Source: Sanguibacter gelidistatuariae (GTDB lineage Bacteria; Actinomycetota; Actinomycetes; Actinomycetales; Cellulomonadaceae). From it: 64,000 bases of DNA. The notes below the pieces were generated by a model. It did not search any database. It saw only the letters and a program-made list of their open reading frames with translations, and was not told the origin of the DNA. Position numbers and translations under genes: made by a program. Positions 1-64,000 of the stretch are shown here, piece after piece. The stretch's first letter is position 1. Each line of letters begins with the position of its first letter. Where the stretch lies: the NCBI RefSeq assembly GCF_900096585.1, contig NZ_FMYH01000007.1, positions 1 through 64,000 of the forward strand, given 5' to 3'.

Positions 1-357
1 AGCACGGGACGTCCCGCAAGAGACGGATCCGGCGTCCATGACTGAGGGCCACCGTCCCGCACCGCCGGCACCCTTGCCGCTCCCAGGGCGTCTCGATAGT
101 CATCGTCAGTTCACCGCCCGAGCGGACGACGGCAACCACATGGACGCCGTCCAGATCGACGATCGTGTCCGAGCGCGAGCAGTACGAATCGGACGTGGTG
201 CAGCAGGTCACAGTAGGCTTGGTCAACGTCGAGGTCCTCGTGGAGCAGTGGCTTAGTCACTACTGATCCTGAGGGCCTCGACCTACGTCACCACGGACCC
301 CGTGCGCATCGGCGCGTCACGCTCCTCCCACCGCAACTCTGATGAGCCCTCAATCAG
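1..357. other. Upstream region with no convincing gene
   Basis: No reading frame here is recognisable. A 33-codon stretch from a GTG at 165 to a TGA at 264 has protein-like composition (many Glu, Gln and Val), but it has no ribosome binding site and no family I recognise. I looked for the missing N-terminal part of the permease that begins at 358. In its frame there are two consecutive stops at 340-345, and no other frame gives a convincing transmembrane N-terminus. Confidence 0.4.
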
Positions 358-1776
358 GTGTTCTCCGGCTTCGGCGACCCGGTGATCGTGTTCATCGCAG
401 CACTCTTTGTGGTCAGCGATGGGCTCGATGCCTCCGGGGTGACGGCGTGGGCGGGTCAGCACCTGGTCGAGAAGGCGGGGGACTCCCGGCGCAAGCTGGT
501 TGTGCTCATCATGGGCTTGGTGGCCCTGGTCACCGCGCTGATCAGCGTGAACGGTGCCGTCGCGGCGCTGCTGCCGATGGTGGTGGTGACCGCCGTCCGG
601 CTCAAGCTCAGCCCGTCGCGATTCCTCATCCCGCTCGCCTTCGGCGCACATGCCGGCTCCCTGCTCGTCATGACCGGGACGCCGGTGAACGTGCTGGTCT
701 CGGAGATGGCGGTGTCGGTCGGTGAACGGTCTTTCGGGTTCTTCGAGTTCGCGTTGGTGGGGATCCCGCTCGTCGTCGGGACGATCCTCATCGTCGTGTT
801 CTTCGGCCCGCGCCTGCTCCCCGAGCGGGTGGCCGACTCGATCCCGCGTGACCTGAGCCAGCACGCCCGGACCCTCGAGCTCCAGTACTCCTTGCCCAAG
901 GACATCGACCTGATCAGCCGGGAGGCGGGCGCGACCGAGGTCGTTGTCGCTCCGCGCTCGGACCTGATCGGGCAGTCGGTGTTCCCGGGCATGGTCACAG
1001 AGAGCGGCGACCTGGTCATCGCGGCGATCCAGCGCGCCGGCGAGGACCGTGGCCGCACCGTCCTGGTGGCTGGGGACACCCTGCTGCTGCGCGGCTCGTG
1101 GGATGCGCTCGACATCAACACGATCGACTCGGACGTGATCGTGGTGGACGCCCCGCAGAAGATCCGCCGCCAGGCGGTGCCCATGGGCCCCAAGGCCAAG
1201 GCGGCGCTGGCGATCGTGCTGGGCATGGTCGTGCTGCTCGCCACGGGGCTGGTTCCCGCATCGGTCGCGGCGCTGTTGGCTGCCTGCGCGATGGTCCTGC
1301 TGCGGGTCCTGACCGTCTCCGAGGCGCACCGGTCGGTCTCATGGACCACGTTGTTGCTGGTGGGCGGCATGATCCCGCTCTCGGTCGCGATCGAGGTGAC
1401 GGGCGTCGCGGACGCCATCGCGACGGGCCTGATCGATGTGATCGGCGCGGAACGCCCCCACCTGCTGGTCCTGGGGATCGCGGTCGTCACAGTGGTCCTG
1501 GGGCAGCTGATCAGCAACATGGCGACGGCCCTGATCATCGCCCCGATCGCGATCGCGGTCGCGGTCGACGCCGGCATCTCCCCGCTGCCCCTGCTCATGG
1601 CTGTGACGGTCGCCGCTGCGGCGTCGTTCCTGACCCCGGTGGCGACGCCAGCCAACACGATGGTGATGGGGCCGGGCGGGTACCGATTCAGCGACTACTG
1701 GAAGCTCGGGCTCCCGCTCGCGGTGTTCTTTGTCGCCGTCGCGACCCTCTTGGTCCCGCTCATCTGGCGCTTCTAG
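358..1776 (+). CDS. SLC13/DASS-type permease with TrkA-C domain, probably N-terminally truncated
   Basis: Integral-membrane anion/citrate-type permease of the SLC13 (ArsB/NhaD-like) superfamily. The visible 472 residues begin inside the first conserved block (SGFGDPVIVFIAALFVVS), which in full-length relatives follows about 50-60 residues carrying one or two membrane helices. A soluble TrkA-C (RCK-C) domain lies at about residues 185-250 (GQSVFPGM...GDLVIAAIQR...GDTLLLRG), followed by the second membrane half with the conserved region QLISNMATALIIAP and the motif TPVATPANTMVMGPGGY near the C-terminus. The GTG at 358 has no clear ribosome binding site, and two in-frame stops lie just upstream at 340-345 although the codons between them and 358 still read like family sequence. 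It may be a 5'-decayed gene or a real short form. The transported anion cannot be read from sequence. Confidence 0.7.
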   Translation: MFSGFGDPVIVFIAALFVVSDGLDASGVTAWAGQHLVEKAGDSRRKLVVLIMGLVALVTALISVNGAVAALLPMVVVTAVRLKLSPSRFLIPLAFGAHAGSLLVMTGTPVNVLVSEMAVSVGERSFGFFEFALVGIPLVVGTILIVVFFGPRLLPERVADSIPRDLSQHARTLELQYSLPKDIDLISREAGATEVVVAPRSDLIGQSVFPGMVTESGDLVIAAIQRAGEDRGRTVLVAGDTLLLRGSWDALDINTIDSDVIVVDAPQKIRRQAVPMGPKAKAALAIVLGMVVLLATGLVPASVAALLAACAMVLLRVLTVSEAHRSVSWTTLLLVGGMIPLSVAIEVTGVADAIATGLIDVIGAERPHLLVLGIAVVTVVLGQLISNMATALIIAPIAIAVAVDAGISPLPLLMAVTVAAAASFLTPVATPANTMVMGPGGYRFSDYWKLGLPLAVFFVAVATLLVPLIWRF

Positions 1777-1983
1777 GCGACGACATAGGCGCTTCCAGAC
1801 GGCGCACCAGCGGCACTTCTAGGTGGCGCCGGTGACACTCGCCGATAACGAGAGGCCAATGCGTCAATTCCGCGCCATCGGGTGCGTAGTATCACGCCAT
1901 ACGGCGTGGGTACCAGGGCGCCCAACGTAGTCTGACGACGATTTGAACAGAGCCCTGTCACACCTTGAAAAGGACGGTCCTTC

Positions 1984-2367
1984 GTGAACTTCTGGAACTT
2001 CTTCTGGCTCCTCTTCGTAGCCTTTGCATTCATCGCCTACCTCTCCATCCTGCTCTCGGTCGTCCGCGACATCTTCCGTGACGACAAGCACAGCGGGCTG
2101 TGGAAGGCCGTCTGGTTCCTCTTCCTTGTCTTCGTGCCGTTCCTGACCGCCCTGGTCTACCTCATCATCCACTCGCGTGACATGGCCGAGCACCAGGCCA
2201 AGGCGCAGGTCAACGCACAGGCCGAGGTGCAGGACTACATCCGCCGCGCCGCCGGACGCAACGCGGCTGGTGAGCTTGCCGAGGCGGCGCAGCTGCTCAA
2301 GGACGGCGTCCTCTCCGAGGCGGAGTTCGCCCAGCTCAAGGCCAAGGTGCTCGCCGACGCATCCTGA
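1984..2367 (+). CDS. Small membrane protein with PLDc_N and SHOCT domains
   Basis: A 127-residue protein with two N-terminal membrane helices (about residues 4-27 and 42-63) in a phospholipase D-nuclease N-terminal (PLDc_N) arrangement: short WxxFxxL-type helix, charged loop RDIFRDDKHSGLWKAVW, second helix. The C-terminal about 30 residues form a SHOCT motif (AAQLLKDGVLSEAEFAQLKAKVL), a short module often found at the ends of membrane or oligomerising proteins. The GTG start is preceded by an AAAGGA-like site at about 1970. This architecture is common in Actinobacteria, and its function is unknown. It lies between the SLC13-type permease and the AbgT gene and is probably transcribed separately, because more than 200 bp separate it from the permease. 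Confidence 0.8.
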   Translation: MNFWNFFWLLFVAFAFIAYLSILLSVVRDIFRDDKHSGLWKAVWFLFLVFVPFLTALVYLIIHSRDMAEHQAKAQVNAQAEVQDYIRRAAGRNAAGELAEAAQLLKDGVLSEAEFAQLKAKVLADAS

Positions 2368-2424
2368 TTGACCAGTCCCCGCCGGCTTGACTGCGTCGGC
2401 TCGCACAGAACGAATGGAGCGGAG

Positions 2425-3960
2425 ATGTCTAAGACTCCGGTGGCCGCGGATACGTCCAAGGCAAAGAGATCCCCGCTGCAGGCTGTGCTCGACGGGGTCG
2501 AGGCGGTGGGGGACAAGGTTCCTCACCCCGCGATCATCTTCGTCGTCCTCATCGGGATCGTCATGGCGGGCTCGCAGATCTTTGCGTGGACCGGGGCGAG
2601 CGTCACGTACGAGAATGCGAACATCGTCACCGACGAGATCGAGACGATCACGGTCTCGGTGCGCAGCCTGCTCGACGCGGACGGCATCAAGTTCATCTTC
2701 ACCTCGGCGGTGGACAACTTCAACAACTTCGGCGTGGTCGGCGTCATCCTCGTCGCCATGCTCGGTGTGGGTCTCGCCGAAGAGGTCGGGCTCATCTCCG
2801 CGATGATCCGCCGTCTGGTGATCCTCACCCACCCCCGCCTGATCACCTTCATGGTGGTCTTCCTCGGTGTGCTGTCCTCGGTCGCGACCGACGCCGGCTA
2901 TCTCGTGCTCATCCCGCTCGGTGCGGCGATCTTCCACAGCCTTGGCCGCCACCCGCTTGCCGGCCTCGCGGCCGCCTTCGGTGGTGTGGCCGCCGGATTC
3001 GGCGTCAACATCCTCATCACGCCCTTCGACGGGATGGTGACCGAGGTCGCCAACGAGGCACTGCACACGGTCAGCCCACTGACCCTGGACGTCACCGCGA
3101 ACCTCTACTTCGGCATCGTCTCGACCCTCTTCGTGGCGATCGTCTGCACGATCATCACCGACAAGTTTGTCGAGCCGCGCCTGGGCGCCTACGAAGGCGC
3201 CCCGCCCGAGCACACCGACGCGCTCGACGACGACGAGAAGCGCGGCCTGAAATTCGCCTTCCGCGCCATGATCGTCTCCGTGCTCGTCCTGCTCGCGCTC
3301 GCCCTCCCGACGGGAGCCCCCCTCAAGGGCTCCTTCCTCAGCGCGATCATCTTCGTCGTCATGGCGGTCTTCCTGGCCACAGGTATCGCCTACGGCTACG
3401 GTGCCAAGACGATCAAGAGCTCGACGGACATCATCAACCCGATCGTCAAGACGTTCTCTGGCCTGGCCGGGCTGATCTTCCTGCTGCTGATCATCAGCCA
3501 GTTCATCGCGTACTTCAACTACTCCAACCTGGCCACGGTCGGCGCGGTGAACATGGCCGACGCGTTGGAGGAGTCCAACGTGTCGAGCTTCTGGCTGCTG
3601 CTCGGCTTCGTCGCGATCGTGCTCCTGGTCGATGTCGTGATGCCGGGCGGGCTGCCCGCCTGGGCCATCCTCGCCCCGATCTTCGTGCCGCTGTTCTGGA
3701 ACCTGGGAGTAGGCCCGGACGTCGTGCTGGCCGCCTACCGCGTGGGCGACTCCCCGATGAACGCGCTCACCCCGCTCATGCCGTACTTCGCGCTGATCGT
3801 GACCTTCGCCCAGAAGTACCGCCCCAAGGCCGGCGTGGGCACGATCGTCTCGCTCATGCTGCCGTACTCCACGGTGCTCATCGTCACCTGGACCGCGCTG
3901 TTCCTGGCCTGGTTCGGCCTCGGGCTGCCCTTCGGCCCCGGCGACATCCCGCACCCATAG
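2425..3960 (+). CDS. abgT: AbgT family transporter
   Basis: Member of the AbgT family of ion-coupled transporters; the founding member imports p-aminobenzoyl-glutamate, and other members have been linked to sulfonamide efflux. The start is set at the ATG at 2425 because GGAGCGGAG lies just upstream; the open frame extends further 5' but without a ribosome binding site. The 511 residues match the family length. Visible features are an N-terminal HPAIIFV segment, a long run of hydrophobic helices, the central stretch DAGYLVLIPLGAAIF, and the C-terminal block GDSPMNALTPLMPYFALI. The M17 aminopeptidase follows 39 bp downstream on the same strand, so the two are probably an operon for importing and hydrolysing an amide or peptide substrate. 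That coupling is inferred. Confidence 0.88.
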   Translation: MSKTPVAADTSKAKRSPLQAVLDGVEAVGDKVPHPAIIFVVLIGIVMAGSQIFAWTGASVTYENANIVTDEIETITVSVRSLLDADGIKFIFTSAVDNFNNFGVVGVILVAMLGVGLAEEVGLISAMIRRLVILTHPRLITFMVVFLGVLSSVATDAGYLVLIPLGAAIFHSLGRHPLAGLAAAFGGVAAGFGVNILITPFDGMVTEVANEALHTVSPLTLDVTANLYFGIVSTLFVAIVCTIITDKFVEPRLGAYEGAPPEHTDALDDDEKRGLKFAFRAMIVSVLVLLALALPTGAPLKGSFLSAIIFVVMAVFLATGIAYGYGAKTIKSSTDIINPIVKTFSGLAGLIFLLLIISQFIAYFNYSNLATVGAVNMADALEESNVSSFWLLLGFVAIVLLVDVVMPGGLPAWAILAPIFVPLFWNLGVGPDVVLAAYRVGDSPMNALTPLMPYFALIVTFAQKYRPKAGVGTIVSLMLPYSTVLIVTWTALFLAWFGLGLPFGPGDIPHP

Positions 3961-3999
3961 ACATCTGTTTAGCCTTGTCAACACAGTGAGGACGATTCG

Positions 4000-5538
4000 A
4001 TGACCGCAGGTCAGCACAGGCTCATCCCGGAGACCTTCTCCCCGGCCCCTTCGCGCGAGGTCCTGGAGGGGCTCGTGGTCTCGGTGGTCGAGGCCGTCGG
4101 CGCAGACGTCCAGGCCGCCGGGTACCCGGTTGCGATCGGCGGCGCGATCCCCGCCGAGATTGGCCTGGACTGGGCCGAGCTGGGCCACGTCGGCTTCGAG
4201 GGCAAGGTCGGTCAGACCTTCGTCCTGGCTCGCCACGACGCCACCTCGGTCGTCGCCGTGGGCATCGGCGAGGCCGATGCCCTCGACGCGGCTGCCCTGC
4301 GCGACGTCGCAGCAGCGTTTGCGCGCGCGGCCGCCCGTTACGAGACGGTCGCCCTCGTGCTGCCGGAGGCGCCCGCGGTGCCCCTCGACGTCGTCGGGCA
4401 GGTCGTGGTGGAGGGTGCGCTGCTCGCGCGCTACCGCTACAACGCGCTCAAGACGGCACCCAAGGACGTCGCGCTGACGTCCGTGGAGATCGTGGCCACG
4501 ACCGACCGCCAGGCGGTCGTCACCGGCGCCGAGCGCGGGATGATCATCTCGGCCGCCGCGTCGCTGTCCCGTGACCTGGCGAACACCCCGCCCGGACACC
4601 TCACCGCCGCAGACCTGGGCGACCTCGCCCTCGCGATCGGCCCTGAGCACGGCGTCGAGGTGACCACCTTCGACAAGGCGCAGCTCATCGAGCTGGGCTG
4701 CGGCGGGCTGCTCGGCGTCAACGCCGGGTCGACCGACGAGCCGCGGATGATCCAGCTGCGCTACACACCCACCGATGCCGACGGCGTCCGGCTCGCCCCG
4801 AGCGGGACGCTCGCGCTGGTCGGCAAGGGCATCATGTACGACTCCGGCGGCATCAGCCTCAAGCCGTCCGACCCGATGCACCTGGCCATGAAGATGGACA
4901 TGTCGGGTGCGGCCGCGGTGCTCGCGGCCCTGACCGCGCTGCGCGGGCTCGGCTGCACCACGGCCGTGACCGCCTTCCTCATGTGCACCGACAACATGCC
5001 CTCGGGATCGGCCACCAAGCTCGGCGACGTGCTCACGATCCGCAACGGGACGACCGTCGAGGTCAAGAACACCGACGCCGAGGGCCGCCTGGTCATGTCC
5101 GACGCGCTCGTGCTCGCGGCCGAGGAAGCCCCGGACGCGATCATCGACATCGCGACGCTGACCGGCGCCGCCCTCGTGGCGCTGGGGTCGGCGACGGCAG
5201 CGGTCCTGGGCAACAACCAAGACCTCATCGACCAGGCACGTGCTGCCTCGGCCACGAGCGACGAGCGGATCTGGCAGCTGCCGCTCGAGCACCGTTACCG
5301 CGAGCAGCTCAACTCCGATATCGCCGATATCTCGAACATGGGCGGCAAGTTCGCTGGTGCGACGACGGCGGCGCTCTTCCTCGCGGAGTTCGTCGATGGC
5401 ATCCCGTGGGCCCACATCGACATCGCGGGGACGATGCAGTCGGACACTGACGACTCGTGGCGTTCGCGCGGGGCGACTGGCTTCGGTGCGCGCCTGCTGA
5501 TCGACCTGGCACTCAACTTCCGCGTGCCGACCGCCTGA
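4000..5538 (+). CDS. pepA: Leucyl aminopeptidase, M17 family
   Basis: Dimetal cytosolic aminopeptidase that removes N-terminal residues from peptides. The 512 residues carry the M17 catalytic C-terminal domain: VGKGIMYDSGGISLKPSD with the metal/active-site Lys and Asp, MKMDMSGAAAV, and the signature NTDAEGRL at about residues 357-364 followed by MSDALVLA. The N-terminal macro-like domain occupies about residues 1-170. The ATG at 4000 sits 39 bp after the AbgT gene, with AGTGAGGA upstream. Pairing with AbgT recalls the E. coli abgT-abgAB arrangement, in which transporter and hydrolase act on aminobenzoyl-glutamate, but this hydrolase is M17 and not the M20 AbgA/B type. The physiological substrate is therefore open. 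Confidence 0.92.
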   Translation: MTAGQHRLIPETFSPAPSREVLEGLVVSVVEAVGADVQAAGYPVAIGGAIPAEIGLDWAELGHVGFEGKVGQTFVLARHDATSVVAVGIGEADALDAAALRDVAAAFARAAARYETVALVLPEAPAVPLDVVGQVVVEGALLARYRYNALKTAPKDVALTSVEIVATTDRQAVVTGAERGMIISAAASLSRDLANTPPGHLTAADLGDLALAIGPEHGVEVTTFDKAQLIELGCGGLLGVNAGSTDEPRMIQLRYTPTDADGVRLAPSGTLALVGKGIMYDSGGISLKPSDPMHLAMKMDMSGAAAVLAALTALRGLGCTTAVTAFLMCTDNMPSGSATKLGDVLTIRNGTTVEVKNTDAEGRLVMSDALVLAAEEAPDAIIDIATLTGAALVALGSATAAVLGNNQDLIDQARAASATSDERIWQLPLEHRYREQLNSDIADISNMGGKFAGATTAALFLAEFVDGIPWAHIDIAGTMQSDTDDSWRSRGATGFGARLLIDLALNFRVPTA

Positions 5539-5566
5539 GAGCTCGCAACACAACTGGAGGACCACG

Positions 5567-6040
5567 ATGAACCGACACCATCTCTCCCGGCTGCTACCGC
5601 TCGGCGTGGCGGTCGCGCTGATCGCTCTCGCCGGCTGCGGGAGCGACCACCCGGACGACTCCTCCACGAGCGAGACCAGTGCGGCCACCTCGCTCTTCGT
5701 CACGGGTCCGCCCGACGGCGTCTCGGTTCCGGCCGATACGGCCGCCGGAGCGGGATGGGCGAAGGACCGCAAGGGCGAGATCTGGGTCCTCACGTACGGG
5801 AGCAGCACCAACCCGCGGATCGCCGTGAGCGCGACCGCAGACGGCCAGACCGTGACCGTCGTGATCGCCGAGGCATACCCGGGGAAGCCGGCGACTGCCG
5901 ACTTCGTCCCGTCGACGTCATACGTCGCGGTGCCCGAGAGCGTGGACAGCGAGACCCCGGTCACCGTCGTGCTGGGTGATCTGGGCACCGCTGAGATCAA
6001 GGACCTCGCGAGGCCCGGTTGGGTCCTGAGCGGCTCCTGA
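5567..6040 (+). CDS. Predicted secreted lipoprotein, function unknown
   Basis: 157 residues with a classical lipoprotein signal peptide: basic start, hydrophobic core and lipobox LAGC, the Cys at about residue 24, followed by an acidic, Ser/Thr-rich linker. The mature part is about 110 residues, probably beta-rich, and contains one Trp-rich segment (GAGWAKDRKGEIWVLTYGSS). I do not recognise a family. The ATG follows a clear GGAGG-type site, and the gene is the last of the unit abgT-pepA-lipoprotein before a strong bidirectional hairpin. It is likely attached to the outer face of the membrane. Confidence 0.65.
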   Translation: MNRHHLSRLLPLGVAVALIALAGCGSDHPDDSSTSETSAATSLFVTGPPDGVSVPADTAAGAGWAKDRKGEIWVLTYGSSTNPRIAVSATADGQTVTVVIAEAYPGKPATADFVPSTSYVAVPESVDSETPVTVVLGDLGTAEIKDLARPGWVLSGS

Positions 6041-6041
6041 G

Positions 6042-6087
6042 GCACGACGACGGCCCACCGGATTTTTCCGGTGGGCCGTCGTCGTGC
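6042..6087. terminator. Bidirectional hairpin terminator
   Basis: Perfect 20-bp inverted repeat (6042-6061 and 6068-6087) around a six-base loop that includes a run of T. It lies between the convergent lipoprotein gene and the MFS gene and can serve both. Confidence 0.85.
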
Positions 6088-6103
6088 ACTGGGAAGGGCT
6101 GGA

Positions 6104-7579
6104 TCAGCCCATGTGGACGACGTCGGGTGAGTCGAGGAGGTCCTTCTTGGTCACCTTGATGAGGAAGAAGGAGATCGGCGCAGCGCACAGGATGAGCGCT
6201 CCAGCCCATACGAAGGCCACCGAGTATCCGTCCACGAGCGCCTCGAGGGGCTCGGCGCCGGCGGCGACCGAGGTTGTGACCGCAGCGGCGTAGAACGCGG
6301 TGATCAGCGCGGTGCCGATCGAGCCGCCGATCTGCTGGGCGGAGGAGACCGCGGCGCTCGCGACGCCGGCGTCGTGCTCGTCCACCCCGGACAGGGCGAC
6401 GTTCTGCAGCGGCACGAAGAGGCACGCGAGGCCCATGCCGAGCATGATGACGCCGGGCAGCACCTGGGTCGCGTAGCTGCCGTCCACGGTCACGAAGGTG
6501 GCCAGGTAGAACAGGCCTGCGGCCGCGATGATCGGCCCGACGGTCATCGGCAGACGCGCGCCCACCTGCGGGAGGACCTTGGACAGGATCGGCGCGCAGA
6601 TCATGATGGTCACGGTCATCGGCAGCGAGGCGACGCCGGCCATGATCGGGCTGTAGGCCAGGACGATCTGGAAGTAGAACGTCAGGAACAGCAGGCCGCC
6701 GAGCAGTGCGGCACCGACCAGCATGGCGACCAGGAACGCGCCGCCGCGGGTCTTGTGCGCCACGACCCGCAGCGGGAGCAGCGGGTGGTTCGTGCGAGCC
6801 TCGACCCACACGAAGACGAGGAGCAGCACGACGCCGAGCGCGAGGAAGCCGAGCGTCTCGGCGCGCACCCAGCCGTTCTCGGCCTGGGCGAAGCCGAAGA
6901 CGAGGGACGCCAGCCCGGCGACCACGAGGATCGTGCCGGGGAGGTCGTAGCGGGTGTCGCCGTGTGCGCGGCTCTCGCGGATGAGCGGCCAGCCGGCGAT
7001 CACCGCGACCGCGGCGATCGGGATGTTGACGAGCAGGCACCAGTGCCACGAGGCATATTCGGTGAGCACACCGCCCAGGAGCAGGCCGATCGCGGCACCT
7101 CCGCCGGCGATCGCGCCGAAGACTGCGAAGGCCTTGATCCGGTCCTTGCCCGAGGGGAAGGTGATCGTGAGGATCGCCAGCGCGGCGGGAGCCAGCAGGG
7201 CGGCGAAGGCGCCCTGCAGCCCGCGGGCGGCGAGCAGCATCTCGGTCGAGGTGGCGAGGCCGCCGATCCCGGAGGCGACGGCGAAGCCGATCATGCCGAG
7301 CATGAAGGTGCGCTTGCGGCCCCAGTAGTCGGCGATCCGCCCGCCGAGCAGCAGCAGGGAGCCGAAGGCGAGGGCGTAGATGGTGACGACCCACGTGCGG
7401 TCGCCGTCGGACATGCCGAGGTCGATCTGGGCGGCTGGGAGGGCGATGTTCACGATGGTCCCGTCGAGGACGACCATGAGCTGGGTGAGAGAGATGACGG
7501 CGAGGAGCCACCAGCGGCGCGGGTGGTTGGCCGGGTGATCGGCCGCCTCGAGGGGCGATAGAGGTGCTGCTGAAGTCAT
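6104..7579 (-). CDS. MFS multidrug efflux transporter, DHA2 (EmrB/QacA) family
   Basis: Proton-driven drug exporter. The 491 residues fit the 14-helix DHA2 family. Helix 1 carries the motif LDGTIVNIALP (family motif D1), the loop after helix 2 carries GGRIADYWGRKRTFM (motif A), and motif C appears as GGGAAIGLLLGGVLTEYASWHW. The C-terminal half includes GVASAAVSSAQQIGGSIGTAL. It is divergent from a TetR regulator only 53 bp away, and a near-perfect palindrome lies between the two, so it is very probably repressed by that regulator and induced by an unknown compound. A bidirectional terminator lies just beyond its stop codon. Confidence 0.9.
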   Translation of the reverse strand: MTSAAPLSPLEAADHPANHPRRWWLLAVISLTQLMVVLDGTIVNIALPAAQIDLGMSDGDRTWVVTIYALAFGSLLLLGGRIADYWGRKRTFMLGMIGFAVASGIGGLATSTEMLLAARGLQGAFAALLAPAALAILTITFPSGKDRIKAFAVFGAIAGGGAAIGLLLGGVLTEYASWHWCLLVNIPIAAVAVIAGWPLIRESRAHGDTRYDLPGTILVVAGLASLVFGFAQAENGWVRAETLGFLALGVVLLLVFVWVEARTNHPLLPLRVVAHKTRGGAFLVAMLVGAALLGGLLFLTFYFQIVLAYSPIMAGVASLPMTVTIMICAPILSKVLPQVGARLPMTVGPIIAAAGLFYLATFVTVDGSYATQVLPGVIMLGMGLACLFVPLQNVALSGVDEHDAGVASAAVSSAQQIGGSIGTALITAFYAAAVTTSVAAGAEPLEALVDGYSVAFVWAGALILCAAPISFFLIKVTKKDLLDSPDVVHMG

Positions 7580-7600
7580 GAAGTCGATAATCCTTTACGG

Positions 7601-7616
7601 AACGAACTAGTTGGTT
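7601..7616. promoter_or_regulatory. Candidate TetR operator
   Basis: AACGAACTAGTTGGTT is a 16-bp palindrome with a single mismatched pair, centred on CTAG. It lies in the 53-bp gap between the divergent MFS and TetR genes, where a repressor would cover both promoters. An ACTAGTT core is typical of operators for small actinobacterial TetR proteins. Confidence 0.7.
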
Positions 7617-7632
7617 GGGTTAGAATAACAGC

Positions 7633-8202
7633 ATGAGGATCGACGGCAAGGCCACCAAGGCGCGGATCCTCGATGCCGCGCGCATCGAGTTCGCCGAGCA
7701 CGGGCTCGCCGGGGCGAGGGTCGACCGTATCGCCGCGGCAGCGCACGCCAACAAGGAGCGGCTCTACGCCTACTTCGGGGACAAGCGTTCTCTCTTCCTG
7801 GCGACGATCGAGGAGAACATCGACATGCTCGCCGACGCCATCATCTTCACCCCGGAAGACCTTCCGGGCTTCGCCGGAGCAGTCTTCGACCACGTCAGCG
7901 CGCACCCCGAGCACGCCAGGATACTCTCCTGGGCGCGGTTGGAGGGGGAGGGGGATGCGATCGCAGCGGCCAAGCGCATACTTCAGGGCCGCGACGGGCA
8001 CACGGTCGCGGCGGCGCAGGCCGACGGCGCCGTCGACCCTCGCTGGCACGAGGACGACCTGATCACGATGCTGTTTGCGGTCGCGACGGGCTGGGAGCAG
8101 ACTCCCGGACTGTTCGCGAGCGAGGGCAGCGGCGACAGCGACATTCGGGCCCGCCGCCGCGAGGGCGTCGTCCTGGCTGCCTGCAAGATGGTCGCGCCGT
8201 AG
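7633..8202 (+). CDS. TetR family transcriptional regulator
   Basis: 189 residues. The N-terminal helix-turn-helix is visible at about residues 8-54 (ILDAARIEFAEHGLAGARVD, RIAAAAHANKERLYAYF), followed by a ligand-binding domain with a hydrophobic core and a C-terminal region of the TetR_C type. It is divergent from the DHA2 efflux gene with a shared palindromic operator, so the likely role is local repression of the pump and autorepression. The ligand is unknown. The ATG at 7633 follows AGAATAACAGC and lacks a strong Shine-Dalgarno, so the transcript may be leaderless or nearly so. Confidence 0.9.
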   Translation: MRIDGKATKARILDAARIEFAEHGLAGARVDRIAAAAHANKERLYAYFGDKRSLFLATIEENIDMLADAIIFTPEDLPGFAGAVFDHVSAHPEHARILSWARLEGEGDAIAAAKRILQGRDGHTVAAAQADGAVDPRWHEDDLITMLFAVATGWEQTPGLFASEGSGDSDIRARRREGVVLAACKMVAP

Positions 8203-8220
8203 CGCCAGCCCCCGCTCCTG

Positions 8221-8265
8221 AATGAGAAGAACCCCCGGTCCGTAGGACCGGGGGTTCTTCTCATT
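8221..8265. terminator. Bidirectional hairpin terminator
   Basis: Perfect 21-bp inverted repeat with a GTA loop (8242-8244), rich in GC at the top and ending in AT-rich flanks. It separates the TetR gene from the convergent tRNA-Pro gene. Confidence 0.85.
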
Positions 8266-8270
8266 AGCTC

Positions 8271-8345
<75 letters not shown>

Positions 8346-8480
8346 AGCTGCTTCAGCGCGCACGCCATGACTTCGACGTGTGTGTTGGAGCCTGATCAGA
8401 ATAGCGGACAACGGGCCCCACACGAAACTGGCTGGTCCGTGTCGGTGCGCCCGGCAGGTCAGCGGCGGGCCGCAGGTGGG

Positions 8481-9416
8481 TCAGCGCGCCGTCAGAGTGA
8501 GCAGCGTCGCCTCGGGGCGACAGGCGAAGCGGACCGGGGCGTAGGGAGAGGTGCCCAGCCCGGCGCACACGTGCATCCAGGTCGACCCGTTCCCGCCGGG
8601 GGCGTCCGGGCGCGGCCCGGGCCAGCCGTGCAGGCCTTTGGCCCGCTTGCGGTCGAGGTCGCAGTTCGTCACGAGGGCGCCGTAGAACGGCACGCAGAGC
8701 TGCCCGCCGTGGGTGTGCCCGGCAAGGATGAGGTCGGAGCCGTCGTCGTGCATCTGGTCGAGGACGCGTGTGTACGGGGCGTGCGTGACACCCAGGTGCA
8801 GATCGATCGCCGGGCCCGACGGCGCGGCCCCGCCGGACAGTGCGGCCGGGAACTCGTCCCGGTCCAGGTGTGGGTCGTCGACTCCGACGAGGGAGATCCG
8901 GCGGCCGTCGGCCATCACGGTGTCGCGGCGGTTGGTGAGGTCCTTCCAGCCCGCCGCGGTCATGGTCGCCGCAAGCTCTGCTGCTGGGAGTGGTACGGGC
9001 TCGACCGACCGGGCCACCCTGGCGTCGACCCGGAGGTAGCGGGTCGGGTTCTTGAAGGACGGCCCGTAGTAGTCGTTGGACCCCATGACGAAGGCCCCGG
9101 GGAACTCGAGCAACGGCGCGAGGGCGAACTCGAGGAAGGGCAGCACGTCGACGTGCGCCATGTTGTCGCCGGTGTCGACCACGAGGTCCGGCTGGAGGTC
9201 TGCCAGGGACCGGACCCAGGCGATCTTCGACTCCTGCGACGGGGTCAGGTGCAGGTCGGAGATGTGCAGCACCCGCAGGTCCGGTTGCCCCGGCGGGAGC
9301 ACGGGGACGGTCACCTCACGCAGGGTGAACATCGAGGTCTCCAGGTGGGCCCAGGCGAGCGCACCGACCCCGGCCGCCGCACCGAGACCCAGTGCGGTCA
9401 GCAGGGCACGCGGCAT
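8481..9416 (-). CDS. Metallophosphoesterase (calcineurin-like)
   Basis: 311 residues with an N-terminal hydrophobic anchor (about residues 3-25) and a calcineurin-like phosphoesterase domain. Metal-binding blocks are in order: DLHL at about residue 54, GDN, GSNDYYG, and GHTHGGQ near residue 230. The family hydrolyses phosphate esters or phospholipid head groups with a dinuclear metal centre, and the anchor suggests action at the membrane. Its ATG overlaps the stop of the PBP gene by one base (TGATG), so translation is coupled. The same pairing of a PBP with a YkuE-like phosphoesterase occurs widely in Actinobacteria, which hints at an envelope role. Confidence 0.88.
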   Translation of the reverse strand: MPRALLTALGLGAAAGVGALAWAHLETSMFTLREVTVPVLPPGQPDLRVLHISDLHLTPSQESKIAWVRSLADLQPDLVVDTGDNMAHVDVLPFLEFALAPLLEFPGAFVMGSNDYYGPSFKNPTRYLRVDARVARSVEPVPLPAAELAATMTAAGWKDLTNRRDTVMADGRRISLVGVDDPHLDRDEFPAALSGGAAPSGPAIDLHLGVTHAPYTRVLDQMHDDGSDLILAGHTHGGQLCVPFYGALVTNCDLDRKRAKGLHGWPGPRPDAPGGNGSTWMHVCAGLGTSPYAPVRFACRPEATLLTLTAR

Positions 9417-11719
9417 CAGTTGTTGTTCCCGTGGTTCCCGCGGTTCCCCTGGCCGGATGCATCAGCCGGCGGCGCGGCAGGATCAGCCGGCGGTGCCGCC
9501 GGGTCGGCCGGCGGGGCTGTGGTCGCGTTGGGGTCGACCGGGGGCACGATCACGGGCAGCTTGCCCAGCTGGGCTTCGGCGATGTCCGGGAAGCCGATGT
9601 CGGGCGTGCCTTCCAGGACCGTGTCCATGTACCGCTTCCAGGTGGGGGCGGCGATCGAGGAGCCGTAGACGTAGGAATAGGGCTTCCCTGCGATCGTGAT
9701 GTGCTGCATCGGGACCTTGCGGTTGGGGTTACCCATCCAGTACGCGGTCGACAGCGCGGGGGTGTAGCCGACGAACCACGCACTGCCGTTGTCGTTGGTC
9801 GTCCCTGTTTTGCCTGCGGCCGTGTGGCTGGCCAGGACCGAGGCCTTCGCGCCGCCCTGGGGGGAGAGCACCTGCTGGAGCGCGTAGTTCACGGCGTTGA
9901 CCGTTGCGGTGTCCAGGACCGGCTTGCAGTTGGCCTGGGGGACCGCGTGGTCGGAGCCGTCGGCGTTCGTCACGGATGCGATCGCGACGGGATCGCAGTA
10001 TGTCCCGCCCGCGGCGAAGGTCGCGTAGGCGCTCGCCATGGACAACGGAGTGGTGTACTGCGTTCCCAGAACCATGCTCATCACTGTCTCGACGGGGGCG
10101 CCGTTCGCAGCCCGGAATCCGACCGCGTCGGCCATCTCGGCGATGTTGCACAGGGAGAGCTTGCTCTCCATCGACGCGAAGGCCGTGTTGATCGAGAGCG
10201 CCGTGGCCTGCAGCACCGTGCGCATGCCCTTGCCCACGCCGTCGGAGTTGCGCGGCGTCCACGGGTCGGTCCCGGCGAGATTCATACACGACTTGGGTGT
10301 GCCAGTGAAGTTGGCGGCCGTCCAGGTCTGCTGGCTCGCGTTGACCGTCTCGCGGAGGGTGTGGCCCGAGTGGAGCCACTCGGCCAGCACGAAGGCCTTG
10401 AAGGTCGACCCGGCCTGGAAGCCGTTTGACCCGCCGTGCTTCGCATCGGTGTTGTAGTTGACGAAGGTCGAGCCGGCCGGAGCGGGCTCGGCGGTCGAGA
10501 AGTCGCGGTTCTGCGCCATGGCGAGGATCTTCCCGGTCCCGGGCTCGACGCTGACCATCGCGTTGGCGATCCCGTTCGGGTCGTCGACGGGGACCGCGGT
10601 GCGCAGCTCGGTGTCGGCCACGGCCTGCTTTCCCAGGTCGATCGTCGTGACGATCGTCAGGCCACCACGTTCGAGCAGATCCCTGCGCGCCGTTTCGGTG
10701 TCGCCGAAGGCTGGGTCCTGCAGGATCACCTTGGTGACGTAGTCGCAGAAGTACGCCGCTCCGGCTGCCGCGACGCAGCCTCGGTTGATCGGCTGGACGT
10801 TGAGGGTGTCGACCAGGGGGGTCGCGCGAGCCGTCTCGTACTCCTCCTTGGTGATGTACCCCTCCTTGTACATGTTGGCGAGCACCACATTGCGACGGCG
10901 CTCAGAGGCGGCCGGGTCGTTCGTGGGATCGAAGGCCGTGGGGCGCTGGGTGATCCCGGCGATCGTGGCGGCCTCGACGATGGACAGGTCCGCAGCCGAC
11001 TTGCCGAAGTACCGCTTGGCCGCGGCCTCGACGCCGTTGACGTTGAGCCCGAACTGGGCGATGTTGAGGTAGCCGGCGAGGATGTCTTCCTTGCTCATCC
11101 GCTTCTCGAGGGAGATCGCCAGCTTGGCCTCGCGCAGCTTGCGGTCCATCGTGCTTTCTTGGGCCTCGGCAACGCCTGCCTTGTCGCCGGCGGAGTTGGC
11201 CTTCTCGATGAGCACGTTCTTGACGTACTGCTGGGTCAGGGTCGACGCGCCCTGCTGGCCGGTGCCCTTCTTGATCTGGTTCATCACCGCGGCGCGGGTC
11301 ATGCCCTTGGGGTCGATCCCGCCGTGGGAGAAGAACCGGCGGTCCTCGGTCGCGATCACCGCGTTCTGCAGGTAAGGGGAGATGCTTGCGAGCGGAACGA
11401 CCTCCCGGTTCTCCACGTAGAACGTCGCGAGCAACGTCGTGCCGTCGTTGGCGTAGATGTAGGAGGCCTCCGCGAGCGCCCCCGGCTCGAGGTCGGTCGG
11501 CAGGTCGTAGAAGGCCTGGGTGGTCCCCTTCGCGACTGCGCTCGCTCCCGCGGCGACGGGGATCACCAGTCCCGCGGTGAGGACCCCACCGACGCCGGCG
11601 AGCATGACGAAGGTCAGCAGCAGCGCCATCGCCTGGAAGACGTTGACCGAGTGCCGGGAACGGGTTGCCGGAGCCCCGGAAGACAGCGGTGTGTCCTCGC
11701 CGAGCGCAGAGTTTTCCAT
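9416..11719 (-). CDS. Class A penicillin-binding protein (transglycosylase/transpeptidase)
   Basis: Bifunctional peptidoglycan synthase of 767 residues from the ATG at 11719; longer upstream reading lacks a start context. There is one N-terminal membrane helix after a short cytoplasmic segment. The GT51 transglycosylase domain contains ATEDRRFFSHGGID with the catalytic Glu and, further on, GASTLTQQYVKN. The transpeptidase domain contains the SxxK motif in GSTFKAF, an SxN-type motif in LSINTAF, and GKTGT near the C-terminal third. The protein ends in a Pro/Ala/Asp-rich low-complexity tail of about 50 residues. It is PonA-like and acts on the outer face of the membrane. It is divergent from the DUF4177 gene, with 121 bp between them. 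Confidence 0.92.
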   Translation of the reverse strand: MENSALGEDTPLSSGAPATRSRHSVNVFQAMALLLTFVMLAGVGGVLTAGLVIPVAAGASAVAKGTTQAFYDLPTDLEPGALAEASYIYANDGTTLLATFYVENREVVPLASISPYLQNAVIATEDRRFFSHGGIDPKGMTRAAVMNQIKKGTGQQGASTLTQQYVKNVLIEKANSAGDKAGVAEAQESTMDRKLREAKLAISLEKRMSKEDILAGYLNIAQFGLNVNGVEAAAKRYFGKSAADLSIVEAATIAGITQRPTAFDPTNDPAASERRRNVVLANMYKEGYITKEEYETARATPLVDTLNVQPINRGCVAAAGAAYFCDYVTKVILQDPAFGDTETARRDLLERGGLTIVTTIDLGKQAVADTELRTAVPVDDPNGIANAMVSVEPGTGKILAMAQNRDFSTAEPAPAGSTFVNYNTDAKHGGSNGFQAGSTFKAFVLAEWLHSGHTLRETVNASQQTWTAANFTGTPKSCMNLAGTDPWTPRNSDGVGKGMRTVLQATALSINTAFASMESKLSLCNIAEMADAVGFRAANGAPVETVMSMVLGTQYTTPLSMASAYATFAAGGTYCDPVAIASVTNADGSDHAVPQANCKPVLDTATVNAVNYALQQVLSPQGGAKASVLASHTAAGKTGTTNDNGSAWFVGYTPALSTAYWMGNPNRKVPMQHITIAGKPYSYVYGSSIAAPTWKRYMDTVLEGTPDIGFPDIAEAQLGKLPVIVPPVDPNATTAPPADPAAPPADPAAPPADASGQGNRGNHGNNN

Positions 11720-11840
11720 GAAGACAGAGTACGGGAGCGGTTTGTGACAAGGCAGGCGGGACCTGGTGTGACGGTGGGTAGATTGTGTGAGCGTGAGACG
11801 GGGACTGCCGGGGCGCAGCACGACGTACTACCCTCAGGGC

Positions 11841-12008
11841 ATGGCACAGACGTGGGAGTACTCGACAGTTCCGCTCATGATTCACGCGACCAAGCAGATC
11901 CTCGACATGTGGGGATCGGACGGCTGGGAGCTCGTCCAGATCGTGGCCGGCCCGGACGGAAACGGCCTCGTGGCGTACCTCAAGCGGCCCACGGGCGAGG
12001 GCGCATGA
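11841..12008 (+). CDS. DUF4177-type small protein
   Basis: 55 residues starting MAQTWEYSTVPL and containing QILDMWGSDGWELVQIV, the signature of the DUF4177/related small proteins that sit upstream of RidA in many Actinobacteria. The ATG at 11841 is chosen because homologues start with the aromatic WEY block; a longer open frame extends upstream without support. Its stop overlaps the RidA start (ATGA at 12005-12008), so the two are translationally coupled. It is cytosolic, and its function is unknown. Confidence 0.8.
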   Translation: MAQTWEYSTVPLMIHATKQILDMWGSDGWELVQIVAGPDGNGLVAYLKRPTGEGA

Positions 12009-12481
12009 GCTCGATCGCGGCCCGCCTGGCGGAGCTCGGCATCGTGCTGCCCGGCGTGGCAGCACCCGTTGCCGCCTACGTCCCGGCCGTGCGGACCGGG
12101 CGACACGTGTGGACCTCGGGCCAGCTGCCCTTCGTCGACGGTCGCCTGGGCGTCACCGGAAAGGTGGGCGACGGTGAGGGGTTGGTGTCGACCGAGGTCG
12201 CCGCGGGCCTGGCCCGCACGGCGGTCCTCAACGCCCTCGCGGCCGTCGCGGCCGAGATCGGTTCCCTCGACAAGGTCACCCGGATCGTCAAGGTCACCGG
12301 CTTCGTGGCAAGCGACCCGTCGTTCACGGGTCAGCCCGCAGTGATCAACGGCGCGAGCCTCGTGCTCAAGGAGATCTTCGGAGCAGCCGGGGTGCACGCC
12401 CGCAGTGCGGTCGGGGTCGCGGTCCTGCCTCTGGACTCTCCGGTCGAGGTCGAGCTGGTCGTCGAGGTCGCAGAGGGCTGA
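12005..12481 (+). CDS. RidA/YjgF family protein (enamine/imine deaminase-like)
   Basis: 158 residues of the RidA fold. Members hydrolyse reactive enamine/imine intermediates made by PLP enzymes or have related housekeeping roles. Visible features are TGRHVWTSGQLPFVDG, the central LNALAAVAAEIGSLDKVTRIVKVTGFV and the C-terminal HARSAVGVAVLPLDSPVEVEL. The loop reads ARSAVGV and the usual catalytic Arg is not clearly in place, so it may belong to a RidA subgroup (YjgH/YoaB-like) with a different activity. It overlaps the DUF4177 gene and is followed by a strong hairpin. Confidence 0.85.
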   Translation: MSSIAARLAELGIVLPGVAAPVAAYVPAVRTGRHVWTSGQLPFVDGRLGVTGKVGDGEGLVSTEVAAGLARTAVLNALAAVAAEIGSLDKVTRIVKVTGFVASDPSFTGQPAVINGASLVLKEIFGAAGVHARSAVGVAVLPLDSPVEVELVVEVAEG

Positions 12482-12510
12482 CGCGGCGGCGTCGGGCAGG
12501 AAGCTCCGCA

Positions 12511-12563
12511 CACATGAGAAGAGGCGGCGTACCCGGATCGGGTACGCCGCCTCTTCTCATGTG
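12511..12563. terminator. Bidirectional hairpin terminator
   Basis: 25-bp perfect inverted repeat (12511-12535 and 12539-12563) with a three-base loop, between the convergent ridA-like and crp genes. Confidence 0.88.
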
Positions 12564-12575
12564 CAAAATGGGCGG

Positions 12576-13256
12576 CTAGCGGGCGCGGCGTTCCAGACGG
12601 TCGATGTCGAGGAGGACGACGGCGCGTCCCTCGCGGCGGACCCAGCCGCGTCCGGCGAAGTCGGCCAGGGCCTTGTTCACGGTCTCCCGGGACGCGCCGA
12701 CAAGCTGGGCGAGCTCCTCCTGGGTGAGGTCGTGGGCGACGCGGATGCCCTCGTCGACCTGCTCGCCGAAGCGGGTGGACAGGTCGAGCAGCGCCTTGGC
12801 GACCCGGCCGGGGACGTCGGAGAACACGAGGTCGGCGAGGGCCTCGTTGGTGCGGCGCAGACGGCGGGCCAACGCGGTGAGCAGGTGCTTGGCCACGCCG
12901 GGGTTCTCCTCGAGCGCAGCGACCAGGGCCGAGTGGCCTAGCTCGTAGACGACCGAGTCGGAGACGGCGCTCGCGCCGAGGGACCGGGGGCCCGGGTCGA
13001 AGAGGGAGAGCTCGCCGAACATCTCGCCGGGGCCGAGCACCGCGATGAGGTTCTCGCGGCCGTCACCGGAGCTGCGGCCGAGCTTGATCTTGCCCTCACG
13101 GATCACGTAGAGACGGTCACCGGGCTGCCCCTCGGTGAAGAGCACATCGCCGCGCGCCAGCTCGACCTTGGTCATCGAGGCCAGGAGCGCGCGGGTCTCG
13201 GTCTCTTCCATGGTGGCAAAAAGGGGTGCGGAGAGCACTACATCGTCGTTGTCCAC
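12576..13256 (-). CDS. crp: Crp/Fnr family global regulator, GlxR/Crp-like
   Basis: 226 residues. The N-terminal cyclic-nucleotide-binding domain contains GDRLYVIREGKIKLGR and the phosphate-binding cassette GEMFGELSLFDPGPRS, which keeps the Gly-Glu-Leu and Arg-Ser contacts used for cAMP in Crp/GlxR. The C-terminal winged helix-turn-helix is at about residues 170-200 (DLTQEELAQLVGASRETVNKAL, given in two parts: DLTQEELAQLVGAS and RETVNKAL). Length, sequence and the location one gene away from nth match the actinobacterial Crp (GlxR, Rv3676-like) that controls carbon metabolism and respiration. A TGTG-N8-TCAC-like site upstream suggests autoregulation. Confidence 0.92.
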   Translation of the reverse strand: MDNDDVVLSAPLFATMEETETRALLASMTKVELARGDVLFTEGQPGDRLYVIREGKIKLGRSSGDGRENLIAVLGPGEMFGELSLFDPGPRSLGASAVSDSVVYELGHSALVAALEENPGVAKHLLTALARRLRRTNEALADLVFSDVPGRVAKALLDLSTRFGEQVDEGIRVAHDLTQEELAQLVGASRETVNKALADFAGRGWVRREGRAVVLLDIDRLERRAR

Positions 13257-13310
13257 GTGGAACGTCCTTCACGGAGTAGCTGGAGTTCTAGCGCATCACA
13301 GTCTGCCTTA

Positions 13311-13326
13311 TGTGCGCTGACTCACG
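13311..13326. promoter_or_regulatory. Candidate Crp/GlxR site upstream of crp
   Basis: TGTGCGCTGACTCACG resembles the Crp consensus TGTGA-N6-TCACA with two mismatches at the inner half-site positions. It lies about 55 bp upstream of the crp start, a typical autoregulatory position. One imperfect copy only. Confidence 0.4.
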
Positions 13327-13361
13327 GTACATTGCACGGCCCCGTTGGTCGTACCGCCGCG

Positions 13362-13742
13362 CTAGGGCGCGGCCGAGAGGTGGAGGGCGCGGAAGTCGGG
13401 GTCCTGGCACAGGCGTTCCACGAGTGCGTCGGTGGCGATCATGAGAGCGCGTCGGACCGCGGCCTCGTACGTTGCGAGGGACTCCTCGGCTGTGCGCAGC
13501 CGCGGCAGGTCAGTTACCAGCATGGCAGCCCCGGGCGCCTGGGCGATGCCCATAAGGACATTGTGGCTGACGGCCGGCGAGCTCGTGCCGAGGGCTGCGG
13601 CGTGCTGGCCCAGACGATCAGGCAGCACGGCGCGCGCTACTGTGAGGTCGAGTCGGGCTCGGACCAGACGGCGCCAGTGCGCGATCTGGGTGATCTCGTG
13701 CCGCAGGCTCGCGCAGGCCAGGCGAAGGTCGTCGGCGCCCAT
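13362..13742 (-). CDS. Small helical protein, possibly RsiG-like
   Basis: 126 residues from the ATG at 13742; the frame is open further upstream but has no start context. The N-terminal helix [20 protein letters not shown] resembles the segment of the RsiG family that in Streptomyces carries the c-di-GMP motif E-x3-S-x2-R-x3-Q-x3-D. The RR-L and D positions are kept, but the Ser and Gln positions are not, so c-di-GMP binding is doubtful. The rest is predicted alpha-helical. It is divergent from nth. The family call is tentative; otherwise this is a hypothetical protein. Confidence 0.45.
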
Positions 13743-13866
13743 CGCGTGGATCGACCGTGGTGTGGGAGTCACGTGGGGGTACCCCTCTCGACATGCCTTT
13801 TCGGTACCATGTTTTTCGGCAGCAGTCCGTGGTTTCTTTAGCAACCATGCGCAGGTGGAGGCGGCA

Positions 13867-14607
13867 GTGGAGGCGGTAAGAGCGGTGCGGTCGGGCAAGA
13901 CCGCGAGCGTCCCGGCGCGGGACGCCCCCGAGGTGGCGCTCGTGCGTCGTGCCCGGCGGATCGACCGTGAGCTCGCGAAGGTCTACCCGGATGCCCACTG
14001 CGAGCTGGACTTCACCACGCCGCTTGAGCTCCTGGTCGCGACAGTGCTGTCCGCCCAGTGCACCGACAAGAGGGTCAACCTGGTCACCCCAGCGCTGTTT
14101 GCCCGCTACCCCGACGCGCAGGCCTACGCCGCCGCAGACCCGTCCGACCTGGAGGAGGCGATCCGCTCGACCGGGTTCTTCCGACCCAAGGCGCGGGCCC
14201 TCGGCGGGATCGGCGTGGCGCTCGTCGACCGCCACGACGGCCAGGTGCCGACCACCCTCGAGGAGCTTGTGAGCCTGCCCGGGGTGGGCCGCAAGACGGC
14301 CAACGTGGTGCTCGGTGATGCCTTCGGTGTTCCGGGGATCACCGTGGACACCCACCTCGGGCGGCTGGTGCGCCGGTGGGGCTGGACCGTGAACGAGGAC
14401 CCTGTGCGGGTCGAGCACGAGGTCGGCGCGCTCATCGAGCGCAAGGAATGGACGCAGTTCTCCCACCGGACGATCTTCCACGGGCGCCGGGTCTGCTTCG
14501 CCCGCCGGCCTGCCTGCGGGGCCTGCCCGATCGCCCGGCTGTGCCCCTCGGTGGGGATCGGGGAGATGGACCCGGTCGCCGCGGCCGCGCTGGTCAAGAC
14601 CAGCTGA
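13867..14607 (+). CDS. nth: Endonuclease III (DNA glycosylase/AP lyase)
   Basis: Base-excision repair glycosylase for oxidised pyrimidines. The helix-hairpin-helix reads [18 protein letters not shown] and contains the catalytic Lys; the catalytic Asp is in TVDTHLGR. The C-terminal [4Fe-4S] loop has the spacing C-x6-C-x2-C-x5-C ([17 protein letters not shown]). The GTG at 13867 is chosen because GGAGG lies five bases upstream; it gives 246 residues, the usual length. A longer frame reaches back to 13432 and overlaps the divergent gene, which argues against it. Neighbourhood with crp is conserved in Actinobacteria. Confidence 0.9.
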
Positions 14608-14651
14608 GCAGTGCGCCGGCTGATCAGTTCAGCCGGCCGAGCCGGGAGGGC

Positions 14652-15557
14652 TCAGAGCGAGCCGAGCCAGTCCAACAGGAGCGAGTTCACCATCTCGGGT
14701 GCCTCTTCGGGGAGGAAGTGGCCCGCCCCGGCGACCATCTCGAAGCGTAGGTTCCGGCACAGCGCGGAGCTGTCGACGTCGGCCAGGGCTGGGCGCACGA
14801 TCGTGTCCAAGGCACCCTGGATCTGCAGCGCGGGGATGGCGACCGGGGTCCGCACAGCCGAGAGGAAGCGGCGGCCACTGACCGACGGCATGGCGCGGGA
14901 GTACCACCGGACGGCCTCGAGGGCGCTGTGCGCGGCGAACGGCACCCGCATCGCGTTGGCGTAGGTCTCCACGACGTCGTCGGGCCAGACGAATGCCGGA
15001 CGGGTCCGCAGGATCTGACCGAGCAGGCCCGCCTGGGTGAGGCTGCGCTCGGGAAGGTTGGGGAGCTGGAGGTAGGCCAGACGGCTCAGCGCAGTGCGGG
15101 TCAGTGCCGTGCGCAGCGGCACGTGCATCCGGGCCGGGTGCGGGGAGGAGATGGCCGCGACCGCCTCGGTGAGCGCGGGCTGCAGGGCAGCCATCGACCA
15201 GGCGACCGCACCGCCGAGGCCATGCCCGACGACGATCGCCCGGTCCGCTCCCAGGGAGCGGATCACCCCGGCCGCGTCCCGGGTGCGGGTAGGCAGGTCG
15301 TAGCCGAGCGGCGGTTTGTCGGACGCGCCGGTCCCGCGCAGGTCCATCGCCGCGACCCGGTACCCGGCCTCGCCCAGCGCCGTGATCTGGTGGCGCCAGG
15401 CCCACCAGAACTGCGGGAAGGAGTGCAGCAGCATGATCAGCGGTGCGGAGGCGTCGGACGGGCCGCTCAGGGCGACGTGGAACCGCGCACCGTTCGCCGG
15501 GACGAACTCGTGGTGCCAGTCGCCAGGGATCAGAACGTCGGTGAAATCAGTTGTCAC
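14652..15557 (-). CDS. Alpha/beta hydrolase, EphE-like, with Gly at the nucleophile position
   Basis: 301 residues of the alpha/beta-hydrolase fold resembling epoxide hydrolases: oxyanion motif [10 protein letters not shown] (HGxP position), [12 protein letters not shown], a cap region, and a final His in [12 protein letters not shown]. The nucleophile elbow reads [12 protein letters not shown], so the position that is Asp in epoxide hydrolases (GHDWGG) or Ser in esterases (GHSLGG) is Gly. Either the enzyme uses another residue or it is not a classical hydrolase. It starts inside the last codons of glnR (4-base overlap), so it is co-translated with it. Nearness to crp and nth recalls mycobacterial ephE. 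Confidence 0.8.
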
Positions 15558-16363
15558 GCTGGCGAACCTACCGGAGCGGTCGAGGCATCGCCCAGCCCGT
15601 CGGTCGTGATCGCGCCCGTACCGGTTGCCGCGACGCCTGCGGCAGCCCCCACAGCCTCAGCGGCCTGAGCAGCCCGGCGGTCCTTGAGCGGGTCGAAGCG
15701 GTAACCGACGTTGCGGACCGTGCCGATGAGCTGGTCGTACTCCGGCCCGAGCTTCGCGCGCAGGCGCCGGACGTGGACGTCGACGGTCCGGGTGCCCCCG
15801 TAGTAGTCGTAGCCCCAGACCTCCTGGAGCAGTTGCGCGCGGGTGAACACCCGGCCAGGGTGCTGCACGAGGTACTTGAGGAGCTCGAACTCCTTGTAGG
15901 TGAGGTCAAGGGGGTTCCCGCGCAGACGGGCGGTATAGCCGGAAGCATCGATCATCAGCTCGCCCGAGGAGATCTCCTCGGGCTGATCGCCCGATCCGTT
16001 GTGGGAGCTGCGCTCGCGGGCCAGCCGCAGTCGCGCCTCGACTTCGGCGGGAGTCGCGTTCTCGAGCAAGAGGTCGTCCGCGCCCCACTCGGCCGTGACG
16101 ACCATGAGCCCACCCTCGGTGAGGATGAGGATCAACGGCACGGTCAGGCCGGTCGCGCGCAACAGGCGGCAGGTCGTACGCGCGCCGGCCAGGTCGCGGC
16201 GGGCGTCGAGCAGCACGACGTCCGAATCAGGGGCGTCGACCAGTGCGGACGGTTCCATCGGGAGGACCCGGATGCGGTGCGTGAGCAGACCCAAGGCCGG
16301 GAGGACCTGCGCCGACCCGCCTGCGGAGGGTGTCAGCAGCAAAAGCTCGGCCACGATTCCCAC
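15554..16363 (-). CDS. glnR: GlnR-type OmpR-family nitrogen regulator
   Basis: 269 residues, an orphan response-regulator-like protein. The receiver domain has the GlnR sequence signature ([30 protein letters not shown] with the conserved Asp, [17 protein letters not shown]) and lacks the full acidic pocket of phosphorylated receivers. The C-terminal winged helix is nearly identical to the family ([40 protein letters not shown]). GlnR activates or represses ammonium, glutamine synthetase and nitrate genes under nitrogen limitation. The C-terminus has a variable Ala-rich tail of about 40 residues. It forms an operon with the downstream hydrolase and is divergent from the membrane protein at 16509. 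Confidence 0.9.
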
Positions 16364-16508
16364 CTTCTCTCAGACTGGCGCTCACGGTACCGCGACCAGA
16401 CAGATGCTGGATGACCCGACCGGATGGTGGCGAGCTGTCGGGCACGATTGTTCCACGTCGCACGCGGCAGTTGGGGGACGGTGGGGTCCGTCTGGGACAC
16501 TCTCTGGT

Positions 16509-17243
16509 GTGAACCTCTCTACGCGCGCCGTCGCCTCCGCCTGCGCTGCCGCTGCGATCGCCGGCGGCGCGTACCTCGGCGCAGTGCCGTTGCTCGTAGT
16601 CCTCGGGGCGCTCGTAGTCCTCTTCGCCGCCGGATGGGCGCCGCTGCTAGGGCTGCCGGTGCCTGGTGGGACGTTCTTCGTCGTCGTGCTCCCCGGGCTG
16701 GGTGCGCTGGCCGCGGCGCAGGTGACCCAGAGCGAGCCGTGGCTGGCCAACCTCCCGCTCGTCGTCGCGATGGGTGTCCTGCTGGCCTTCATCAACGAGC
16801 TGCTGCGCGGGGACGGACGCGAACGTCTTGTCGAGTCCCTCGTGGGCGGCGTCAGCGGCATGGTCGTCGCGGTGAGCGCGGCGGGCTGGATCAGCGCGTA
16901 CAAGACCGATGACGGCATGTCGCTCGTCGTGCTGAGCGCCGTGTCGCTCGCGGCGGCGTCGGCGGCGTCAGCCGCACGTCTGCATGGCTGGCTGACCCTC
17001 GTAGCGACGATCGTCGGCTCCGTGGTGGTGGCCATCGCGGTTGCCCTGGTCATGCCCGACCTCGCGTGGCTCGACGGCCTGTGGACGGGGCTCGTCGCGG
17101 GGGCCCTCATCGGGTCGCTCCAGCTGCTCTTCGACAAGCTGCCCGAGCTGCGCCGCCCGCGCGCCGCGCTCGCCGCGATCGTGCTGCCGGTCGCGGTCGG
17201 TGGAATCCTCGTCTACGTCGTCGGCCGAATTCTCGTCGGCTGA
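16509..17243 (+). CDS. Conserved multi-pass membrane protein, function unknown
   Basis: 244 residues from the GTG at 16509 (VNLSTRAVASACAAAAIAG). The frame is open further upstream, but that part is not protein-like and overlaps glnR. Six to eight hydrophobic segments are spread along the whole length, with few charges (one loop with NELLRGDGRERL and another with DKLPELRRPRA). It is divergent from glnR, an arrangement seen in other Actinobacteria. I do not recognise a named family. Confidence 0.7.
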   Translation: MNLSTRAVASACAAAAIAGGAYLGAVPLLVVLGALVVLFAAGWAPLLGLPVPGGTFFVVVLPGLGALAAAQVTQSEPWLANLPLVVAMGVLLAFINELLRGDGRERLVESLVGGVSGMVVAVSAAGWISAYKTDDGMSLVVLSAVSLAAASAASAARLHGWLTLVATIVGSVVVAIAVALVMPDLAWLDGLWTGLVAGALIGSLQLLFDKLPELRRPRAALAAIVLPVAVGGILVYVVGRILVG

Positions 17244-17275
17244 CCGGCGCTGGACTGCGCCAGAGTAGACCGGCG

Positions 17276-17659
17276 TCAGTAGACGAGTGCCTGCGTCCCC
17301 GGTGCCATGATCTCCTCGACGAACTTCGGCGCACCGGCGATGCGGACGCCGGGCAGCAGATCCGCCTGGGTCAGCCCACGCCGCACGGCGCACTGCGTGC
17401 AGACCGTGAGCGTGCCGGCCTCGATGATCGCCTCGATGAGCTCGGCCATCGGCGCCGCGTGCTCGAGCACCAGGTCGCCCGCCCGGCCCGGGACGGCGAA
17501 GAACGTGGAGTCGCCGGTCAACCACAGGCTCACCTCGACGCCGGCCGCGAGGGCCGTCGCAGCCACCGTGAAGGCCTGGTTGGTCGTCTCGGGCGCCCCG
17601 GCCCCCGCGGTCGACTTGATGACCAGGCGTTGTGATGGAGTCGATGAAGGTGCACTCAT
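17276..17659 (-). CDS. DsrE/DsrF-like family protein
   Basis: 127 residues with the DsrE fold pattern: LVIKSTAGAGAPETTNQAF at the N-terminus, GVEVSLWLTGDSTFF in the middle, and a C-terminal block with VCTQCAVRRGLTQADLLPGV. The two cysteines in CTQC are in the area where DsrE proteins carry a sulfur-transfer Cys. Members handle persulfide sulfur or are uncharacterised peroxiredoxin-like partners. It is convergent with the membrane protein at 16509, and its start is 32 bp from the small ORF at 17692 on the other strand. Confidence 0.8.
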   Translation of the reverse strand: MSAPSSTPSQRLVIKSTAGAGAPETTNQAFTVAATALAAGVEVSLWLTGDSTFFAVPGRAGDLVLEHAAPMAELIEAIIEAGTLTVCTQCAVRRGLTQADLLPGVRIAGAPKFVEEIMAPGTQALVY

Positions 17660-17691
17660 GCGGTCAGAGTAGCGCGACGTAGGATGCTGGC

Positions 17692-17805
17692 ATGGATGTT
17701 GATGTTCTCGAGATGATCTTCCTCGGCCTGCTCGTGGCGGCCACCGTGACGATCACCTGGTTCGCCGGGTTTGTCGTCTACAAGCTCTTCAAGGGCCAGC
17801 GTTAG
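17692..17805 (+). CDS. 37-residue single-pass membrane peptide
   Basis: A short ORF from ATG 17692 to TAG 17803-17805. It encodes an acidic N-terminus (MDVDVLEM), one long hydrophobic helix of about 23 residues and a basic C-terminus ending KLFKGQR, the pattern of a small inner-membrane protein with its C-terminus in the cytoplasm. Only two bases separate its stop from the ATG of the nitrobindin gene, so the two are probably co-translated. The start is preceded by AGGATG. I recognise no named family. Confidence 0.6.
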   Translation: MDVDVLEMIFLGLLVAATVTITWFAGFVVYKLFKGQR

Positions 17806-17807
17806 TC

Positions 17808-18434
17808 ATGGCGTTCGCCTTCCCGGAGGGGCTCGCCCCGGAGGTCTACCCGCTGGCCTGGCTCGTGGGGTCCTGGCGCGGGGAGGGCGTGATCTCCTAC
17901 CCGGGGATCGATGACGCCCCCTTCGTCCAGGACGTGACCTTCGACCACGACGGCGGGCCGTACCTGCGGTACGAGTCGACGATCCGGCTGCTCGAGCCGT
18001 CCGTCCCCGAGACCGTCCCGGCCGAGTGGGCCGACGCCGCCGAGAAGGCGAGCGACGCACCCGAGGCTGCCGCGTCGTCGGGCAGCGCGAACGGCGGCGT
18101 GACGCCGGAGCTGACGATCTGGTCGACGGAGACCGGGTACTGGCGGATTCCCCCCGAGCGCCCGGACGATCTGCCCGAGGGCAAGACGCCGCTCGAGGTG
18201 CTGCTCGCCGACCCGGCGGGCCGGGTGACGCTCTACGTCGGCGCCATCGGCGACGCGCGGGTGGATCTGGTCAGCGACCTCATGGCCCGCACGGCAAGCT
18301 CGGTCGAGGTGACCGCCTCGAGCCGGCTGTACGGCCTGGTCGAGGGCGACCTCATGTGGGTGTGGGAGCTGGCCGCCTTCGGCCACCCCCTGCAGTCCTA
18401 CGCCTCCGCACGGCTCACCCGATTGGACGGCTGA
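17808..18434 (+). CDS. Nitrobindin-like heme-binding beta-barrel protein (DUF1794/FABP-like)
   Basis: 208 residues forming a ten-stranded beta-barrel. Nitrobindins bind ferric heme and isomerise peroxynitrite or sense NO. The signature GSWRGEG (GxWxGxG) is at about residues 22-28, and the distal C-terminal block FGHPLQSYASARLTRL holds the His expected to ligate heme iron. An Ala/Ser-rich insertion of about 40 residues at residues 70-105 is longer than in many relatives. It is directly followed by the YgfZ gene with a 1-base gap, a common actinobacterial pairing. Confidence 0.87.
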   Translation: MAFAFPEGLAPEVYPLAWLVGSWRGEGVISYPGIDDAPFVQDVTFDHDGGPYLRYESTIRLLEPSVPETVPAEWADAAEKASDAPEAAASSGSANGGVTPELTIWSTETGYWRIPPERPDDLPEGKTPLEVLLADPAGRVTLYVGAIGDARVDLVSDLMARTASSVEVTASSRLYGLVEGDLMWVWELAAFGHPLQSYASARLTRLDG

Positions 18435-18435
18435 C

Positions 18436-19551
18436 ATGCCCGGACCCAGCCCCATCCTCGCTCGCCACGGCGCCGTCGCGGCCTCGGCCGCAGGCATCGA
18501 CGCCGGCGTGGCCTGGCACTACGGCGACCCTACGGCTGAACAGCGCGCCCTGGAACGCCACGGCGCCTTCGTCGACCTCTCCCACTACGGCGTGGTCACT
18601 GTCACCGGCCCGGACCGGTTGACCTGGCTCAACTCGATCACCTCCCAGGACCTCACGACGCTCGGCGTCCGGGAGTCGACCGAGACGCTCGTGCTGTCCC
18701 CGCACGGCCACATCGAGCACGCCGCCGGCGTGGTCGATGACGGGGAGACCACCTGGCTGCTGACCGAGGGCAGCCACGCGGGCGACCTCGCCGCCTGGTT
18801 GACCAAGATGAAGTTCATGATGGCCGTCGTCATCACCGACGCGACCGAGCAGTGGGCCGTCATCGGGGAACCGGTCGACGCCGAGGGCACCGACGACGAG
18901 CCGATCACCTGGCGCGACCCGTGGCCGCGCACCCTGCCTGGCGGCACCCGTTACGGCCTGCCCGACGACGAACACCCCGGCAGCGAGCGTCCGTGGCGCC
19001 TCGTCGTGGTTCCGCGCCCGTCCCTGCCCGACGCCGTCGCCGCCCGTGAGGCGGCTGGCTGGCGGCTCGCCGGGACGTGGGCGAGCGAGGCACTGCGGAT
19101 CGCGGCCTGGCGGCCGCGGCTGGCGACCGAGGTCGACCACAAGACCATCCCGCACGAGCTCGACTGGCTGCGCACCGCGGTCCACCTGCACAAGGGCTGC
19201 TACCGCGGGCAGGAGACGGTCGCCCGCGTGCACAACATGGGACGCCCGCCCCGGCGTCTGGTCATGGCGCACCTGGACGGGTCGGGACACCTCACACCCG
19301 AGGTCGGCGCCGAGGTCAGCGCCCAGGAGCGGGTCGTGGGGAAGGTCACCTCGGTCGCGCGCCACCACGAGCTCGGTCCGATCGCGCTCGCCGTGATCAA
19401 GCGCAGTGCCCCCACCGACGTCGACCTGCTGGTGGCCTGCGACGGCGGCGACGTCGCCGCAGGCCAGGAGGTCGTCGTGCCCGGGGAAGGCGTGTCGGTG
19501 GACCGCCCGGCCCCGCGCGGGCCGGTCGCCCGTGGCCTGAACCCGCGGTGA
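18436..19551 (+). CDS. ygfZ: YgfZ/GcvT-like folate-binding protein (Fe-S cluster repair/assembly)
   Basis: 371 residues. The YgfZ signature KGCYRGQE is at about residues 254-261, followed by TVARVHNMGRPPRRLV. The N-terminal part has GcvT-like elements (HGAFVDLSHYGVVTVTGPDR and SPHGHIEHAAGVV). YgfZ proteins bind tetrahydrofolate and help maintain certain Fe-S enzymes; the Cys of the signature is important. The stop overlaps an alternative GTG start of the next gene (GTGA at 19548-19551). Confidence 0.9.
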   Translation: MPGPSPILARHGAVAASAAGIDAGVAWHYGDPTAEQRALERHGAFVDLSHYGVVTVTGPDRLTWLNSITSQDLTTLGVRESTETLVLSPHGHIEHAAGVVDDGETTWLLTEGSHAGDLAAWLTKMKFMMAVVITDATEQWAVIGEPVDAEGTDDEPITWRDPWPRTLPGGTRYGLPDDEHPGSERPWRLVVVPRPSLPDAVAAREAAGWRLAGTWASEALRIAAWRPRLATEVDHKTIPHELDWLRTAVHLHKGCYRGQETVARVHNMGRPPRRLVMAHLDGSGHLTPEVGAEVSAQERVVGKVTSVARHHELGPIALAVIKRSAPTDVDLLVACDGGDVAAGQEVVVPGEGVSVDRPAPRGPVARGLNPR

Positions 19552-19619
19552 CCACGGCCGGGCAGGGCCGGCAGGGTAGGAGCGCTCGCGACGGTCGGTC
19601 CATGGAGGACTCCTTCGTC

Positions 19620-20708
19620 ATGTCGCAGCTGTCCCGTGCGGGAGTGCAGGTGCGCAGCCGGGTCCGCCAGGGCAGCACCCGGGTGAGGGCCGGGTTCTGG
19701 CCGATCATCGTGGTGGCGGTCGCGGCCAGCGTGTCCTACGGGCTGTCGCTGCAGGTCCTCGGCCACGCCTACCCCTTCTTCGCTCCCGTATGCGTTTGGA
19801 TCTGCCTCGGCTTCACGACCGACCGCAGCATGCGCCGGGTCGCCGAGCTGGGCATCGGCGTCACCGTGGGTGTCGGCCTGGGCGAGCTCATCGTCCGAGC
19901 GATCGGTGCGGGAGCCCTGCAGATCGGGCTCGTGCTCGCGCTCTCCGCCCTTCTCGCCCGGTTCATCGACCGCGGAGCGCTGCTCACCACCCAGGCGGGT
20001 GTCCAGGCCATCGTCATCGTCGGGCTTCCGCTCGCCTCGACCGGGGGCGGGTTCGGGCGCTGGACCGACGCCCTCATCGGCGCGGCGGTCGCCTTCCTCG
20101 TCGCCGCCTTCACCCCGGGTGACCTGCGCCGCCAGCCGCGACGGATCGGCGGCGAGGGGCTCGTCGAGCTGGCCCGCACCCTCGAGGCGGTGGCCAACGG
20201 TGTGCGCAGCGGGCTGCCCGCCGACCGCGAGGCGGCCTTGCTGCGCGGTCGCGCGAGCGAACCGGCCCTCGACGAGTGGCAGTCGGTGACCCGCGAGGCC
20301 CTCGAGAACTCCCGGATCACGGCGAACGGACGCAAGTACCGCGCCGAGCTCGTGGAGATCGGGCGCAGCGCGATTCTGGTCGACCGCACGATGCGGACCG
20401 TCCGGGTGATCGCCCGGCGCGCACTGTCCCTGCCCACGGGGCAGGCCGTCGAGCACCTCGCCGTACTGCTCGACGATCTGGCAGCCGCAGCGCGCGAGCT
20501 CGCCGAGGCGGTCGCCGCGGGCAAGGACACCAAGTCCGCCCGCGCGCACATTCTCCAGATCGCCGCCTCGGCGGACCCGGGGGCGCTGGGCAGCAGCGAC
20601 TGGCAGGTGCAGTCGCTCATCCTCATCCTGCGGTCGGCGATCGTCGACCTGCACGAGGCGTCCGGCGCCAGCCCAGAGGAGGCACGTGCCGCGCTCGCTC
20701 CGATGTGA
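19620..20708 (+). CDS. FUSC-family membrane protein (aromatic-acid exporter-like)
   Basis: The N-terminal half contains four to six hydrophobic helices (from FWPIIVVAVAASVSYGLSL to about residue 165), and the C-terminal half is a soluble, alpha-helical Ala/Arg-rich region, the pattern of FUSC/YgaP-like proteins. Such proteins are thought to export organic acids. The ATG at 19620 has GGAGGA ten bases upstream and gives 362 residues. In-frame alternatives are ATG 19602 and GTG 19548, the latter overlapping the ygfZ stop. The substrate is unknown. Confidence 0.72.
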   Translation: MSQLSRAGVQVRSRVRQGSTRVRAGFWPIIVVAVAASVSYGLSLQVLGHAYPFFAPVCVWICLGFTTDRSMRRVAELGIGVTVGVGLGELIVRAIGAGALQIGLVLALSALLARFIDRGALLTTQAGVQAIVIVGLPLASTGGGFGRWTDALIGAAVAFLVAAFTPGDLRRQPRRIGGEGLVELARTLEAVANGVRSGLPADREAALLRGRASEPALDEWQSVTREALENSRITANGRKYRAELVEIGRSAILVDRTMRTVRVIARRALSLPTGQAVEHLAVLLDDLAAAARELAEAVAAGKDTKSARAHILQIAASADPGALGSSDWQVQSLILILRSAIVDLHEASGASPEEARAALAPM

Positions 20709-20735
20709 CCGGCCCGCTGCCCTAGGCTGTGGGAC

Positions 20736-21071
20736 ATGTTCGCCTCGCTGCAGCAGTTCCTGCTGGCCCTGATCACCGTCGTCCTCCTGGCTGTCGAGGT
20801 GTATTCCCTGGTCGATGCCCTCCGCCGCCCCGCCGCGGCGTTCGTGAGCGCTGGCAAGCGCACCAAGAACTTCTGGTCCGCGCTCCTGGCGATCGCCGCG
20901 GTGCTCGGCTTCATCGGCCTCACTCCCCCGCTCGGCGGCGGGTTCTTGGGCCTGGCGGTCCTCTTCGCCGTCATCCCAGCGATGATCTACCTCTCCGACG
21001 TCCGGCCGGCGCTCGGTGGCCGCCGCCGCCCGCGCGGGGGCGGGCCCTCCGGTTCCCGCGGGGGGTGGTGA
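20736..21071 (+). CDS. DUF2516 family membrane protein
   Basis: 111 residues with three hydrophobic segments ([40 protein letters not shown] and [16 protein letters not shown]), followed by a Gly/Arg-rich tail ([15 protein letters not shown]). This is the actinobacterial DUF2516 pattern including [19 protein letters not shown] between helices one and two. Its function is unknown. The stop is one base from the ATG of dtd. Confidence 0.82.
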
Positions 21072-21072
21072 C

Positions 21073-21525
21073 ATGCGCGCCGTCGTGCAGCGCGCCTCCC
21101 GCGCCAGCGTCACGGTCGCCGGCGACGTGCTCGCCTCCTTCGACGGCCCGGGCCTTGTGGCCCTAGTCGGGGTCACGCACGACGACGGCGCGGAGCAGGT
21201 CGCCGCGATCGCCCGCAAGATCGCCGAGCTGCGGCTCTTCGCGGCGCCTGCCGACGGGTCCTCCGGGGTCGGTGAGCTCAGCGCCCTCGACATCGGCGCT
21301 CACATCATCGTCGTGAGCCAGTTCACGCTCTACGCCGACACGAAGAAGGGTCGTCGACCGTCGTGGAACGGGGCGGCTCCGGGGTCGGTCGCCGAGCCGC
21401 TGGTCGACGCTGTCGTGGCGGACCTGCGCGGACGCGGGCTGAGCGTGGGGACCGGGCGTTTCGGGGCGGACATGCAGGTGGAGCTTGTCAACGACGGGCC
21501 TGTGACGATCATCCTCGACGCATGA
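21073..21525 (+). CDS. dtd: D-aminoacyl-tRNA deacylase
   Basis: 150 residues starting [18 protein letters not shown] hydrolyses D-aminoacyl-tRNAs (and Gly-tRNA-Ala) to keep translation homochiral. It keeps the key motifs SQFTLYAD and, near the C-terminus, a GPVT motif with Asn before it (NDGPVT), as well as FGADM. The ATG at 21073 is right after the DUF2516 stop; a longer open frame upstream is not used. Its stop overlaps the start of the glycosyltransferase gene (ATGA). Confidence 0.93.
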
Positions 21526-22664
21526 GCGGGGGAGGCGTTCTGCGCGTGGGGCTGGTCATCGACGACTCTCTCGACCGGCCCGACGGCGTCCAGCAGCACG
21601 TGCTGACCCTCGGGGCGTGGCTGACCGGGCAGGGGCACGAGGTGCACTACCTCTCGAGCACAACCGTGAGGACCGACCTGGCGAACATGCACTCCCTGGC
21701 GCGCAACCTCCGGCTGAAGTTCAACGGGAACCGGCTCGGCATCCCGCTGCCGGCGCCCGCCCGCCCGATCACCGCGCTGCTGGGCTCGGTGGACTTCGAC
21801 GTGCTGCACATCAACATGCCCTACAGCCCGCTGCTCGCCGGCCGGGTGATCACCCGCGCGCGCCCCGGCACCCGGGTGGTGGGAACCTTCCACATCCTGC
21901 CGTGGACCCGGCTGACCCGGTGGGGCACCCGGCTGCTCGGGCTCGTCCAGCGCCGCCAGCTGCGCCGCTTCACCCGCGTCATCGCGGTGTCCGCGCCCGC
22001 GGCGGTCTTCGCCGCGGACGCCCTCGGGGTCGCCCCGATCGTCATCGGCAACCCGGTGGATGTTGCGCGGTTCGCGCAGGCGCGGGACGTGGAGCTCGCG
22101 CGGGAGGGCGCTGCGAACGAGGCGGCACCCGTGCGGATCGTGTTCCTTGGTCGGTTGGTCGAGCGGAAGGGGGCCGGTGAGCTGCTGCGCGCCGTCGCGT
22201 CGATGCGCGCCCTCACCCAGACGCCGGTCCAGGTGGTCCTCGGCGGCACCGGACCGCTGCGGGAAGAGCTGGAGACCTTCGTCGGAGGGCATGGCCTGGC
22301 CGACTGCGTCGAGTTCATCGGCTACGTCACCGAGGAGGACAAGGCCGCGCTGCTCGCCGGGGCGGACGTCGTCGCGCTGCCGTCCACGGGCGGGGAGAGC
22401 TTCGGCATCTCGGTCGTCGAGGCGCTCGCCGCGAGTCGCGGGGTTGTGCTCGCGGGGGACAACCCCGGCTACCGCACGGTCATGGAGGGCCTTGAGGACC
22501 AGCTGATCGACGCGACCGACACTCCCGCCTTCGCCACCCTGCTCACCCGCTATGTGGACGACGCCGCGGCGCGCACGCAGGCGAGCGCGCGTCAGGTGGT
22601 CCACGCCGGGCGCTTCGACGTGAACGTCATCGGGGCGCAGGTGCTTGGGGTGTATCGGGGCTGA
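21522..22664 (+). CDS. GT4-family glycosyltransferase
   Basis: 380 residues, GT-B fold retaining glycosyltransferase. N-terminal domain: [20 protein letters not shown] with the Gly-rich acceptor-side loop. C-terminal Rossmann half: [19 protein letters not shown] and [11 protein letters not shown], and the E-x7-E motif in [11 protein letters not shown] that contacts the nucleotide-sugar donor. It resembles the PimB/MgtA mannosyltransferases that act on membrane lipids in Actinobacteria, but donor and acceptor cannot be fixed from sequence. It is translationally coupled to dtd and is the last gene of the dtd unit. Confidence 0.87.
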
Positions 22665-22876
22665 ACGCGAGCCCCGGACGATCAGCTCAACTTCGTCGGG
22701 AGCAGGAAAGACGCCAAAGGTGAGTACCCCGTCGGGCCGCTCGCCGCGCTCGCAGCGGGTCGGACCCGGATCTGGCAGCGCCCTCGCCCAAGAGGTGTCG
22801 ACGGGGAGGGACGGCGATTGAGGTCAGATCCAGGATTCATCGGCTACTGTGGGCTGGCCGAGCCTCACCTAGGGCG

Positions 22877-23670
22877 TCAGGCCGGCTCAATGGCTGAGTC
22901 GTCGCCGGACCTCGTCGCGTCGGCGTCTGCGACGCGACGCATTCGGACGATGCCCCAGCCGACAAGGGCTGCGGCGAGGTCGGTGCGTGAGAGGGCCGCG
23001 ATCGTCACCGTCTCCCGGAACTGGATGCTCCGCTCGGTGGTCCAGTGTGATCCGGCGATGTCGCCGGTGAACAGCCTTGCGAGGATGGCTCCGGTGACAG
23101 CGATGCCGACGGCTGAGGCAACCTCGGTGGCAGTGTCGGTGAGCGCTGCGCTAATCGTGGTCTGGACCTTCCGCAGACCACGGAGCATGTTGGTCCCAGC
23201 GATGACGCCGACCACGCGCATCTCGGCGACGACGAGCACGAGCGCAAGAGCGACCCACACGTATCCAAGACGGCCCATCAGCCCGTAGGCGGCGAGGCCG
23301 AGCACGACGGTCACGGCGCTGAGCCAGGCCGCCATGCAAGGCCGACCCGACGCACGAGAGGAGTGATGAACGCGCCTCCGGCGACGAGGACGACAACCTG
23401 CGGCAACATGTAGCAGAGCCCGGCGGTCGCGACCCCGGCCACGGCCCTGAACGCCAGGCCGCTCGAGACGAGAAGGTGGCGGGCCGCGCGCTCGCGGAGG
23501 ACGAAGAGGCCCGCCGCGACGACTGCCGCAGCAGTCGTCACCCAAGGGGCCCACTACCCGGTGCCCTCGTTGACGAACAGCGTCGGCGCGACTAGCGCCA
23601 GCACGAACACGCACGCCGTCGGGCCGACAACGAGCCCGACCAGCCTCACTGTCGAGATGAGGCGCTGCGC
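22877..23670 (-). pseudogene. Relic of a DHA2-type MFS exporter (C-terminal half)
   Basis: On the minus strand, pieces of the C-terminal half of a drug exporter are readable: LISTVRLVGLVVGPTACVFV, then after an in-frame TAG near 23553 AGLFVLRERAARHLL, GAFITPLVRRVGLAW, and after a frameshift near 23340 AAWLSAVTVVLGLAAYGLM and TATEVASAVGIAVTGAILA down to the stop at 22877. The N-terminal seven helices are absent. At least one nonsense codon, one frameshift and a 5' deletion make it non-functional. Its start overlaps the Ohr relic on the opposite strand. Confidence 0.8.
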
Positions 23671-23787
23671 GTCGAGCTCGGCGGGATCGACCAAGCGGAG
23701 GCCGAAAGGCTCGTCGCTTTTGCATACCAGGTCTGCCCGTACTCGAACGCTGTTCGTGGGAGCTCCGACATGGAGCTGGAGGTCACC
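23656..23787 (+). pseudogene. Fragment of an Ohr/OsmC peroxiredoxin
   Basis: A plus-strand stretch of about 44 codons matches the C-terminus of organic hydroperoxide resistance proteins: LRVELGGIDQAEAERLVAFA followed by QVCPYSNAVRG, which holds the second catalytic Cys, then DMELEVTV. The first two thirds of the gene, including the first catalytic Cys, are missing, and no start is available. The frame continues past the family C-terminus for about 45 unrelated codons. It is a remnant. Confidence 0.65.
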
Positions 23788-23920
23788 GTGGCCGATGGTG
23801 TGTGCGGGAGGCCTGGGCGTGCTTGTCGGTCGTGCCTCCCGCTGCGGTGTGCCGCGGGAGTCTGGTTTCCTCGTCACCATGTGGGACCCCCTCGGCAGGT
23901 CCCACTGCTCCATTGTGATT

Positions 23921-23932
23921 GAAATCGATTTC
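23921..23932. promoter_or_regulatory. LacI-type operator 1
   Basis: GAAATCGATTTC, a perfect 12-bp palindrome centred on CG, about 245 bp upstream of the DUF4185 gene. It is the first of six related sites in the carbohydrate locus. Confidence 0.75.
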
Positions 23933-24104
23933 GGCTAAAGTTGGCCCCAGGCAACGAGGCGCCTAAGCGATCAGGGGGATGGGCCTGGCGCGCATCAGGC
24001 GGATCGGCCCAGGTTGGCCCTGGGATCCGGCGCGCGCTCCATCGAGAGACCCGGCGCCGGGAGGTGCGTCGTGTTTGATCGCACGGCACACGCACTCTCG
24101 TTGT

Positions 24105-24116
24105 GAAATCGATTAC
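24105..24116. promoter_or_regulatory. LacI-type operator 2
   Basis: GAAATCGATTAC inside TGTGAAATCGATTACATC, a variant of the same palindrome with one changed position, about 60 bp upstream of the DUF4185 start where it could cover the promoter. Confidence 0.7.
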
Positions 24117-24177
24117 ATCCGGTTCGATGGCGAACAACGCCACGTCGTCGCGCCCATCACAAGGAAGTGAGAGGGGC

Positions 24178-25359
24178 ATGAGGACATCTCGAAGCAGCAG
24201 GAGCAGACCCACCAGACGCATGCGCGCAGGCGACGGAGCCGTCGCCGGACTCCTTGCCGTCGGCGTCATGGTGGCCGCAGCCGGATCGTCGACGGGTGAG
24301 GCCGACCAGCCGGGACAAGCAGGACAGGCATGGTCCGGGGGATACTCCCATCCGAGCGCGGTCCGTCTCGTGAGCCAGCTCACCGGGGCTAAGGGGCTCA
24401 CCAATACCATGGACACGTGGCGGATCGGAGGGACCGACCTCGGTCTCATGTGGGACAATGGAGCCGGCGAGGTCCTCTTCGCCGTGGGCGACACGTTCGG
24501 AGACTGGAGCGGTGACGGAGGAAGCGGCGGGGACTGGCGGTCCAACGCACTCCTAAGATCCGACAACCAAGACTTCCGGGAGACCGGGATGACGTTCTCC
24601 TCAGCTGCGACGACGGAGTCTGGCTCCGCCAAGGAGATCATCCCGTCGCTCAAGGTCCCCGGCGTCGAGCACACGAGCATCCCCACAGGCGGCATCGCCG
24701 TCGACGGACGCCAGTACCTCGCGTTCATGTCGGTCAACAGGTGGGGCGACCCAGGGGAGTGGTTCACCAACTACTCCCGCATCGCGTACTCCGACGACAA
24801 CGGGACGGCCTGGAACGCGACCGACGGCCCGCAGTGGGACAACGACCCGCAATGGGGCGACAAGTTCCAGATGGTCGCGTTCACCCACGGCCAGGACGAC
24901 GGCTACGTCTACATGTACGGCACCAAGAACGGACGCTTCGGAGCCGTTCATGTCTCACGGGTTCCCGCGGCCTCGATCCTCGACAAGGCCGCTTACACCT
25001 ACTGGGACGGCACCTCCTGGGGCGAGGACGAGACCGCCGCCGCCGAGCTGGCGCCTGCACCGGTCACGGAGATGTCGGTGCAGTACAACGACTACATCGG
25101 CCGATGGATGATGATGTACACGACCGACTCCCAGGAGGAGGGCATCTACGACCTCCTCTTCCGCACCGCGGAGCGCCCTGAGGGGCCGTGGTCCGACGTG
25201 ACGGTCGTGGGCACGTCAGTCGACTTCCCCGGGCTGTACGCGCCGTACCTGCACCCGTGGAACGACGGGCCCGAGGTCCACTTCACGATGTCCATCTGGG
25301 GCCCGTACAACGTGTTCCAGTTCGCCTTCACCCTCGACGAGGACGGCAAGGTCGTCTAG
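24178..25359 (+). CDS. Secreted DUF4185 protein (GH183-related), C-terminal part lost to a stop codon
   Basis: 393 residues from an ATG with AAGGAAGTGAGAGG upstream. An Arg-rich N-terminus and a hydrophobic stretch (GAVAGLLAVGVMVAAAG) form a signal sequence. The mature part is a DUF4185 domain: WRIGGTDLGLMWDNGAGEV, VGDTFGD, WRSNALLRS, IPTGGIAVDGRQYLAFM and WDNDPQWGDKFQMVAF, expected as a five-bladed beta-propeller. Some DUF4185 proteins are endo-D-arabinofuranases (family GH183) that cut mycobacterial-type D-arabinan, but DUF4185 is broad and the substrate here is inferred. It ends GKVV-stop, and homologous-looking sequence (PNLIEDPHL) continues in the same frame, so the TAG probably truncates a longer, anchored enzyme. 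Two LacI-type operators lie upstream. The catalytic domain seems complete. Confidence 0.78.
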   Translation: MRTSRSSRSRPTRRMRAGDGAVAGLLAVGVMVAAAGSSTGEADQPGQAGQAWSGGYSHPSAVRLVSQLTGAKGLTNTMDTWRIGGTDLGLMWDNGAGEVLFAVGDTFGDWSGDGGSGGDWRSNALLRSDNQDFRETGMTFSSAATTESGSAKEIIPSLKVPGVEHTSIPTGGIAVDGRQYLAFMSVNRWGDPGEWFTNYSRIAYSDDNGTAWNATDGPQWDNDPQWGDKFQMVAFTHGQDDGYVYMYGTKNGRFGAVHVSRVPAASILDKAAYTYWDGTSWGEDETAAAELAPAPVTEMSVQYNDYIGRWMMMYTTDSQEEGIYDLLFRTAERPEGPWSDVTVVGTSVDFPGLYAPYLHPWNDGPEVHFTMSIWGPYNVFQFAFTLDEDGKVV

Positions 25360-26143
25360 CCGAACCTCATCGAGGACCCGCATCTGGCCAGGTCCGCGGA
25401 CGTGAGGCACCCGGTGTGGGTCTGCCAGGGCTCGTGCGGCGTCGACACCAACCCCGGCTGGGCGTACGGCGGCATCTTCCAGGCCTGGATGCGCGGGTCC
25501 TCGGGTCGGATCGGAATGCACCAGGAGGTCGCCGTCGTCACGACAGAGATTGCGGCCAGCCCAGGTACAAGCGCTACCAGGTCGCCGTCAACTCCGGCGA
25601 CCGCGAGAGCATCCAAGCCTACGTGGGCGCGAGCCCGCAGGGTTATCGCTGGGTGCAGGCGAGCGGGTTCTCGCTCGTGCAGACAGCTCCAAGCAGTCCT
25701 CAGACCGCCACAGTCATCTCTCCGACGAGGCTGGTCACTCCGACCTGCGGTGTCGAGACGAGCGTCGACATGCCGCAGGACGTGGCTGGGGTCGCCTACA
25801 CGTCCTCGCGGGAGGGCGCGACTGTCACAGCCGCCGCGACACCGACAGCAGGCTACGTGCTCGGAGTAGGAGCGGAGGCGAGCTGGACCTTCGACGTGGT
25901 CGCGATGCCGTGCGCCACGCTGGACCCGCAGGAGACCCCGGGCACGACGCCTCCGGCTGCGACGAGCCCAGTGCGGTGAACCCGGCAGCTGCAAATCCTG
26001 GCACGACACCACCGGTGACGAGTGCGGGTGGGGCGGCGGGCGGCCTGACAGCGACAGGCGCAGGTGTGACTGCCGTGAGCATCGTCGCGGCGCTCCTCCT
26101 GCTGGCAAGTCTGTGGCTGCGACGCCGGGCAGCACGTCCCTGA
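25360..26143 (+). pseudogene. Disconnected C-terminal part of the DUF4185 protein (carbohydrate-binding-like region and membrane anchor)
   Basis: After the TAG at 25357, the same frame reads PNLIEDPHLARSADVRHPVW and GGVDTNPGWAY-like text (actual: CGVDTNPGWAYGGIFQAW), resembling the start of a CBM4/9-like ligand-binding module. Near 25550 the reading moves to another frame (RYKRYQVAVNSGDRESIQAY, WVQASGFSLVQ), and near 25950 to a third, which ends in a Gly/Thr-rich linker, one hydrophobic helix (GVTAVSIVAALLLLASLWL) and a basic tail RRRAARP, a C-terminal wall or membrane anchor. One nonsense codon and two frameshifts separate these parts, so the anchored form cannot be made. Confidence 0.7.
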
Positions 26144-26170
26144 GGGGCTGACCCGTTCCAGCCCCCTCAC
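26141..26170. terminator. Hairpin after the DUF4185 remnant
   Basis: Inverted repeat TGAGGGGCTG / CAGCCCCCTCA with one bulged base, directly after the TGA that closes the anchor remnant. Confidence 0.5.
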
Positions 26171-26243
26171 GGTCCGGGGAGGGCGCCGTCGTCTGTGTCG
26201 GGTCGAGACCCCGGCGACGCCCACGGCCGTCCGACGGGCACGA

Positions 26244-26277
26244 CGAAGCCCCGGATCCATGCGGCTCCGGGGCTTCG
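26244..26277. terminator. Bidirectional hairpin terminator
   Basis: 12-bp perfect inverted repeat (26244-26255 and 26266-26277) with a 10-base loop, between the DUF4185 remnant and the convergent isomerase-GH116-kinase operon. Confidence 0.75.
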
Positions 26278-26300
26278 CATTGCGGCCTCAGCCCGGACCG

Positions 26301-27935
26301 TCAGACAGAGACGTCGCCGACCAGGTGGACCTTGATCCCCATCGTGTCGAACATCGCGGCCTTGGCGACGAGAGCCTTGTCCGCAGTCGCGGCGTCGGGG
26401 GCGTAGACGAGCTGGGCGTGGTTGGCCTTGTGGCGCGCCATGAACTGGTTGCGGCTGATGCCGTGCAGTACCACGTGCGCGATCGGCCACTCTGGGTTGG
26501 TCGCGTCCTTGCGCCGCTGCGTCTCAGCCTCGGGCAGCTCTGCGACGGTTCCGCGGAACAGGTCGGCCTGGAGGACATCGTCAGCGATGTAGACCCGGGA
26601 CAGGACGATCTCTCCTGGACGGCTCACCCCGTTGACGGTCGAGCCCCCCGCAGGGAAGAACACGGGGTCCTGGCGCCACCCCTCGGCCTTGTCCCAGCCA
26701 CCGAGGTGCGAGGCAGGGACGGAGCCGGAGATCTCGTAGACCCAGACGAACTCGTCGGCGTAGTCCTCACCCCAGCGCACGTCATGGAGCGTGTTGTCCG
26801 GGACCAGGCCCATCGCTGTCCACACCCGGTCAGTGACCAAGGTGTCGACGGCCACGCCCTCGTCGGCTTCGTTGAAGTGGGGGAGGGCGCGTCCCGCGTA
26901 GAGCTCTCGCGCGCCGTCGCGCGAGCGGACCGGGGGCCGCTGCGTCGAGTTGAGCATGCCCTCGGCCAGGTCGGAGGCAGGGACGAGGTCCTTGAGCCCT
27001 TGCTGGTACTGGATACCGACCGCGTCGAGGCCGAAGTCGTCGGAGATGCGCAGCGCAGCGACGTACATCTTCATCTGCCACTGCACCTGCGTGCGGGTGA
27101 GCTCGGTCGCGTCATCGGAGCCGAAGATGAACGTCATGCCTTGCTCGATGAGCCAGTCGAAGGCGGCATCGGCTTCCTCCTCGCTCACGGTGAGCATCTC
27201 TGCATACAGCGCCGACTGGGACAGCCGTTCCTTGTAGATGCCTGTCGGGTTGAGCAGCTCGTCGTCGAAGATGCCGTTGTACATGCCCATGCAGCCCTCG
27301 TCGAACACGCCGACTATCGCCTTCTCGGCGAGAAGCTGCTCGCCGAGCGCGACGCCCAGCTCCCGCTCCGGGCTTGCGGGCAGGTCGGGGAGCGGGCGCA
27401 CGTGCGAGGCATCGTGCGTAATGCGACCGGTATCGATCCACTCCGCGAGGCCCGCCCGGAACCAGTCGTCGGTGAAGTCGACCGACCAGATTGTCGAGTA
27501 CTCGGTGCCCATCTTCGTCATGCCAGCGTTGAGACCGAGCAGGCCGACAAGCCCGGGCCAGTCACCGACGAAGTTGGCGACGGTGAGGATCGGACCCTCG
27601 TGCGTGCGCAGGCCTGCCAGGACGTGGTGGGAGTACTGCCAGACCGCTTCGGCCACGATGAGCGGTGCGTCGACCGGGATGTTCCTGAAGACCTCGAGGC
27701 CCATGCGCTGGCTCGAGATGAACCCGTGACCCGTCGTCGGGTCGACGGAGTTCGCACGGATGACGGTCCAGCCGAGGTCCGCGAAGGCCGCCGTAACATC
27801 GGCCTCCATATGCGACTGGATCGACCAGCCGGCCACGTTGGCCGACTCCCGGAGGTCGCCGCTCGCGATGAGATAGGCGGTCCGGGGCGTCGTCGTGGGA
27901 CGCGCGGTCCGCTCGGGAAGGACGTAGCTGCTCAT
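26301..27935 (-). CDS. L-fucose/D-arabinose isomerase-like protein
   Basis: 544 residues of the FucI/AraA isomerase superfamily; FucI enzymes convert L-fucose to L-fuculose and D-arabinose to D-ribulose with a divalent metal. Family-like parts include GLDAVGIQYQQGLKDLVPAS, AEGMLNS (the position of a metal Glu in FucI), FNEADEGVAVDTL (the second acidic ligand region), and IAHVVLHGISRNQF with ARHKANHAQLVYA near the C-terminus where FucI has its metal His. The N-terminal third (ESANVAGWSIQSHMEADV) is divergent, and overall similarity is remote, so the substrate is not certain. It overlaps the GH116 gene by four bases and is the last gene of an operon kinase-GH116-isomerase. The kinase next to it fits a pentulose product. 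Confidence 0.68.
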   Translation of the reverse strand: MSSYVLPERTARPTTTPRTAYLIASGDLRESANVAGWSIQSHMEADVTAAFADLGWTVIRANSVDPTTGHGFISSQRMGLEVFRNIPVDAPLIVAEAVWQYSHHVLAGLRTHEGPILTVANFVGDWPGLVGLLGLNAGMTKMGTEYSTIWSVDFTDDWFRAGLAEWIDTGRITHDASHVRPLPDLPASPERELGVALGEQLLAEKAIVGVFDEGCMGMYNGIFDDELLNPTGIYKERLSQSALYAEMLTVSEEEADAAFDWLIEQGMTFIFGSDDATELTRTQVQWQMKMYVAALRISDDFGLDAVGIQYQQGLKDLVPASDLAEGMLNSTQRPPVRSRDGARELYAGRALPHFNEADEGVAVDTLVTDRVWTAMGLVPDNTLHDVRWGEDYADEFVWVYEISGSVPASHLGGWDKAEGWRQDPVFFPAGGSTVNGVSRPGEIVLSRVYIADDVLQADLFRGTVAELPEAETQRRKDATNPEWPIAHVVLHGISRNQFMARHKANHAQLVYAPDAATADKALVAKAAMFDTMGIKVHLVGDVSV

Positions 27936-30481
27936 GAGTGCTCCTGATGTGTCGGATCGGTGGCCGCACGCGACGCCGAGCAGGCGTCACCGGCCCAGAG
28001 GTGGACGGGGCCCGAGATCTCGTGGCCCCGGAGAAGGAGACGGTCTGCCCGGAGCGAGCCGCCGTCGACGTGGATCGTCAGGGTGTCGCCGTCGACGTCG
28101 ACGCGACCCCAGGCGTTCCCCGTCGTGAACAGCGCGCGCAGCGGCTCAGGGCCGATCGGGTCAAACGACAGTGTGCGGCTGGGCGCGTCCCACTGAGCGC
28201 CGGTGAACGCGAGCAGCAACCCCCACGAGGCGAGCGAGCGAGCGTAGTGGTTGCCGCACTCGATCTCGTTCCACGGGCTGCGTGCGTGCCCGTCATAGCG
28301 GGCCCGCAGCGTCCGCTCGATCGTGAGCGCGGCGTCGGGCAGGCCGGCGAACGCCAGGGTCGTCGCCACCTGGTGCTCGACCCCGGTCCACACCTCGTCG
28401 GAGTAGACGAAGGGGATCGCCGGACGCCCGCCCCGTGGCCAGGACGCGAGCAGGAGGCCCCCCTCGCCGTCGACTGCATACACCCTCTGGGTGCTCTCGT
28501 GGCGAGTGAGGTCCTCACGGAAGTTGTGCCTGACGATAGCCTCGAGCGCGCTGCGCACATGCTCGACGGGCAGGATCGGCCCGAGACCGTTGACGTAGGC
28601 GTGGAACTGACCGAGCAGCTGGTCCGAGAGCACCCCCTCGCCGTACTGGTAGCGGTGCGCGTCGACGTCCTTGACCACCTGGCGGTAGTACTCGCCGTTC
28701 CAGAGCAGCTGGTCCATGCCACGCGCAGTGCGTGCGGCGATCGCGTCCCAGGCATCGGCGCGCTCGATCTCACCGAGGTGCCTCGCCATCCGGACACCGG
28801 CTCGCAGGGCTGCGAGGAACATCGAGTTCGCGAGGGGTTCGATCCCGTGGAACTCGATGTCGTACGTGTTGTGCAGCTGGCCGTCCAGCAGCCCGTCGCC
28901 ATCCCGATCCCACTCGCGGACCGCGTGGTCAAGGGTTTGCGCCGCCGCGGGCCACAGCTCGCGCAGGAACGTGTCGTCGCCGCAGAACCGCCACTCGCGG
29001 TGCAGGCGCAGGAACGTCCCGAGCTGGCCGTCTACCGCAGGGTCCATGAACCACCGAGGGCCGCCGAACACGCGGTTCGACCGGAAGGTCTGGGCGCCGT
29101 CGGAGCCGGTCTCGAGCAGGAGCTCCACCCGCCTGGCGCTGCGTTCGAGCGACGGGAACAACCATGCGACGGTCTGCGCATAGGACCACACGTGGGTGCA
29201 CGTCCCCTCGCACGACCCACCGTGGTCGAAGGACCCCTCCCACGCCGCCATGATCGGCCCCTCGCCGAGCTCGGTGTTCGGAGTCTCGACCACGAACACC
29301 GTGGTGGACCGGACCGCCGCGATGTTGGCCCCGACGGCATCGGCAACCACAGGGTCGAGAGTCCCGCCGTAGAGCGTCTCGACGAACGTGTCAGTCGCCT
29401 GCTCGAGTTCGCGCAGCCCACCGTGCAGGTACGTCGCAGCCGACCACGCGTCGGGCCACAGAGTCGCATAGTGGTTGCGCACGACCTCGTCGCGGTGCGG
29501 GTCGTCGAGGACGATGTGCCCCTGCCAGGCTCGGCGCCGGTTCGGGAAACTCCACGCGAGCACGAACTCGAACGCCCTGACCTCACCAGGCGCAAGGGTG
29601 TGCACGATCCCGAGAGAGCCTGTGCGTATCCGCGGCAACGTCTCGAAGAGCTCGTCCTCAGTGAGGTCCGTCCGAGTGTCGCCAGGCTGTGCAAAGAGTC
29701 CGCGCGGGCGGTCCTCGAGCGTGAGCCGAGGCTCGGCGTCGAGCCGTCCGTCCGCGGTCAGGTCGTCCCAGAACAGTCTGGGCCCGTCGGGCCAGAAACC
29801 TGTCACCCACTGCGGTTTGGCAGTGGTCGACGGATCCGTCGTCGTGAGGGAGAGCGTCCCGTACCCGGGGTCGTTCTCAGGGAGCCGGATACCGAAGTCG
29901 AGTCCTCGCACGTCACCCTCCTCGTGCCACCGCACGGTCTGCTGGGCACGCATGCCAAAGGGTCCCTCGCCCCGGCCAGCGGTGTGGCTCACGCTCCCCA
30001 CGACGGTGACGTCGACGGGGACCGGGCTGGGGTTGTGCACGGTGTAGCGCAGCACGGCGCCGGGGATACTCGACGCATCGGGGTCGAGGGGGACGAGCGG
30101 TGTGAAGGCCCGCAGCGAGACCTCGACGGGGAGGTCGCCATCGGTGAAGTCAACGTCGACGACCGGGTACTCTCCGCGCATCGTCGACCCTGCGAGACGG
30201 GGCAGACCAGCTAGCCTATCGAAGCCGTACCCGGCGTCGAGGTCGTGCGGCCCGTTGAGACGTGCCTCGAGCACGCGTGTGACCGGTGTGCCACCGGCCG
30301 GTGCCGCATGGATCGCGAAGAACGAGTACGGATTGAACCGGCCCTTGTCGGGAAGGTTCTCGAGCTCCCAGTCGCGGAGCTCCCCGCGCGCTCCGAGCGA
30401 GACGTTGCCCGTCCCGATGCCGCCGAGCGGGAACGCCGCACGGTCGGCCGTGTGGGGGATCGAGCGTGAACGGTCCGTCAT
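27932..30481 (-). CDS. GH116-type glycoside hydrolase (DUF608 plus GBA2-like N-domain)
   Basis: 849 residues. The N-terminal beta-rich domain begins AAFPLGGIGTGNVSLGARGEL, the hallmark of the family 116 N-domain. The C-terminal (alpha/alpha)6 domain (DUF608) contains CTHVWSYAQTVAWLFPSLER and HNTYDIEFHGIEPLANSMFL, the segment that holds the acid/base Asp in family 116. Known members are retaining beta-glucosidases, beta-xylosidases or glucosylceramidases. No signal peptide is present, so it acts in the cytoplasm on imported oligosaccharides. It is located between the FGGY kinase (3 bp gap) and the isomerase (4-bp overlap), one operon. Substrate specificity is not readable. Confidence 0.85.
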   Translation of the reverse strand: MTDRSRSIPHTADRAAFPLGGIGTGNVSLGARGELRDWELENLPDKGRFNPYSFFAIHAAPAGGTPVTRVLEARLNGPHDLDAGYGFDRLAGLPRLAGSTMRGEYPVVDVDFTDGDLPVEVSLRAFTPLVPLDPDASSIPGAVLRYTVHNPSPVPVDVTVVGSVSHTAGRGEGPFGMRAQQTVRWHEEGDVRGLDFGIRLPENDPGYGTLSLTTTDPSTTAKPQWVTGFWPDGPRLFWDDLTADGRLDAEPRLTLEDRPRGLFAQPGDTRTDLTEDELFETLPRIRTGSLGIVHTLAPGEVRAFEFVLAWSFPNRRRAWQGHIVLDDPHRDEVVRNHYATLWPDAWSAATYLHGGLRELEQATDTFVETLYGGTLDPVVADAVGANIAAVRSTTVFVVETPNTELGEGPIMAAWEGSFDHGGSCEGTCTHVWSYAQTVAWLFPSLERSARRVELLLETGSDGAQTFRSNRVFGGPRWFMDPAVDGQLGTFLRLHREWRFCGDDTFLRELWPAAAQTLDHAVREWDRDGDGLLDGQLHNTYDIEFHGIEPLANSMFLAALRAGVRMARHLGEIERADAWDAIAARTARGMDQLLWNGEYYRQVVKDVDAHRYQYGEGVLSDQLLGQFHAYVNGLGPILPVEHVRSALEAIVRHNFREDLTRHESTQRVYAVDGEGGLLLASWPRGGRPAIPFVYSDEVWTGVEHQVATTLAFAGLPDAALTIERTLRARYDGHARSPWNEIECGNHYARSLASWGLLLAFTGAQWDAPSRTLSFDPIGPEPLRALFTTGNAWGRVDVDGDTLTIHVDGGSLRADRLLLRGHEISGPVHLWAGDACSASRAATDPTHQEHS

Positions 30482-30484
30482 GGT

Positions 30485-31975
30485 CTACTCCTGCCTTTGG
30501 TGTGTCGCGAGCTCGTGCACGACGGGGACTGTCGCCTCGTACAGGTGCAGGAACCGGTCGAAGAGCGTGTCGTAGGTTGCGGCGAGGTCGCGGTCGGGGG
30601 TGATGCGGGTCGTCACCGGGTTCCACCGGACGATGTCGGGCTCATCACCGGGAGCCGCGACGGCGCTCGCGGCGAGGAACGCCGCCCCGTAGCTCGCCCC
30701 GATCGTCGTCGCGGGGACCTCCTGGACCAGACCGGTCACGTCAGAGACGATCTGGAGCCAGAGCCAGCCCTGGGTCCCGCCGCCTACGGCGACGATGCGC
30801 CGAATGTCTGCGCCTGCCGCCCGCATCGTCTCGACGTTGTGCCGGACTGCCAGCGCGGTGGCCTCGAGCGCGGCACGGAAGAGGTCGCCGCGTGTGTGGG
30901 TAAGCGTGAGTCCTGCGATGACGCCTCGAGCGTCGGGGTCGAGGATCGGCGTGCGCTCGCCAGCGAAGTACGGCAGCACGACGAGCCCGTGGGCTCCGGG
31001 TGGGGAGGCAGCCGCCTCGGCGAGCAGCTGGGGGAAGTCGGCGGACGTGAGGTCCTTGAGCCAGGCCGTGAGGGCGCCCGAGGTGGCGAGCCCTCCGGCG
31101 AGGTTGCGTGTGCCCGGGAAAGCGCCGACCGTCGTCCACATCGATGGTGTGCGCAGCGTCGTCCGACCCGTCGCGACGAGGAACATGGTGGTTCCGTACA
31201 TGAGCATGAGGTCGCCCTCGCCGTGCGCGCCGACGCTTACCGCTTCTGTCCATGCGTCGATGGTCCCGGCAATGACCGGGACGCCCGCAGGGATACCTGT
31301 CGGGGCCGAGGCCTCAGGAGTGACGGTGCCCGCAATCTCACCGGCCCACATGAGTCGTGGTGCCTCCAGGCCCGGTGCGTACCTGTCCCACCAGGCGTCG
31401 TGCCACCCCTCGGAGTCGATGTCGTAGAGCGGAGACATCTGGCTCGCCGACTGGTGGTCGAGCACGTAGGCACCTGTGAGCTTGCGTGCGAGCCAGGACG
31501 CAGGCATGAAGAGACGACGTGCCCGCGCGTACGCCTCGGGCTCCTCGTCGTGGACCCAGACGATCTTGGGGCCACCGGCCTGGGACGTGAGCATCGAGCC
31601 GCCGACGCGGGTGATCGCGTCCTCGCCGAGCTCAACTGTCATGCGCTCCGCTTGGGCTGTGGCGCGGGTGTCAACTCCGTAGAGGATCGCGGGCCGGACA
31701 GGCTCGTCGTGCTCGTCGGCGAGCAGGACGCACGGCCCCATGCCGCTGACGCCGACGGCAAGGAGCTCGACGTCGGCTCCGGTGAGCAGCTCGCGGCAGA
31801 GGTCGACGAGTTCGGACCACCACACGGCGCCGTCCATCTCGACGTGACCTGGAGCTGGCCTGGACACCGAGTGCGTGACCGAGGCTGACCGCAGGACTCT
31901 GCCGTCCGGTGTGACGAGGACACCCTTGCTACTGGACGTACCGATATCGATTCCGAGAGTGCAGTGCAAGGACAC
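30485..31975 (-). CDS. FGGY-family carbohydrate kinase
   Basis: 496 residues from the GTG at 31975, which has AAGGAGG five bases upstream. The N-terminal ATPase fold starts LGIDIGTSSSKGVLVTPDG; the YGVDTRA motif, the GTIDAWTEAVSVGA segment with the catalytic Asp, and GGGTQGWLWLQIVSDVTG with EVPATTIGASYGAAFLA are all FGGY features. Members phosphorylate pentuloses or related sugars (xylulose, ribulose, L-fuculose, erythritol). In this operon with a FucI-like isomerase, a ribulokinase-type role is the simplest reading. A perfect GAAATCGATTTC operator lies 58 bp upstream of its start, so it heads the operon and is probably repressed by the adjacent LacI protein. Confidence 0.87.
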   Translation of the reverse strand: MSLHCTLGIDIGTSSSKGVLVTPDGRVLRSASVTHSVSRPAPGHVEMDGAVWWSELVDLCRELLTGADVELLAVGVSGMGPCVLLADEHDEPVRPAILYGVDTRATAQAERMTVELGEDAITRVGGSMLTSQAGGPKIVWVHDEEPEAYARARRLFMPASWLARKLTGAYVLDHQSASQMSPLYDIDSEGWHDAWWDRYAPGLEAPRLMWAGEIAGTVTPEASAPTGIPAGVPVIAGTIDAWTEAVSVGAHGEGDLMLMYGTTMFLVATGRTTLRTPSMWTTVGAFPGTRNLAGGLATSGALTAWLKDLTSADFPQLLAEAAASPPGAHGLVVLPYFAGERTPILDPDARGVIAGLTLTHTRGDLFRAALEATALAVRHNVETMRAAGADIRRIVAVGGGTQGWLWLQIVSDVTGLVQEVPATTIGASYGAAFLAASAVAAPGDEPDIVRWNPVTTRITPDRDLAATYDTLFDRFLHLYEATVPVVHELATHQRQE

Positions 31976-32032
31976 GTCATCCTCCTTGATCAGGTGTCGC
32001 ACCAACGCCGGTGCAGACTGCCAGATTAGACG

Positions 32033-32044
32033 AAATCGATTTCA
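32033..32044. promoter_or_regulatory. LacI-type operator 3
   Basis: GAAATCGATTTC, a perfect palindrome, upstream of the kinase-GH116-isomerase operon and just downstream of the lacI-like gene. Confidence 0.78.
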
Positions 32045-32082
32045 GATGCAATCGCGCTAATTCGCGGTCAGGAGGGGGTAGG

Positions 32083-33072
32083 TCAGGAGGTGCGAGCGGC
32101 CGTCGCCGACTCCAGGGAAGAGGGCAGAACGACGGTGCGGGCAGGCTGGTGATCCCCTGCGATGCGCTCGAGCAGCTGGGTCGCGGCTGTGACGCCCATG
32201 TGCCGGGCGGGCAGGCGGACCACTGTCACGGCTGACGGGCTCAGCGTGGTGAAAGGCAGCGAGCCGACGACTGAGACCCCGAAGGCCGGCGGTGTGAGTC
32301 CATGTTCGGTGAGAACCTGGATCGCGCCGACTCCCAGTAGGTTGTTGCTCGCGACGACGGAGTCTGGCGGCTCAGGAAGAGCGAGCAGATCCTCCATGGC
32401 CTCTCGGCCTCCGTCGACCCGGAAGGTGGAATAGCGCAGCAGCTCGTCAGGGTCGAGGTCAGGCAGCCGCTGGCGAAGGATCGCGCGCCAGCCGTCGGCG
32501 CGCTCGTAGGCGGTCTCGACGTCCTGCGGGCCGGTGATGCAGGCGATGCGCCGGAACCCCGTCCGCACGAGGTTCTCGGTCGCGGCCTTGCCTGCGCGGA
32601 AGTTGTCCATGATGACGCGGTCGGTGTCGTAGTCGGTCTGTCTGTCGACAGTGACCACAGGCCGACCGGCCGTGAGGATGTCGTCGAGGTCAGATTTGTC
32701 TGATGCCGGAGCGAGGATGACGCCAGCCATGTTCTCCGAGAGCGCGATCTGGAGATAGGTCGTCTCCTTCTCGAGGTCGGAGTCGGTGTTGCACAAAACC
32801 ACCGAGTATCCGGCGCTCTGCGCGACGTCTTCGACGCCGCGGGCGAGCTCGGTGAAGTATGGGTTCTCGATGTCAGGGATGATGAGCGCGATGACCTCAG
32901 CGCTCTGCTTGCGCAGCGTCCGGGCTGCTCGGCTCGGGGTGAACCGCAGCTCGCGAGAGGCCTCGCGCACAGCGGCGACCTTCTCGACCGACACTCCGGC
33001 GCCGTTGAACACCCGGGACACCGTCGCGGGCGACACTCCGGCGAGCTTCGCGACCTCGTAGATCGTCGCCAT
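32083..33072 (-). CDS. LacI family transcriptional repressor
   Basis: 329 residues. The N-terminal LacI helix-turn-helix is MATIYEVAKLAGVSPATVSRVFNGAG in two parts (TIYEVAKLAGVSPATVSRVF followed by NGAG), with the hinge region RFTPSRAARTLRKQ. The periplasmic-binding-protein-like sugar-sensing domain spans the rest (VIALIIPDIENPYFTELARG, VILAPASDKSD, SVVASNNLLGVGAIQVL). It is located in the middle of the locus, and the six GAAATCGATTTC-type sites around it are typical LacI operators. It has GAAATCGGTTTC 64 bp upstream and may autorepress. Expected ligand: a sugar or sugar phosphate derived from the imported glycan. Confidence 0.92.
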   Translation of the reverse strand: MATIYEVAKLAGVSPATVSRVFNGAGVSVEKVAAVREASRELRFTPSRAARTLRKQSAEVIALIIPDIENPYFTELARGVEDVAQSAGYSVVLCNTDSDLEKETTYLQIALSENMAGVILAPASDKSDLDDILTAGRPVVTVDRQTDYDTDRVIMDNFRAGKAATENLVRTGFRRIACITGPQDVETAYERADGWRAILRQRLPDLDPDELLRYSTFRVDGGREAMEDLLALPEPPDSVVASNNLLGVGAIQVLTEHGLTPPAFGVSVVGSLPFTTLSPSAVTVVRLPARHMGVTAATQLLERIAGDHQPARTVVLPSSLESATAARTS

Positions 33073-33135
33073 GGGAATCCTGCTTCCTCGTCTCGGGCCA
33101 CGGTTGACACCACCGGGTACCCAGCCTACGATCTT

Positions 33136-33147
33136 GAAATCGGTTTC
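33136..33147. promoter_or_regulatory. LacI-type operator 4
   Basis: TTGAAATCGGTTTCAA at 33134-33149 is an extended 16-bp near-palindrome with core GAAATCGGTTTC. It lies in the divergent gap between lacI and the DUF2961/GH172 gene and can control both. Confidence 0.75.
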
Positions 33148-33209
33148 AATTTTACGGCAGCCTACTCAATCTGGCTACCGCCAAGCATCGACACGAGGAA
33201 GTGCCACTG

Positions 33210-34346
33210 ATGAACGTCCCCATGCCTCCCGACTTGGCCAGCGTATCGCGACTGCGTGGCACTCTCACGCGATCGATCTCACCAGAGAACTTCGACGGCT
33301 CCGCCGGAGGCGGCGGCCGTGCGACCGAAGGGACCGGCGCCGAGTGTGCCCGTGACCTCGGCCCCGAGTGGAAGATCTCCCCGAGCGTTGACATCAAGGC
33401 CGGGGAGACCTTCGACCTCGCCCGGATCGACGGTCCTGGCCGGATCACCCATATCTGGATCACCACGCACACCGACAACTGGCGCACACTCGTGCTGCGG
33501 GCGTTCTGGGACGGTGCGCAGGAGCCTGCGGTCGAGGTGCCCTACGGTGACTTCTTCTGCAACGGCTGGGGAGTGTTCGCCCAGGTCAGCTCTCAAGTCG
33601 TCGCAGCCAACCCGCACGGCGGGTTCAACTCCTACTGGCCAATGCCATTCCGCGAGGGCGCGCGGCTCACCGTCGAGAACACGAGCGACGTCGACGTCCG
33701 CATCTACTACCAGGTGACGTACGAGATCGGGGGCGACTACTCCGCTGAGGGCTACTTCCACGCGCAGTGGCGGCGCTCGAACCCGCTCGAGGAGCTGGCA
33801 ACCCACACGATCCTCGAGGGGATCGAAGGGCAGGGGCAGTACGTTGGGACCTACATCGCCTGGGGTGTGAACTCCAACGGCTGGTGGGGCGAGGGTGAGC
33901 TCAAGTTCTACCTCGACGACGATACGGATTACCCGACGATCTGTGGGACCGGAACCGAGGACTACTTCGGCGGCGCTTGGAACTTCGACATCCCTGGGCA
34001 GGGGTACACCGAGTTCTCGACCCCGTACCTCGGGATGCCTCAGGTCATCAGGCCCGACGGGCTCTATGTGAGCCAGCAGCGCTTTGGCATGTATCGCTGG
34101 CACCTGCTCGACCCGATCCACTTCCGTACAGGCATCCCGAAGGTTGACGTCCAGGCCTTGGGCTGGCGCAGCGGATGGCGCTACCTCCCGCTGCGTGACG
34201 ACATCGCCTCGACGGCGATGTTCTACCTCGACAGGCCCACGGCGCGCCGACCGAAGGCGCCCACGGCCGACGACATGGAGGTTCACCTAGGGACCGCTCC
34301 GGTGCCAGACATCGGTGCGACCCCGCCGCGGGATCCTCGGGGCTGA
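33210..34346 (+). CDS. DUF2961/GH172-family glycoside hydrolase
   Basis: 378 residues from the ATG at 33210 (GAGGA 11 bases upstream; a GTG at 33201 is possible but too close to the site). Family features: the N-terminal SISPENFDGSAGGGGRAT, GPGRITHIWITTHTDN, PYGDFFCNGWG, then GWWGEGELKFYLDDD and GTGTEDYFGGAWNF, which contain the conserved Glu residues expected for catalysis, and YRWHLLDPIHF. Characterised GH172 enzymes are exo-alpha-D-arabinofuranosidases or alpha-D-fructofuranosidases (difructose dianhydride I synthase/hydrolase); the fold forms trimers. No signal peptide is present, so it works in the cytoplasm. It is preceded by LacI-type operator 4 and transcribed alone. Confidence 0.88.
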   Translation: MNVPMPPDLASVSRLRGTLTRSISPENFDGSAGGGGRATEGTGAECARDLGPEWKISPSVDIKAGETFDLARIDGPGRITHIWITTHTDNWRTLVLRAFWDGAQEPAVEVPYGDFFCNGWGVFAQVSSQVVAANPHGGFNSYWPMPFREGARLTVENTSDVDVRIYYQVTYEIGGDYSAEGYFHAQWRRSNPLEELATHTILEGIEGQGQYVGTYIAWGVNSNGWWGEGELKFYLDDDTDYPTICGTGTEDYFGGAWNFDIPGQGYTEFSTPYLGMPQVIRPDGLYVSQQRFGMYRWHLLDPIHFRTGIPKVDVQALGWRSGWRYLPLRDDIASTAMFYLDRPTARRPKAPTADDMEVHLGTAPVPDIGATPPRDPRG

Positions 34347-34572
34347 CAGAGCCGAAGTAGCTGACATGACCGGACCGAGCTACGACGGAGTGCCCGCCGG
34401 GTGAGACCGCGGGCCCCCGCGCCTACGGGTGGCTTGCGTCGACCAGGTGACCACGGTGCTCACCCGCGAGCGACGGCGACCTGGAGCCGAGCTCATGGGT
34501 CGGCAACGGGGCGCTGTACGCCACGGCTGTCAGACGGGACAGGGTTCGCCGCGCACGGGTGGAGCGACATCC

Positions 34573-34668
34573 TCCGAGTCCGAGCTCTGGGACTCCGGAC
34601 GGGTATCCCAGAGCCAGGGCGCGGAACTGTTCAGGCGCGCGCCGCTGGTCTGGAGCCAGCGGTCTGAG
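34573..34668 (+). pseudogene. Short relic resembling the N-terminal domain of GH78 alpha-L-rhamnosidases
   Basis: Frame 1 reads SESELWDSGRVSQSQGAELF followed by RRAPLVWSQRSE, which resembles the LWDSGRV...YxGPxLxSxxRYxW block near the N-terminus of GH78 proteins. Nothing else of that 900-residue family is present: no start, no catalytic domain. The rest of 34347-34776 contains no readable gene. The call rests on about 30 residues. Confidence 0.4.
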
Positions 34669-34676
34669 TTAATTGT

Positions 34677-34688
34677 GAAATCGATACC
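34677..34688. promoter_or_regulatory. LacI-type operator 5
   Basis: GAAATCGATACC, a partial match with an intact left half-site, 89 bp upstream of the decayed Gfo/Idh/MocA gene. Confidence 0.55.
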
Positions 34689-34776
34689 GAGAAGCGAATG
34701 TGGACGACAGCCTTGTCGTGAAACACCGTCCGAGCGCCCTCGCGGCTCGCGTGGACGCCGACAAAGGAGTGCGTAC

Positions 34777-35835
34777 ATGATCGATGCCCTCGTTGTCGGC
34801 GGCGGGTTTGGCCGCAGCTTCCTCCACCCGTTCCAACTCCATCCAGAGGCGGGCACCGTGGGCCTCGTCGAGCCCGACCTCTGGCTGCGGCGTGAGCCCG
34901 TTGGAATGCCGTCCACGTGAACTCGCCTGCGTGGTGCCACGTCGAGCGCACCCTTGCCGTGCTCCGGTCCGGGGGGGGGTGTGCGAGCGCCGTGCCGATG
35001 GCCACCAGCCTCGTGGACGTCTTCCGTGGGAGGGAGGCGGCTGCGGCGGCCCGGGGCGCTACATGATGACGGAGGCCTCGCTCTACCAGCGTGAGTATCT
35101 CTACACCTGCCACCTGCGGTAGTCCAGGGCGCTTGGACGTCTCGGCTACCTCAGCGGTGCCCGCATGCAGGACCTCGACGGACTCCCGCCCTACTGGATG
35201 GGCTATTTGCCGATGCAGCACGCGATCCTTGTCGTGGCACCGTTGCTGGGTTTGGCGGGGGGAGCGGGCCAGCTCCGTCGCCTGTCTGGGTTCAGGCGTA
35301 CACCGTCCGCAGCGCGAGGGTGACGAGGCCAATCCGTTCCCCATCGAGACCGCCATCTTCACCCTCACGGGCAGGCGCTCCTTGCCGCGCAGATCGCGTT
35401 GTCGTTTTCCGAGGACGGCCGCGCCTACGCCGAGAGGTTCGAGGTATACGGCGACTTGAGGGGTGCTCGAGCGGCCCTCGATCGAGGGTGGACCGGCTGT
35501 CGTGTATGCGGCGGGTTCGCAGGATCAGGCGGGCCGTGGACGCCCGATCACGCGAGAGGAGGTCGAGGCGTCCGACAGTGCCGATCTCTTGCCGGAGCCG
35601 TTGTGCCTGTTGCCCGCCCTCGGTCTATGCCCCGCATGGACTGCCCGCGATCGAGGTTCCGGCTAGGCGCGGTGGATGCCATCCGCACCTTGTGTGCGAG
35701 CTCGTCTCGGCCGTTGTCGTCGACCGCGAGCCAGCCATCGGAGCGGCCCGCGCTGCCTCGATCGCGGCCGGGCGTCGCCGCGCACGAGTCGGCGCTGTTG
35801 GGCGGTCAGATGCTCGAGATACCCCAGTTCAAGGG
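34777..35835 (+). pseudogene. Decayed Gfo/Idh/MocA-family oxidoreductase gene
   Basis: Fragments of one NAD(P)-dependent oxidoreductase are spread over three frames in the correct order: MIDALVVGGGFGRSFLHPFQ (dinucleotide-binding start, ATG 34777 with AAAGGAG upstream), VERTLAVLRSG, RYMMTEASLYQREYLYTCHL, GRLGYLSGARMQDLDGLPPY, NPFPIETAIFTLTG, FSEDGRAYAERFEVYGDL, GGCHPHLVCELVSAVV and finally PGVAAHESALLGGQMLEIPQ. Several frameshifts and stops (for example a TGA at 34918 and a TAG near 35121) and a run of nine G at 34971-34979 interrupt it. It is preceded by LacI-type operator 5 and ends just before operator 6. The intact gene would probably have encoded a sugar or sugar-acid dehydrogenase of the locus. 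Confidence 0.8.
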
Positions 35836-35844
35836 CTTGCAGTT

Positions 35845-35856
35845 GAAATCGATTTC
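35845..35856. promoter_or_regulatory. LacI-type operator 6
   Basis: GAAATCGATTTC, a perfect palindrome, 116 bp upstream of the ABC-transporter substrate-binding protein gene. Confidence 0.78.
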
Positions 35857-35971
35857 GACTACCGTGGTGCCGGGTCGAGGGTGGCAGCGTAGCGAGCGCC
35901 CTCGAAGGGGTGGCCGAATTCCGCGGCCGCAGCGATGGCTCAGAGACGAGTCAGTTCCTGAGGAGGGACAC

Positions 35972-37342
35972 ATGAAGAGCAAGACAACACGAATGCGTAA
36001 GGCATCAGCCTTCGCCGCGAGCGTCGTGGGAATGTCCATGGTTCTCGCAGCATGCGGCTCGAGCACCCCCGGAGAGTCGGCGAAGACCGACGGCGGGGAC
36101 GGGTCGGCGACGACCATCGAGTTCTGGCACAGGACGTTCACTCCGGTCGAGAACGAGTGGTACGCGCAGGTCGTCAAGGACTTCAACGCCTCTCAGTCAG
36201 CGATCAAGGTCGTGGACACCGAGGTTCCCGCGGATACGTGGGACCAGAAGATGAAGGCAGCACAAGCTGCGGGCAAGGCCCCCGACGTCTACACCTACAG
36301 TGGAGCGCTCGTCGAGCAGGTGGATGCGGGCCAGTTCCACGCCCTCGAAGGGATCGTCCCGCAGGACAAACTCGACGAGATACTGCCCTCTGCGCAGTCG
36401 ATCTCGCAGGTCGACGGCAGCTACTACGCTTACCCGCTCCTCCTGGAGCCCCAGGCAGTCCTGTTCTGGAACAAGGACATGCTTGACGCTGCCGGGGTCG
36501 ACTCGACCAAGGCTCCCGCGACGTGGGACGACCTCTACGCCGCCTGCGCGAAGATCGTGCCGACCCTCTCCGAGGGGCAGTACTGCATCTCGCCCGCCGC
36601 CGACGCGGTGACCCTAGCCTGGGCGTCAGCCGGTCAGCAGTACAACGCCGCGGGGCACCTCGCCCTCACACAGGACTGGACTGCGCCGGACATTGACAAC
36701 CAGGGCTACCGCGACATCATGGGCTTCTACAAGGAGCTCTACGACCAGGGGTACATGCCGAAGCAGCCGCTCGGGTCCTACCTCGAGGCGAAGGACTACG
36801 GCGAGAAGAAGGTCGCCTTCAAGGTCTCCGGCTCGTGGATGATGTCCGAGGTCGGGTCCGACTACTCTGACCTGCTCGACGTGACAGGGCTCGGCCCGGT
36901 GCCGACGTCACCGAACGGCGACGGACGCACGACGACGACCGCCGGCAACTTCATGTGGGTCGTCGACGCCAAGTCGGACAATCCCGACGCCGCCGGAGAG
37001 TTCCTCTCTTGGGTGCTCGCGGGTGACCCCGAGGTCCTCGTCCCGTTCTTCGTCGACACGCAGTTCACCAAGTCGCCGGTGCGTCAGTCGGTCCAGGATG
37101 CTGTCGCGAAGACCGAGGCGGCAGCCGCCGCCCCGTGGTCGAGCGTCATCGTCAACGACATCGCCCCTGACGCCCACCCCGGCGCGACCTACCCGTGGGA
37201 CATCTCGCTCGCCGTCGGCACGGCGATCGAGTCGGCGATGAAGAGCGCGCAGTCGATCGACGACGCGATCGGTACAGCCTCTGGCTCGATCGACACGATC
37301 ATCCAGCGCGAGTCGCTCCCTGAGAAGGCACCGAAGCCCTAA
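35972..37342 (+). CDS. ABC sugar transporter, substrate-binding lipoprotein (family 1)
   Basis: 456 residues with a lipoprotein signal (lipobox VLAAC, Cys at residue 28), followed by an acidic linker. The mature part is an extracellular solute-binding family 1 fold: TTIEFWHRTFTPVENEWYAQ, WDQKMKAAQAAGKAPDVYTY, YPLLLEPQAVLFWNKDML, APATWDDLYAACAKI, FKVSGSWMMSEVG. The ATG follows GAGGAGGG. It is the first gene of the importer operon, under LacI-type operator 6. Substrate is likely the oligosaccharide released by the secreted DUF4185 enzyme or a similar glycan fragment. Confidence 0.9.
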   Translation: MKSKTTRMRKASAFAASVVGMSMVLAACGSSTPGESAKTDGGDGSATTIEFWHRTFTPVENEWYAQVVKDFNASQSAIKVVDTEVPADTWDQKMKAAQAAGKAPDVYTYSGALVEQVDAGQFHALEGIVPQDKLDEILPSAQSISQVDGSYYAYPLLLEPQAVLFWNKDMLDAAGVDSTKAPATWDDLYAACAKIVPTLSEGQYCISPAADAVTLAWASAGQQYNAAGHLALTQDWTAPDIDNQGYRDIMGFYKELYDQGYMPKQPLGSYLEAKDYGEKKVAFKVSGSWMMSEVGSDYSDLLDVTGLGPVPTSPNGDGRTTTTAGNFMWVVDAKSDNPDAAGEFLSWVLAGDPEVLVPFFVDTQFTKSPVRQSVQDAVAKTEAAAAAPWSSVIVNDIAPDAHPGATYPWDISLAVGTAIESAMKSAQSIDDAIGTASGSIDTIIQRESLPEKAPKP

Positions 37343-37415
37343 CCGGTCGGTCGGGCGGGGCAGTATCGCTGCTCCGCCCGACCCCGCTCGCTCGAGACAC
37401 AGGACGGACGAGGAC

Positions 37416-38387
37416 ATGACGACGAGGGAACGACCGGCCCCGCAGGCCGCGCGCGTGGAGTCCAGGAAGACGACACGCGCTGAGACCGGGAAGAAGAATG
37501 GACGGAGCAAGAACTTCGAGTATCGGGACAACAAGATCGCCTACCTCATGCTGACGCCCGTCGTCGGCCTGCTCGGCGTGTTCGTCATCTGGCCCGCGGT
37601 CTACGCCGTGATCCTGTCCTTCCAGGACTGGAGCTTCTACAAACCCGCAGTGAACGTCGGCTGGCGCAACTACATCAACGTCGCGACGGACCCGCTGTTC
37701 CTCGAGACGATCACCCGAGGGTTCAAGTTCGTCCTCATGACCGTGCCGACGATCCTCGTGTTGGCGTTCTTCTTCGCCAGCCTCGTGATGAGCGTGGGGC
37801 GCAAGGCCTCGACGACGCTCAAGGTGAGCATCTACATCCCGACGATCATCTCGGGCGTCATCGCCTCGATCCTGTTCGTGCTCATCTACGACTACTCCGG
37901 AGGGCTCCTCAATTGGGTTCTCGCTCACTTCGGCGTCGAGAACATCCCGTGGCTCGGTGACCCGGCGTGGGCGCTCCCCGCTATCGCCGTGCCCGCAGTG
38001 TGGCTCGGGCTCGGTCTGCCGGCTCTCATCATGGTTGCTGCAATGCTCGATATCCCGACGGAGTACTACGAGGCGGCCTCGATGGAGGGGGCGAATTGGT
38101 GGGAGAAGACGCGGTACATCACCCTGCCGCAGATGAAGAACGTGTCGCTATACCTCATCGTCACAGGGTTCGTCGGAGCGATCCAGCAGTTCGAGCTTCC
38201 GCTCGTCATGACTCAGGGTGGTCCGCTCTCCTCGACGACCCTGCCTAACCTATTCATCTTCAACCACTTCCGGAACGACATCAACGTCGGGTACTCGATC
38301 GCGGCGGCGCTTCTGCTGTTCGTCGTGCTCGGGACTGTCTCGGCGCTCATCTTCCGGTTCATCAACTCCGAGAGGCTGGTGGACTGA
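37416..38387 (+). CDS. ABC sugar transporter permease, MalF/UgpA type
   Basis: 323 residues with six membrane helices after a basic N-terminal extension of about 35 residues. The EAA loop reads EYYEAASMEGANWWEKTRYI followed by TLPQM, the site that contacts the ATPase. It starts with an ATG after GGACGAGGAC, 73 bp downstream of the binding-protein gene. It forms the channel with the MalG-type permease. Confidence 0.92.
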   Translation: MTTRERPAPQAARVESRKTTRAETGKKNGRSKNFEYRDNKIAYLMLTPVVGLLGVFVIWPAVYAVILSFQDWSFYKPAVNVGWRNYINVATDPLFLETITRGFKFVLMTVPTILVLAFFFASLVMSVGRKASTTLKVSIYIPTIISGVIASILFVLIYDYSGGLLNWVLAHFGVENIPWLGDPAWALPAIAVPAVWLGLGLPALIMVAAMLDIPTEYYEAASMEGANWWEKTRYITLPQMKNVSLYLIVTGFVGAIQQFELPLVMTQGGPLSSTTLPNLFIFNHFRNDINVGYSIAAALLLFVVLGTVSALIFRFINSERLVD

Positions 38388-38388
38388 C

Positions 38389-39270
38389 GTGACCGTCGCT
38401 GAGCAGACCCGTACCACTCGCAGTGCCGCCGGACGTGGGCAGCTCCGGAGCATCCGGTCGGTCCTCCTCCTGGCGGGGAAGGTCGTCGTCGCAGCAGGAT
38501 TTGTCCTCGCGGCGCTCTTCCCGCTCGCCTGGCTCGTCATCGCGGGCTTCAAGTCACGGACCGAGGTCGTCGCGACCCCGTTCCAGTTCTTCCCCGACGT
38601 GTGGCAGTGGCAGAACTACACCCACATCCTCAGCGACCCGGCATTCCTCAGGGCGATGGGGTGGACGATGCTCGGCGCCGTGCTCTTCACGGTTCTCGGG
38701 CTCGCCGTGAACTCGCTCGCGGCGTACGCGTTCGCACGGCTCAACTTCCGCTTCAAGAACGCGATGTGGATCCTCGTCATCACGACGATGTTCATCCCGG
38801 GCATGACGATCCTCCTCACGAGCTTCATCGTCGTGACGAAGCTCGCGATGCTCGACACCCTGGCGGTCCTCGTGCTGCCCGGGGCTGCAAGCGCCGCCAT
38901 GGTGTTCTTCATCCGGCAGTTCTACCTAAGCATCCCGTCGAGTCTCGAAGAGGCTGCTCAGCTTGACGGGTGCGGACGCTTCGGGATCTTCGTCAGGTTG
39001 TTCCTCCCGCTGTCGAAGCCGCCGTTTGTCGTCATGGGAATCACTGCGTTCCTCGCGTACTGGAATTCCTACGTGTGGCCGATCCTCACGATCACGAGCC
39101 CAGACCGGTTCGTCATCCAGCAGTACCTCGCGACGTTCCGGTCTGAGAGGACGACGGAGCTCGGGATGCTCATGGCAGGCTCGGTGCTCGCCGCGGCGCC
39201 GGTGGTCATCCTGTTCCTCATTTTCCAGCGGCAGATTATCGGCAACATCAAGATGGCTGGGCTCAAGTAG
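38389..39270 (+). CDS. ABC sugar transporter permease, MalG/UgpE type
   Basis: 293 residues from the GTG at 38389, one base after the stop of the MalF-type gene. Six membrane helices; the EAA loop reads LEEAAQLDGCGRFGIFVRLF followed by LPLSKPP. No ATPase gene follows: the operon ends here. The importer therefore must borrow a shared MsiK-type ATPase encoded elsewhere, as is usual for sugar importers in Actinobacteria. Confidence 0.92.
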   Translation: MTVAEQTRTTRSAAGRGQLRSIRSVLLLAGKVVVAAGFVLAALFPLAWLVIAGFKSRTEVVATPFQFFPDVWQWQNYTHILSDPAFLRAMGWTMLGAVLFTVLGLAVNSLAAYAFARLNFRFKNAMWILVITTMFIPGMTILLTSFIVVTKLAMLDTLAVLVLPGAASAAMVFFIRQFYLSIPSSLEEAAQLDGCGRFGIFVRLFLPLSKPPFVVMGITAFLAYWNSYVWPILTITSPDRFVIQQYLATFRSERTTELGMLMAGSVLAAAPVVILFLIFQRQIIGNIKMAGLK

Positions 39271-39285
39271 AGCCCCTCGGACTTG

Positions 39286-39770
39286 TGTTGGCGGCCATGG
39301 AAAACTGCCCACTGACGGCCAGGAGAAGTGCCCGTTGGTGGCCATGAGATCTGCCCACTTCTGGTTCGGAGTCCCTGCCGCTGTGCGGTGTGGGTCCCTT
39401 CCTGGGTTGTGATGACGGTGTCTAGTCGCATCGCGTTGCCCGGGAAGGGACCCTGTATGAAGTCTGACGGAGATGTCATGGAGATGCTCGCTGCTTACGA
39501 CCTGACTGGGTCGTTACGTTCTGCGGACTGACGGGCTGTTCCCATCACACGGTCGCCCGGCATGTGAAGGCACGTGATGCTGGGAAGCCGATCGATGCCC
39601 CTGTCTACCGGGGCCGGGTCACGGACGCGTTCTTAGCGAAGATCGAGGAATGAGTGGAGGCGTCCAACGGCAAGATCCGCGCCGGCAAGGCTCACGACAA
39701 GCTGGTCGCGATCGGCTATGAGGGGTCGGAGCGCTCGCCGCGGCGGGCGCTCACCTGGGTTCGGGATGCT
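39286..39770 (+). mobile_element. Truncated IS21-family insertion sequence
   Basis: The left end carries three imperfect direct repeats of about 23 bp at 39289-39360 (blocks like GGCGGCCATGGAAAACTGCCC, GACGGCCAGGAGAAGTGCCC and GGTGGCCATGAGATCTGCCC, each within about 21 bases), a typical IS21 multiple-terminal-repeat arrangement, then an 11-bp inverted repeat GGGTCCCTTCC/GGAAGGGACCC at 39392 and 39443, then the start of istA. The element is cut off after about 100 codons of istA; istB and the right end are missing. Confidence 0.75.
39457..39770 (+). pseudogene. Truncated istA transposase (IS21 family)
   Basis: Readable parts are MKSDGDVMEMLAAYDLTGSL from the ATG at 39457, then after a single-base deletion near 39530 LTGCSHHTVARHVKARDAGK and VYRGRVTDAFLAKIEE, an in-frame TGA at 39651 in place of the usual Trp, and VEASNGKIRAGKAHDKLVAI with GYEGSERSPRRAL. 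This is the N-terminal helix-turn-helix region of IstA; the DDE domain is gone. It cannot encode an active transposase. Confidence 0.82.
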
Positions 39771-39803
39771 CGCCCCTTGGGTCAACCGATTCCAGGGTGG
39801 CCT

Positions 39804-39831
39804 GGATCACCCCCGCATTTGCGGGGAAACG
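39804..39831 (+). repeat. Single isolated repeat resembling a type I-E CRISPR repeat
   Basis: GGATCACCCCCGCATTTGCG followed by GGGAAACG. The hairpin CCCCGC/GCGGGG and the GGATCA start closely match actinobacterial type I-E repeats. There is only one copy: no second repeat at a spacing of about 61 bp on either side and no cas gene in the window. It directly follows the truncated istA. Confidence 0.55.
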
Positions 39832-39872
39832 CCTCACAGTTCACTCTATCCAGGGCTGAGCATCTCCGCCCC

Positions 39873-40313
39873 CTACATCCCGGAGTGCGCCGCGCACAGA
39901 TCGGCGTTCCAGCCGGCCCACGCGGCCGCGGTGACGAACACGTCGCCGGACTCCAGAACTTGGACTACGTCGTCGCCGAGGATGAGCGCCCCGCATGGAG
40001 CACCGTCGACCGGCTGGGCGCAGCGAGCGCCGCTGACCTTGGCAAACAGGTCGCCGGCGAGCAGGGTGCCGCCCGTCACGGTCGAGATCGGGGAGACCGG
40101 GATCTCGGAGGGGACATGCTCGGCGAGTGCGAAGGACTCGTCGGTCAGGCCCGCGGTGTCGACCAGCTGGCGCACCGCATACTGGCCGGTGACCTCGGGG
40201 TAGTGGTCCTCGATCTCCTCCGCGGCGGCCTCGGGGTCTTCCCAGACACCGAGCGGCACGACGACGCCTCCGGTGAGGCGGTCGATGATGACATACAGGT
40301 CTGGGCTGGTCAT
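39873..40313 (-). CDS. Hypothetical protein with C-terminal Cys motif
   Basis: 146 residues that I do not recognise. The N-terminal half (LYVIIDRLTGGVVVPLGVWE, AAAEEIEDHYPEVTGQYAVR) looks like a small alpha/beta domain. The C-terminal half contains ARCAQPVDGAPCGALILG and ends WNADLCAAHSGM, a Cys/Cys...Cys-x2-His pattern that could form a zinc site. It starts with an ATG after a weak site, and it stands alone between the IS21 remnant and the PspC gene. Codon use is like that of its neighbours. Confidence 0.55.
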   Translation of the reverse strand: MTSPDLYVIIDRLTGGVVVPLGVWEDPEAAAEEIEDHYPEVTGQYAVRQLVDTAGLTDESFALAEHVPSEIPVSPISTVTGGTLLAGDLFAKVSGARCAQPVDGAPCGALILGDDVVQVLESGDVFVTAAAWAGWNADLCAAHSGM

Positions 40314-40518
40314 GGTGCTCCGGGGCGTGCGGGGGTGGGAAAACTTGATGAGGACGGGAATCCATCATCCCATCTCCGGGGTCGAGGCCGGCCAGCTGAG
40401 CGTCCCGGCCGCGGAACCGCCCGCGGCACCTGCCCGCCGTAGCCACCACCGCGGATCAGGGGCGAGATCAGGGTAATCACGGATGCGCGCGGGCCCCGGG
40501 AACCGCCAAGATGGACCC

Positions 40519-40818
40519 ATGAGCACGCCAGACTACGCACACATCCCGCCGCAGCCACCGACCCCGATGGAGAAGTTCTTCGCCTGGGTCCGTCGCCTCG
40601 GGCTCGCCCGTCCCACCGACCGGGTCCTCGGAGGTGTCGCCGCCGCGACCGCCCGCCGGCTCGGGATCGATGCCTGGCTGATGCGCCTGATCCTGATAGT
40701 CCTGGTGATCTTCTTCGGGCTGAGCGTGTGGTTCTACATCGCGGCCTGGATCGCCCTGCCGGACGAGCGCACCGGCAAGATCCCGCTCGAGGAGTGGATC
40801 CGCCCGTCGGGTCGTTGA
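40519..40818 (+). CDS. PspC domain membrane protein
   Basis: 99 residues from the ATG at 40519. After a 35-residue Pro-rich N-terminus, a PspC domain follows: LARPTDRVLGGVAAATARRL with GIDAWLMRLILIVLVIFFGL and a second hydrophobic segment ending YIAAWIALPDE. PspC proteins are phage-shock or envelope-stress partners at the membrane. A single domain without the signalling extension of larger actinobacterial PspC proteins. It is convergent with the serine hydrolase gene. Confidence 0.85.
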   Translation: MSTPDYAHIPPQPPTPMEKFFAWVRRLGLARPTDRVLGGVAAATARRLGIDAWLMRLILIVLVIFFGLSVWFYIAAWIALPDERTGKIPLEEWIRPSGR

Positions 40819-40871
40819 CCCCACCGGAGCGGGGCAACCCGCCGTCGGGCGAGGGCAGCCCAGCCGCGCGC

Positions 40872-42251
40872 CTACTCGCCAGCCGCCCACTCCGGCGCCG
40901 CGAGCAGGCGGAGGTCGTCGCTGCGCAACGGCGGGACGTGCCAGCGCACCTCGACGACCGAGCTGCCGGGCAGCGCCCGCAGGAGCATCCGGTGCGGTGA
41001 GCTGGTGACGACGGCCGTCGCCTCCCACCCGCCGTCACCGGTAGCGCGCCCCTGAGCCGCGATGGGGAGGACCGACGACCCGACCGGGACCAGGGTCCGT
41101 CGCCAGTCGTCGGAACCGACCCCGAAGCTCAGGCCGTCGACGTCGACCGTCCATCCGGCGCCGTCGGGACGCATCGTCCCGTGAGCGAAGGGCGTGTTCG
41201 ACGATGCCGGGGCTAGCGGGATCTCGGCCCGCGCCAGCTCCTGCGCGAGGGCTGCCTGGGCCGGCGCGTCCTCGGCGAGAGAGGCGGGTGCCAGTGCGGG
41301 CAGGAGCGTCTCCCACACGGCGTCGAGCTCAGCCTGCAGGTCATCGGTCGCGCTCGTGAGCGCGACGACGAGCCCCTCGTCGGGCAGGACGAGGCAGAGC
41401 TGGCCGCACGCGCCGTCGGCCCGGAATCCGTGCCTGCTGCGCCACATCAGGAAGCCGTAGCCCTGCTGCCAGTCCGGGGGCGAGGGGCGCGGCGAGGTGG
41501 GGATGTGCACGGAACTTGCGAGGTCGACCCAGCCCTCCGGGAGCACGCGGGCCCCGCCGAAGGAACCTCCGTCGAGCAAGGTCTGCCCGAGCGCGAGGAT
41601 GTCGCCGACCCGGGCGTGCAGACCCGTGAAACCGAGGTCGGCCTCACCCGCCTGGGTCCACCAGCGCGGGCCGATCCCGAGCGGCTCGAAAAGCCTCGGG
41701 CGCAGGTACTCCCCGACTCTCTGGCCGGTCAGCCGGGTGATCGCGGCGGAGAGCAGGAACGGACCCGACTGGTTGTACGTGAAGACCGTGCCGGGCTCAT
41801 GCTCGGGTTCCCTCGCGAGCAGGCCGGCGACGGGGTCGGGACCGAAGATCGGCTCCACCAGGTCTTCCTCATGACCGGTCGCCATGGAGAGCAGGTCCCG
41901 AACCCGCATCTGCGCGGACCGGCCGGGAGCCTCGACCTCGGGGAAGTACTGGGCGATCGGGGCGTCGAGGTCCATCAGCCCCTCCTCGACCGCGAAGGCA
42001 ACGGCGGCCGCGAGGAAGGTCTTTGACAACGAGTACACGAGCGTCGCGTCCTCGAGCCGGTACGGGGCCCACGCACCCCGCGCGACGACGCGCCCGTGCC
42101 GGGCGACAGCGAGGGCATGCGGGTCGGACTCGAGCCGTTCGAGACGCTCGACCAGCGCCGAGAGCGCGCCGGACGGGATGCCCATGCTCTCCGGGGTCGC
42201 CGCGGGCAGGGACATCGGTCGAGCGGCGCGCGTGGCGCTGACGTCAGGCAT
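40872..42251 (-). CDS. Serine hydrolase of the beta-lactamase/class C (PBP4-like) family
   Basis: 459 residues. The SxxK motif is in LVYSLSKTFLAAAVAFAVEE (catalytic Ser and Lys), the YxN motif in FTYNQSGPFLLSAA, and the third motif region is HGFRADGACGQLCLVLPDEG. No signal peptide is evident at the chosen start, so it may be cytoplasmic. The C-terminal about 110 residues form an extra beta-rich domain. Members are esterases, D-aminopeptidases or carboxypeptidases; the substrate is not readable. The start ATG at 42251 may be replaced by ATG 42215 (MSLPAATPESMGIP), which begins closer to the conserved region. Confidence 0.85.
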   Translation of the reverse strand: MPDVSATRAARPMSLPAATPESMGIPSGALSALVERLERLESDPHALAVARHGRVVARGAWAPYRLEDATLVYSLSKTFLAAAVAFAVEEGLMDLDAPIAQYFPEVEAPGRSAQMRVRDLLSMATGHEEDLVEPIFGPDPVAGLLAREPEHEPGTVFTYNQSGPFLLSAAITRLTGQRVGEYLRPRLFEPLGIGPRWWTQAGEADLGFTGLHARVGDILALGQTLLDGGSFGGARVLPEGWVDLASSVHIPTSPRPSPPDWQQGYGFLMWRSRHGFRADGACGQLCLVLPDEGLVVALTSATDDLQAELDAVWETLLPALAPASLAEDAPAQAALAQELARAEIPLAPASSNTPFAHGTMRPDGAGWTVDVDGLSFGVGSDDWRRTLVPVGSSVLPIAAQGRATGDGGWEATAVVTSSPHRMLLRALPGSSVVEVRWHVPPLRSDDLRLLAAPEWAAGE

Positions 42252-42407
42252 GGTGCCAACCTAGCAACGTCGCCCAGCTGCCGGATCAGAGCCGATGACC
42301 GTGACCAAGGCCCTGCCCGCGCGTGCTGGGACCGACTACCCTCAGGAAAGGTCGTGTCCCTCTGTTCGGCGCGCCCTCTCCTGATCCGACTTGAAGGGTG
42401 ACGCCCC

Positions 42408-44066
<1,659 letters not shown>

Positions 44067-44187
44067 CCGGGACACTTTTTGATCGCGGCTCGCGCGGGGC
44101 GATGACCTGGTCGGTCACCGCCCCGCCGTGCGTCAATCGGGCCGGAGGTCCCAGAGGCATCCAGCGAGGCGCTGGCACCATGGCGGC

Positions 44188-45174
44188 ATGGATCCTGTGA
44201 TGCCCCGACAGGCGGCCGGGTCGACCACCGGGCCGCCGAACCGGCAGGCGTCCGGGCAATCCAGGCCGACGGCCAGACCGCCCGCCAGGCCGACAGGCCG
44301 CCCGCGGCCCAAGCGCCGCCGGTCTCCTGGCTGGGTCCCCGACCAGCACGGCGCGTGGGCCATGCTCGTCGTCCCGTTTGTCGTCGGGATGCTGGCCGCC
44401 GGCCCCGCGCCGGTGCACCTGCCGCTCGCCGTGCTGTGGGTGGTGGGCTACTTCGACTTCTACGCCGTCGGGCTGTGGCTGAAGTCGCGGCGGAAGACGA
44501 GATACGTCCCGCCCGTGCGCGCCTACTCGATCGCGCTCGTTGTCCCCGCGGCCGCCGTGCTCGCGCTACGACCCGGGCTCGTGGTGTGGGCGCCGGCCTT
44601 CGCACCGCTCGTCGTGATCAGCCTGTGGTGCTCCCACCGGCGCCGCGACCGGTCGCTGCTCAACGACGCCACCACGGTCCTGGCAGCCTGCCTCATGCTC
44701 CCCGTCGCCTTCTTCGCGGGCATCCCGGCGCCCGCCCTACCCGGATCCACCCCAGCTGGCTCCGTCCTACCTGGATCGGCGCTGCCCGGATCTACGCTGT
44801 CCGACGCCGGTGGTTGGCTAGGGCAGGCCGGTCCAGCCAACTGGCCCCAGGTCTGGGTGGCGACCGCCCTCGTCCTGGTCTACTTCTTCGGGACGGTTCT
44901 CTACGTCAAGACCCTCATCCGCCGACGCGGGGACCGCGGGTTCTTGGCAGTGTCGGTGGGTTACCACGCCGTCGTGACGGTGGCTGCGGCGGGGCTGACG
45001 GCCGCCGTCGGGCAGGCATGGGGGCCCGTTGTGGTCGTGTTCGCCCTGCTCGCCGCGCGATCGTGGTGGGTCCCGCGGACCGCGGCCAAGCCCATCCAGT
45101 TCGGCCTCGGTGAGTTCGCAGCGTCGGTCGTGGTCGGCGCACTGGCCCTCGGGGTCGTCGGACTCCTCGGCTGA
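44188..45174 (+). CDS. YwiC-like integral membrane protein
   Basis: 328 residues. A Pro/Arg-rich N-terminus of about 50 residues precedes the YwiC-like family start WVPDQHGAWAMLVVPFVVGM and about eight to ten membrane helices. A 25-residue Pro/Gly/Ser-rich insert with degenerate PGS repeats (PGSTPAGSVLPGSALPGS) lies between helices in the middle; it looks like a recent low-complexity expansion. Function unknown. The ATG at 44188 is favoured over the upstream frame by a GGC-rich but weak site. Confidence 0.78.
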   Translation: MDPVMPRQAAGSTTGPPNRQASGQSRPTARPPARPTGRPRPKRRRSPGWVPDQHGAWAMLVVPFVVGMLAAGPAPVHLPLAVLWVVGYFDFYAVGLWLKSRRKTRYVPPVRAYSIALVVPAAAVLALRPGLVVWAPAFAPLVVISLWCSHRRRDRSLLNDATTVLAACLMLPVAFFAGIPAPALPGSTPAGSVLPGSALPGSTLSDAGGWLGQAGPANWPQVWVATALVLVYFFGTVLYVKTLIRRRGDRGFLAVSVGYHAVVTVAAAGLTAAVGQAWGPVVVVFALLAARSWWVPRTAAKPIQFGLGEFAASVVVGALALGVVGLLG

Positions 45175-45224
45175 CCCCGCCCGCCGTCAACCCGCGCACC
45201 GTATAGGGCTGGGGCCGGGGGGGA

Positions 45225-45464
45225 CTACTTTTTGGCGCGGTGCTTGCGGCTCGTGCGGAAGGATCCGGCGACGACACCGAGGAAGAAGAGGATCGCGAGC
45301 AGGAGCCACGTCGGGGTGGTGAGGGTCATCCAGAACAGGTGGACGCGGAGATCGCCTGTGTTCTGCAGGACGAAGACTGCGACGAGAACGACGATGAGGA
45401 TCCCCAGCCAGCGCTGCTTGAGGAAGACGGCCAGCGAGCTCTGCGTAGGGGTCGGTTCAGACAT
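45225..45464 (-). CDS. LapA-domain small membrane protein
   Basis: 79 residues from the ATG at 45464 (GGAGGA nine bases upstream). Two hydrophobic segments, WLGILIVVLVAVFVLQNTGD and TWLLLAILFFLGVVAGSF, with the QNTGDLRVHLFW junction typical of LapA/YciS-like domains (DUF1049), and a basic C-terminus RTSRKHRAKK. Role in Actinobacteria unknown. Convergent with the YwiC-like gene and divergent from clpC. Confidence 0.85.
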   Translation of the reverse strand: MSEPTPTQSSLAVFLKQRWLGILIVVLVAVFVLQNTGDLRVHLFWMTLTTPTWLLLAILFFLGVVAGSFRTSRKHRAKK

Positions 45465-45622
45465 GGGAGTTCCTCCGGGGTGGTGATCGGTCGAGGGGCC
45501 CCGATCCGTTGCCCAATTCATACCAAACTTGGCCGCCGCGCGCCGCGGATCCGGCCGCGCCACGCCGTCGGGCAGGCGCGAGCGGGTCGCGCGCGGAGCC
45601 GGAGTGAGGGGACCAGTCTTCA

Positions 45623-45636
45623 CGCCTGCGGCGAAC
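45623..45636. promoter_or_regulatory. Candidate ClgR box upstream of clpC
   Basis: The minus-strand sequence GTTCGC-CGCAG-GCG matches the GTTCGC-N5-GCG consensus described for ClgR in Streptomyces. It lies about 100 bp upstream of the clpC start. ClgR activates clp genes under proteotoxic stress. Confidence 0.5.
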
Positions 45637-45737
45637 AAGGGCATATCGAGAGGGACTGACCCGTTGGTGGCTACTAGAGTCGATGCGGTCAGGCCTGGGA
45701 GCCTTCCAGTTCCGGCCCGCACCTGTGAGGAGCGCAC

Positions 45738-48308
45738 ATGTTCGAGAGATTTACCGACCGAGCCCGTCGGGTGGTTGTCCTTGCCCAAGAAGAGGCACGG
45801 ATGCTCAACCACAACTACATCGGGACCGAACACATCCTGCTCGGCCTCATCCACGAGGGTGAGGGTGTAGCAGCCAAGGCACTTGAGTCCTTGGGCATCT
45901 CACTCGATGCGGTGCGCTCACAGGTCACCGAGATCATCGGCGAGGGCCAGCAGGCCCCCTCCGGTCACATCCCCTTCACGCCCCGCGCGAAGAAGGTCCT
46001 CGAGCTGTCCCTGCGCGAGGCGCTGCAGCTCGGCCACAACTACATCGGCACCGAGCACATCCTGCTCGGTCTCATCCGCGAGGGCGAGGGCGTCGCCGCC
46101 CAGGTCCTCACGAAGCTGGGCGCCGACCTCAACCGCGTCCGCCAGCAGGTCATCCAGCTGCTCTCCGGCTACCAGGGCAAGGAGCAGGTCGCTTCGGGCG
46201 CACCCTCCGAGGGAACCCCGGCCGGCTCGGCTGTGCTCGACCAGTTCGGTCGCAACCTGACCCAGGCTGCCCGCGAGGGCAAGCTCGACCCGGTCATCGG
46301 TCGCAGCAAAGAGATCGAACGCGTCATGCAGGTGCTCAGCCGCCGCACCAAGAACAACCCGGTGCTCATCGGCGAACCCGGCGTCGGAAAGACTGCCGTC
46401 GTCGAGGGCCTCGCGCAGGACATCGTCTCCGGCGACGTCCCCGAGACGCTCAAGGACAAGCAGCTCTACACCCTCGACCTCGGCTCCCTCGTGGCCGGAT
46501 CTCGGTACCGCGGTGACTTCGAGGAGCGCCTGAAGAAGGTGCTCAAGGAGATCCGCACCCGCGGAGACATCATCCTGTTCATCGACGAGATCCACACCCT
46601 CGTCGGAGCCGGTGCGGCCGAGGGCGCGATCGACGCGGCCTCGATCCTCAAGCCGATGCTCGCCCGTGGTGAGCTCCAGACCATCGGCGCGACGACCCTG
46701 GACGAGTACCGCAAGCACATCGAGAAGGACGCCGCCCTCGAGCGCCGCTTCCAGCCGGTCCAGGTCGCCGAGCCGTCCCTGGCGCACGCGATCGAGATAC
46801 TCAAGGGCCTGCGCGACCGCTACGAGGCGCACCACCGCGTCTCGATCACCGACGGCGCGCTCGTGGCCGCGGCCACGCTCGCCGACCGCTACGTCAACGA
46901 CCGGTTCCTGCCGGACAAGGCGATCGACCTGGTCGACGAGGCCGGCGCGCGCCTGCGCATCCGCCGGATGACCGCTCCGCCGGAGCTGCGTGAGCTCGAC
47001 GACGAGATCGCCGAGGCGCGCCGCAACAAGGAGTCTGCGATCGACGAGCAGGACTTCGAGAAGGCCGCTGCGCTGCGCGACACCGAGAAGCAGCTCACGC
47101 AGAAGCGTGCCGACCGCGAGAAGGCCTGGAAGTCCGGGGACCTGGACACCGTCGCCGAGGTGGATGAGGATCTCATCGCCGAGGTGCTGGCCATGTCGAC
47201 CGGTATCCCGGTGTTCAAGCTGACCGAGGAGGAGTCCTCGCGCCTGCTGAAGATGGAGGACGAGCTGCACCGGCGCGTCGTCGGGCAGGACATCGCGATC
47301 AAGGGGATCTCGCAGGCGATCCGTCGCACGCGGGCCGGCCTCAAGGACCCCAAGCGTCCGGGTGGTTCGTTCATCTTCGCCGGTCCGACCGGTGTCGGTA
47401 AGACCGAGCTTGCCAAGGCGCTCGCGGAGTTCCTCTTCGGTGACGAGGACGCGCTCATCCAGCTCGACATGTCGGAGTACTCCGAGAAGCACACGGTCTC
47501 GCGGCTCTTCGGCTCGCCTCCCGGCTACGTCGGGTACGACGAGGGTGGCCAGCTCACCGAGAAGGTCCGCCGCAAGCCGTTCTCCGTCGTGCTCTTCGAC
47601 GAGGTCGAGAAGGCCCACCCGGACATCTTCAACTCGCTCCTGCAGATCCTCGAAGACGGTCGCCTGACCGACTCCCAGGGCCGCGCCGTGGACTTCAAGA
47701 ACACCGTGATCATCATGACCACGAACCTTGGAACCCGTGACATCGCCAAGGGGATGCAGACCGGCTTCAACGCCGGCGGCGACCTGGGCACGACGTACGA
47801 GCGCATGAAGGCCAAGGTCAACGAGGAGCTCAAGCAGCACTTCCGGCCCGAGTTCCTCAACCGCGTGGACGACACGATCGTGTTCCCGCAGCTGACCCAG
47901 GACGAGATCGTCCAGATCGTCGACCTGATGATCGCGAAGCTGGACGGCCGTCTGCAGGACAAGGACATGGCCATCGAGCTGTCGACTGCCGCGAAGACGC
48001 TCCTCGCCGAGAAGGGCTACGACCCGGTTCTTGGTGCGCGTCCGCTGCGTCGTGCGATCCAGCGCGAGATCGAGGACGTGCTCTCGGAGAAGATCCTCTT
48101 CGGCGACATCAAGGCCGGCCAGATGATCCTGGTCGACGCCGAGGGCGAGGGAATCCTCGGAGAGTTCACCTTCCGCGGGGTCCCCAAGGAAGATCACAAG
48201 AGTGGTCCGGTCGCCGCCGCCGCGGCGCTCGTGATCGGCGACGGCCCGGTGGACATCACCAAGCTGCCGCCGACCGGTGGCCTCGCGGCCACCGCTGGCG
48301 CGGAGTGA
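45738..48308 (+). CDS. clpC: ATP-dependent Clp protease ATPase subunit ClpC
   Basis: 856 residues. AAA+ unfoldase that feeds substrates to ClpP. Two Clp-N repeats at residues 1-145 (each with [14 protein letters not shown]), Walker A of ring 1 [13 protein letters not shown] at about residue 212, a UVR motif at about 425-460, Walker A of ring 2 [14 protein letters not shown] at about 550, then [20 protein letters not shown] and [13 protein letters not shown]. The ATG at 45738 follows GTGAGGAG. Full length and intact. A candidate ClgR box lies upstream and a strong terminator lies 30 bp downstream. Confidence 0.97.
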
Positions 48309-48336
48309 TCCGACTCGGCTGACCGACTGCGTTGAC

Positions 48337-48370
48337 GAAGGGCCCCGGACCACCTGGTCCGGGGCCCTTC
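48337..48370 (+). terminator. clpC terminator
   Basis: 15-bp perfect inverted repeat (48337-48351 and 48356-48370) with a four-base loop, just downstream of clpC. Confidence 0.82.
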
Positions 48371-48415
48371 GCCGTGCGTCCTCCAGGACGCGTGCATGGG
48401 GCCTAGGCTCGGGTC

Positions 48416-49204
48416 ATGTCCCCCGACCCGCGTGACCCGACCCGACCGGGCCCGTCCGGGCGGCGCCAGATCCCGTTGCGCGCGGCGTGCGCGGAGCCGC
48501 ACAGCTGCCCCGCCCCGGTCCGGATGCGCGTGCTGCAGCGGGTCCCGCTCTTCGCCGGGCTGTCCGACGACGAGCTCACCGGCATCGATGCGCGCATGAC
48601 CTCCCTTGCCTGGGCCACCGGAGATGCCCTCTACCGGGCGGGCGACCCCGCCGAGCATCTCTTTGTCATGGCCGCGGGGCGCGCCAAGGCCTGGCGGGGA
48701 ACGCCCGACGGCCAGGAGATCGTCGTCGACCTGCTCGCCCCCGGTGACCTGTTCGGCGGCCTGCAGGTCCTCGGCCAGCTGCGGCACACCGAGACGGTCC
48801 AGGCGCTGTCCACCACGTGCGCGCTGCGGATCGGCTCCGCGGCGTTCCGGGAGCTGCTCGGGGACTACCCGCAGGTGGCCCTGCGTGCGCTCGACGACAC
48901 CGCCGCGTTGCTCACCCAGGCGCGGTCCGACGTCGCGCAGGTCTCCTCTGCGACCGTGGCGCAGCGGGTCGCCGCGCGGCTCGTGCGCCTGGCGGACAAG
49001 TTCGGTCGTGACCTCGGCGACGGTCGCGGCACGCTCATCCACCTGCCGTTGACCCGCCGAGACCTCGCGGGCATGACCGGGTCGACGCCGGAGTCCGTCT
49101 CCCGGGTCATGAGCGCGCTGCGCAAGGACGGCGTGATCGACTCCGGGCGCGGGTGGACCGCAGTCGTCGACCGGGACCGCCTCGCCGCGCTTGCCGAGGG
49201 CTGA
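48416..49204 (+). CDS. Crp/Fnr family regulator
   Basis: 262 residues. The cNMP-binding-like domain contains GDALYRAGDPAEHLFVMAAG and IVVDLLAPGDLFGGLQVLGQ; the cassette lacks the Glu-Arg pair for cAMP. The C-terminal helix-turn-helix is LTRRDLAGMTGSTPESVSRV followed by MSALRKDGVI. The N-terminal extension has two Cys in CAEPHSC, and with a third Cys further on this could hold a cofactor but is not the four-Cys FNR pattern. Located upstream of an HMA chaperone and a P-type ATPase with a TGAT-N4-GTCA site in between, it probably controls them, perhaps in response to oxygen, NO or a metal. Confidence 0.85.
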   Translation: MSPDPRDPTRPGPSGRRQIPLRAACAEPHSCPAPVRMRVLQRVPLFAGLSDDELTGIDARMTSLAWATGDALYRAGDPAEHLFVMAAGRAKAWRGTPDGQEIVVDLLAPGDLFGGLQVLGQLRHTETVQALSTTCALRIGSAAFRELLGDYPQVALRALDDTAALLTQARSDVAQVSSATVAQRVAARLVRLADKFGRDLGDGRGTLIHLPLTRRDLAGMTGSTPESVSRVMSALRKDGVIDSGRGWTAVVDRDRLAALAEG

Positions 49205-49243
49205 TGGCGCAGGGTGGGCAGGTCTGTCGTTAACTGATCTGCG

Positions 49244-49257
49244 TCATGGTCGGCGCT
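49244..49257. promoter_or_regulatory. Candidate Fnr-type box
   Basis: CTGATCTGCGTCAT resembles the FNR/DNR-type consensus TTGAT-N4-ATCAA with about seven of ten conserved positions. It lies about 70 bp upstream of the HMA-domain gene, where the Crp/Fnr protein encoded just before could act. Only one degenerate copy. Confidence 0.35.
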
Positions 49258-49325
49258 GGTCGCCTCCCCTACTGTCGTGATTACCCCCCCACCATTCGTG
49301 GGACGAATCAGAGACGAGGACGACC

Positions 49326-49613
49326 ATGACTACCACTGGACTTCCCACCCCGGCCGCAGCGACGGCCACATCGACCACTGCGACCGTGACTGCGACCGTG
49401 CGGACCACCCTGCGCGCCGAGGGTTTCTCCTGCCCGTCGTGCGTGGCGAAGATCGAGAAGCAGGTCGGCCGCGTGGCTGGAGTGACCGGCGTCAAGGTCC
49501 ACTTCGCGTCTGCGCGGATCGAGATCGACCACGACCCGGCCGCAGTGAGCGTCGAGGACCTCATCGCCGCCGTCGCCAAGGCGGGCTACACCGCGACCGC
49601 ATCGGCGTTCTAG
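49326..49613 (+). CDS. Heavy-metal-associated domain protein (CopZ-like)
   Basis: 95 residues: a Thr/Ala-rich N-terminal extension of about 25 residues and one HMA domain with the metal motif GFSCPSCVAKIEKQV (CxxC) and the typical C-terminal AVAKAGYTATAS. HMA proteins shuttle Cu(I) or related ions to a P-type ATPase. The ATG at 49326 follows GAGACGAGGACGACC. The adjacent ATPase has no HMA domain at its N-terminus, so this is likely its separate chaperone. Confidence 0.87.
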   Translation: MTTTGLPTPAAATATSTTATVTATVRTTLRAEGFSCPSCVAKIEKQVGRVAGVTGVKVHFASARIEIDHDPAAVSVEDLIAAVAKAGYTATASAF

Positions 49614-49815
49614 CCGCGGAGCGCGACGCACCGGGGGTAGCGGGCGCCCCAACGGGCGACCGCCTCACCGGGTGAGCCCATGACGAAGACGAGCGCAGCA
49701 CGAGCGCTCACCGGTGCGACCGGCACGGCTCCGCGATCTCCTGGAGCCGGCCGGCCACACCACCCAAACACTCAGAATACGGACCCACGGGCCCTGACCA
49801 GACGGAGGATCGACC

Positions 49816-51840
49816 ATGACGAGGATCGCGCGGCTGTGGCAGGGATGGAAGATCCCTGTGGTGTCCGGGGCGCTGATCCTCGCGTCCCGGACCGCTACCG
49901 GGGTGTTCGACGCCGAGATGGTCGGCGCGATCGCGATGTCGGGCGCGGCCGTCGTGGCCGGGACCCCGATCGCGGTGAAGGCGTTCCGCGCGGCGATGGC
50001 GCGCGTCGTCGGGATCGATCTGCTCGTGACGATCGCGGCGATCGGGGCCCTGATCATCGGGGAGCGGTGGGAGGCGGCCGCGGTGACGTTCCTCTTCGCG
50101 GTTGGGCATGCGCTCGAGACTGCGACCCTGAACAAGACGCGATCCGCGCTCGCCGAGCTCATCGCCGTCGCGCCCGACACGGCGGTCGTCCTGCGCGACG
50201 GCGTCCAGGTCGAGGTGCCGGCCGCGGGGGTTGCCGTCGGGGAGACGGTCCTGGTCAAGAACGGAGCGAAGGTCCCCGTCGACGGGGAGGTCATTGCCGG
50301 CACCGGTGCGCTCGACGAGGCGTCGATCACCGGGGAGTCGCTCCCGGTCGAGAAGGTCGCCGGGGACAAGGTCTTCGCCGGGACGGTCTCCCATGGCGGG
50401 TTCTTGCAGGTCCGCGCGGTCGGGGTGGGCGCCGATACCACCCTGGCCCGGATCATCCACCGCGTCGAAGACGCCCAGGACGCCAAGGCGAAGGCCGCGC
50501 GGTTCATCGACTCCTTCTCCGCCTGGTACACCCCCGTGATCATCCTGCTCGCCGTCGTGTTCGGCGTGGCCACCCAAGACGTGGTGCTCGCGCTGACGCT
50601 GCTGGTCATCGGATGCCCGGGTGCGCTGGTTATCTCGATCCCGGTGGCAGTGGTCGCGGGGATCGGGCGCGCGGCCAAGGACGGAATCCTCATCAAGGGC
50701 GGGGAGTACCTGGAGACCTCGGCGAAGGTCACGGTCGTCGCCGTGGACAAGACCGGCACGCTGACACGCGGCCGTCCGGTGCTCACCGATGTGGTGGTGC
50801 TGGGTACCGCCCACCACGAGGCCGGGGCATCTGCGGTAGCCGCCGCCGTCTCGGCGTCGGGCATCGACGCGGGGCGCAGTGAGGTCCTCTACTGGGCAGC
50901 GGCGGCGGAGTCCGGGTCCGAGCACCCTCTGGCGCGACCGATCCTGGCCGCCGCAGCCGCCGCGGGGATCAACGCGCCCGCGCTGGCCGACCTCACCGAG
51001 TCCGTCCCGGGTAAGGGCATCGTCGCGCACACCGGCGGACGGCGCGTGCTCGTGGGCAACGCCGCGCTGCTGGACCAGTTCGCGGTCGTCGACCTCGCGG
51101 GCGCCGACGCCGCGTCCGCCGAGCTCACCGCGGCCGGGCGCACGGCGATGATCGTCGCGGTCGACGACGAGGTGGTCGGGGTGATCGCCGTCGCCGACGA
51201 GATCCGCCCGGACGCGGCCGAGATGGTCCGGCGGTTGCATGCCAGCGGGATTGAGCGGGTCATCATGCTCACCGGGGACGCCCCGCTCGTGGCGCAGGCG
51301 GTTGCACGGGCGACCGGGGTCGACGAGGTCCGGGCGAGCCTTCTGCCCGAGGACAAGCTGGCCATTGTCGAAGAGCTGCAGCGCCAGGGGCACGTCGTCG
51401 CCATGGTGGGCGACGGCGTCAACGACGCTCCGGCGCTGGCGCTCGCGGACATCGGGGTCGCGATGGGGGCGGCCGGGTCGGCCGTCGCGGTCGAGACCGC
51501 GGACATCGCCCTCATGAGCGACAACCTGCTCCTGCTGCCCGAGGCGATCCGGCTGGCCCGACGCACGGTGTGGACGATGCGCCAGAACATCGCGATCGCG
51601 CTGGTCACCGTCGTGCTGCTGCTGACGGGGGTGGTGCTGGGCGGTGTGACGATGTCCCTCGGGATGCTGGTGCACGAGGTCTCGGTGCTCGTTGTCATCG
51701 CCAATGCGATGCGGCTGCTGCGCCGCCGCGGGGGAGCGATCGCCCCGGCCGGGTCAACGGGGACGACGCCGAGGCGCGCGACCGGCGCGGCTGGCGCTGC
51801 GACCGATGGTGATCGGGTGGCCGAGAAGATGGCGGTGTGA
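49816..51840 (+). CDS. Heavy-metal translocating P-type ATPase (P1B-like)
   Basis: 674 residues, start ATG with GGAGGATCG upstream. Actuator loop with GALDEASITGESLPVEK, transmembrane metal site region LLVIGCPGALVISIPVAVVA, phosphorylation motif DKTGTLTRGRP, and hinge motif GDGVNDAPALALAD. The transmembrane motif is CPG where copper pumps have CPC and others SPC or CPH. C-terminal helices read MLVHEVSVLVVIANAMRLL. The metal is therefore not certain. It lacks an N-terminal HMA domain; the separate HMA gene lies 202 bp upstream. A 30-residue Ala/Gly/Thr-rich C-terminal tail follows the last helix. Confidence 0.9.
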   Translation: MTRIARLWQGWKIPVVSGALILASRTATGVFDAEMVGAIAMSGAAVVAGTPIAVKAFRAAMARVVGIDLLVTIAAIGALIIGERWEAAAVTFLFAVGHALETATLNKTRSALAELIAVAPDTAVVLRDGVQVEVPAAGVAVGETVLVKNGAKVPVDGEVIAGTGALDEASITGESLPVEKVAGDKVFAGTVSHGGFLQVRAVGVGADTTLARIIHRVEDAQDAKAKAARFIDSFSAWYTPVIILLAVVFGVATQDVVLALTLLVIGCPGALVISIPVAVVAGIGRAAKDGILIKGGEYLETSAKVTVVAVDKTGTLTRGRPVLTDVVVLGTAHHEAGASAVAAAVSASGIDAGRSEVLYWAAAAESGSEHPLARPILAAAAAAGINAPALADLTESVPGKGIVAHTGGRRVLVGNAALLDQFAVVDLAGADAASAELTAAGRTAMIVAVDDEVVGVIAVADEIRPDAAEMVRRLHASGIERVIMLTGDAPLVAQAVARATGVDEVRASLLPEDKLAIVEELQRQGHVVAMVGDGVNDAPALALADIGVAMGAAGSAVAVETADIALMSDNLLLLPEAIRLARRTVWTMRQNIAIALVTVVLLLTGVVLGGVTMSLGMLVHEVSVLVVIANAMRLLRRRGGAIAPAGSTGTTPRRATGAAGAATDGDRVAEKMAV

Positions 51841-51858
51841 CCGCACCCTGACCGCAAC

Positions 51859-51894
51859 GACGACGGGCCCTGGATCTGTCGAGGGCCCGTCGTC
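51859..51894. terminator. Bidirectional hairpin terminator
   Basis: 13-bp perfect inverted repeat (51859-51871 and 51882-51894) with a 10-base loop, between the convergent ATPase and fucO-like genes. Confidence 0.8.
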
Positions 51895-51924
51895 ATTGCG
51901 CGCGTCATTGCGTCCGTCATTGCG
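51892..51924 (+). repeat. Short 12-bp tandem repeat (three copies)
   Basis: GTCATTGCG occurs at 51892, 51904 and 51916, a 12-bp period, directly after the terminator stem. Probably replication slippage in a non-coding gap. Confidence 0.6.
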
Positions 51925-51991
51925 GCTGACTGCCGCCGCGGTCAGGCGCACGGTGCGCCAGTCCTCGCGAGAGAGTCGGCGACCGCCCGGC

Positions 51992-53143
51992 TCAGAACAC
52001 CGAGCGGTACAGCGCGCGGACGTCCTCACGGGTGGCCGGGCGCGGGTTGCCGCTCGCGCACACGTCGGCCAGCGCGGCGTCGGTCAGGGCATCGAGGCCC
52101 TCGGCGCCGACGCCCACCTGACGCAGGCTCGAGGGATTGCCGAGGCTGCGGGCGAGGTCCCGCACGGCCTCGACCGCTGCCTTACCGGCGGCCTCGAGGG
52201 AGAGGGAGGCCGCCTCCGGGACGCCGAGCGCGACGGCGACGTCGCGCAGCTTCTCGCCTGTGTGCTCGGCGTTGTACTCCATGACGGTCGCGAGCAGGAT
52301 GCCGTTGGCCACACCGTGCGGGGTGCCGAACTGCGCGCCGAGCGGGTGCGCCATGGCGTGCACGAGGCCGAGTCCCACGTTGGAGAACCCCATCCCGGCC
52401 ATGTACTGGCCCAGTGCCATGCGCTCGACGGCATCCGGGTCGCCCGCCGCGGCGGCGGGCAGCGACTGGGCGATGATCTCGATGGCCTTGAGGAGCAGGG
52501 TGTCGGTCAGCTCCCACGCGCCCACGGTCGTGTAGCCCTCGATCGCGTGAGTGAGGGCGTCGAGCCCGGTCGCGGCCTTGAGGTCGGCCGGCATCCCGTC
52601 CATCATGTCCGCGTCGACGATGGCAATCACCGGGATCGCGTGCGGGTCCACGCAGACGAACTTGCGGGCGTTCTGGGCGTCGGTGATGACGAAGTTGATC
52701 GTCACCTCGGCCGCGGTGCCGGCCGTCGTGGGCACTGCGATGATCGGGACGCTGGGGCACCCGGTCGCGGCCACGCCCTCGAGGCTGCGCACGTCGGCGA
52801 ACTCCGGGTTCGCGGCGACGATGCCGATCGCCTTGCAGGTGTCCTGCGGCGAGCCGCCCCCGATGGCCAGCAGCACGTCGGCCCCCGAGGAGAGGAACCG
52901 ATCGACGCCGGCTCGGACGTTCTCGATCGGCGGGTTCGGCTCGACGTCGCTGAACACCTCGTAGGGGAAGCCGACGGCGTCGAGCAGGGCGGTGACCTTC
53001 GCGGCGACCCCGGTGTCCAGAAGCACCTGGCCGGTGACCACCAGGGCCTTGGTGGCACACTGGGCGACGAGCGCCCCGGGAATCTCCTTGATCGCACCCC
53101 GGCCGAAGTACGCGGTCTGGTTGAGGATCATGCGCTGGACCAT
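51992..53143 (-). CDS. fucO: Iron-containing alcohol dehydrogenase, FucO-like (lactaldehyde reductase)
   Basis: 383 residues from the ATG at 53143 (GGAG upstream). Strong similarity along the length to E. coli L-1,2-propanediol oxidoreductase FucO: MILNQTAYFGRGAIKEI, the NAD-binding GGGSPQDTCKAIGI, PTTAGTAAEVTINFVITDA, FVCVDPHAIPVIAIVDADMM, the metal-binding region ATGLDALTHAIEGY and GLGLVHAMAHPLGAQFGTPH with conserved His residues. FucO reduces L-lactaldehyde to propanediol and also glycolaldehyde. No LacI-type operator is seen upstream. It sits downstream of the lactate-utilisation genes on the same strand with a 136-bp gap to the kinase-like gene. Confidence 0.88.
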   Translation of the reverse strand: MVQRMILNQTAYFGRGAIKEIPGALVAQCATKALVVTGQVLLDTGVAAKVTALLDAVGFPYEVFSDVEPNPPIENVRAGVDRFLSSGADVLLAIGGGSPQDTCKAIGIVAANPEFADVRSLEGVAATGCPSVPIIAVPTTAGTAAEVTINFVITDAQNARKFVCVDPHAIPVIAIVDADMMDGMPADLKAATGLDALTHAIEGYTTVGAWELTDTLLLKAIEIIAQSLPAAAAGDPDAVERMALGQYMAGMGFSNVGLGLVHAMAHPLGAQFGTPHGVANGILLATVMEYNAEHTGEKLRDVAVALGVPEAASLSLEAAGKAAVEAVRDLARSLGNPSSLRQVGVGAEGLDALTDAALADVCASGNPRPATREDVRALYRSVF

Positions 53144-53279
53144 GGTGACTCCTGCGTGCGGCTGCGGCGATGCACGGCGGGCGTCGCCACACTGCAGGCG
53201 CCTCGTCCTCACTCTTGAACGTAGCGGGCGGGACAGCGTTGCCCACAGGTCGAACGTCCCACGGCGGCCAGGCGCGTGG

Positions 53280-53930
53280 TCAAGCCTGGGTCACTGATGC
53301 GTGCAGCGCGCGGACGTCCCGCTCGGCCTGGGCGACGCGGACGGCCCGGCAGCCCTGAGACACCCACCGCCGGACGGACGCCGGCTCGTCGCGCATGAGG
53401 CCCCAACCCCGCCGCACGAGGGTGAGCGGTGGTTTGCGGGACTCGCCCAGGTCCCGCAGGAGCCGGAACCAGAACGTCACCAGACGCGGGCGGGTCACGC
53501 AGATGGCGTCGGCGAGGATGCCTTCCGCGCGGCAGGCGGCCACCAGCTCGGAGGCGAAGATCCCCTCGGCGACGATGATCCGCTCGCCGGTCACGTCCGC
53601 GTGGGTGGTGCCGGTGCGTCGCGACGTGGGGATGTCGTAGAGCGGGAGGTCCGCGTGCCCGGTTGTGCACAGCTCGATGAGGACGGCGAGGGCGCCGGTC
53701 GCGTCCCAGCTGTCGGGGGAGTCCCAGTCGGCGATGCCGAAGCGATGCGGCATGCCGGGGTGGTCGTGGTCGTGGTAGAAGTCGTCGAGTGCGAGCGAGG
53801 CCAGGCCCAGCCGCCTGACCAGGCTCGACTTCCCCGAACCGGACGGTCCGGTGAGCAGCACGACTCGGGTGACGGGCACCCGGGTTCCCGCGGGGAGGTC
53901 GAAGAGGCTGTCTGGCGCGTCGGGGCTCAC
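53280..53930 (-). CDS. Uridine-kinase-like P-loop protein
   Basis: 216 residues. Walker A GPSGSGKSSLVRRLG at about residues 28-35, the substrate-side LDDFYHDHDHPGMPHRFGIA with DWDSPDSW, and the Walker B-like IIVAEGIFASELVA. This is the pattern of actinobacterial uridine kinase-like proteins, nucleoside or other small-molecule kinases. Located after lutC with a 49-bp gap; a functional link with lactate use is not obvious. Confidence 0.8.
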   Translation of the reverse strand: MSPDAPDSLFDLPAGTRVPVTRVVLLTGPSGSGKSSLVRRLGLASLALDDFYHDHDHPGMPHRFGIADWDSPDSWDATGALAVLIELCTTGHADLPLYDIPTSRRTGTTHADVTGERIIVAEGIFASELVAACRAEGILADAICVTRPRLVTFWFRLLRDLGESRKPPLTLVRRGWGLMRDEPASVRRWVSQGCRAVRVAQAERDVRALHASVTQA

Positions 53931-53979
53931 CCGGTCATTCTCCCAGACGAGAACCGACGGTGGCCAACGGTCGGCGCGG

Positions 53980-54666
53980 TCAGCCCACGATGATGACGTG
54001 CAGCGTGCGCGGTCCGTGCACGCCCTCGACGCGGGAGAGCTCGATGTCGCTCGTCGCGCTCGGGCCGGAGATCCAGGTCTGGGGGCGTTCGGGGTGCTCG
54101 GCGAGGACAGCCACGCCCTCGGGCACGGAGCCGGTGACCTGGTCTGCGCGCACGACGCACACGTGGACGTCGGGCACGAGAGTGATGATCCGGCGGCCCT
54201 GGTCGTCGGCGCCGTCGAGCACGATGGTCCCGGTGTCGGCGATGGCCACCCGGGCCGCAGTGACCACGGCGTCGACCTCGTCGAGCTCGAGCGCTGTCAT
54301 CGGCGCCTCGCGGGAGTCGGTGAGCACCGCGGTCCCGGACGGCAGCCCGTCCACCCAGTGCTTCGCCAGCCCCGCGGGCACGACGACGGCCCGCCCCCGG
54401 GCGCTCGCGGCGGCGGACTCGGCAAAGAGGGTGCCGAGGATCTCGCCGACCAGGGCCGTGACGGCCTCGTCGGTGACCACGCGGTGCACGTGGGCCTTGT
54501 AGTCCTCGAGGCGATCGACGAGCAGGTCGATCGCGCCAGGGGAGCCGGGGGCGTGGTCGCCGGTGCGGCGGTAGTCGCGGGCGACCGGGGCGAGCGCCTC
54601 CTGGTGGCCGGTCACGCCGTCGAGCGCCACACGGATGTGGTGCAGGATGTCGCTGCGTGCGCTCAT
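53980..54666 (-). CDS. lutC: LutC/LUD-domain protein, lactate utilisation
   Basis: 228 residues from the ATG at 54666, which overlaps the lutB stop. LUD-domain protein, third subunit of the LutABC L-lactate oxidising system. Visible: VVVPAGLAKHWVDGLPSG, ADTGTIVLDGADDQGRRIIT and VPDVHVCVVRADQVTGSV, ending in ISGPSATSDIELSRVEGVHG, the conserved LUD C-terminus. Confidence 0.92.
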   Translation of the reverse strand: MSARSDILHHIRVALDGVTGHQEALAPVARDYRRTGDHAPGSPGAIDLLVDRLEDYKAHVHRVVTDEAVTALVGEILGTLFAESAAASARGRAVVVPAGLAKHWVDGLPSGTAVLTDSREAPMTALELDEVDAVVTAARVAIADTGTIVLDGADDQGRRIITLVPDVHVCVVRADQVTGSVPEGVAVLAEHPERPQTWISGPSATSDIELSRVEGVHGPRTLHVIIVG

Positions 54667-56285
54667 GACGCGTCCTCGGGGGTCGTCGGAGCAGGGGCGG
54701 AGGTCGGCCTCGCGCCGGGCGCCCCGTCGTCGTGCGTCCTGGCCCACCACTGGCGGAAGGTCTCCTTGGGCGGGGCGGGGATGTCCCGCGCGCCGGTCCA
54801 GAGCGAGCCGGGGAAGGGCAGGGACGAGATCCGCTTCTTCTTGCCGGCCATCAGGCGCAGCGCGGCTGTGCCCTTCTCAGCCGTGGCGAAGCGCTTGGAG
54901 TCGGCCATGACGAAGGATGCCGCCTTCATCGCCGCGCCCCAGGCCGTGGGGTGGTGGCGGGCCTTGTCCTCCTCGACCGTGCGGGCGCGCAGGTGCACAA
55001 GCAGGGACGGGATGTCGATCTTGACCGGGCACACCTCGTAGCACGCCCCGCACAGGGTCGAGGCGAAGGGCAGGGTGTTGTTCGGGTCGGAGTGGCCGGT
55101 CGAGCCGGTGAGCTGGGGGGTGAGGATCGCGCCGATCGGACCGGGGTAGACCGAGCCATAGGCGTGCCCGCCGACCCGCTCGTAGACGGGGCACACGTTC
55201 AGGCACGCCGAGCAGCGGATGCACTTGAGCGCGGCCCGGCCCACGTCGTCGGCCAGGGCGTTGGAGCGACCGTTGTCGAGCAGGACGAGGTGGACGTTCT
55301 GCGGTCCGTCGCCGGGGGTGACCCCGGTCCACAGGCTCGTGTACGGGTTCATCCGCTCCCCGGTCGAGGACCGTGGCAGCAGCTGCATGAACACCTCGAG
55401 GTCTGCGAAGTCCGGCACGATCTTCTCGATGCCCATGACCGTGATGAGGGTCTCGGGGAGGGTGAGGCACATGCGCCCGTTCCCCTCGGACTCCACGACG
55501 GTCAGGGTGCCGGTGCTCGCGACGGCGAAGTTCGCGCCGCTGATCGCGACCTTCGCGGCCAGGAACTTGCGGCGCAGGTGCGCCCGGGCGGCCATGGCGA
55601 GCTCGCGCGGGGCGTCGGTCATCCCGGCGGGGGTGTGCTCCATCCGCTCGAGGAAGATCTCGCGGATCTCGGAGCGGTTGCGGTGGATCGCGGGCACGAG
55701 GATGTGGGAGGGCATGTCGTCGGAGAGCTGGACGATGAGCTCGGCGAGGTCGGTCTCGAAGGCCGCGATGCCTTCTGCGGCGAGGGCCTCGTTGAGGCCA
55801 ATCTCCTGGGTGGCCATGGACTTGACCTTGACCACCTCGGTCTCGCCGGTGGCCTTGATCAGGTCGGTGACGATGCGGTTTGCCTCGGCCGCGTCGCGCG
55901 CCCAGTGGATGATGCCGCCGCGGGCGGTGAAGTTCTTCTCAAATTCCTCGAGCAGCGCCGGGAGGTCGGCCAGGACGGCGATCTTCAGGTCCGATCCCGC
56001 CGTGCGCAGCTCCTCCCAGTCGGGCACCTCGTTCACGACGGCAGCGCGCTTGGCGCGGATGGTCGACGTCGCGTGGGCGAGATTGCGGCGCAGCTGGGTG
56101 TTGCCCAGGGCAGCGCGCGCGGCGTCGGGAAAGGTCTTGCCCCAGCGCAGCGGGGCGTCGGGGTGCGGGACGTCGTCGCCGATACGGGTGGGGTTCCCCG
56201 GATCGGGCTGGGCCGACGCCGGGCCCGGCCGGGGCGCTCCGGCGGCCGGGGACGCGAGGCTTGGCATGCCCAGGAAGGTGCTCAT
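54663..56285 (-). CDS. lutB: LutB iron-sulfur protein, lactate utilisation
   Basis: 540 residues. N-terminal LUD domain (GETEVVKVKSMATQEIGLNE, SGANFAVASTGTLTVVESEG) and a C-terminal ferredoxin-like part with two clusters: CIRCSACLNVCPVYERVGGH and CGACYEVCPVKIDIP. A C-terminal extension with PPKETFRQWW is typical of the family. It transfers electrons from lactate oxidation. Overlaps both neighbours by four bases (ATGA), so lutABC is one translationally coupled operon. Confidence 0.94.
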   Translation of the reverse strand: MSTFLGMPSLASPAAGAPRPGPASAQPDPGNPTRIGDDVPHPDAPLRWGKTFPDAARAALGNTQLRRNLAHATSTIRAKRAAVVNEVPDWEELRTAGSDLKIAVLADLPALLEEFEKNFTARGGIIHWARDAAEANRIVTDLIKATGETEVVKVKSMATQEIGLNEALAAEGIAAFETDLAELIVQLSDDMPSHILVPAIHRNRSEIREIFLERMEHTPAGMTDAPRELAMAARAHLRRKFLAAKVAISGANFAVASTGTLTVVESEGNGRMCLTLPETLITVMGIEKIVPDFADLEVFMQLLPRSSTGERMNPYTSLWTGVTPGDGPQNVHLVLLDNGRSNALADDVGRAALKCIRCSACLNVCPVYERVGGHAYGSVYPGPIGAILTPQLTGSTGHSDPNNTLPFASTLCGACYEVCPVKIDIPSLLVHLRARTVEEDKARHHPTAWGAAMKAASFVMADSKRFATAEKGTAALRLMAGKKKRISSLPFPGSLWTGARDIPAPPKETFRQWWARTHDDGAPGARPTSAPAPTTPEDAS

Positions 56286-57103
56286 CGGGTGCTCACCTCG
56301 ATCGTGGTCGCCGAGCGATCGGCGGTCGGGTCACCCACGGTCGTGGGCTGCGCGGGCTCCGCGCGGGTGCTCGCGAGGATCTCGGCGAGGTGCATGGTGC
56401 GCACCCCGGCGCGGGTCCGGGTCAGCCCGCCACCGATGTGCATGAGGCAGGAGTAGTCCCCCGCGGTGAGCACCTCGGCGCCGGTCGACCTCACGTGGGT
56501 CATCTTGTCGCCGAGCATGGCGATCGACGTGTCGGAGTTCTTCAGCGCGAAGGTGCCGCCGAATCCGCAGCAGGACTCGGCGTCGCCCAGCTCGACGAGG
56601 TCGATGCCCTCGACCGCGCGCAGGAGCTGGAGGGGGCGGTCGCCCACGTGCAGCATCCGCAGCGAGTGACACGTGGGGTGGTAGGTGACGCGGTGCGGGA
56701 AGTGCGCCCCGACGTCGGTCACCCCGAGCACGTCGACGAGGAGCTCGGAGAGCTCGTAGGTCTTCGCGGCGACGGCCTCGGCCGTGGCTGCGAGCTTGTC
56801 CTCGCCCAGGCGCCGGCACACCATCGCCTGCTGGTGGCGGATGGACCCGGTGCACGAGCCGGAGGGGACGACGATCGCGTCCCACTCGTCGTCCAGGACC
56901 GGGGAGAACGCCTCGACGTGGTTCTTGATGATGGGCAGCGCGTCTTTGAAGTACCCGGTGTTGACGTGCATCTGCCCGCAGCAGGTCTGGCTGGGCGGGA
57001 AGACGACCTCGTGGCCGAGGCGTTCGAGCAGCCTCACCGTGGCCTGAGGGGCCTGGGGGAACATGGCGTCGGCGAGGCAGGTCGCGGCGAGAGCGATGCG
57101 CAC
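56282..57103 (-). CDS. lutA: LutA, CCG-domain protein, lactate utilisation
   Basis: 273 residues from the GTG at 57103, which has AAGGAG four bases upstream; the longer frame to 57325 is not supported. Two CCG domains: FPPSQTCCGQMHVNTGYFKD and GDAESCCGFGGTFALKNSDT, which bind Fe-S clusters in LutA/GlpC-type proteins. First gene of lutABC, which lets cells grow on L-lactate by oxidising it to pyruvate without a flavin lactate dehydrogenase. No lutR gene is adjacent. Confidence 0.93.
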   Translation of the reverse strand: MRIALAATCLADAMFPQAPQATVRLLERLGHEVVFPPSQTCCGQMHVNTGYFKDALPIIKNHVEAFSPVLDDEWDAIVVPSGSCTGSIRHQQAMVCRRLGEDKLAATAEAVAAKTYELSELLVDVLGVTDVGAHFPHRVTYHPTCHSLRMLHVGDRPLQLLRAVEGIDLVELGDAESCCGFGGTFALKNSDTSIAMLGDKMTHVRSTGAEVLTAGDYSCLMHIGGGLTRTRAGVRTMHLAEILASTRAEPAQPTTVGDPTADRSATTIEVSTR

Positions 57104-57225
57104 GGTGCTCCTTGGGGGAGGCGGGTTGCTGACAGAATCCACGATAACGCATGTGGCCGGAATCAGGATAGCGCTTTCCGCAAGTTCAGTCAGTGGGTGT
57201 GCCCGGCGCATGCGGAAACGACTCA

Positions 57226-57249
57226 GCCCGGCGTCCACGGACGCCGGGC
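57226..57249 (-). terminator. Hairpin terminator after the ABC ATPase gene
   Basis: 11-bp perfect inverted repeat GCCCGGCGTCC/GGACGCCGGGC with a minimal loop, 35 bp downstream of the ABC ATPase stop. Confidence 0.6.
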
Positions 57250-57284
57250 CGAGTGTGCTGGAAGGGTCGGTGACCGGAGCAGGC

Positions 57285-58064
57285 CTAGGCGAACGTCCCC
57301 GTGGTCTCCGGGAAGACCAGCGCAAGCTCGCGCGTCACGGCGTGCTTGGGGGTGTTCAGCAGCTCCTGCACGCTGCCGGTCTCCACGAAGGTGCCGCCGT
57401 CGAGCACGTGGACGGTGGGGCACAGTCGGTTGATGAGGTCGAGGTCGTGCGAGGCGACGAGCAGACCGATGTTGTTCTCCTCGACGATCTCCGCCAGGCG
57501 CCGGCTCACCGCGTCCTTGAGGGACTGGTCGAGGGCGGTCGTCGGCTCGTCGAGCAGGAGGATGTCGGGGCGGGTGGACAGCGCCGCGGCCAGTGCGAGG
57601 CGCTGTCGCTCGCCGCCCGAGAGGGACGAGATGGTCCGCTTGAGGAAGCGCGGCTCGAGGAACATCACCGCGATCGCGCCCTCGGCGCTCGCACCCGTCG
57701 CACGACCGGCCTTGCGGGCCTTGGCCAGCTCACCCTCGATCGCCTTCTCCACGGTCTGGCGCCCGTCGAGACCGCTGAAACCGTTCTGGGCGACGGACCG
57801 GACCGCCACCCCGAAGCGCTTCTTGTCCCGCATGCCCAGGCGTCCCACGGTCGCGCCGTCGAAGTTCACTCGACCGCCGCGTGCCTTGAGCTCCCCGGTC
57901 ATCGTCTTGATGAGGGTCGTCTTGCCGACGCCGGAGCGGCCGATGATCCCGATCGCGCCGGTGCTGGGGGAGACCAGCAGGTCGATCCCGTTGATCGACG
58001 GTGTGCTTCCGTAACCGGCCACGAGCCCGTGCGCGGACAGGCTGGACGTCTTCGCGGTCATCAT
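57285..58064 (-). CDS. Orphan ABC transporter ATP-binding protein
   Basis: 259 residues. Walker A GRSGVGKTTLIKTM, the signature SSLSGGERQRLALAAAL, Walker B DILLLDEPTTALD and the switch His in ASHDLDLI. It resembles the DppF/NikE type ATPases for peptides or metals. No permease or binding protein lies next to it; lutA is downstream after a terminator and upstream is a gap of about 200 bp. Its partner subunits must be elsewhere. Confidence 0.87.
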   Translation of the reverse strand: MMTAKTSSLSAHGLVAGYGSTPSINGIDLLVSPSTGAIGIIGRSGVGKTTLIKTMTGELKARGGRVNFDGATVGRLGMRDKKRFGVAVRSVAQNGFSGLDGRQTVEKAIEGELAKARKAGRATGASAEGAIAVMFLEPRFLKRTISSLSGGERQRLALAAALSTRPDILLLDEPTTALDQSLKDAVSRRLAEIVEENNIGLLVASHDLDLINRLCPTVHVLDGGTFVETGSVQELLNTPKHAVTRELALVFPETTGTFA

Positions 58065-58261
58065 TCTCCTGTTCGGGGCCGAGCCCCTTGATCAAACCTG
58101 ATCGGCTGCAGACCTCGCTGCCCAGGAGGTCAACGAACGAGAGCGCCTCTACGCTCCCACGATATGCCGTCGATCGCACCGGGATGTGCCACGTGGTCCT
58201 GGTTGACGCTGTCTGGGCCTGGTAACCACGGCGAAACGCTGACCGGGATGATCACCAACCG

Positions 58262-58774
58262 CTACCTCGACACTCGATCTGTCGCTGGTGTTCTGTCAGA
58301 GGGGGCGAGCCCGGCGATTGCTCGAGGTCGTGACGTGCTCTCTTGGTCGGACGGCGCCGCGAGTGATCTCAGCACTTCCTCGAGTGATTCAAGCCTGGCG
58401 GCGCCGACCTGCTCCGCTAGGCGATTGCGGAGTTGATCGAACGCCTCCGCACCTACCGACATCATTTCGTAGCCTCGAGCCGTGACGATGAGTGTCTTCC
58501 GGCGGGCGTCAACCGGGTCGCTGTGACGCTGGAGATACCCGAGATCTTCGAGAGCGGCAATGGATTTCGCTGCGGCCTGCTTGGAGACGTTCAGACTCCT
58601 CCCCAGCTCGGATGCGCTTTGGGCTCCCTTGTCGATCGCCTGCAAGGCGAATTCATGCGTGGCTGTCACTCCCGGATGTCCCTGGCGTTCGAGTTCGACT
58701 ATGACCTCATCGACCAAGATGTTGAAGCCGCTGAGAAGAAGCTTCGCCAGCTCGGCTCCTCGGGAGTGGTCCAT
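58262..58774 (-). CDS. MarR family transcriptional regulator
   Basis: 170 residues from the ATG at 58774 (MDHSRGAELAKLL). The winged helix-turn-helix reads GAQSASELGRSLNVSKQAAA followed by KSIAALEDLGYLQR, and the wing SDPVDARRKTLIVTARGYEM. The frame is open upstream, but the codons run through two operator palindromes and are not protein-like. Divergent from the hydrolase gene at 58899; the twin operators lie in the 124-bp gap. The likely role is repression of the hydrolase, with a small organic compound as inducer. Confidence 0.88.
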   Translation of the reverse strand: MDHSRGAELAKLLLSGFNILVDEVIVELERQGHPGVTATHEFALQAIDKGAQSASELGRSLNVSKQAAAKSIAALEDLGYLQRHSDPVDARRKTLIVTARGYEMMSVGAEAFDQLRNRLAEQVGAARLESLEEVLRSLAAPSDQESTSRPRAIAGLAPSDRTPATDRVSR

Positions 58775-58803
58775 GGGACAAGGATAGCCGTCCACCACCA
58801 CTA

Positions 58804-58818
58804 GACAACCGGGTTGTC
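58804..58818. promoter_or_regulatory. MarR operator, copy 1
   Basis: GACAACCGGGTTGTC, a perfect 15-bp palindrome around one central base, between the divergent marR-like and hydrolase genes. Confidence 0.78.
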
Positions 58819-58831
58819 TGATTGCTAGACT

Positions 58832-58846
58832 GACAACCTGGTTGTC
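58832..58846. promoter_or_regulatory. MarR operator, copy 2
   Basis: GACAACCTGGTTGTC, a second perfect palindrome with the same arms, 28 bp centre-to-centre from copy 1, so the two lie nearly on the same face of the helix. Confidence 0.78.
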
Positions 58847-58898
58847 GATCGGGCGTGTGTCCAAGGGCACATATCCAAGAGAGAAAGTGAATGACCTC

Positions 58899-59786
58899 AT
58901 GAGCACTTCTGGCACTCCCGCCACCATCCCGGACGTGGATCACCACCACGTCGACGTGAACGGCACGACCCTGCACTACGTCTCGGCCGGGACCGCAGGC
59001 ACCCCGATCCTGCTTGTCCATGGCTTCCCCGAGTCGTGGTGGGCGTTCCACAAGCTGATCCCGCTCCTGGCCGAAGCGCACCAGGTGTTCGCCGTCGACC
59101 TGCGCGGTTTCGGAGATTCCGCTACCGCATCCGAGGGTTTCGACAGTGCCGTGGCCGCTGAGGATCTTCACCAGTTCATCCAAGCCCTCGGGGTGGGACC
59201 CGTGCACCTGGCCGCCCAGGACATCTCCGGCGGAACCGCATTCCGCCTCGCCGCAACTCACCCGGACGATCTACTCAGCTTCACCGCGACCGAGATGGGT
59301 CTAGCCGGCTTCGGGCTCGAAGGCTTGGCCGACATCACCCACGGTGGCTCGTGGCACATCGGCGTTCTCGCCTCCCCAGGAATCGCCGAAATGCTCTTCG
59401 CCGGACGCGAGCGCGAGGTCCTCGGACAGTGGGCCTTCCCGTCCATGACCGTGGCGAGTGGTTCCATCACCGGCGACGATGTCGACGAGTTCGTGCGGAC
59501 CTACTCCCGCACGGACGGGTGGCGTGGTGCGATCGGGCTCTACCAGTCGATGCTCGTCGAGGGAGACGCCCTCAAGGCCCTTGCAGAATCGAGCCCGCTC
59601 ACCGTTCCAGCACTTGCGGTCGGCGGATTCGGAGGACCGTTCACTGTTGGAACCCTCAGCCAGGTCGTCACGGGGGACGTCGAATCGGTCCAGCTTGATG
59701 GCGTCGGGCACTACGTCGCTCTCGAAGCTCCCGGCGCGCTCGCCGACGCGATTCTCGCCTTCACCGGCCGCGTCGACGCTTCCTAG
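58899..59786 (+). CDS. Alpha/beta hydrolase, epoxide-hydrolase-like
   Basis: 295 residues from the ATG at 58899 (GAGAGAAAG ten bases upstream). Oxyanion motif HGFPESWWAFHKL, VDLRGFGDSATASEGFDS, the nucleophile elbow AAQDISGGTAFR with Asp as in epoxide hydrolases and haloalkane dehalogenases, and the final His in GVGHYVALEAPGALAD. Controlled by the divergent MarR protein. Probably acts on an epoxide or ester xenobiotic. The gene ends next to a 44-bp duplicate of the 3' end of the SMR gene. Confidence 0.85.
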   Translation: MSTSGTPATIPDVDHHHVDVNGTTLHYVSAGTAGTPILLVHGFPESWWAFHKLIPLLAEAHQVFAVDLRGFGDSATASEGFDSAVAAEDLHQFIQALGVGPVHLAAQDISGGTAFRLAATHPDDLLSFTATEMGLAGFGLEGLADITHGGSWHIGVLASPGIAEMLFAGREREVLGQWAFPSMTVASGSITGDDVDEFVRTYSRTDGWRGAIGLYQSMLVEGDALKALAESSPLTVPALAVGGFGGPFTVGTLSQVVTGDVESVQLDGVGHYVALEAPGALADAILAFTGRVDAS

Positions 59787-59826
59787 GTCGATGACCTTCA
59801 ACCCGACGACGCATGCCACGATCCCG
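59782..59826. repeat. Partial duplicate of the 3' end of the SMR gene
   Basis: The 45 bases CCTAGGTCGATGACC... to ATCCCG match 59887-59930, which covers the last about 13 codons and stop of the SMR gene, with about three changes. The two copies are direct repeats 105 bp apart, and copy 1 overlaps the stop region of the hydrolase gene. It looks like a recombination scar or the tail of a lost tandem SMR gene. Confidence 0.75.
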
Positions 59827-59887
59827 GATTCGGCGTCGACGAGAGAAGCGTGGGCATGGCTCGCCCCAATGTCCGCGGTCAGTACAC

Positions 59888-60202
59888 CTAGTCGATAACC
59901 TTCAGCCCGACGACGCATGCCACGATCCCGAGCAGCAGCAGGATCCGCACGAGCGAGGCGGCCTCGGCGCCGGTGGCCATCGCGTAGGTCACGGTCCCGA
60001 CCGCGCCGATGCCGACCCAGACGGCGTAGGCCGTCCCGGTAGGCAGCTCGCGCATGGCGTAGGCGAGACCGGCCATGGAGACCACGAGGCCCGCGCCGAA
60101 GATGATGGTCGGGGCGAGCCGGGTGAGGCCTTCGCTGCGGCCGAGCGCGGTGGCCCAGACGGCCTCGAAGACGCCGGAGACGACAAGAATGATCCAGGAC
60201 AT
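59888..60202 (-). CDS. gdx: SMR family exporter, Gdx/SugE type (guanidinium exporter)
   Basis: 104 residues, four membrane helices. N-terminus SWIILVVSGVFEAVWATALG with the essential Glu at residue 13 and the Trp of the Gdx subtype, then GRSEGLTRLAPTIIFGAG and MRELPTGTAYAVWVGIGAVG. SMR proteins exchange cations for protons; the Gdx subtype exports guanidinium. A guanidine-III riboswitch directly upstream supports that specificity. The ATG is preceded by GGAGGG. A part of its 3' end is duplicated 105 bp downstream. Confidence 0.9.
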   Translation of the reverse strand: MSWIILVVSGVFEAVWATALGRSEGLTRLAPTIIFGAGLVVSMAGLAYAMRELPTGTAYAVWVGIGAVGTVTYAMATGAEAASLVRILLLLGIVACVVGLKVID

Positions 60203-60215
60203 GGGTACCCTCCAC

Positions 60216-60255
60216 GCGCCGTCTTGTCGCTGACCGGGTACGGCGCCTCGTCCGG
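60216..60255 (-). ncRNA. Guanidine-III riboswitch
   Basis: On the minus strand the 40 bases read CCGGACGAGGCGCCGTACCC then GGTCAGCGACAAGACGGCGC. This is almost the same as the known Thermobifida fusca guanidine-III (ykkC-III) aptamer, including CCGGACGAGG, CGCCGUACCCGGUCAG, and ACAAGACGGCGC, which form the pseudoknot. It ends 13 bases before the SMR start and directly precedes the GGAGGG ribosome binding site, so it likely controls translation initiation. Confidence 0.88.
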
Positions 60256-60362
60256 GGTGCCGGGTGGCGGGGTGCTGTCGATCAGGAAACCGGCGGGCCG
60301 GTACGTCTGATCAGTTTCGACGATACGCCATCGGGGCGCCTCCGACGCAGGTGACTCCGCGC

Positions 60363-60917
60363 CTACTCCCCGCCCGTGACCTCGATCGTCAGCGTCATCC
60401 CGGCTGCGCGGTGCCCGCTCACGCTGCACCAGCCGTCGAGGTTCGCCTCGATCACGCCCAGGTCCAGTGTCGCGGACTTGTCCCGGGGGAGCAGGTCGGT
60501 CGACAGGTCGTTCTCGAAGACGAGGTCGTGCGGCATGGAGTCGGCGTTCTTGGCTTCGATGATGACGTGCGTGCCCGGCTCGACCTCGATCACGGAGGGC
60601 TCAAACCGCATGTCCTTCATGACCACAGACACGGTGACGGCCCCGTCTGCAGCCACGGATGTCGCGCCGGGTGCCGGCGAAGGATCTGAGCTGCATCCCG
60701 TGAGGGCGGCGGTGAAGACGGTCACGCACACTGCGACCCGGCCGCGTGCGGTCGCGTGTCTGGTGTGGACGTCGCGGCGGCCTCGTCGGCGTGGGGATCG
60801 ACCGATCTGGCAGAGGCGGTTTGCTGGGCACAGGTCTGTGGAGTGACGGACATCGCGGTGGAACACCACTCCACTGTAGGTGCAGACCCTGAGGATCGCG
60901 GCCATGGACAACGCCAC
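60363..60917 (-). CDS. Cupredoxin-like lipoprotein
   Basis: The mature region is a cupredoxin domain of about 100 residues: MKDMRFEPSVIEVEPGTHVI, MPHDLVFEND and WCSVSGHRAAGMTLTIEV. The ligand set His (PHD), Cys, His and Met fits a type-1 copper site. A lipobox-like LTGC follows a hydrophobic stretch VAVCVTVFTAALTGC. The true start is unclear: the open frame begins at ATG 60917, which gives an unusually long N-terminus, and closer candidates are GTG codons with weak sites. Likely a periplasmic-side electron carrier or copper-binding protein. Confidence 0.7.
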   Translation of the reverse strand: MALSMAAILRVCTYSGVVFHRDVRHSTDLCPANRLCQIGRSPRRRGRRDVHTRHATARGRVAVCVTVFTAALTGCSSDPSPAPGATSVAADGAVTVSVVMKDMRFEPSVIEVEPGTHVIIEAKNADSMPHDLVFENDLSTDLLPRDKSATLDLGVIEANLDGWCSVSGHRAAGMTLTIEVTGGE

Positions 60918-60959
60918 GGACAGGACCGCAGGACACGGGACCTTCTACCCGCCGTTGAT

Positions 60960-60971
60960 TGGTCTAGTCCA
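60960..60971. promoter_or_regulatory. DasR-type site (dre) 1
   Basis: TGGTCTAGTCCA, one base from the palindrome TGGTCTAGACCA recognised by DasR (GntR family), about 57 bp upstream of the HPr start. Confidence 0.65.
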
Positions 60972-60977
60972 CTACGA

Positions 60978-60989
60978 TGGTCTAGTCCA
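60978..60989. promoter_or_regulatory. DasR-type site (dre) 2
   Basis: A second TGGTCTAGTCCA, 18 bp from the first, about 39 bp upstream of the HPr start. Confidence 0.65.
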
Positions 60990-61016
60990 CCTTGATCGGA
61001 TCCCGGGAGATGTTTC

Positions 61017-61286
61017 ATGGAACGCACCGTCACCGTCGCCATCCTCGAAGGGCTGCACGCCCGCCCGGCCGCCTTGTTCGTCCAGGAGGCGAGCAAGCAG
61101 CCCGCATCTGTGACCCTCACCGTGCCCAACGAGGAACCGGTCGACGCCGACTCGATTCTTGGTGTGATGACGCTCGGTGTCGCCGCAGGGATGCAGGTGG
61201 TGCTCAGCACGGAGAAGGACGACGACGCCGCGCAGGCATCGGTTGACGCCCTCGCCGCGTTCCTGGCCCAGGAGACCATCCGGTAG
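61017..61286 (+). CDS. ptsH: PTS phosphocarrier protein HPr
   Basis: 89 residues. The active-site His14 is in GLHARPAALFVQEASK, and Ser46 in VDADSILGVMTLGVAAG is the regulatory phosphorylation position. HPr passes phosphate from enzyme I to sugar-specific EIIA proteins. Start ATG after GGGAGATGTTTC. Two DasR-type sites lie upstream, as in Streptomyces where DasR controls pts genes in response to GlcN-6-P. It is convergent with ptsI. Confidence 0.94.
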   Translation: MERTVTVAILEGLHARPAALFVQEASKQPASVTLTVPNEEPVDADSILGVMTLGVAAGMQVVLSTEKDDDAAQASVDALAAFLAQETIR

Positions 61287-61307
61287 CACCACGCGCGCCG
61301 CGACCAC

Positions 61308-61347
61308 AGCGACGGCCCGTCCCCACCGTGGGGGACGTGCCGTCGCT
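61308..61347. terminator. Bidirectional hairpin terminator
   Basis: Long inverted repeat of about 18 bp with one mismatch (arms 61308-61325 and 61329-61347) between the convergent ptsH and ptsI genes. Confidence 0.75.
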
Positions 61348-61360
61348 GCGCTGCCGGGTC

Positions 61361-63034
61361 CTACAGCCCCAGCTCGTCCAGGATCGGAAGCTCGGCTCGC
61401 ACGGCCGCTCGCGCCGCGGCCGCGCTCGGCTGGTCGAGCGCGAGCCGGGCCAGGCGTGCGCACTCCTCCGACGACGTCGCGGCCAGGACCGCGGCGACAT
61501 CTGCGAGCGCACGCGGCGTCATGGACAGGGACGACACCCCGAGCCCGACGAGCACCGGAGCGAGCGCCGGATCCCCGGCGGCCTCCCCACACACGCTCAC
61601 CGGCCGGTCGTTGACCGCCCCGCCCAGGCACGACGCCTCGACGAGGGCAAGGACTGCCGGCTGCCATCCCGTGGACAGCTCGGCAAGACCCGCGAGCTCC
61701 CGGTCGGCCGCCATCGTGTACTGCGTGAGGTCGTTCGTCCCGAGGGAGGCGAACGTCGCGTGGGCGAGGATGAACCGCGACTGCAGGGCGGCGGCGGGGA
61801 TCTCGATCATCACCCCCGCACGGTTCAGCCCGTGCGCGGCGCACCGCTCGACGAAGTGGGCCGCCTCGTCGGGGGTGGCGACCATGGGCGCCATGACCCA
61901 CACGTCGGCCTCGGTCGCCGCCGCGGCGGCCGCGATCGCCTCCAGCTGGCGCTCCAGGACCTCCGGATGCCCGACGGCGGTGCGCAGCCCGCGGATCCCC
62001 AGGGCCGGGTTGGGCTCGTGGTCGGCTGTGACAAAGGGCAGCGGCTTGTCTGCGCCCGCGTCGAGCGTGCGCACCACGACCTTGCGCCCCGGGAAGGCGT
62101 CCAGGACCCCCCGGTATGCCGCGACCTGCTCGGTGACCGACGGCTCCTCGGTGCGTCCGAGGAAGCAGAACTCGGTCCGGAAGAGGCCGACGCCCTCGGC
62201 TCCGGCCTCGACGGCCGCGGCTGCGGCCTTGGGGTCGGCCACGTTGGCGAGCAGCGCGACGTCGTGCCCGTCCGCCGTGCGCCCGTGCCCGTCGAAGGTG
62301 CGGACCGTACCCGCCGTCTCCCGGGTGCGCGCGATGGCCTCGGGCGAGGGTGAGATCTCCACGATGCCGAGTGCGCCGTCGAGCAGGATCGTCTCGCCGT
62401 CGGCGAGACCCTCTGCGCCGGAGACGGCGACCACGGCCGGGATGCCCAGCGCGCGCGCGAGGATCGCGGTGTGGGACGTGGGGCCACCGCCGCTCGTGAC
62501 GATCCCGACGACCTGCTCGGGGTCGAGGGTGGCGGTGTCGGCGGGTGCAAGATCGCCCGCCGCGAGGATGAAGGGATGCCCCGGGGATGGGACGCCTGGC
62601 GAGGGCCTGCCCTGCAGGGACGCCACGAGACGGTCCCGCACGTCGCGGGCGTCTCGTGCGCGCTCGGCCATCATGCCGCCGAGCGCCTCGAGCTGACCGG
62701 CCAGCACGCCGGCGGCGTCCCACACGGCACGGGCGGGGGTGGCCCCCTCCTCGCGCACGCGCCGGGTGGCGTCCTTGATGAGCGTCTTGTCACCAGCCAT
62801 CGCCGCCGTCATCGTGAGGACCTCGGCGGCGGTCCCGGTCACCGTGCTCGCCCGGGCGAGAAGCTCGGCCTGCACCGCCGAGACGGCGGTCGCGAGCTGC
62901 GCGACCGCCGTCTCGGTGTCAGCCCCCGCGGCCCGCAGGGCCGCGGAGGGCTCCGGCACGGGGGCCGGCATCGTGTGCACGACGCCGACCACCCGGCCAG
63001 GGCTGACGGGAATGCCGGTCAGCACTCGGGTCAC
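61361..63034 (-). CDS. ptsI: PTS enzyme I (phosphoenolpyruvate-protein phosphotransferase)
   Basis: 557 residues. N-terminal phosphohistidine domain with GGGPTSHTAILARALGIPAV (active His at about residue 185), and the PEP-binding domain with EGVGLFRTEFCFLG, ALGIRGLRTAVGHPEVLERQ, VMIEIPAAALQ, SLGTNDLTQYTMAADREL and VCGEAAGDP. Its ATG overlaps the EIIC stop by four bases, so it is co-translated with the downstream part of a PTS permease operon. Starts the phosphate chain PEP to HPr. Confidence 0.94.
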   Translation of the reverse strand: MTRVLTGIPVSPGRVVGVVHTMPAPVPEPSAALRAAGADTETAVAQLATAVSAVQAELLARASTVTGTAAEVLTMTAAMAGDKTLIKDATRRVREEGATPARAVWDAAGVLAGQLEALGGMMAERARDARDVRDRLVASLQGRPSPGVPSPGHPFILAAGDLAPADTATLDPEQVVGIVTSGGGPTSHTAILARALGIPAVVAVSGAEGLADGETILLDGALGIVEISPSPEAIARTRETAGTVRTFDGHGRTADGHDVALLANVADPKAAAAAVEAGAEGVGLFRTEFCFLGRTEEPSVTEQVAAYRGVLDAFPGRKVVVRTLDAGADKPLPFVTADHEPNPALGIRGLRTAVGHPEVLERQLEAIAAAAAATEADVWVMAPMVATPDEAAHFVERCAAHGLNRAGVMIEIPAAALQSRFILAHATFASLGTNDLTQYTMAADRELAGLAELSTGWQPAVLALVEASCLGGAVNDRPVSVCGEAAGDPALAPVLVGLGVSSLSMTPRALADVAAVLAATSSEECARLARLALDQPSAAAARAAVRAELPILDELGL

Positions 63035-64000
63035 AAGGCGCTCTCTTCGGTGACCTTGTCGCCTCCGGCGCTCCGGCGTCCGGCGCGGGCCGCGGCCTTG
63101 GCGTCGGCCTCGGCGTCGGCGATGTCCGCCGGGTCAGCCGTCGGGTCGATGCCCACAGTCATCGTGCCCTCTTCGCGCCCGGGGGTACGCAGGTTCCACT
63201 TGGTGATGACGAAGCGGAAGAGGAAGTAGTACAGGACCGCGTAGCCGAGGCCGATGAGGATGATCAGTATGGGCCGGTCGGCGATGCGCCAGTTGAGCAA
63301 GAAATCGATCGCACCGGCCGAGAACCCGAATCCGGACCGCAGCTCGAGGGCGTTGACCAGCGCGAGCGCCGTTCCCGTGAGGACTGCGTGGATCGCGTAC
63401 AGCGGGTAGGCGACAAACACGAAGGCGAACTCGAGGGGCTCGGTCACGCCGGTGACGAAGGCGACGAGTGCGGCGGAGCCCATGATGCCGGCGATGACCT
63501 TGCGGTTCTCGGGCCGGGCGGTGTGCACGATGGCCAGGGCCGCCGCAGGCAGCGCGAACATCATGATCGGGAAGAACCCGGTGAGGAAGATGCCGGCGGT
63601 GGGGTCGCCGTGCAGGAAGCGGGCGATATCACCGTGCCAGACCCCGCCCGAGGCGTCGGTGTAGTCGCCGAACTGGAACCACGGCATCGAGTTGAGGAGG
63701 TGGTGCAGGCCGAGCGGGACGAGCAGGCGGTTGAGCGTGCCAAACACGAACCCACCGAGGACGGCCGAACCGGTCACCCAGTCGCCCAGGGCGCCGAAGG
63801 CGGCGTCGAAGGCCGGGTAGATGAACGCTCCGACGACGGCGATGAGGACAGCGGCGCCCGCCGTGACGATCGGCACGAAGCGACGACCGCCGAAGAAGGC
63901 GAGGTAGGGCGGCAGCTTGATGCGGTGGTACTTCTGGTAGAGCAGCGCCGCGGTCAGGCCGATGACGATGCCCCCGAGGACGCCGTAGTTGATGAGCGCC
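63031..64000 (-). CDS. PTS EIIC component, glucose/N-acetylglucosamine family (5' end outside the window)
   Basis: The 3' part of an EIIC gene: about 323 codons are visible and the frame runs off the window edge. Helix-rich text with LPPYLAFFGGRRFVPIVTAG, LGLHHLLNSMPWFQFGDYTD, GDPTAGIFLTGFFPIMMFAL, VTGVTEPLEFAFVFVAYPLY and FSAGAIDFLLNW. This places it in the PtsG/NagE group. It is fused to a short acidic/Ala-rich C-tail and not to an EIIB in the visible part. N-acetylglucosamine is favoured by the DasR-type sites at ptsH, but that is inference. Confidence 0.88.
   Translation of the reverse strand, partial: ALINYGVLGGIVIGLTAALLYQKYHRIKLPPYLAFFGGRRFVPIVTAGAAVLIAVVGAFIYPAFDAAFGALGDWVTGSAVLGGFVFGTLNRLLVPLGLHHLLNSMPWFQFGDYTDASGGVWHGDIARFLHGDPTAGIFLTGFFPIMMFALPAAALAIVHTARPENRKVIAGIMGSAALVAFVTGVTEPLEFAFVFVAYPLYAIHAVLTGTALALVNALELRSGFGFSAGAIDFLLNWRIADRPILIILIGLGYAVLYYFLFRFVITKWNLRTPGREEGTMTVGIDPTADPADIADAEADAKAAARAGRRSAGGDKVTEESAL

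Follow-up and report, generated by a model that had tools for sequence, protein, structure and literature searches.

A probable locus for D-arabinan utilisation in Sanguibacter gelidistatuariae, of the type known from Microbacterium arabinogalactanolyticum

Gene content of the locus

The window analysed here is a stretch of 64,000 nucleotides from Sanguibacter gelidistatuariae (contig NZ_FMYH01000007.1). Positions 24178-39270 carry genes for GH183, GH116 and GH172 hydrolases, an isomerase, a kinase, a LacI-family regulator and components of an ABC importer, together with gene remnants; a set of LacI-type operators lies between 23920 and 35857. A Pfam search recovered the domains DUF4185, Fucose_iso_C, GH116, FGGY, LacI, DUF2961, SBP and permeases, and every gene named in the original prediction was found in its place. 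That gene list stands as to the proteins present, except that GH183 stops after its catalytic domain and a frame-broken oxidoreductase remnant sits between GH172 and the substrate-binding protein (SBP) gene. The features are as follows.

23920..23933 (+): LacI-type operator upstream of GH183, 1 mismatch to TGWAATCGATTWCA (genome-wide scan)
24104..24117 (+): LacI-type operator, 60 bases 5' of the GH183 ATG, 0 mismatches (genome-wide scan)
24178..25359 (+): GH183 (DUF4185) putative endo-D-arabinanase, catalytic domain only, signal-like N-terminus by eye (Pfam; in-frame TAG end)
25360..26143 (+): eroded GH183 3' part, two frames of which retain relics of a carbohydrate-binding-like domain, followed by a tail (tblastn with C-terminal GH183 sequences from relatives; three-frame reading)
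26301..27935 (-): FucI/AraA-fold isomerase, proposed to convert D-arabinose to D-ribulose (Pfam, AlphaFold2 model, Foldseek)
27932..30481 (-): GH116 exo-beta-D-arabinofuranosidase, ExoMA2 orthologue, presumed cytoplasmic (Pfam; 8ic6 match)
30485..32005 (-): xylulokinase-like kinase of the FGGY family, a proposed D-ribulokinase whose start codon is uncertain (Pfam FGGY_N and FGGY_C)
32031..32044 (-): LacI-type operator ahead of the kinase-GH116-isomerase unit (scan; same position in relatives)
32083..33072 (-): LacI-family regulator (Pfam)
33135..33148 (+): LacI-type operator between the divergent lacI and GH172 (scan; same position in relatives)
33201..34346 (+): GH172 (DUF2961) exo-alpha-D-arabinofuranosidase, ExoMA1 orthologue, presumed cytoplasmic (Pfam; 8ic8 match)
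34676..34689 (+): degenerate operator ahead of the oxidoreductase remnant, 3 mismatches
34780..35830 (+): Gfo/Idh-type oxidoreductase gene remnant, homology over three frames (tblastn of L031 and L052 proteins; reading)
35844..35857 (+): LacI-type operator ahead of the SBP gene (window and genome-wide scans)
35969..37342 (+): ABC importer substrate-binding lipoprotein (Pfam SBP_bac_1, 92.1 bits; lipobox by eye)
37416..38387 (+): ABC importer permease 1 (Pfam BPD_transp_1)
38218..39270 (+): permease 2 of the ABC importer, which probably starts near 38380 (Pfam BPD_transp_1)

The SBP ORF spans 35399-37342 (+), with the lipoprotein start placed by eye near 35969. Permease 1 is 84% identical across the part present in the related locus L004, and permease 2 is 75% identical in L004 and 77% in L005. 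An importer ATPase was not found among the locus ORFs scanned; OB_MalK gave two genome matches outside the locus, one of them barely above the cut-off. For the oxidoreductase proteins of L031 and L052, every NCBIfam match fell below its cut-off.

Hydrolases and the eroded GH183 gene

The DUF4185 domain of GH183 (ORF 24103-25359, +; likely start, the ATG at 24178) scored 360.6 bits against a cut-off of 39.5, and 164 of 328 residues (50%) of the catalytic domain are identical to EndoMA1 of M. arabinogalactanolyticum. GH172 matched 8ic8 (ExoMA1) with 800.3 bits and 327/370 identical residues (88.4%), while GH116 matched 8ic6 with 1352.7 bits and is identical to ExoMA2 at 602 of 838 positions (71.8%). 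Residue roles in EndoMA1, ExoMA1 and ExoMA2 were taken from PMC10509167, and all 13 published catalytic or substrate residues checked over the three proteins are kept: eight in GH183 (catalytic D33, D51 and E243; substrate residues R198, W138, P141, L292 and Y293), Asn253 (not Gly) in GH172, and four of subfamily 4 in GH116 (catalytic E431 and D557; specificity H446 and R483). This close orthology to characterised D-arabinan enzymes, together with Asn253, supports the originally proposed D-arabinan reading, which was made unaware that GH116 here is an exo-beta-D-arabinofuranosidase orthologue and that the locus type, including the isomerase/kinase route to D-ribulose-5-phosphate, had been published in 2023 (PMC10509167).

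An important question is whether the glycan could instead contain fructofuranose, an alternative that the original prediction had raised along with other furanoses. GH172 includes difructose dianhydride I synthase/hydrolase, and 7v1v was matched with 123.2 bits, as would suit a fructofuranose or difructose dianhydride (alphaFFase-type) locus. The ExoMA1 match is far higher, however, and Asn253, held responsible for the specificity for alpha-D-Araf over alpha-D-Fruf, blocks alpha-D-Fruf binding according to PMC10509167; GH183 and the ExoMA2-type GH116 also indicate D-arabinan. On the identity of GH172 and Asn253, we rejected this hardly credible reading.

Immediately 3' of the GH183 catalytic domain stands an in-frame stop, and homology to the C-terminal domains of relatives runs on beyond it, up to a tail that reads LTATG-hydrophobic-RRR and looks anchor-like by eye. 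A C-terminal carbohydrate-binding-like domain occurs only in the closest EndoMA1 homologues (PMC10509167); none of the seven residues looked at, out of its 10 binding residues, is present in the GH183 open frame. Given this truncation and the long branch of GH183 in its tree (length 0.41), endo-cleavage could be weakened or even gone. Is the locus, then, decaying and devoid of D-arabinan polymer degradation, at most scavenging oligosaccharides that others release? The cut behind the catalytic domain, the dead oxidoreductase with its degenerate adjacent operator and the single GH183, against four in M. arabinogalactanolyticum, point that way, but the GH183 catalytic residues are intact, two good operators lie ahead of the gene, and the frames for the importer and the cytoplasmic enzymes are open. 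Moreover, truncated DUF4185-only constructs of other bacteria are described as active in PMC10115798. We regard this scavenger-only reading as unlikely.

Isomerase, kinase and shared operator

In Pfam, the isomerase scored 29.8 bits for Fucose_iso_C (cut-off 29.3) and 18.8 bits for Fucose_iso_N1, under the cut-off of 28. Because a profile comparison with E. coli FucI reached a probability of only 12.4%, a fold model was used. With the AlphaFold2 model (pLDDT 91), all 41 Foldseek matches at E <= 0.001 were L-fucose, D-arabinose or (L-)arabinose isomerases, including 6k1f (E 5.6e-20, TM 0.53, rmsd 22.7 Å); these matches are partial, with TM-scores of 0.42-0.55 and rmsd of 22-24 Å across whole alignments. 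The model points to a FucI/AraA fold. Among E337, D361 and H528 of FucI, which we take to be its three metal ligands, H528 aligned with the invariant isomerase H506. Isomerase E356 and D385 fit the FucI metal-ligand motifs by eye, but in the MAFFT alignment E337 falls opposite D340, and D361 opposite H353. No NCBIfam model was matched by the two family members tested (those of the window and L015, the M. arabinogalactanolyticum locus), and the family comprises at least 595 related stretches. At the thresholds used, isomerase homologues in 53 of 80 loci were without D-arabinan hydrolases nearby, and its link to D-arabinan is therefore not an exclusive one. The isomerase here would act on D-arabinose, and the kinase on D-ribulose. 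The best NCBIfam model for the kinase is xylulokinase TIGR01312 (303.6 bits, under the cut-off of 380.25), and that for the LacI regulator is RbsR (180.2 bits, under the cut-off of 531).

A single LacI-type operator word, TGAAATCGATTTCA, stands ahead of every transcription unit. At <=3 mismatches, eight sites were observed in the window, six of them inside the locus, against an expected 0.96 +/- 0.93; at <=1 mismatch, five of the six places genome-wide lie inside the locus, to which the operator is nearly confined within this genome. As the word was originally derived from the window's own sites, related loci provide an independent test: 109 sites occurred in 53/80 loci, and each of nine control words gave 0 to 1 sites. 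The LacI regulator presumably recognises this shared palindrome.

Another possibility is a free-sugar module, in which the sugar served by the isomerase/kinase pair would be L-fucose, D-xylulose or a different pentose, with the hydrolases as mere neighbours. The kinase is xylulokinase-like, and isomerase homologues, with kinase and LacI, also adjoin ribose-type ABC or Tct-type transporters and DHDPS-family genes where D-arabinan hydrolases are lacking (one member scanned per neighbour cluster). Here, however, all units share the one operator, GH116 separates the isomerase and kinase genes within what looks like a single unit, and, as originally predicted, a FucA-type aldolase is missing among the locus ORFs scanned, for which reason the L-fucose route was rejected. 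A profile search found three Aldolase_II genes elsewhere in the genome, and the one classified reached no cut-off among the 25 models listed, FucA models included. We consider a free-sugar module quite improbable.

The full best explanation, which we hold with high confidence, is that the stretch 24178-39270 serves to utilise D-arabinan, as does its counterpart in M. arabinogalactanolyticum. Orthology, retained active-site residues, the isomerase fold and the operator set are the computed part of this case. The secreted GH183 endo-D-arabinanase would cut mycobacterial arabinogalactan or lipoarabinomannan, and the oligosaccharides would enter via the ABC importer. In the cytoplasm, GH116 would trim beta-D-Araf caps and GH172 alpha-D-Araf units; the isomerase would convert D-arabinose to D-ribulose, and the kinase would yield D-ribulose-5-phosphate for the pentose phosphate pathway, with all units governed by the LacI regulator via one palindromic operator. 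Within this scheme, we infer where the proteins are located, what the importer, isomerase and kinase act on, that regulator and operator belong together, and what the inducer is. In M. arabinogalactanolyticum, D-arabinose and mycobacterial extract induce the GH183, GH116 and SBP genes, and GH172 mildly (PMC10509167). A profile search for the PF04602 arabinosyltransferase gave no match in the S. gelidistatuariae genome (control: one of 14 genomes, Corynebacterium glutamicum), and thus the target glycan is probably foreign.

Known systems and origin of the locus

The M. arabinogalactanolyticum D-arabinan PUL (MIAR_33170-33320, L015; PMC10509167) likewise has GH183, GH172, GH116, an SBP-type ABC importer, an isomerase and a kinase. 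It shares the core order LacI-kinase-GH116-isomerase with GH172 divergent, the operator word ahead of the kinase and of LacI/GH172, and identities of 79% (isomerase), 75% (kinase) and 71% (LacI). In contrast to its four GH183 genes, the window has one, without the C-terminal domain and on the opposite side of the isomerase, in a host that is not Microbacteriaceae by ClpC. The gene set of Cellulomonas sp. 73-145, with DUF4185, GH172 and GH116 candidates (PMC10509167) and likened here by description only, may be taxonomically closer to this host. Gram-positive and gram-negative D-arabinan PULs are set apart in PMC10509167; Dysgonomonas gadei PUL42, with GH172 and DUF4185 enzymes for mycobacterial D-arabinan according to PMC10115798, is from Bacteroidota, unlike the host here. 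The E. coli fuc operon (FucI/FucK/FucA) is alike in isomerase fold (1fui, Foldseek E 1.9e-19) but differs in isomerase sequence (16% identity) and in having an aldolase, which is missing among the locus ORFs scanned here; the window's kinase is closer to partial XylB than to E. coli FucK. Searches on the locus and on the isomerase/kinase pair, by titles and abstract openings in one collection, found no further paper describing a D-arabinan locus in actinobacteria.

Where did the locus come from? The nearest relatives of its genes are Microbacteriaceae, whereas those of the neighbouring ClpC are Cellulosimicrobium/Actinotalea-type genomes. ClpC was taken as the marker because PGI proved uninformative: wherever a genome carried it (11 of 20), its top hit there was 61-66%. 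Only the isomerase tree (40 of 80 loci; quick search without bootstrap) yields a starred set with the window, comprising 16 rows, 15 from Microbacteriaceae plus the window (SH-aLRT 99). Five of its 20 Microbacteriaceae rows lie outside this set, so the gene moved or was duplicated more than once. In the trees of GH172, GH116, LacI (45 rows reduced to the best 44) and the kinase (55 reduced to 44), a Microbacteriaceae row is nearest the window, and none of the four has a starred branch with that grouping; the GH116 tree contains no rows from the host's relatives and is therefore unable to test transfer. These comparisons suggest that the locus was probably acquired horizontally from a Microbacteriaceae-like donor, and that the GH183 C-terminal domains and the accessory oxidoreductase have probably been lost since.

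A bolder scenario, speculative and on balance doubtful, is that in moving from Microbacteriaceae to a Cellulomonas-like lineage the locus turned from polymer degrader into scavenger: the parts of the endo-enzyme that bind substrate and, apparently, anchor it to the wall would be gone, whereas uptake, exo-cleavage and the breakdown of D-arabinose would have been kept under one operator, and the isomerase would represent a large uncharacterised Actinomycetota family of D-arabinose isomerases.

Over the published locus type, our analysis adds the shared operator, the probable horizontal acquisition, the gene erosion and an isomerase family to which the locus draws attention, the two members tested having matched no model in NCBIfam. 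The operator common to 53/80 related loci is testable, and the published D-arabinan loci gain a probably transferred member with a further exo-alpha/exo-beta pair for dissecting mycobacterial cell-wall glycans.

Gene content and D-arabinan hydrolases

All genes named in the original prediction, coding for a GH183/DUF4185 protein, a FucI-like isomerase, a GH116 protein, an FGGY kinase, LacI, a GH172/DUF2961 protein, an SBP and two permeases, were recovered in their places. The likely GH183 start is the predicted ATG at 24178 rather than the GTG at 24103, which shares bases with an operator; by eye, the SBP lipoprotein starts near 35969. Searches of the PDB with phmmer revealed as best chains 8ic8 for GH172 (exo-alpha-D-arabinofuranosidase, 800.3 bits), 8ic6 for GH116 (exo-beta-D-arabinofuranosidase, 1352.7 bits) and 8hhv for GH183 (endo-alpha-D-arabinanase, 319.7 bits), corresponding to ExoMA1, ExoMA2 and EndoMA1 of Microbacterium arabinogalactanolyticum according to PMC10509167. 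The 8ic8 stretch matches the related locus of that species (L015) letter for letter. Identical residues numbered 327 of 370 aligned against ExoMA1, 602 of 838 against ExoMA2 and 164 of 328 against EndoMA1. All 13 catalytic and substrate residues named in PMC10509167 and checked here are kept (four in ExoMA2, eight in EndoMA1 and ExoMA1 Asn253, which that paper describes as blocking fructofuranose binding). A split with full support (100/100) divides the GH183 tree, with the window and EndoMA1 on the same side; the window's branch is long (0.41).

This close orthology and the kept residues support the interpretation of the locus as a D-arabinan utilisation system. The locus type, the enzymes and the D-ribulose-5-phosphate route are already presented in PMC10509167, from which, together with the look of the N-termini by eye, the presumed localisation of the enzymes is taken. 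For the importer, isomerase, kinase and inducer, we infer the specificity. No PF04602 arabinosyltransferase was found in the host genome, which fits the use of a foreign glycan.

Isomerase, kinase and the wider family

The isomerase barely enters Pfam (Fucose_iso_C, 29.8 bits against a cut-off of 29.3), with no matches to NCBIfam or, by sequence at E 0.001, to the PDB. An AlphaFold2 model built from a shallow alignment (45 sequences, Neff 1.7 by hhalign) reached a mean pLDDT of 91.0 and a pTM of 0.91. A Foldseek search of the PDB with a threshold of E <= 0.001 yielded 41 matches, every one an L-fucose, D-arabinose (3a9r) or arabinose isomerase. Identities were 10-16% and TM-scores 0.42-0.55, with an rmsd of 22-24 A when each alignment is taken in full, so that single domains of the model probably fit better than the whole chain. 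Residues E356, D385 and H506 are invariant in 45 of 45 sequences, and by eye their motifs resemble the surroundings of E. coli FucI E337, D361 and H528, the metal ligands of that enzyme. In a MAFFT alignment with FucI, only the H506 pairing was supported; the other two residues were paired differently. The kinase is XylB-like, yet below the curated cut-off (303.6 versus the 380.25 needed); among three E. coli kinases, a partial XylB was nearest (28.9%), followed by FucK and AraB. Two Aldolase_II genes (G000:C13:144498-145037 and 134660-135241) lie on the contig of the locus, ~95-105 kb past it; the former is under the cut-off for all 25 NCBIfam models shown.

The isomerase scan revealed at least 595 related stretches, the best 80 of which were kept as loci. 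At least 27 of these 80 carry D-arabinan hydrolases over the chosen thresholds, a lower bound because five Streptomyces loci with 60-63% GH172 fall under the threshold and some contigs end nearby. In others of the 80, with one member scanned per cluster of neighbouring genes, the isomerase is accompanied by transporters of the Tct or ribose type and by a DHDPS-family gene. In five loci (L003, L008, L022, L038 and L066), lacI, kinase and isomerase genes lie near Tct-type transporter genes without D-arabinan hydrolases, suggesting a second use of this module; L008, L038 and L066 additionally possess a DHDPS-family gene. The kinase sits between LacI and GH116 or the isomerase in many other loci, while in the D-arabinan loci of M. 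yannicii (L004) and M. timonense (L005) no homologue was found in the ~10 kb that flank the isomerase on each side. A Micromonospora locus encodes a 1088-aa DUF2961 protein near the isomerase (L074:13052-16318), with kin in four further Micromonospora loci.

A shared operator palindrome

A single palindrome, TGAAATCGATTTCA, precedes GH183 (two sites), the kinase-GH116-isomerase unit and the SBP gene, and also occurs between lacI and GH172; a degenerate copy lies upstream of an oxidoreductase remnant. The word was derived from the window's own sites and tested afterwards. With up to three mismatches, the window contains eight matches versus 0.96 expected, two of them outside the locus (42024 and 63300, three mismatches each). 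With up to one mismatch, five of six places in the host genome fall within the locus, and the reversed control word has none genome-wide. Among the best 80 of the at least 595 related stretches, 109 sites (up to two mismatches) were found in 53 loci and none in the remaining 27, compared with no sites for the reversed word and 0 or 1 for each of eight permuted palindromes. Of the 27 loci counted as carrying D-arabinan hydrolases, 22 have the operator, as do 31 of the other 53. The words 'LacI' and 'repressor' are both absent from the main text of PMC10509167.

Probable erosion and origin of the locus

The GH183 frame stops at a TAG (25357-25359). Just past it, in frame, 60 residues match at 53-55% the C-terminal domains of the GH183 proteins of L004, L005 and L006, and further on, in a second frame, C-terminal homology resumes (38-47% over 45-68 residues). 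The tail that follows, LTATG-hydrophobic-RRR, resembles a wall anchor by eye; the GH183 ends of these three loci differ in having no such tail. Between GH172 and the SBP gene (34780-35830), oxidoreductase pieces lie in three frames, with 28-56% by piece to proteins of L031 and L052, whose NCBIfam matches are weak, Gfo/Idh-type and all far under cut-off. Both cases probably represent erosion, an assembly error being another possibility.

In a comparison with 18 named genomes of our choosing, the neighbouring ClpC matched Cellulosimicrobium, Isoptericola, Promicromonospora, Actinotalea, Georgenia and Segeticoccus at 87-90% identity, Brachybacterium, Micromonospora, Arthrobacter, Nocardioides and Saccharomonospora at 80-83%, and five Microbacteriaceae genomes at 78-80%; in the ClpC tree, nine rows including the window form a set with support of 96/97, none of them from Microbacteriaceae. 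To the right, the locus adjoins genes for a beta-lactamase-fold serine hydrolase (40872-42251) and a phosphoglucose isomerase (42408-44066), the latter with best matches of 61-66% in 11 of 20 genomes and not found in the other nine.

The genes of the locus itself point in the opposite direction. Its sugar isomerase reaches 82% identity to Microbacteriaceae among the matches listed. Within the host family, 19 of 150 genomes, the window's included, have matches, with identities of at most 74% for full-length copies and 76% for one 134-residue fragment. GH172 shows 90% to Microbacteriaceae versus 79.0% to Actinotalea and 82.4% to Promicromonospora, and occurs in 14 of the 150 family genomes, counting the window's, and in one of six host-genus genomes, the window's own. 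The isomerase tree places the window inside a Microbacteriaceae set (SH-aLRT 99), with other Microbacteriaceae copies elsewhere; the other four gene trees tend toward Microbacteriaceae too, without a starred branch holding the window. The G+C content is 66.8% in the locus versus 69.7% in the rest of the window. The simplest reading is that the locus was acquired by horizontal transfer.
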